Below, in pieces: positions 1 through 18,067 of a stretch of 18,067 nucleotides of DNA; the first letter of the stretch is position 1, and each line of letters opens with the position of its first letter. The stretch covers positions 1-18,067 of the forward strand of contig JAGQGA010000002.1 of the NCBI GenBank assembly GCA_020432595.1. The letters run 5' to 3'. Origin of the DNA: Anaerolineales bacterium (lineage in GTDB: Bacteria > Chloroflexota > Anaerolineae > Promineifilales > Promineifilaceae). The notes under the pieces were generated by a model. That model was not told the DNA's origin, did no database searches, and worked only from the letters and a program-made list of their open reading frames with translations. Position numbers and translations under genes: made by a program.

Positions 1-11
1 TTTCCCCCATG

Positions 12-722
12 TTACCGTGCCCCTTGCTGCGCCTCGGCCACAATCAGTGGCCATGGGTCTTGCTCCTCACGCACCAACACTACTGCCGGGTCATTTTCGT
101 AATAACCCAAATACCGCTCCGGCAGCAATGCCCCAATATGCGCCATAATCAGCCGCGAATAAAGCGGCAAATCCTGGCTTCTAGCGCGATGATCTAACAC
201 TGGCAAAAAAAACGGCCGTCCAATGTGGAGTTCCAGCGGGGTGCGGCGCAGCTTTTTCGTGTTGGCAAACAGCACTTCCATATTGACAAATCCAACTGGC
301 AAAATTGGCACATGGCTGCGGCTTGCCAGATACGCCGCCCCATCCTTAGCAATTCGCATCTGCCCCCCCTTGCTGCGCGACCCTTCGGGAGCCAGCCCAA
401 AGACCGCCCCGCCTTCCAGTGCGGCAATCGCCTCACGCAGCGAATCGCGCCCCACGTTGTCGCGGTCAATAAAAATTGCTCCCAGCCGGGACATGATGGG
501 GCCATAAAGCCAATGACGCTGCCATTTGTCCCCGGCAAAAAAACGCCATTCAACGATGGGAAAGCCAATCAGTAGCGCCGGGGTGTCGGCCACGCTGATG
601 TGGTTGAGCACGACCAGGTACGGCCCTTGCTCTGGAATATTTTCGCGGCCGTAAACGGTCAGCGAGGAGATGGATTGTTGCACCAGGCGCAACATAAAGC
701 GAGCCAGTCGGTATCGAAACAT
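12..722 (-). CDS. 1-acyl-sn-glycerol-3-phosphate acyltransferase-like protein (PlsC family)
   Basis: A 236-residue member of the PlsC/LPLAT family, which moves an acyl chain to lysophosphatidic acid (or a related acceptor) at the inner face of the membrane in phospholipid synthesis. Seen: the catalytic HX4D motif at H41-D46 (NHISVAD), the acceptor-binding block GAIFIDRDNVGRDS near residues 81-94, and the PEGSRS motif at 112-117 (family PEGTRS). The length is typical. No strong hydrophobic anchor precedes the HX4D block, so attachment is probably peripheral. It starts at ATG 720-722 without an obvious Shine-Dalgarno and is divergent from the ATPase cassette. The final codons are complete (TAA at 12-14). 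It carries one ACGGCCGT octamer (212-219), unlike the adjacent cassette. The exact acceptor substrate is not visible; hemolysin- or ornithine-lipid-type LPLATs are alternatives. Confidence 0.9.
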   Translation of the reverse strand: MFRYRLARFMLRLVQQSISSLTVYGRENIPEQGPYLVVLNHISVADTPALLIGFPIVEWRFFAGDKWQRHWLYGPIMSRLGAIFIDRDNVGRDSLREAIAALEGGAVFGLAPEGSRSKGGQMRIAKDGAAYLASRSHVPILPVGFVNMEVLFANTKKLRRTPLELHIGRPFFLPVLDHRARSQDLPLYSRLIMAHIGALLPERYLGYYENDPAVVLVREEQDPWPLIVAEAQQGAR

Positions 723-762
723 GATGCTATTTTACCGATGAAGTTCCAAATTGCCCTAAACC

Positions 763-778
763 TGCTATAATTTCACAA
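763..778 (+). promoter_or_regulatory. Extended -10 promoter for the ATPase cassette
   Basis: TGCTATAATTTCACAA holds a perfect extended -10 (TGCTATAAT; hexamer at 766-771). The best -35-like match, TTCCAA at 744-749, is poor, as is common for extended -10 promoters. A start site near 778 would leave a leader of about 50 bases before the ATG at 828. The same 16-mer occurs at 6225-6240 before the FtsX permease. Promoter assignment is inference from sequence. Confidence 0.65.
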
Positions 779-791
779 AATCACCCAAAAG

Positions 792-827
792 ATGAACCAC
801 CCTGAAATGACATTTTCACGAGATTAA
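792..827 (+). CDS. Possible 11-codon leader ORF before the ATPase gene
   Basis: ATG at 792 opens an 11-residue frame (MNHPEMTFSRD) that ends in TAA at 825-827, directly against the ATPase ATG at 828 (TAAATG). It lies in the predicted leader transcribed from the 763-778 promoter. A weak purine stretch (AAAAG) precedes it. It could couple translation to the downstream gene or be chance; nothing in the peptide is recognisable. Confidence 0.2.
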   Translation: MNHPEMTFSRD

Positions 828-2210
828 ATGATAACAGCTCTTGAGTTAGACGGTTTTAAAACCTTTCACAATTTTAGAATTGAATTTGCTCCCTTCCAGG
901 TCATTGTTGGTGTCAATGGTGTTGGTAAAAGCAACTTGTTCGATGCCATGCAGCTTCTATCACGACTGGCATCTGACAACAATCTGCTATCCGCTTTTCG
1001 GGGATTGCGCGGAGAGGCAGATGAACTATTCACAACTCACGATAGCCTGTCATCTGCTTATAAAATGCGTCTTGCTGCTGAGATATTTGTTGAACGCTAT
1101 ATAAAAGATAGTTGGGGTGCAGAAGCAGCATTAAAATACACACGCCTACGCTATGAACTAGAAATTGAGCGCCGCAAAGATCCCCAAGGCCTGGAACGGC
1201 TATATGTAACCCATGAATCTTTAACATCTATTCCTCGTCATGACGACCAGTGGATCAAACGGCACAAATTATCTTCATCAGATTGGCTTCCTAAAATTAC
1301 AGGGGGTCGCTCACCTTTTATATCAACGGATCCAATGGCTCAGACCATTTCGCTACATCAAGATGGGAGAAGTGGCCGCAAAAATAGTAATGCCGAAAAG
1401 GTGGAAAGAACTGTTTTAAGTAATGTTACTGACACCGAATTTCCTCATGCGTTTGCTGCCCGTGAAGAAATGCGACAATGGAAATTCCTACACCTCAATC
1501 CCACAAATTTAAGACAACCCAGCCCTTTCATCAGTAATCCTTATTTGTCAACAAGTGGCGAAAATTTAGCAGCCACATTAGCCAGGATTCGATCTGTAGA
1601 CCCATATTTGCTAAATGATATTTCAAGAGATATAGCGAATTTAGTTCCTGGAATTATTAGAATCGAGGTCGAACAGGACGAAGTCCAAAAACGGTATGTT
1701 ATCTGGGCCATTACCCAAGATGGACAGCGATTTTCATCAAGGGTTCTATCTGATGGAACCCTACGCTTGTTAGCCCTTACAACACTAAAATATGATCCTG
1801 AATATAAAGGGGTTTTATGCTTTGAGGAACCGGAAAATGGTGTTCATCCCTTCCGGTTAGAGAATTTAGTTCGGTCGTTACGTGATTTAACAACAGATTT
1901 TTCTACAGCAGAGGCTACGCCTGAATTACTTCGCCAATTACTCATTAATACACACTCTCCTGTTCTTGTCAGCCAATTAGACGTGAACTCAGAGTTATTG
2001 TTTGCTCACATGGTTTCGCAAACGCAACCTGAATATAGGAATGTTCACAGAATAACAAAAATTTTTCCAGTTAAAGCTGAGAGGCAGTTGATGCTGGATC
2101 TGGGGATTGCTAAAGCAGAAGAGGCCTATGCTGTTAGTGAGGTCGTCAAATACCTGGATAGTACAGATCTCGGCGAAGCACAAGCTACTGTACAAAAAAA
2201 TGGTCTATGA
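828..2210 (+). CDS. AAA family ATPase (AAA_21/RecF-OLD-like ABC ATPase), probable defence component
   Basis: A 460-residue SMC/RecF/OLD-like ABC-type ATPase without membrane segments. Seen: Walker A GVNGVGKS at 28-35, preceded by the usual N-terminal strand (FKTFHNFRIEF); an ABC signature equivalent LSDGTLR at 307-313; Walker B with catalytic glutamates VLCFEEPENGVHP at 329-341; and a His switch NTHSPVLV at 374-381. The roughly 270 residues between Walker A and the signature would form a divergent lid or coiled-coil insertion. The stop overlaps the next start (ATGA, 2207-2210), so the two genes are translationally coupled. Known: such ATPases paired with a TOPRIM-like partner occur in OLD-type, Gabija-like and PARIS-like anti-phage systems, where the ATPase senses and the partner cleaves. 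Role here is inferred. The gene is clearly AT-richer than its neighbours (for example 23 of 60 G+C at 1621-1680) and lacks the ACGGCCGT octamer, suggesting acquisition. Confidence 0.9.
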   Translation: MITALELDGFKTFHNFRIEFAPFQVIVGVNGVGKSNLFDAMQLLSRLASDNNLLSAFRGLRGEADELFTTHDSLSSAYKMRLAAEIFVERYIKDSWGAEAALKYTRLRYELEIERRKDPQGLERLYVTHESLTSIPRHDDQWIKRHKLSSSDWLPKITGGRSPFISTDPMAQTISLHQDGRSGRKNSNAEKVERTVLSNVTDTEFPHAFAAREEMRQWKFLHLNPTNLRQPSPFISNPYLSTSGENLAATLARIRSVDPYLLNDISRDIANLVPGIIRIEVEQDEVQKRYVIWAITQDGQRFSSRVLSDGTLRLLALTTLKYDPEYKGVLCFEEPENGVHPFRLENLVRSLRDLTTDFSTAEATPELLRQLLINTHSPVLVSQLDVNSELLFAHMVSQTQPEYRNVHRITKIFPVKAERQLMLDLGIAKAEEAYAVSEVVKYLDSTDLGEAQATVQKNGL

Positions 2211-2911
2211 GTCAACTTGTCGTCGCATTCTATGGTGAAGGCACATCAGATGAAAAATTTTTGCCACCTCTCATCCAGCGAACAGTGGAGCAAACTATCT
2301 TGCAGCATCAGGGATATGCAGAGGTTTTACCACCGGTCATTTTAGATGGGCAGAAAATCCGTAGCCAACAGAGTAACCAAGTGCAGCGCATCATTCGTGC
2401 ATCTCAAGAAGCATACGGGTTCCATATCCTGGTCATTCATAGTGACGCTGATTCATCGAACACACAAAAAGCGTATGATGAGCGCATCAAACCTGGTATA
2501 GAAGCCGTAAACACATTAGCACAGTCACAAGAACCTGTTTGCTCTTCCTTACTTCCTATTATCCCTGTACGCATGGTTGAGGCGTGGATGCTAGCCGACA
2601 TCAATGCATTTCAACAAGTTGTTGGAACAAACCTGACGTATTCAGATTTAAAACTGCCACAACATCCTCAGCAGGTAGAATTAATCCAGGCTCCCAAGAC
2701 TACATTACAGCAAGCCGTAACCCTGGCTCTTTCCCGACGTTCTGGACGGCGTTTGATTCCGCTTGATACGATTTATGAGCCATTAGCACGCCAAATAAGC
2801 CTTGAGCGTTTATCACGCATTCCTGCCTTTATTGAGTTTCAACAAGGTATCGTTCAGGCTCTGCAACGACTACAAATTATTCCGCAGATTCAAACAAAAG
2901 GAGCAAGATAG
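2207..2911 (+). CDS. DUF4276-like / TOPRIM-like protein, partner of the AAA ATPase
   Basis: A 234-residue soluble protein resembling the DUF4276 family, which is thought to have a TOPRIM-like fold. Seen: [10 protein letters not shown] at residues 10-19 with a conserved-type Glu (E11) at the end of the first strand; HSDADS at 78-83 giving a DxD pair (D80, D82); and [11 protein letters not shown] at 121-131, a block I associate with this family. A Glu followed by DxD is the metal-binding layout of TOPRIM nucleases and topoisomerases. It follows the ATPase with an ATGA overlap. It would be the effector (nuclease or RNase-like) if the pair works as other ATPase/TOPRIM defence pairs do; that is inference. 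Its last codons include the purine-rich AAAAGGAG (2896-2903) that probably serves as the trpB ribosome binding site. Composition is AT-rich like the ATPase gene (26 of 60 G+C at 2461-2520). Confidence 0.8.
2896..2903 (+). promoter_or_regulatory. Ribosome binding site for trpB, inside the preceding gene
   Basis: AAAAGGAG lies 12 bases before the ATG at 2916, within the last codons of the DUF4276-like gene. It supports the internal ATG at 2916 over the longer frame that opens at 2802. The spacing is a little long for a canonical site. Confidence 0.55.
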
Positions 2912-2915
2912 AATT

Positions 2916-4124
<1,209 letters not shown>

Positions 4125-4144
4125 CCCAAGATTGGAATCTTCGG

Positions 4145-5044
4145 TTACAAGTGGGCGAATTCGGTGGTGATTTGGACGGTTTGGAAGTAAAGGGCGACGG
4201 TTTCGCTTAATAAACGGCCGTATCCACCCGCCATCAACACCACCACCGGCACCCCCGCCTGGCGGCAGCGGCGTAGCACTAGCTTGTCCCGCGCCGCCAT
4301 TCCCGCTGCCGACAATGCCAGCCGCCCCAGCCGATCATGGACATGGACATCGGCTCCGGCTAGATAAAAAATCAGCTCCGGTTTGGTAGCCAGCGCCTGC
4401 ATGACGGCTGGCTCCAACTGCCGTAAATAAGCGGTATCTTCAGTGCCGTCTAGCAGCCCAATATCAAGGTCGCTGGGAACTTTGCGGAAGGGGAAATTTT
4501 TCTCGCCGTGGATGGAAAAGGTAAAGATGGTGGGGTCGCTGGCCGCAATTTCGGCGGTGCCATTGCCCTGATGGACGTCACAATCAATTACCGCCACCCG
4601 CCGCACGCGCCCTTCGGCCTGCATTGTTCGCGCCGCCACCACCACGTCATTGTAAAGGCAATACCCCTGGCCGTGGTCGCGGCAGGCGTGGTGGGTGCCG
4701 CCTCCCAGTGACAGTGCCAACCCATCGCGCAGGGCGATGCGGGCAGCCGCTGTGGTGGCTCCCACGGTGTACTGCACCCGGTTGATTAGCTCCGGCGACC
4801 ACGGCAACCCAATGCGCCGCATTTCGGCTCGGCTCAACAGACCTTGCTCAAGCCGCTGTAGATAGCTGGGAAGATGGGCGCGTTGCAGGGAAACGGCCGT
4901 TATTTTTGGAGCCGCCACCAAATCATCCGCCGCCACCAGCCCCGCTGCCTGCACCCGCTCCCGCAACAGCCGATATTTGTCAGCGGGGAAGCGGTGGTTT
5001 TCTGGTAAAGGAAAGGTGTGGTGGTCGTAGTAAAAAATTTTCAT
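4145..5044 (-). CDS. Histone deacetylase family protein (AcuC-like amidohydrolase)
   Basis: A 299-residue cytosolic zinc amidohydrolase of the arginase/HDAC superfamily; relatives remove acetyl or other acyl groups from lysines, polyamines or small substrates. Seen: the opening [20 protein letters not shown] typical of bacterial members, GGGTHHA with the catalytic His pair at 118-119, [15 protein letters not shown] with zinc ligands D156 and H158, third ligand D232 in AGADVHVHD, and the terminal MAGGYGR with the transition-state Tyr at 275. All active-site positions are present. It starts 9 bases after the J-domain gene stop, so the two are an operon. No Shine-Dalgarno precedes the ATG; a 12-bp palindrome (5043-5054) spans the junction. 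It contains two ACGGCCGT octamers. The substrate cannot be read from sequence. Confidence 0.93.
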
Positions 5045-5053
5045 GCAGCTGCA

Positions 5054-6067
5054 TCAATCATAATCATCGCCATACGGGTCTTCTTCCCCCCAATCCAGCG
5101 GGTTGCGCCCCCGGTACACCCACTCTTCAAACGCCAGCGTTGGGTCTTCATCGAGCAACGCCTGCTCCAATCCCAAATCATAAATCGTGTCGGCTAAGTC
5201 ATCCATCGCCAGCAATTCCACCGTTCGATCCCGCTGGCTTTCCCGTTCGCTCTCCAAATTGTCGCGCTCGGCTCGCTTCCGCGCCATCTGCTTCTGCAAA
5301 TCCTGCCACATTTCAGCAAAGTAATCGCGCCCAACGGCCGTTAATTTTTCCGCCTGCTGCATCCGGCGGCTGCTTTCATGCCGCTCCAGGCGGCTCAACT
5401 CCTGCTCAAGCTCACGCAGCCGCCGCTGGCAGCTTTCCAATTCACGGCGCAGTGCGTCCACCAATTCCTGGTCAGAATAATGGTAGGTGCCAGAAATGCT
5501 GTCTGGCTCCAGTTCCAGCGTTTGCAGCCGTTCCAAATCGTTGGCAGCATAGGCGGCATTGATCCGCATCATCATGTCGGTGCGGTAGGTGCGGTCTGCC
5601 TCGTTAGGGGCCAGGTCGGGGTGAAAACGGCGAGCCAGACGACGATAGAGCCGCTTGAGTTCGGCACTTTGGTCTTCGCTGAGGCGGGGGGTTGGTTTTT
5701 CGGGGGTTAACGGCCGTTCTCGATACCGATACTCCCCCGATGCCGCCGCCCCATGCTCCGCATCCAGCCGCCAATTTTTCAGCCACTCATCCGCCTCATC
5801 CCCATCAAATTGCGGCCCCTCCTCCCGCTGCAAACGCCGAATCTCGCTTCGCAGCCGCCGAATCTCCTCATCCAGCTTCTCTACCCGCTTCAACAGCGGC
5901 TCCAGCCGAGAGCGTAGCTTAAACTCAAAGGCACTAATCGCCGCCAACCGCTCCGCCAAATTCGCCTCCGCCTCAATTAGCCGAGGGCGAATCTCCTGAA
6001 GCTGCCGCTGCAATGCCTCAACTTGCTCCTGCCAAATCGTTTTCGCCTGAATCAGTTCGCTTTTCAT
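5054..6067 (-). CDS. Coiled-coil protein with a DnaJ (J) domain
   Basis: A 337-residue soluble protein. Seen: charged heptad-like coiled coil at residues 1-85; a central J-domain at about 131-185 with the HPD motif at 149-151 (helix II LYRRLARRFHPDLAP, then a helix III containing MMMRINAAYAAND); a second coiled coil at about 200-275; and an acidic tail ending WGEEDPYGDDYD. It lacks the Gly/Phe region and zinc-finger of DnaJ, so it is a specialised J-protein that probably recruits Hsp70 (DnaK) to a particular client rather than a general co-chaperone. Known: the HPD loop is essential for stimulating Hsp70 ATPase. ATG at 6065-6067 has a good Shine-Dalgarno (AGGA, 5-base spacing). It is the first gene of an operon with the deacetylase-like gene. 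It carries two ACGGCCGT octamers. Confidence 0.85.
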   Translation of the reverse strand: MKSELIQAKTIWQEQVEALQRQLQEIRPRLIEAEANLAERLAAISAFEFKLRSRLEPLLKRVEKLDEEIRRLRSEIRRLQREEGPQFDGDEADEWLKNWRLDAEHGAAASGEYRYRERPLTPEKPTPRLSEDQSAELKRLYRRLARRFHPDLAPNEADRTYRTDMMMRINAAYAANDLERLQTLELEPDSISGTYHYSDQELVDALRRELESCQRRLRELEQELSRLERHESSRRMQQAEKLTAVGRDYFAEMWQDLQKQMARKRAERDNLESERESQRDRTVELLAMDDLADTIYDLGLEQALLDEDPTLAFEEWVYRGRNPLDWGEEDPYGDDYD

Positions 6068-6143
6068 CTACGTCCTATTTTCCCGCTCATTTGGGCAAAT
6101 GGTAGCCTAAAATCTGGGCATTATCAATCGGGTAAAGGGTGAG

Positions 6144-6173
6144 ATTGGGAGGTTGAGAAGCTAATCTCCCAAT
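6144..6173. repeat. Imperfect hairpin in the 6068-6322 spacer
   Basis: ATTGGGAG (6144-6151) and CTCCCAAT (6166-6173) are perfect complements separated by 14 bases. It lies between the divergent J-domain gene and FtsX permease. It resembles the other low-complexity inverted repeats of the window in style, with a different sequence. The rest of this spacer contains the promoter at 6225-6240 and a leader ORF; I see nothing else in it. Confidence 0.5.
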
Positions 6174-6224
6174 TACCGCCGTCATGCCGCTGTCATACTC
6201 CTACCACCCTCCCATCGGCAACCG

Positions 6225-6240
6225 TGCTATAATTTCACAA
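6225..6240 (+). promoter_or_regulatory. Extended -10 promoter for the FtsX permease
   Basis: TGCTATAATTTCACAA, identical over 16 bases to 763-778; the -10 hexamer TATAAT is at 6228-6233 with the TG extension at 6225-6226. No good -35 is visible. A start near 6240 would give a leader of about 80 bases before the permease ATG at 6323. Confidence 0.65.
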
Positions 6241-6242
6241 GG

Positions 6243-6326
6243 ATGCTTGCAAAAGCACTATCCAAATCAACAATGAGCCACAAATCTCCTTCTCTACCTA
6301 TTTGTGGACACAGGACAAGAGCATGA
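6243..6326 (+). CDS. Possible 27-codon leader ORF before the permease
   Basis: ATG at 6243 opens a 27-residue frame, beginning MLAKALSKSTM, whose TGA (6324-6326) overlaps the permease ATG (6323-6325) as ATGA. The predicted transcript would start only about 3 bases before it, so translation would be nearly leaderless. The peptide has no recognisable motif. Coupling to the permease is possible, but chance cannot be excluded. Confidence 0.25.
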   Translation: MLAKALSKSTMSHKSPSLPICGHRTRA

Positions 6327-8743
6327 AACCACGTTGGCGCAAGGTTTTGCGCGATGTCTGGGCTAACAAAACCAGAACCATTATCGTCTTGCTATCCATC
6401 GCCGTGGGCGTGGCCGCCATCGGCATGGTCATGGGGTCGCAGCTTATCATTGACCGCGACCTGCCGGCAGATTTTGCGGCTGTCAACCCCGCCAGCGGCA
6501 CTATTTTTGCTCTCAACACTTTCGACGACGACATGATTGAGGCCATTCGCGCCATGCCAGAAGTTGAAGCGGCTGAAGGTCGCCGCTTTGTCGTCGTCCG
6601 CTTTTTGGGCGACGATGGCGAATGGCATAATCTCCAGCTTTTCGCCGTGCCTAACTTTGATGAAATGACCATCAACAAGCTCAAGCCGCAAACGGGCGAA
6701 TTTCCCCCGGCCGAGCGCAACATCTTGCTGGAACGCGCCGATTTGTTCCCCACGAATGCGGCGGCGTTGGGTTTTACGGGCATCGAAGTTGGAGATACGG
6801 TGACGATTGAGCCACCCGACGGCCGGCAGCGTGAGGTTGTCATTTCTGGCACCACGCACGATCTGAGCCAGCTTCCCGCCTTTATCGCGGGTACCGGCTA
6901 TGGCTATATCACTTACGACACCCTGGAATGGCTGGGCGAACCGCGTGACTATAATCAAGTTGTTTATGTGGTAAAAGAAAACAAGCTAGATGCTGAACAT
7001 GTGCAGGCCGTTGGCAAACTCATTGAAAATCGGCTAGAGCGCAGCGGCGTACAGGTCATCTTCACCCTTGTGCTATCACCCGGCGAACACCCGGCGCAAA
7101 ATTTCCTCAACGCCTTTTCCTATGTGCTGGGTGCGGTCGGCTTTCTGGCTCTGGGGCTAAGCAGCTTTCTCATCATCAACATTTTGGCAGCCATTCTGGC
7201 ACAGCAGGTGCGGCAAATTGGCATCATGAAAGCGATTGGGGCACGCACGGGACAAATTGGCAGCATGTATTTTGTGTTGGTTGTCATGTTTGGGCTAATG
7301 GCGGTGCTGATAGCGATACCACTGGGTGCTCTTGGGGCAACTGCTTTGGCAAATCTATTTGCCACGCTGCTCAACTTTGATGTCGGCGGTTTTGCTCTGG
7401 ACCCGACGGTGGTGCTGGTGCAGGTCGCCATTGGGCTAACAGTGCCGCTGCTGGCGGCCATTTTTCCCATTGTGCGCGGCGTGAACGTGACGGTGCGCGA
7501 GGCCGTAAATACCGAGCAGGGGCTGGGCAAAGGGCAGTTTGGCACAGGGCTGGTGGACAAATTGGTGCTGGGACTGCGGCGTGTTATTCCCATGCAGCGG
7601 CCGGCGCAAATTTCACTGCGGAATACGTTCCGGCGTAAGGGGCGGCTCATTTTGACGCTGGTCACGCTGTCGCTGGCGAGCGCCATTTTTATCAGCATTC
7701 TTAGCGTGCGGGCATCGCTGCTGCAAACGCTGGATGATGCGCTGACTTATTTTGATTATGATGTGCAGGTGCAGTTTAGCCGGCCGTACCGCACCGACCG
7801 CATTCAACGGGCATTAACCACCATCCCGGAGGTGGAAACGGTGGAGACGTGGGGGTTTGCCAGCACGCGCCGCATTCGACCTGACAATTCGGAAAGCGAC
7901 ACGATTATTCTTTATGCACCAACGGCCGATTCTGGCATGTTGAACCCGATATTGATAAACGGCCGTTGGCTGCGCCCCGACGACACCAATGCCGTTGTTC
8001 TCAACACCGACGTACTGCGAAACGAAGACGACATCACCGTCGGCACCCCCATTGTGCTGGAGCTAAATGGCAAAAACCAGACCTTTGTCGTCGTGGGGCT
8101 AGTGCGCGGCGTTCTTACTGGCCCCAATGCCTTTGTCAACTTTGACTATTTTGGCCGCATCACTAAACAGGTAGACCGCGCCCAAATCTCCCTCGTGCGG
8201 CTGACCGACCGCAGTGCTGCCGCCCAGGGCCGTCTGTCTCCTGTGCTGGAAGATGCCTACCGCGACGGCGGCTTCCGTGTGGAAGTGGTGCAAACCATTT
8301 CTCAGGTGCGCACCATCATTAGCACCATTTTCAACGTCATTATCGCCTTTTTGCTGGCTATGGCCGTACTGCTGGGTGTCGTCGGCGGGCTGGGGCTGAT
8401 GGGAACAATGAGCATCAACGTGCTGGAACGCACCCGCGAAATTGGGGTAATGCGAGCTATTGGCGCGTCCGACGGTGCGGTGCTGCGAATTGTGCTGCTG
8501 GAAGGGATAATCATCGGGTTGATTAGCTGGCTGATTGGCGGTCTCATCGCCATTCCCACCAGTCGCATCCTGACAGATACCGTGGGCAATCTGCTGCTGC
8601 AAGCCGCGCCCAGCTTTGTCTTTGCCACCTGGGGCGCAGGCTTTTGGCTGCTCATCATCCTGCTGCTGGCACTCGTTGCCAGCTTCCTCCCCGCCCGTGG
8701 TGCTTCGCGCCTCACCATTCGTGAGGTGCTGGCGTATGAGTAG
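6323..8743 (+). CDS. ABC transporter permease with duplicated FtsX domain (MacB-like)
   Basis: An 806-residue integral membrane protein of the type VII ABC (FtsX/MacB/LolCE) superfamily. Seen: TM1 at about 18-38; an extracytoplasmic core at about 42-255; TM2-4 at about 264-385 with the coupling segment QVRQIGIMKAIGA (294-306); a second module beginning at RNTFRRKGR with TM5 at about 442-463; a second core at about 480-655; and TM6-8 at about 664-795 with RTREIGVMRAIGA (703-715). Known: such permeases do not carry substrate through a channel but use ATP hydrolysis for mechanotransmission (lipoprotein extraction, peptide or macrolide efflux). No LolD/MacB-type ATPase gene adjoins, so the partner is encoded elsewhere. 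Start: ATG 6323 has AGGA with 7-base spacing; the in-frame TTG at 6302 has no ribosome binding site. The stop TAG lies within an inverted repeat. Confidence 0.92.
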   Translation: MKPRWRKVLRDVWANKTRTIIVLLSIAVGVAAIGMVMGSQLIIDRDLPADFAAVNPASGTIFALNTFDDDMIEAIRAMPEVEAAEGRRFVVVRFLGDDGEWHNLQLFAVPNFDEMTINKLKPQTGEFPPAERNILLERADLFPTNAAALGFTGIEVGDTVTIEPPDGRQREVVISGTTHDLSQLPAFIAGTGYGYITYDTLEWLGEPRDYNQVVYVVKENKLDAEHVQAVGKLIENRLERSGVQVIFTLVLSPGEHPAQNFLNAFSYVLGAVGFLALGLSSFLIINILAAILAQQVRQIGIMKAIGARTGQIGSMYFVLVVMFGLMAVLIAIPLGALGATALANLFATLLNFDVGGFALDPTVVLVQVAIGLTVPLLAAIFPIVRGVNVTVREAVNTEQGLGKGQFGTGLVDKLVLGLRRVIPMQRPAQISLRNTFRRKGRLILTLVTLSLASAIFISILSVRASLLQTLDDALTYFDYDVQVQFSRPYRTDRIQRALTTIPEVETVETWGFASTRRIRPDNSESDTIILYAPTADSGMLNPILINGRWLRPDDTNAVVLNTDVLRNEDDITVGTPIVLELNGKNQTFVVVGLVRGVLTGPNAFVNFDYFGRITKQVDRAQISLVRLTDRSAAAQGRLSPVLEDAYRDGGFRVEVVQTISQVRTIISTIFNVIIAFLLAMAVLLGVVGGLGLMGTMSINVLERTREIGVMRAIGASDGAVLRIVLLEGIIIGLISWLIGGLIAIPTSRILTDTVGNLLLQAAPSFVFATWGAGFWLLIILLLALVASFLPARGASRLTIREVLAYE

Positions 8744-8802
8744 GGAGTGAGGCGTAGGGTGTGGGGAATGAACACCCTACTCCCTACGCCCCACTCCCTA
8801 CT
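8739..8802. repeat. Long imperfect inverted repeat between permease and FkbM gene
   Basis: The 24-base arm at 8739-8762 pairs with 8772-8802, which is its complement apart from one mismatch and a 7-base insertion (TCCCTAC) that duplicates adjacent sequence. Arm core: TAGGGAGTG, then GGCGTAGGG. The permease TAG stop (8741-8743) is part of the left arm, and the FkbM ATG follows nine bases after the right arm. No T-tract follows, so it is not a canonical terminator. It looks like a palindromic intergenic element. Confidence 0.85.
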
Positions 8803-8811
8803 GTGTGATCC

Positions 8812-9552
8812 ATGAGCCGTTTTACTTCCTACCTCGGCATCACCCGTTCGCTGCTAATGTACTACGGTACGCCGTGGCGGACCCGGCGGTTGCTGTGTTT
8901 TTATGGGCAGTTTATTCGGCCTGGAGACCTTTGTTTTGACATTGGGGCGCATGTGGGCAACCGAATGCGACTATGGCGCAAGCTGGGCGGGCACATTGTC
9001 GGGGTGGAACCACAGCCGCAGTTGATGCGGTTGCTGCGGCAAAGTTATGGCCACTTTTCCACCATCAACCTCCTTGAACAAGCGGTTGGTGCAGAGCCAG
9101 GGGAAGCAACGCTTTATGTGAGCGAGCGAACGCCTACCGTGACTTCGCTATCGGCAGGGTGGATAACGGCCGTTTCTCAAGACCCCACCTTTGCTCATGT
9201 GCAATGGAACCAGCAAATCACTGTTCCCGTCACCACGCTGGATGCACTGATTGCCGAGTTTGGCCTGCCCGCTTTTTGCAAAATTGACGTGGAGGGGTAT
9301 GAGCTGGAAGTACTGCGCGGGCTGTCGCAGCCGTTGCCTGCACTGTCGTTTGAGTATGTTGCTGCCACGATGCCGCTGGCGCTGGCCTGCATTGACCGAC
9401 TAACTGAGCTTGGCAACTACGAATTTAACTGGTCAGAAGGAGAGCAGCACCGTTGGCAAACGGCCGTTTGGTTCCCCCCCGCCGACCTCAAGCAGCGGTT
9501 GCAAGCTGTGCAAAGAGGTTCTGGTGACATTTATGCCCGGAGGATTCAGTAA
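8812..9552 (+). CDS. FkbM family methyltransferase
   Basis: A 246-residue SAM-dependent class I methyltransferase of the FkbM family (MT_21), whose members O-methylate sugars or polyketide hydroxyls, often in surface glycan or natural-product synthesis. Seen: SAM-binding motif I CFDIGAHVGNR at 41-51, the acidic strand-2 end VGVEPQPQ at 63-70, and the family block CKIDVEGYELEVLRGL at 156-171. The length is usual. ATG 8812 has no Shine-Dalgarno; the nine bases between the preceding hairpin and the ATG are GTGTGATC-like, so initiation may depend on read-through from the permease or a leaderless start. No glycosyltransferases or biosynthetic genes adjoin it, so the substrate is unknown. It carries two ACGGCCGT octamers, both read as Thr-Ala-Val. 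Its TAA stop lies in the next inverted repeat. Confidence 0.88.
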   Translation: MSRFTSYLGITRSLLMYYGTPWRTRRLLCFYGQFIRPGDLCFDIGAHVGNRMRLWRKLGGHIVGVEPQPQLMRLLRQSYGHFSTINLLEQAVGAEPGEATLYVSERTPTVTSLSAGWITAVSQDPTFAHVQWNQQITVPVTTLDALIAEFGLPAFCKIDVEGYELEVLRGLSQPLPALSFEYVAATMPLALACIDRLTELGNYEFNWSEGEQHRWQTAVWFPPADLKQRLQAVQRGSGDIYARRIQ

Positions 9553-9603
9553 TCAGTTATCAGTAACCAGTGTTCCGTACCGATTACTGATTACCGATTA
9601 CCG
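9547..9603. repeat. Imperfect inverted repeat between convergent FkbM and MFS genes
   Basis: The 25-base arms at 9547-9571 and 9579-9603 are complementary at 20 positions; four of the five mismatches become G-U pairs in RNA read from the minus strand. Each arm is itself built of short tandem words (CAGTAATCAG-TTATCAGTAAC; CGATTACTGATTACCGATTAC). The FkbM stop (TAA 9550-9552) is inside the left arm. It may act as a shared transcript end for both convergent genes. Confidence 0.75.
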
Positions 9604-9611
9604 ATTGCCGA

Positions 9612-10850
9612 TCAATCTGCCGCTGCCAAAACCAACCCCGGTGTCATACGAGTGCGGTTGCGGCGGTAGAAGTGGAGCATGAAAACGGCCGTTAACAATC
9701 CCACCATTCCAAACGTCACCCACGGCAGCATGTGCATCCCGTTTGCCATCGCATAATCCACCAATACACCACCCGCAATGTGCCCAATGCCTCCCCCAAT
9801 CGCCAGTGCCAGCGAATTGACGCCAAAATACGCCCCTCGCGCCGTTGGGTCAGCCAAACTGGCGGCAATCGTTTCCGCATTGGGCATCACCAGCACAATC
9901 CCGGCAGCAAAGAAAAAGACCGAGACATATAAATGCCATACCGTTTCCACCAGTGCCACCATCCCCAATGAAAACGCCATAGACACAATCCCCACAATAA
10001 TCATCGGCATCGGCCGCAAGAAACGCTGCGCCAGCCGCAGCAGCGGCACCTGCAGCACAATGGCAATGACCGCATTGACCGTAAACAGCATTCCCACGCT
10101 GCTGTCACTACCCGTCAGTGTCTTCACTTCCAGCGGCATGGCAATGGAAAGTTGTGTCCACATAAACCAAAAACCCATCATCAAGGCGGTATAGAGCAAA
10201 AACGGCCGATCATGAAAGGCCAAGTTTAACCCCTGCGTCATTGGCTGCTTTTCGTTGGATACCTGAACGGCTGGTAACAGCAGCAGCGACAGCACAAACG
10301 CCAGCAGGAAAAAGCTGGCCGAGGCGGCGCCAACATAAGCAAAGTCATACTGGATCAAAAACGACCCCACAATAGGCCCCACCGTTCGCGCCAAATTCTG
10401 CAGCACACCAATCCGCGCATACAGTTCACTGAGCTGTTCGGCCGGAGCCAAAGCTGCCACTGCGGCCTTAAGCGGTGCGCCAAACATCGCCCCACCTAAT
10501 GCCGCCAGTGCGCCCCCGGCCAAGAGCATGGTTGGTGTGGTAGCAAACCCCATCAGCACAAAGCTAAAAGTACGCACCAGCGTTCCCAATACGATCAGCC
10601 CTTTGGCACCAAAGCGATCTGCCAATGCCCCGCCAAACACCGAAAGTCCCTGCTGGGCAAATTGGCGCACCGCCAGCACAATGCCAATAAATGCCGCTGC
10701 CCACCCCAAGTCATCTACATAATGCACTGACAGGAGTGGAATAATGAGAAAAAAGCCAGCGTGCATCAAAAACCAGGTAATCAACGCTACCGTCAACCCG
10801 CGCTGCCGTGCCTGAGGTGTCAGCTCGCTCGCCAATTTTTGTTTCATCAT
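9612..10850 (-). CDS. Major facilitator superfamily transporter (drug-efflux-like)
   Basis: A 412-residue MFS protein with about 12 hydrophobic helices, most like the DHA1 drug:H+ antiporters (for example MdtH-type), inferred from overall layout. Seen: the MFS motif A between TM2 and TM3, GGALADRFGAKG at about residues 72-83; a repeat-half break around the polar loop NEKQPMTQG near 220; and a short basic C-terminal tail after the last helix (HFYRRNRTR). The frame opens at 10940, but that extension would run through the kinase gene's terminator; tandem ATGs at 10850 and 10847 with GGGA nine bases upstream of the first fit the family N-terminus. Substrate cannot be told. It lies downstream of the kinase gene on the same strand but beyond its terminator, so it needs its own promoter or read-through; I see no clear promoter in the few bases available. 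Confidence 0.9.
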   Translation of the reverse strand: MMKQKLASELTPQARQRGLTVALITWFLMHAGFFLIIPLLSVHYVDDLGWAAAFIGIVLAVRQFAQQGLSVFGGALADRFGAKGLIVLGTLVRTFSFVLMGFATTPTMLLAGGALAALGGAMFGAPLKAAVAALAPAEQLSELYARIGVLQNLARTVGPIVGSFLIQYDFAYVGAASASFFLLAFVLSLLLLPAVQVSNEKQPMTQGLNLAFHDRPFLLYTALMMGFWFMWTQLSIAMPLEVKTLTGSDSSVGMLFTVNAVIAIVLQVPLLRLAQRFLRPMPMIIVGIVSMAFSLGMVALVETVWHLYVSVFFFAAGIVLVMPNAETIAASLADPTARGAYFGVNSLALAIGGGIGHIAGGVLVDYAMANGMHMLPWVTFGMVGLLTAVFMLHFYRRNRTRMTPGLVLAAAD

Positions 10851-10869
10851 GTGTCTATATCCCAAAAAG

Positions 10870-10903
10870 AAACCTCCCACTGGTTGGCACCAGCGGGAGG
10901 TTT
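10870..10903 (-). terminator. Rho-independent terminator of the Ser/Thr kinase gene
   Basis: 15-base arms (10870-10884 and 10889-10903) match except at one position and enclose a TGGC loop (GCCA on the minus strand). On the minus strand the stem is followed by TTTCTTTTT, 28 bases after the kinase stop codon. The plus strand also has a T-rich run (TTTTGTTT), so it could act both ways, but only the minus-strand gene ends here. Confidence 0.9.
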
Positions 10904-10930
10904 TGTTTGATCCTTTTGTGTCAAATCGGC

Positions 10931-13900
10931 CTACGGACAAATCGCATCGGCCACGTCTTGCCAGGTATTAGCGTTGTTGGAATTGGCATCGTTGTTAGGC
11001 CAACTCACAAAGTCCGCGTTGCCACCGTTGGTACCTGCATACAGCACCTGCAGCATGAGGCCAAACGGGTTATTGATGCCGCCCATTTCGGCTACCACAT
11101 CCACTTCCAATTCCACCACCCACTGGTTGCCGCTGTTGCCAAACGTGGCTGTCCAGTTACCGCTGGGGTTAACAGGTGTCCAATTTTGCCCGTCGGAGTT
11201 ACTGCTGATGCCGTTGCGAACCTGCACCGAGCCATCCCGCCCAATTTGGAAGAAGCGGTCGGCAGAATCGGGATCGCCGCCGTTATTGGTGGTGTCAAAG
11301 TATATCCGCAGCGAATCCTCTGGGTCGGCGGTATCGTCGTTGATCAGGAAAGCCCAATACATCTTGCTGGCATCACGTCGGTAGTAAATTTGCACCAGCC
11401 GCGCTGGGTTGTTTTCCGTCTGGAACTGGATCAGTGCCTGCCCCGGCCATTCGGCCACACTAAACGAGCCATCTATAACAGGTGCCACCTGGCCTTGACC
11501 AATGCAGGCAGCGTTGGAATTCGGAACGGCCGTATTTGTGGCAGTTGGCGGCGGCACCGTGGCCGTCGGGGTCATTGTCGCCGTCCCTGTAGCCGTGGCC
11601 GTGGATGTCGGTGTGGCTGTTCCCGTGGCCGTTGGGGTTGGCGTAACCGTTGGCGTGTTGGTAATTGTCGGCGTCACACTAGGAGGCAGCGTAGCCGTAG
11701 CCGTAGCCGTTTCAGTCGGCGTGCCAGACGTTGGCGTAGCGGTTGGCGTTTGGTCAGCCACCAGCGGGTCGGTACCTTGTGTCAATTCAGTGCCATCTGG
11801 CACACCGTCGCCATCGGTATCGGCCTTGGCCGGGTTAGTTTTGTACTGGTTAACCTCATCGCCATCGGGCAAAATGTCGCCATCGGTGTCGCGCTTGTTA
11901 GGGTCACTACCGTAGATAAACGCCTCATCGCCATCTTTTAGCCCATCGCCGTCAGAATCGGGATTATTGGGGTCGGTGCCAATTTGGGCTTCCTGGCTAT
12001 CGGTCAAGCCATCGTCGTCAGCATCGCCAATGACAACGGCCGTTTCGGCAATGCTTGTGGCCGCCACCAACGTTTGGGCAGCAACGGCCGTTTGCGTGGC
12101 CTGCACCTCAAACCCAGCCACCGCCGTGGGGGCCGTCGTCCCCCACAGTTGCCGCAGTGAACCTTGCGCCAAAGCGATCATTGCAAAAGCACAAGCAAGC
12201 GTCAGCAGAAAAATCAGCCCATACATTGCCCAGGTCGGAATCATCGAACCCGCTTGGGCCTCTCCCGTAAGCGTCTGCCGCCCGCCGGCCCGTGACACCA
12301 CCTCAACTTCAAAAGGATACACACCACCGCCGCCAAACACACTTTGGCTACGCGGCTCCACGGCCAGCTCTACGTGGGCAATTTGCCCCGGATTGATGCC
12401 AATGCGCCCGGTTTCTCCCCGGAATTGCAGCGCACCCTGGCGGTCACGCGCCACAACGCTGAAATTAGCGGGCGCGTTGCCGGTGTTTTGTACCCGCACA
12501 ACGGCCGTTCCCGGCACGCGCAACTGTTCCGCATCCAGGCTGGCTTCAAAGGCCACATACGTCCCCAGCAGCAAAAACGCATTCTCCGCCACCCGCAAAT
12601 CCGGGTGACGTTGTGACACCAGTTCAATGCGAAAACGCTGCCGCCCAGTGGGGGTAGTCGGATGGCGCGGCGGACGGAAAGAGAGCGTCAGCGACACCGT
12701 TTGCCCCGCTGGAACCGACACAAAACCATCGGGCATTGTGACCCACGAGCCAGGGATACCCTGCACCCGCAGCCCCACCCGATCATCGGTATTGCCCCGA
12801 TTTAGTACCTCCACCGTCATATCCACCCGCTGCCCAGGGTCAACCGCAATTTGCTCCCGCGTCAAGAACAGTGCCAATGGATCCACGACGGGTTCTACGG
12901 GTGCAGATGGCTGCGACGGCACCTGGGTATGGGCAACGCCTGGCGTTACCGGGCGGCGCAGCACCGTATGGGCATGGGGTTCAGATTCGGCCGTGATGGG
13001 CATTTCTGGCCCTTGCAGCAGCAGTTCATACGGCCCAACACGGATCACAGAACCGGGCAAAATGGGGGTAGGATGATCGGGCAGCAAGCGACGGTCATCT
13101 ACAAAGGTGCCGTTGATGCTGTTCAGGTCAACAATTTCCCACCCTAAGGATGTGGCTTGTAGCCGGGCGTGTTGGCGTGAAACCCCTTCGGCCGGCAGCA
13201 CCACATCATTTTCTACCCGCCGCCCCAGCGAAATCACCGAACGGGTTAGCGGCACGACGCTGGCATCGTGCCCCGGCGTGCTAATATGCAGCGCAAAACC
13301 GGGGGGTGGTTCCGGCACGCGCTCTAAAATGCTGACCTCCTCCGGCGTCACAATCTGGGTGGAAGTGCTTTCCAGCGAAAGCTGGGCACTCCGCAGCGCG
13401 GCCGCTAACTCTGCCCCCGTTGCAAAACGGTCAGCGGGGTCCTTGGCCAAGGTTTTTGCCAGCAAATTGTCAATCAGCAGCGGAATATCGGGGCGCACTT
13501 CGCTGACAAAGGGAGGCATGGCACCGCGAATGTGGGCTTGCAGTGCCTCGGACAGCGATTTGAAGGTAAAAGGCAGCTTGTTGGTAAATAGCTCATAAAG
13601 CACAATCCCCAACGAGTATAGATCGGTACGACCATCGAGCGCCCCGCCCTCGCATTGTTCCGGCGACATATAAGTGGGCGTTCCCAGCGTGGCACCGCTT
13701 TCAGTCATGCCGCCCGCCCCTTGTAGCTTCACTAGCCCAAAATCGGTGAGCAGGGCGCGGAAGGGGGCGTTGTTGGTCTCGTCCACCTGGTTCAGCCGCT
13801 TCAAAATGATGTTGCCCGGCTTAACATCGCGGTGAATGATTCCCTGGCGATGGGCGTAATCCAATGCTTCGGCAATTTGGATGCCGATTTGCAGGCTTTG

Positions 13901-14245
13901 GGTAAGCGGCAAATATTTCTGCATCCGCTGCAGCCGCCGCAGATGGTCACGCAGGCTGCCGCCATCTACATACTCCATCGCAATAAACAGCCCAGAGTCG
14001 GAGTCGCCAAAGTCAAAAATTTTGACGATAGAGGGGTGGTCGAGTTTGGCCGTTGTTTGTGCTTCCTGCACCAGCCGCGCCCGGAACTCTGCCTGTCGGG
14101 CGTAGTGGGCGTGCATTAGCTTGATGGCGATTTGGCGGTTGAGGTTAAGATCGGCAGCGCGGTAAACGGTACCCATACCGCCGTCACCAAGCAAGGCTTC
14201 CAGCCGATAGCGGTTGTTGATGGTTTGACCAACTAAACTGGTCAT
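10931..14245 (-). CDS. Receptor-like Ser/Thr protein kinase with FHA, type 3 repeats and CBM9-like domain
   Basis: A 1104-residue single-pass membrane kinase. Seen, in order: a Hanks-type kinase domain (about 13-285; GDGGMGTVY loop, K42, HRDVKPGN with D140, DFG 168-170, SPEQ 194-197); an FHA phosphothreonine-binding domain (about 335-412; GR, SRQH, NSINGTF); two Ig-like repeats of the kind that bind adhesins or sugars (about 460-555 and 565-660); one TM helix (about 669-696); four DxDxDG calcium-binding type 3 repeats of 22-23 residues (741-830); a Thr/Pro/Ala linker (832-908); and a CBM9/DOMON-like sandwich (914-1104; [13 protein letters not shown]). All kinase catalytic residues are intact. 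It presumably senses an outside ligand through the C-terminal part and phosphorylates cytoplasmic targets. ATG 14245 has GAGG at good spacing. It follows threonine aldolase, separated by a hairpin. It has four ACGGCCGT octamers, all coding Thr-Ala-Val. The ligand is unknown. Confidence 0.93.
11522..11752 (-). repeat. Low-complexity Thr/Pro/Ala linker coding repeat
   Basis: Within the kinase gene, degenerate short units (on the plus strand variants of GCCGTNGGCGT and GCCGTAGCCGT) encode a roughly 77-residue TPT/TAT-type linker (residues 832-908) between the calcium-binding repeats and the CBM9-like domain. On the opposite strand the same bases read as an artefactual Val/Gly/Ala-rich frame. Such slippage-prone DNA is likely to vary in length between strains. 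Confidence 0.8.
11756..12025 (-). repeat. Four tandem calcium-binding type 3 repeats
   Basis: In-gene tandem units of 22-23 codons (kinase residues 741-762, 763-785, 786-808, 809-830). Each begins with a DxDxDG-type acidic loop: [36 protein letters not shown]. Known: thrombospondin type 3-like repeats wrap calcium and act as stiff spacers in exported bacterial proteins. Confidence 0.85.
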
Positions 14246-14261
14246 AACTGCCTCGAAGAGT

Positions 14262-14328
14262 GTAGCAAGTTGCAGGTGGCAAGTTGCAGGTCTTGATGAC
14301 TTGTAACTTGTTACCTGCTACTTGCAAC
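14262..14328. repeat. Long inverted repeat between threonine aldolase and kinase genes
   Basis: 31-base arms (14262-14292 and 14298-14328) with a 5-base loop match at 25 positions; four mismatches are G-U-compatible in plus-strand RNA. The word GCAAGTTGCAGGT is repeated within the left arm. It belongs to the same family as 15434-15495, sharing the 13-mer ACCTGCTACTTGC. No T-tract; it occupies most of the 93-base spacer. Confidence 0.85.
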
Positions 14329-14338
14329 CTAACAAAAC

Positions 14339-15376
14339 TTACAAGATTTGGCGCACGGTATGTAGAAAGAGGTCAACATCGGCTCGGGTAATCCAATAAT
14401 GAGTTACGGCGCGGAATCGCTTGCCGTAACCGCCGCCTACCCAAATGTTGGCTTTTTCCCGCAGTTGGGCAGCAAATTCTTCGCTGCTTACTTTGGCATC
14501 GGCTGCCAAATCAAAAAAGACGATGTTGGTGCGCACCATGTCAACGTCAATGTCAATACCGGGGATGGTGGCTAATCCTTCGGCCAGGGCGTGTGCGTTG
14601 TCGTGGTCATCAGCCAGCCGTTCAATCATTTCGTGAAGGGCAACAACCCCAGCAGCGGCTACTACGCCAGCCTGACGCATGGAGCCACCGACCAACTTGC
14701 GTAAACGGCGGGCGCGTTGAATCACTTCAGCAGAACCACACAAAACAGAGCCAATGGGGGCAGATAACCCTTTGCTGAGGCAAAAGGTAACGCTGTCTAC
14801 GTGCTGGGTAATTTCGCGGGCATCTATGCTTTGGGCAACGGCCGAATTAAATAGCCGGGCACCATCCATATGGACAGACATGTTGTGGTGCTGGGCGATG
14901 GTGCGGATGTTGGCGTAGTAATCGGGCGAAATGGGGTAGCCGAATTTGGTGCCGTAACTGTTTTCCACGGCAATGAGACGGGAGATGGGATAGTGGGGGT
15001 CGTTAGCACGAACGGCCGTTTCCACCTCCGCCAAATCCATCTTGCCATACTTATCCGTTGCCAGTTGGCGCATTGCCACGCCCCCCAGCACCGATACACC
15101 GCCCGCTTCGGCCAGCGCAATATGTGAATCTCGCCCTAAAATCACCTCATCTCCCCGCTGGGCATGGCTAAGAACCCCCAACAGATTGCCCTGAGTGCCG
15201 CTGGTCACAAAAACGGCCGCTTCTTTGCCCACTTTGGCGGCCGCCAATCGTTCCAACTCATTGACCGTTGGATCTTCCCCATACACATCATCCCCAATTG
15301 GGGCAGTTGCCATAGCCTCCTTCATACGCGGAGTCGGCCAGCTTACAGTATCGGAGCGAAAATCAATTTTGTCCAT
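14339..15376 (-). CDS. ltaE: Low-specificity L-threonine aldolase
   Basis: A 345-residue PLP enzyme of fold type I that cleaves L-threonine or L-allo-threonine to glycine and acetaldehyde, feeding glycine and one-carbon metabolism. Seen: the family opening DFRSDTVSWPTPRMKEAM (residues 5-22), GDDVYGEDPTVNELE (28-42), cofactor-stacking H85 in RDSHI, pyridine-binding D171 in VHMDGARLFN, and PLP lysine K202 in TFCLSKGLSAPIGS. The length is typical. ATG 15374-15376 has no clear Shine-Dalgarno. It is divergent from the RlmA-type gene across a 127-base spacer that holds an inverted repeat, and is upstream of the kinase gene on the same strand with another repeat between. One ACGGCCGT octamer is present (15012-15019). 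Substrate stereochemistry is not evident from sequence; the symbol is by family similarity. Confidence 0.95.
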   Translation of the reverse strand: MDKIDFRSDTVSWPTPRMKEAMATAPIGDDVYGEDPTVNELERLAAAKVGKEAAVFVTSGTQGNLLGVLSHAQRGDEVILGRDSHIALAEAGGVSVLGGVAMRQLATDKYGKMDLAEVETAVRANDPHYPISRLIAVENSYGTKFGYPISPDYYANIRTIAQHHNMSVHMDGARLFNSAVAQSIDAREITQHVDSVTFCLSKGLSAPIGSVLCGSAEVIQRARRLRKLVGGSMRQAGVVAAAGVVALHEMIERLADDHDNAHALAEGLATIPGIDIDVDMVRTNIVFFDLAADAKVSSEEFAAQLREKANIWVGGGYGKRFRAVTHYWITRADVDLFLHTVRQIL

Positions 15377-15433
15377 GCGTGAAGTTTACGTAATATTGGC
15401 AAGATTGCAAAATATCCTGCTAAAGAAGGAGCG

Positions 15434-15495
15434 AGTGGCAAGTGCAAGTTACAAGTCATGATAGTTTGCTGACTTGCAACCTGCTACTTGCCACT
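15434..15495. repeat. Inverted repeat in the threonine aldolase/RlmA divergent spacer
   Basis: Arms at 15434-15457 and 15471-15495 pair with two mismatches and one single-base gap around a 13-base loop. Words AGTGGCAAGT, GCAAGTTACAAGTC and GACTTGCAACCTGCTACTTG mark it as the same family as 14262-14328. The right arm ends eight bases before the ATG at 15504. Confidence 0.85.
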
Positions 15496-15503
15496 TGTAA
15501 CCC

Positions 15504-16352
15504 ATGATGAGAGAACGTTGTTTACGGCCGTTTATATGCCCCATTTGCCAACAGCCACTGCACCGCAGCGGTGGCGGTGCCCGCTGCCCACAAAACCACA
15601 CCTTTGATTTTGCCCGCGAAGGGTACTTACATTTGCTGCCGGGGGGTGGCAAACGGCCGAAATTTTTGGGTGATAGCACCGACATGGTGCAGGCGAGGCG
15701 GCGCTTTTTAGACACTGGGCTTTATGAACCGCTGCGAATGCGGCTGCAAACGATAGCAAAGCAATGCGTAGAAACGATCAACGAGCCAGTTGTGGTCGAG
15801 ATGGGCTGCGGTGAGGGGTATTACGTAGGTGGGCTGGCAGAACAATGGCCGTCGGCAGGCTGTTTTGTGGGGGTGGATGTGGCGAAGGAGGCGGTGCGGC
15901 TGGCGGCACGGCGGTATCAGGGGGTGCAGTTTGCGGTGGCGGATGTTAAACGGCCGTTGCCGCTGACACCCGCTTGCGCCCACCTGCTGCTCAACATTTT
16001 TGCCCCGCGCCAGCCCGCCAGCTTTGCCCAACTGCTGGCTCCCGGCGGCTGGCTGCTGGTGGTTATTCCCCAAGATAATCATCTGGCTACAGTACGCGAG
16101 CAACTGGGACTGCTCACAATTGAAACGGACAAGGAAGCCAAAGTGGTGGCGCAGTTTACACCGTGGCTGCGGCTGGTGCGCCAGGAAACGGTATCGTTTG
16201 CGCTGACATTAACTGCCAACACCCTGGCTGATTTGGTACTGATGTCGCCGAACGCCCGCCATTTGGACGAAGGGCAGCGGGCGGCACTAGCAACGCTGCC
16301 GCTCCACAGCAGCGAGGCAAGCCTGACGCTGCTTTTGTTTCAGCGGAGTTAG
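15504..16352 (+). CDS. rlmA: 23S rRNA (guanine-N1)-methyltransferase, RlmA family
   Basis: A 282-residue SAM-dependent enzyme of the RlmA/TlrB family, which methylates N1 of G745 (RlmA-I) or G748 (RlmA-II) in the peptide exit tunnel of 23S rRNA. Seen: an N-terminal zinc finger C12, C15, C28, H32 (CPICQQPL, then CPQNHTFD); the RlmA block REGYLHLLP and GDSTDMVQARRRFLDTGLYEPL at 38-77; motif I VVEMGCGEGYY at 97-107; and FAPRQPASFAQLLAPGG at 166-182. SPNARH near 248-253 may favour the RlmA-II side, but I cannot settle that. Two adjacent ATGs (15504, 15507) follow the inverted repeat with no Shine-Dalgarno. It converges on the lipid kinase gene. It carries two ACGGCCGT octamers, read as Arg-Pro. 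A possible side effect is altered macrolide or tylosin susceptibility, as known for the family. Confidence 0.92.
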   Translation: MMRERCLRPFICPICQQPLHRSGGGARCPQNHTFDFAREGYLHLLPGGGKRPKFLGDSTDMVQARRRFLDTGLYEPLRMRLQTIAKQCVETINEPVVVEMGCGEGYYVGGLAEQWPSAGCFVGVDVAKEAVRLAARRYQGVQFAVADVKRPLPLTPACAHLLLNIFAPRQPASFAQLLAPGGWLLVVIPQDNHLATVREQLGLLTIETDKEAKVVAQFTPWLRLVRQETVSFALTLTANTLADLVLMSPNARHLDEGQRAALATLPLHSSEASLTLLLFQRS

Positions 16353-16382
16353 CCATGTAGCATAGCTGCACTATGAAGAATC

Positions 16383-16448
16383 AAAATAGGACGCAGATTT
16401 TCCTGATTTTCTTGATCCGGTTCATCAGGTTAATCTGCGTCCTATTTT
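16383..16448. repeat. Perfect-armed inverted repeat between convergent genes (shared transcript end?)
   Basis: 17-base perfect arms AAAATAGGACGCAGATT (16383-16399) and its complement (16432-16448), with an inner six-base pair CCTGAT (16402-16407)/ATCAGG (16424-16429). The right arm runs into the lipid kinase stop codon (TGA 16448-16450 on the minus strand); the RlmA-type gene ends 31 bases to the left. Both strands end in TTTT after the stem, so it may terminate both genes. It also has the look of a dispersed palindromic element. Confidence 0.85.
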
Positions 16449-17455
16449 CAGGAGAGGTAATCGGCCAAAGATTTGGCAGGGTGGACAAACAGGTCTGTGG
16501 GGGTTGTTTGCGGAACAAGGAGCCACAGGGCGCGGGGTCTGATCTCGCACTGAATCGGGGTTTGTCTGGCTGGCTCACCGTCGGTTTGGGTGGCGGCGGT
16601 GGGGGTGGCGTGGATGGTGATGGAACGGCCGTTTATCCGTTCTATCCCCTCTCCCTGCGCCTGCCCTTGCCGGCGAATGCGCGACAAATAGCGCCACGCT
16701 GTCGCCAGCCCGTGGCCGCGCAGCAGCCAAATGTCAAACTGACCGTCGTCTAGCTGGGCTTGGGGGTTCATTACCAGTTCCCCCCCGGCATAGCGGCGAC
16801 AGTTACTGAGCAGCACCAGCAGAAATTGACCAGATTGGGAACGGCCGTCTATAGTCACCTGCATGTCGTGGCGCGGCAGCCGCCAGACGCGCCCCAATGC
16901 TTGCAGCACGTACCCCACCTTGCCCAGCTTTTTTGACCATTTGGGACGGGGTTCAATGTGCTGCACCAAATAGCCATCGGCACCCACGCCTACCCAGAGC
17001 AGCCAATAACGGCCGTTTTCCCCTCCCGCGTCGCTCACCCAACCGAGATCAATTTGTTGCAGACGGCCGTGGAGAAGAGAAACGGCCGTTTGTAATAGCT
17101 GATTGCGGTCAAATAGCGTAGCACGGGGCAACTGTAGCTCCCGCGCAAAAGAATTCGCCGTTCCGATGGGCAGCGGAGCCAGCGCCGTAGCCGACCCGGC
17201 CAGCCCGTGCGCCACATCCCCCAAAGTGCCGTCCCCACCCGCCGCCAAGACAACCCGGTGGTCAGCAGCAACGGCCGTTTGCGCCAACTCTACCGCATGA
17301 CCAGCGTATTGGGTTGGCCGAATAGCCACCTGCCACCCTTTAGCCCGCCATACATCCGCAACCAATTCAATCGTCGAAGCGAGTGCTATCTGCCCAGCAC
17401 GAGGGTTGTAAATCAGCGTAGCCTGCTGTAAAGGAAGTTGAGACGTTGGTTTCAA
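16448..17455 (-). CDS. Diacylglycerol kinase family lipid kinase (YegS/BmrU-like)
   Basis: A 335-residue (as called) member of the DAGK/LCB5 fold that phosphorylates diacylglycerol or a related lipid with ATP at the membrane face. Seen: YNPRAG at 16-21, nucleotide-binding GGDGTLGDVAHGLAG at 73-87, PIGTANSFAREL at 96-107, and the C-terminal beta-domain with the GG/DG loop QLDDGQFDIWLL and ATPTAATQTDGEP near the end. The ATG of the open frame at 17644 lies deep inside the upstream gene and its first residues show no family similarity. I prefer TTG at 17453-17455, with a GGA six to eight bases upstream, giving an 89-base overlap with the P-loop gene; this start is uncertain. Six ACGGCCGT octamers crowd this gene, the densest cluster in the window. 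Confidence 0.88.
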   Translation of the reverse strand: MKPTSQLPLQQATLIYNPRAGQIALASTIELVADVWRAKGWQVAIRPTQYAGHAVELAQTAVAADHRVVLAAGGDGTLGDVAHGLAGSATALAPLPIGTANSFARELQLPRATLFDRNQLLQTAVSLLHGRLQQIDLGWVSDAGGENGRYWLLWVGVGADGYLVQHIEPRPKWSKKLGKVGYVLQALGRVWRLPRHDMQVTIDGRSQSGQFLLVLLSNCRRYAGGELVMNPQAQLDDGQFDIWLLRGHGLATAWRYLSRIRRQGQAQGEGIERINGRSITIHATPTAATQTDGEPARQTPIQCEIRPRALWLLVPQTTPTDLFVHPAKSLADYLS

Positions 17456-18038
17456 TTTGTTTCCAGTAATGATAGACGGCCTGAGCAAGAATAGCGGCCG
17501 GTGTAGAAGTGGTATCGGCAAGAAAATGCTCCCGCTGTAACGGCTCCTGTTTTGCCAACATCCACATATAAACAGACCAATCCGCTTCCGATATATCCCC
17601 TTGTCCCCGTACCCCGTTAATACGCTGCCGTAGCCGCGCCTCAATCACCTCTTGCGATGCCTGTACGTAGCAAACAGCAACAGGGGTACTGGTTTCGGCA
17701 GCAATATTACATAATCTTTGGCGACGTGCCGCCAAATAATTAGAGGCATCAAAAATAATCCGCTGTCCCCGGCGCAACCGCTGCCGAATAATGGCATAGC
17801 ACACCTCATAAACCAGCGACATGGCGTTTAAGGTGTAGCCAGGATGCTTGCTCATTTGCTGACGTACCGCATCCGTACTAACCACAATACATTCTGTCAG
17901 GGTACGCAGGCTGTGAACCACCGAAGATTTACCACTTCCTGGCAAACCGACCATCATCAAGACACTTCCACCAGGCAACACGGCCGGCAATTGCGGAAGT
18001 CCAGCGTCAATGACACCTATATATTCTTGCACTTCCAT
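17367..18038 (-). CDS. P-loop ATPase of the AAA_33 / polynucleotide-kinase-like type
   Basis: A 223-residue soluble kinase-like protein. Seen: Walker A GLPGSGKSS at 31-39 after a hydrophobic strand (VLMMV); STDAVRQQM at 54-62, in the position of the substrate-handling Asp of AAA_33 and T4 polynucleotide kinase relatives; IIFDASNYLAARRQRL at 94-109, the family D-x-[ST]-N then Arg block; and REHFLADT near the end. Known: such proteins phosphorylate nucleic acid ends, sugars or small molecules; the substrate is not apparent. ATG 18038 has AGG seven bases upstream. The last 30 or so residues overlap the start of the lipid kinase gene in another frame and show no similarity I recognise, so the tail may be an extension after loss of an earlier stop or a sequencing frameshift. 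It leads a two-gene operon. Confidence 0.85.
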   Translation of the reverse strand: MEVQEYIGVIDAGLPQLPAVLPGGSVLMMVGLPGSGKSSVVHSLRTLTECIVVSTDAVRQQMSKHPGYTLNAMSLVYEVCYAIIRQRLRRGQRIIFDASNYLAARRQRLCNIAAETSTPVAVCYVQASQEVIEARLRQRINGVRGQGDISEADWSVYMWMLAKQEPLQREHFLADTTSTPAAILAQAVYHYWKQIETNVSTSFTAGYADLQPSCWADSTRFDD

Positions 18039-18067
18039 ACTTCAACCTGAGTTAAATAATAAGTGGG

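Follow-up and report, generated by a model that had tools for sequence, protein, structure and literature searches.

Why does one palindromic octamer, ACGGCCGT, recur throughout this stretch of 18,067 nucleotides (the window, meaning the whole stretch analysed), and what keeps it there? The original prediction had proposed a signal like HIP1, the highly iterated palindrome of cyanobacteria, with 23 copies of the octamer, 17 of them the exact 10-mer AACGGCCGTT, against roughly 0.5 expected by chance. We counted exactly 23 copies, the first at 212-219 and the last at 17271-17278, of which 17 are AACGGCCGTT; 200 dinucleotide shuffles of the window gave a mean of 0.41 and a maximum of 3, and the runner-up palindromic octamer has 4 copies. 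The G+C content is 55.2% rather than the 57% or so that had been assumed, and the copy number still lies far above chance (23 versus 0.41). This corresponds to a density of 1,273 per Mb. Because ACGGCCGT is its own reverse complement, strand assignment is moot, and the sites below carry no strand (TAV frame, Thr-Ala-Val reading).

Site 1, 212..219, PlsC-like acyltransferase gene
Site 2, 2931..2938, trpB, codons ACG GCC GTT (Thr-Ala-Val)
Site 3, 4214..4221, histone-deacetylase-like gene
Site 4, 4893..4900, histone-deacetylase-like gene, TAV frame
Site 5, 5334..5341, DnaJ-like gene, TAV frame
Site 6, 5710..5717, DnaJ-like gene
Site 7, 7959..7966, FtsX-type permease gene
Site 8, 9166..9173, FkbM methyltransferase gene, TAV frame
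Site 9, 9460..9467, FkbM methyltransferase gene, TAV frame
Site 10, 9685..9692, MFS transporter gene, TAV frame
Site 11, 11526..11533, Ser/Thr kinase-FHA gene, TAV frame
Site 12, 12036..12043, Ser/Thr kinase-FHA gene, TAV frame
Site 13, 12084..12091, Ser/Thr kinase-FHA gene, TAV frame
Site 14, 12501..12508, Ser/Thr kinase-FHA gene, TAV frame
Site 15, 15012..15019, threonine aldolase gene, TAV frame
Site 16, 15524..15531, RlmA-like gene
Site 17, 15950..15957, RlmA-like gene
Site 18, 16625..16632, DAGK/YegS gene
Site 19, 16841..16848, DAGK/YegS gene
Site 20, 17009..17016, DAGK/YegS gene
Site 21, 17063..17070, DAGK/YegS gene
Site 22, 17082..17089, DAGK/YegS gene, TAV frame
Site 23, 17271..17278, DAGK/YegS gene, TAV frame

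At least one copy lies in 11 of the 14 called genes, in line with the expectation that nearly every native gene would carry the motif; the further claim that it does so on both strands has no meaning for a self-reverse-complementary site. Three genes lack it: a small AAA kinase gene and an AAA ATPase/DUF4276 pair (828-2911, 42-45% G+C), the pair being probably foreign. A TrpB scan of genome contigs yielded no close relative among the matches listed.

Spread among Chloroflexota genomes

Genome-wide counts, which the original prediction had named as a check, placed 13 relatives far above a control pattern. These 13 of 396 genomes of one Chloroflexota class hold 1,443-5,060 copies of AACGGCCGTT each, whereas 374 hold 29 or fewer and the reversed control pattern ranges from 0 to 135 copies across all 396. 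Beyond the 13, at least five more genomes of the class look rich in ACGGCCGT, so that at least 18 genomes appear to have it in common. The carrier lineage is apparently a group of uncultured, Promineifilales-like Chloroflexota; no rich genome was found in a 301-genome sample of the phylum or in two other classes (158 and 41 genomes). Across the stretches analysed from five genomes, ACGGCCGT reaches 1,070-1,980 per Mb, and its placement along the chromosome is near Poisson. Stretches from G224, G374, G146, G178 and G441, some with clustered 10-mers, proved octamer-poor (0.11-0.46 per kb) and were set aside.

Enrichment, codon use and conserved positions

Against an order-1 model, the observed/expected ratio of ACGGCCGT is 62 in the window, 78 in G834, 78 in G691, 68 in G842, 117 in G846, 87 in G838 and 83 in pooled phages. 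By nucleotide frequency, observed and expected counts are 23/0.4 for the window, 607/7.06 for the phages and 237/2.76, 157/2.55, 120/1.95, 64/0.78 and 73/0.91 for the five genomes.

The enrichment is independent of codon usage. Thirteen of the 23 window copies fall in the Thr-Ala-Val frame, as a by-product of codon or dipeptide usage might, and our analysis refutes that explanation. Synonymous codon shuffling of the window, the codon-usage check foreseen at the outset, left a mean of 2.83 copies and a maximum of 7 versus 23 in the real sequence, and real versus shuffled copies numbered 215/33 in G834, 142/20 in G691, 110/17 in G842, 58/6 in G846 and 65/8.6 in G838. The octamer occupies all three reading frames (offset 1 encodes x-Gly-Arg and offset 2 Arg-Pro) and, in the five genomes, also occurs outside called genes. 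The tripeptide TAV reaches 5-7 times expectation, whereas VAT, ATV and AVT show no enrichment of this kind. Thus ACGGCCGT reshapes the proteins of its carriers: a DNA signal drives both the codon statistics and the tripeptide content of these genomes.

Variants differing at one position cluster at the ends of the octamer. At positions 1 and 8 they occur at 1.7-9.2 times expectation in the window, G691, G842, G838 and phages and at 1.3-3.1 times in G834, the weakest case, while inner-position variants stay at 0-2.4 times in genomes and phages. Of the five genomes, all but G846 show this outer excess, as do the window and the phages; in G846 outer variants reach 0-1.3 times and inner ones up to 2.4 times expectation. 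G846 also holds few stray CGGCCG (5 versus 11.8 expected), which together suggest that the whole octamer may be the recognition unit.

Site positions are conserved between two relatives. Along one 16.6-kb segment, G858 and G834 have 31 sites in common with 3 private to each, a conservation of 0.91 versus 0.53 for comparison octamers containing six G/C (Fisher test 2e-11, with common sites counted twice). These data bear on a mutational ratchet, in which repair of the mismatch or very-short-patch type, linked to CGGCCG methylation, converts near-sites to ACGGCCGT and the sites confer no benefit. This is Elhai's model for HIP1 and needs a G-methyl-C step (PMC4390886). The GGCC within ACGGCCGT supplies such a step if the inner C is methylated, and the outer-position excess in four of five genomes speaks for the model; strong positional conservation, however, is easier to obtain under selection. 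We consider the ratchet rather doubtful, also in view of the phages described below.

HipM, a candidate methyltransferase

A search for a solitary DNA methyltransferase accompanying the motif, another suggestion of the original prediction, led to a zinc-ribbon protein of about 660 residues with a long insert, which we name HipM. Of the 12 rich genomes inventoried, 11 encode it, versus 0 of 9 poor ones; most of the latter, controls of unstated kinship, were judged by match layout only. The exception, G635 (3,261 copies), yielded no HipM and may be an incomplete MAG. Among intermediate genomes, G825 and G838 have HipM; G769 lacks it, as does G700, which has no PF01555 match whatsoever. Four further intermediate genomes, G736, G745, G727 and G785, were inventoried in part. 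Since the rich genomes are kin, the co-occurrence may reflect shared ancestry.

HipM belongs to the N6_N4_Mtase family PF01555, with 51-58 bits in all three proteins scored (cut-off 26.7), and its motifs DPMMGGGTT and TDPPY are invariant or nearly so across 38 sequences. The DPPY motif is most frequent in adenine methyltransferases, whereas the CGGCCG core of ACGGCCGT contains no A, a point against HipM as its methylase. HipM shows partial profile similarity to zinc-ribbon DNA methylases of the DUF1156/COG1743 type (HmaB, and DUF1156_MTase of PADLOC). Two of three proteins score 15-16 bits against PF06634 (DUF1156), below the cut-off of 24, with no listing for the third. It differs from these methylases in scoring 67-81 bits against NF042963, far below the curated cut-off of 1000, and in that no common defence cluster was seen at its loci. 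No related solved structure was found by sequence, and a fold search returned generic Rossmann methyltransferases only. In 120 HipM-like proteins we counted 174 TAV versus 23 expected, spread over 33 alignment columns, and their host genomes are therefore probably motif-rich too. A NurA-domain nuclease adjoins HipM in three loci and lies 3.7 kb away in a fourth. Other candidate partners were rejected: m5C methyltransferases (PF00145 is missing from 6 of 13 rich genomes) and three further PF01555 groups, of which the full inventory shows no representative in rich genomes such as G666, G846 and G858.

A methylation link is plausible, and we infer both that HipM methylates ACGGCCGT and the purpose of the mark. 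With a probability of about 0.6, we read ACGGCCGT as a HIP of this lineage, the probable target of the candidate HipM and a methylated maintenance mark whose sites phages share. A force on the DNA itself would keep ACGGCCGT at about 1-2 per kb, and HipM, as an amino-methyltransferase, would methylate the whole octamer or its CGGCCG core. The methylated site might serve DNA maintenance, for example in telling parental from new strand during mismatch repair, or alternatively label DNA as the cell's own; phages replicated by host machinery would acquire the same sites.

The motif might instead be kept as the binding site of a dimeric protein acting in the nucleoid, in segregation or in repair, any methylation being incidental. 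Its perfect 8-10 bp palindrome, longer than the usual methyltransferase site and extended by an A/T flank in several genomes (A at 39 of the 46 letters flanking the window copies), fits such a protein, as do the near-Poisson spacing and the presence of the motif in phages. Known segregation sites are far sparser than 1-2 per kb, however, and HipM co-occurs with the motif; we regard this explanation as unlikely. A restriction-modification site is highly improbable: CGGCCG and GGCC are known restriction sites, but such sites are usually avoided rather than enriched, above all in phages, and no neighbour is common to more than 5 of 14 HipM loci, where neighbours were not annotated singly.

Phages and other iterated signals

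Ten of 19 phage records, chosen by motif and so not indicative of typical phages, carry ACGGCCGT at 0.96-2.53 per kb, as dense as hosts (1.07-1.98 per kb), and eight pooled records reach 2,059 per Mb. Some motif-carrying contigs encode integrases, and viral carriers of HipM amount to five weak loci only. From the motif, the sole link, we infer that these phages infect the Chloroflexota hosts. Such densities argue against the ratchet, as phages are probably exposed to host repair for less long, and phages can separate a host-repair ratchet from selection. Neither phage carriage nor the rewriting of proteins had been foreseen in the original prediction.

The DNA uptake sequences of Haemophilus and Neisseria have comparable density and a comparable tripeptide effect, which raises the question of whether ACGGCCGT serves natural transformation. 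Uptake sequences are not palindromic, however, and are not known from phages, whereas ACGGCCGT is palindromic and phage-borne; phages can be equally rich, and uptake is not their route of entry. Moreover, host non-coding DNA is not enriched in the motif, although that of phages is (2.91 versus 1.83 per kb with rough gene calls). A role in uptake is therefore very unlikely.

HIP1 (GCGATCGC) is a palindromic octamer found genome-wide in cyanobacteria at hundreds to thousands per Mb, with observed/expected ratios from tens to more than 100, one-off variants at outer positions and ties to solitary methyltransferases (PMC4390886). ACGGCCGT is not HIP1 itself: its sequence differs, the relatives that carry it are Chloroflexota, and the enzyme found with it has a zinc ribbon and a long insert. 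In behaviour it resembles HIP1. Density, observed/expected ratio, genome-wide spread, outer-position variants and a co-occurring candidate methyltransferase, all features used by Elhai (2015), support the likeness first proposed, and site positions are conserved in addition. In the sense of Elhai (2015), its density and observed/expected ratio are those of a HIP, as is its outer-position deviation except in G846. Carriage by some phages at host density has no counterpart in the HIP1 paper, from which phages are absent (PMC4390886). Alternate cyanobacterial HIPs (GGGATCCC, a GGCGCC context, rCCGGy and GCsGC; PMC4390886) likewise place a different GC-rich palindrome where HIP1 would be, and the genome encodes a methyltransferase to match, but they occur sporadically, each in one or two strains, whereas 18 or more genomes within one class apparently share ACGGCCGT.

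The retention of HIP1 is unexplained, with one phylum to study so far, and ACGGCCGT offers an independent replicate: as the two systems differ in sequence, phylum and candidate enzyme, the features they have in common are likely causal. It is possible, though we propose this only tentatively, that ACGGCCGT, once methylated by HipM, marks both identity and maintenance throughout the cell and is obligatory for chromosome and phages. The HIP principle would then have arisen independently of cyanobacteria, with a separate enzyme family, and would be strong enough to reshape host and phage proteins. The motif is also a ready marker for binning contigs and proposing phage hosts. Our literature searches found no earlier report of ACGGCCGT as an iterated genome signal, nothing joining Promineifil- with DNA methylation or CGGCCG with Chloroflexota, and, judged by title, no matching paper that treats the octamer as a genome signal. 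In a paper on absent words, the octamer lies by chance inside a fly word.

A palindromic DNA-level signal in Chloroflexota genomes

The octamer palindrome ACGGCCGT occurs 23 times in the window, against a mean of 0.41 and a maximum of 3 in dinucleotide shuffles (n=200), while the runner-up palindromic octamer reaches 4 copies. The over-representation claimed in the original prediction thus stands, including its 17 exact copies of the 10-mer AACGGCCGTT. Its placement of the motif in nearly every native gene also holds, with at least one copy in 11 of 14 genes called by a simple longest-frame rule, which makes all coding figures approximate. Genome-wide counting against a Markov expectation had been proposed; run on relatives, an order-1 model gave observed/expected ratios of 62-117x across the window and stretches of five genomes. 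Codon-pair usage had been named as a possible full explanation, and we found that synonymous codon shuffling within genes left 2.83 of the 23 window copies, and 33, 20, 17, 6 and 8.6 of 215, 142, 110, 58 and 65 in five genomes. This test is conservative because the codons are already inflated by the motif. The motif changes proteins: Thr-Ala-Val (TAV), one reading frame of the octamer, is found at 5.4-7.4x expectation, and 88-100% of TAV is encoded by the motif.

Single variants at the outer positions occur at 1.3-3.1x expectation in genome G834, at 1.7-9.2x in the window, G691, G842, G838 and phages, and at 0-1.3x in G846. Inner-position variants range from 0 to 2.4x in genomes and phages (all below 1x in G834, most slightly above 1x in phages) and up to 5x in the window, the latter resting on at most 4 copies. 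Outside the octamer, CGGCCG is present at 1.6-3.2x expectation in the window and four genomes, 4.3x in phages and 0.4x in G846. Octamer spacing is near Poisson.

Sites are conserved between related genomes. Six stretches of G858 were compared with G834, and C113 alone aligned, in one segment (16.6 kb, 90% identity), with 31 sites common to both and 3 private to each. Site conservation was 0.91 versus 0.53 for other six-G/C octamers (Fisher 2e-11, each shared site counted twice). Phage sites were conserved at 0.84-0.90 versus 0.19-0.50 in three pairs drawn from three related records.

Two neighboring features of the window bear on gene transfer:
220-2930, motif-free stretch containing an AAA_21 ATPase gene then a DUF4276 gene (828-2911), 42-45% G+C
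2919-4124, TrpB gene, one motif already inside

The remaining window genes have 50-60% G+C, and the probability of zero sites in 828-2911 is ~0.05 given the density elsewhere in the window. Low G+C and the missing motif make this look like a recently acquired, possibly defence-related gene pair. Among the matches listed for TrpB, the best are mostly proteobacterial, and the gene is perhaps an old transfer.

Distribution among genomes and phages

We counted AACGGCCGTT in five overlapping genome sets. It was not abundant in a 301-genome phylum sample (highest count 22), in 82 genomes of one order (9), in 158 genomes of one class (9) or in 41 genomes of another class (7). Among 396 genomes of the class of G346, 13 contain 1,443-5,060 copies, seven contain 149-877, two contain 79 and 83, and 374 contain at most 29; a reversed control pattern gave 0-135 in the same genomes. 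The 10-mer count underestimates octamer richness. G838 has 877 10-mers, yet its octamer density is 1.82 per kb (40 kb examined), an undercount explained by this genome's lack of preference for the flanking A. Octamer densities of 1.18-2.19 per kb were found at loci of G825, G745, G727 and G785, chosen non-randomly through a methyltransferase match; given these and G838, at least 18 genomes appear rich. The octamer was absent from loci of 14 further genomes (13 poor ones and G830). Two MAGs, G651 and G769, each contain both motif-bearing and motif-free loci, which suggests contigs assigned to the wrong bin, an error that the motif could help to reveal.

As to the window's own relatives, its threonine aldolase shares 95% identity with that of an Anaerolineales bacterium, with further named matches at 63-68% from Ardenticatenaceae, Promineifilum and other Chloroflexota. 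One permease encoded in the window has homologues in 87 of 400 genomes (E<=1e-60) from the phylum of a Chloroflexi bacterium MAG, with a best identity of 50%.

Three pattern scans yielded 48 distinct viral contigs, 20 of them rich over the available stretch (five or more copies, a density of no less than 0.8 per kb and twice the next palindrome). One, 3300017605_001118, is merely locally rich, with 9 copies in its whole 67-kb record, so 19 is the safer figure. As viral loci were selected for paired sites, we also counted whole records (n=19), which are free of such local choice: ten have 0.96-2.53 copies per kb, G314 has 0.51, and eight have at most 0.14. Several motif-bearing records are clearly phages by their genes, the remainder being counted as viral on the IMG/VR label alone:
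G303, portal protein and tape measure
G304, tape measure and integrase
G305, portal protein
G313, portal protein, terminase and integrase

Eight rich phage records pooled, without the poorer G312 and G314 and the short G320, gave 2.06 copies per kb in 295 kb. One gene of the motif-rich viral contig G309 (L113:1112-2521) codes for a DNA methyltransferase whose front part looks, by eye, ParB-like.

Judged by search listings, we found no earlier report of the ACGGCCGT palindrome in the literature covered, which excludes bioRxiv preprints and the majority of subscription papers. The account of HIP1, the highly iterated palindrome of cyanobacteria (Elhai 2015, PMC4390886), nowhere uses the terms phage, CGGCCG or Chloroflex. 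According to a passage of PMC3497702, which cites its author's unpublished work, octamers that match HIP1 in frequency are found in very few bacterial genomes. In the accessible portion of PMC6329791, the methylated motifs common to three Chloroflexi bins are GANTC, TTAA and GCWGC, and CGGCCG is absent.

HipM, a candidate enzyme

An m5C methyltransferase was rejected as partner enzyme, being missing from 6 of 13 rich genomes. A PF01555 inventory over 24 genomes, with matches translated (listings partial for G736, G745, G727 and G785), identified an apparently solitary zinc-ribbon DNA methyltransferase, here named HipM, in 11 of 12 rich genomes (exception G635) and 0 of 9 poor ones (~3e-5, calculated by hand and ignoring kinship). 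Poor genomes were judged by match layout, with translation limited to frames of G852 and G818; a further poor genome, G815, lacked any PF01555 match. Among intermediate genomes, HipM was present in G825 and G838 and not found in G769, and PF01555 was unmatched in G700.

HipM is encoded in one frame and has 659-706 residues when complete, with an FxGxG part first, a DPPY part 1.2-1.3 kb downstream and two Cys-rich stretches; its translations are mutually 49-94% identical. In G798 the gene is cut off by the end of a contig. Two incomplete copies, overlapping but different (72-81%), lie at contig ends in G709 (L266, L267), reflecting either two HipM copies or a mixed bin. PF01555 scores above cut-off and DUF1156 below it, and NCBIfam and PADLOC give partial matches alone. 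The AlphaFold model (pLDDT 83, pTM 0.87) matches generic methyltransferases exclusively.

We identified at least 1,449 HipM homologues among at least 7,997 candidates. In the 120 listed, all organism-named homologues are from Chloroflexota, including Ardenticatenaceae and Candidatus Leptofilum, itself placed in Promineifilales. These 120 contain 174 TAV versus 23 expected, over 33 columns and with at least one in 83 proteins, while VAT, ATV, AVT, TVA and VTA occur 4-30 times each. A comparison set of 120 threonine aldolases has 61 TAV versus ~24 expected, half in one column, and 114 AVT. By this proxy, HipM hosts would be motif-rich genomes.

Across 14 loci, any one HipM neighbor recurs in at most five, and the phage stretches examined yielded no gene resembling HipM. 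The palindrome acts as a signal at the level of the DNA itself, in bacteria and phages alike, with a co-occurring methyltransferase lacking a common partner gene. We propose that HipM modifies the ACGGCCGT signal. That positions 1 and 8 can vary suggests a recognized core of CGGCCG, the counterpart of CGATCG in HIP1. Such a core would make N4-methylcytosine the HipM product; alternatively, it could be N6-methyladenine at the outer A. The function of the site is the weakest step of this proposal. Strand discrimination in repair, as Elhai proposed, would be consistent with the site density, and phage richness would favor a mark beneficial to any resident DNA.

A NurA-domain nuclease gene adjoins HipM at L262, L265 and L266 and lies 3.7 kb away at L264, two of the four being confirmed with Pfam. 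NurA usually partners HerA in DNA-end repair, and its proximity to HipM offers a lead to the pathway. We also observed two other PF01555 methyltransferase groups (L231-L235 and L237; L238-L242), one with DPPY and one with DPAY; around every copy read, the motif density was 0.67-2.35 per kb.
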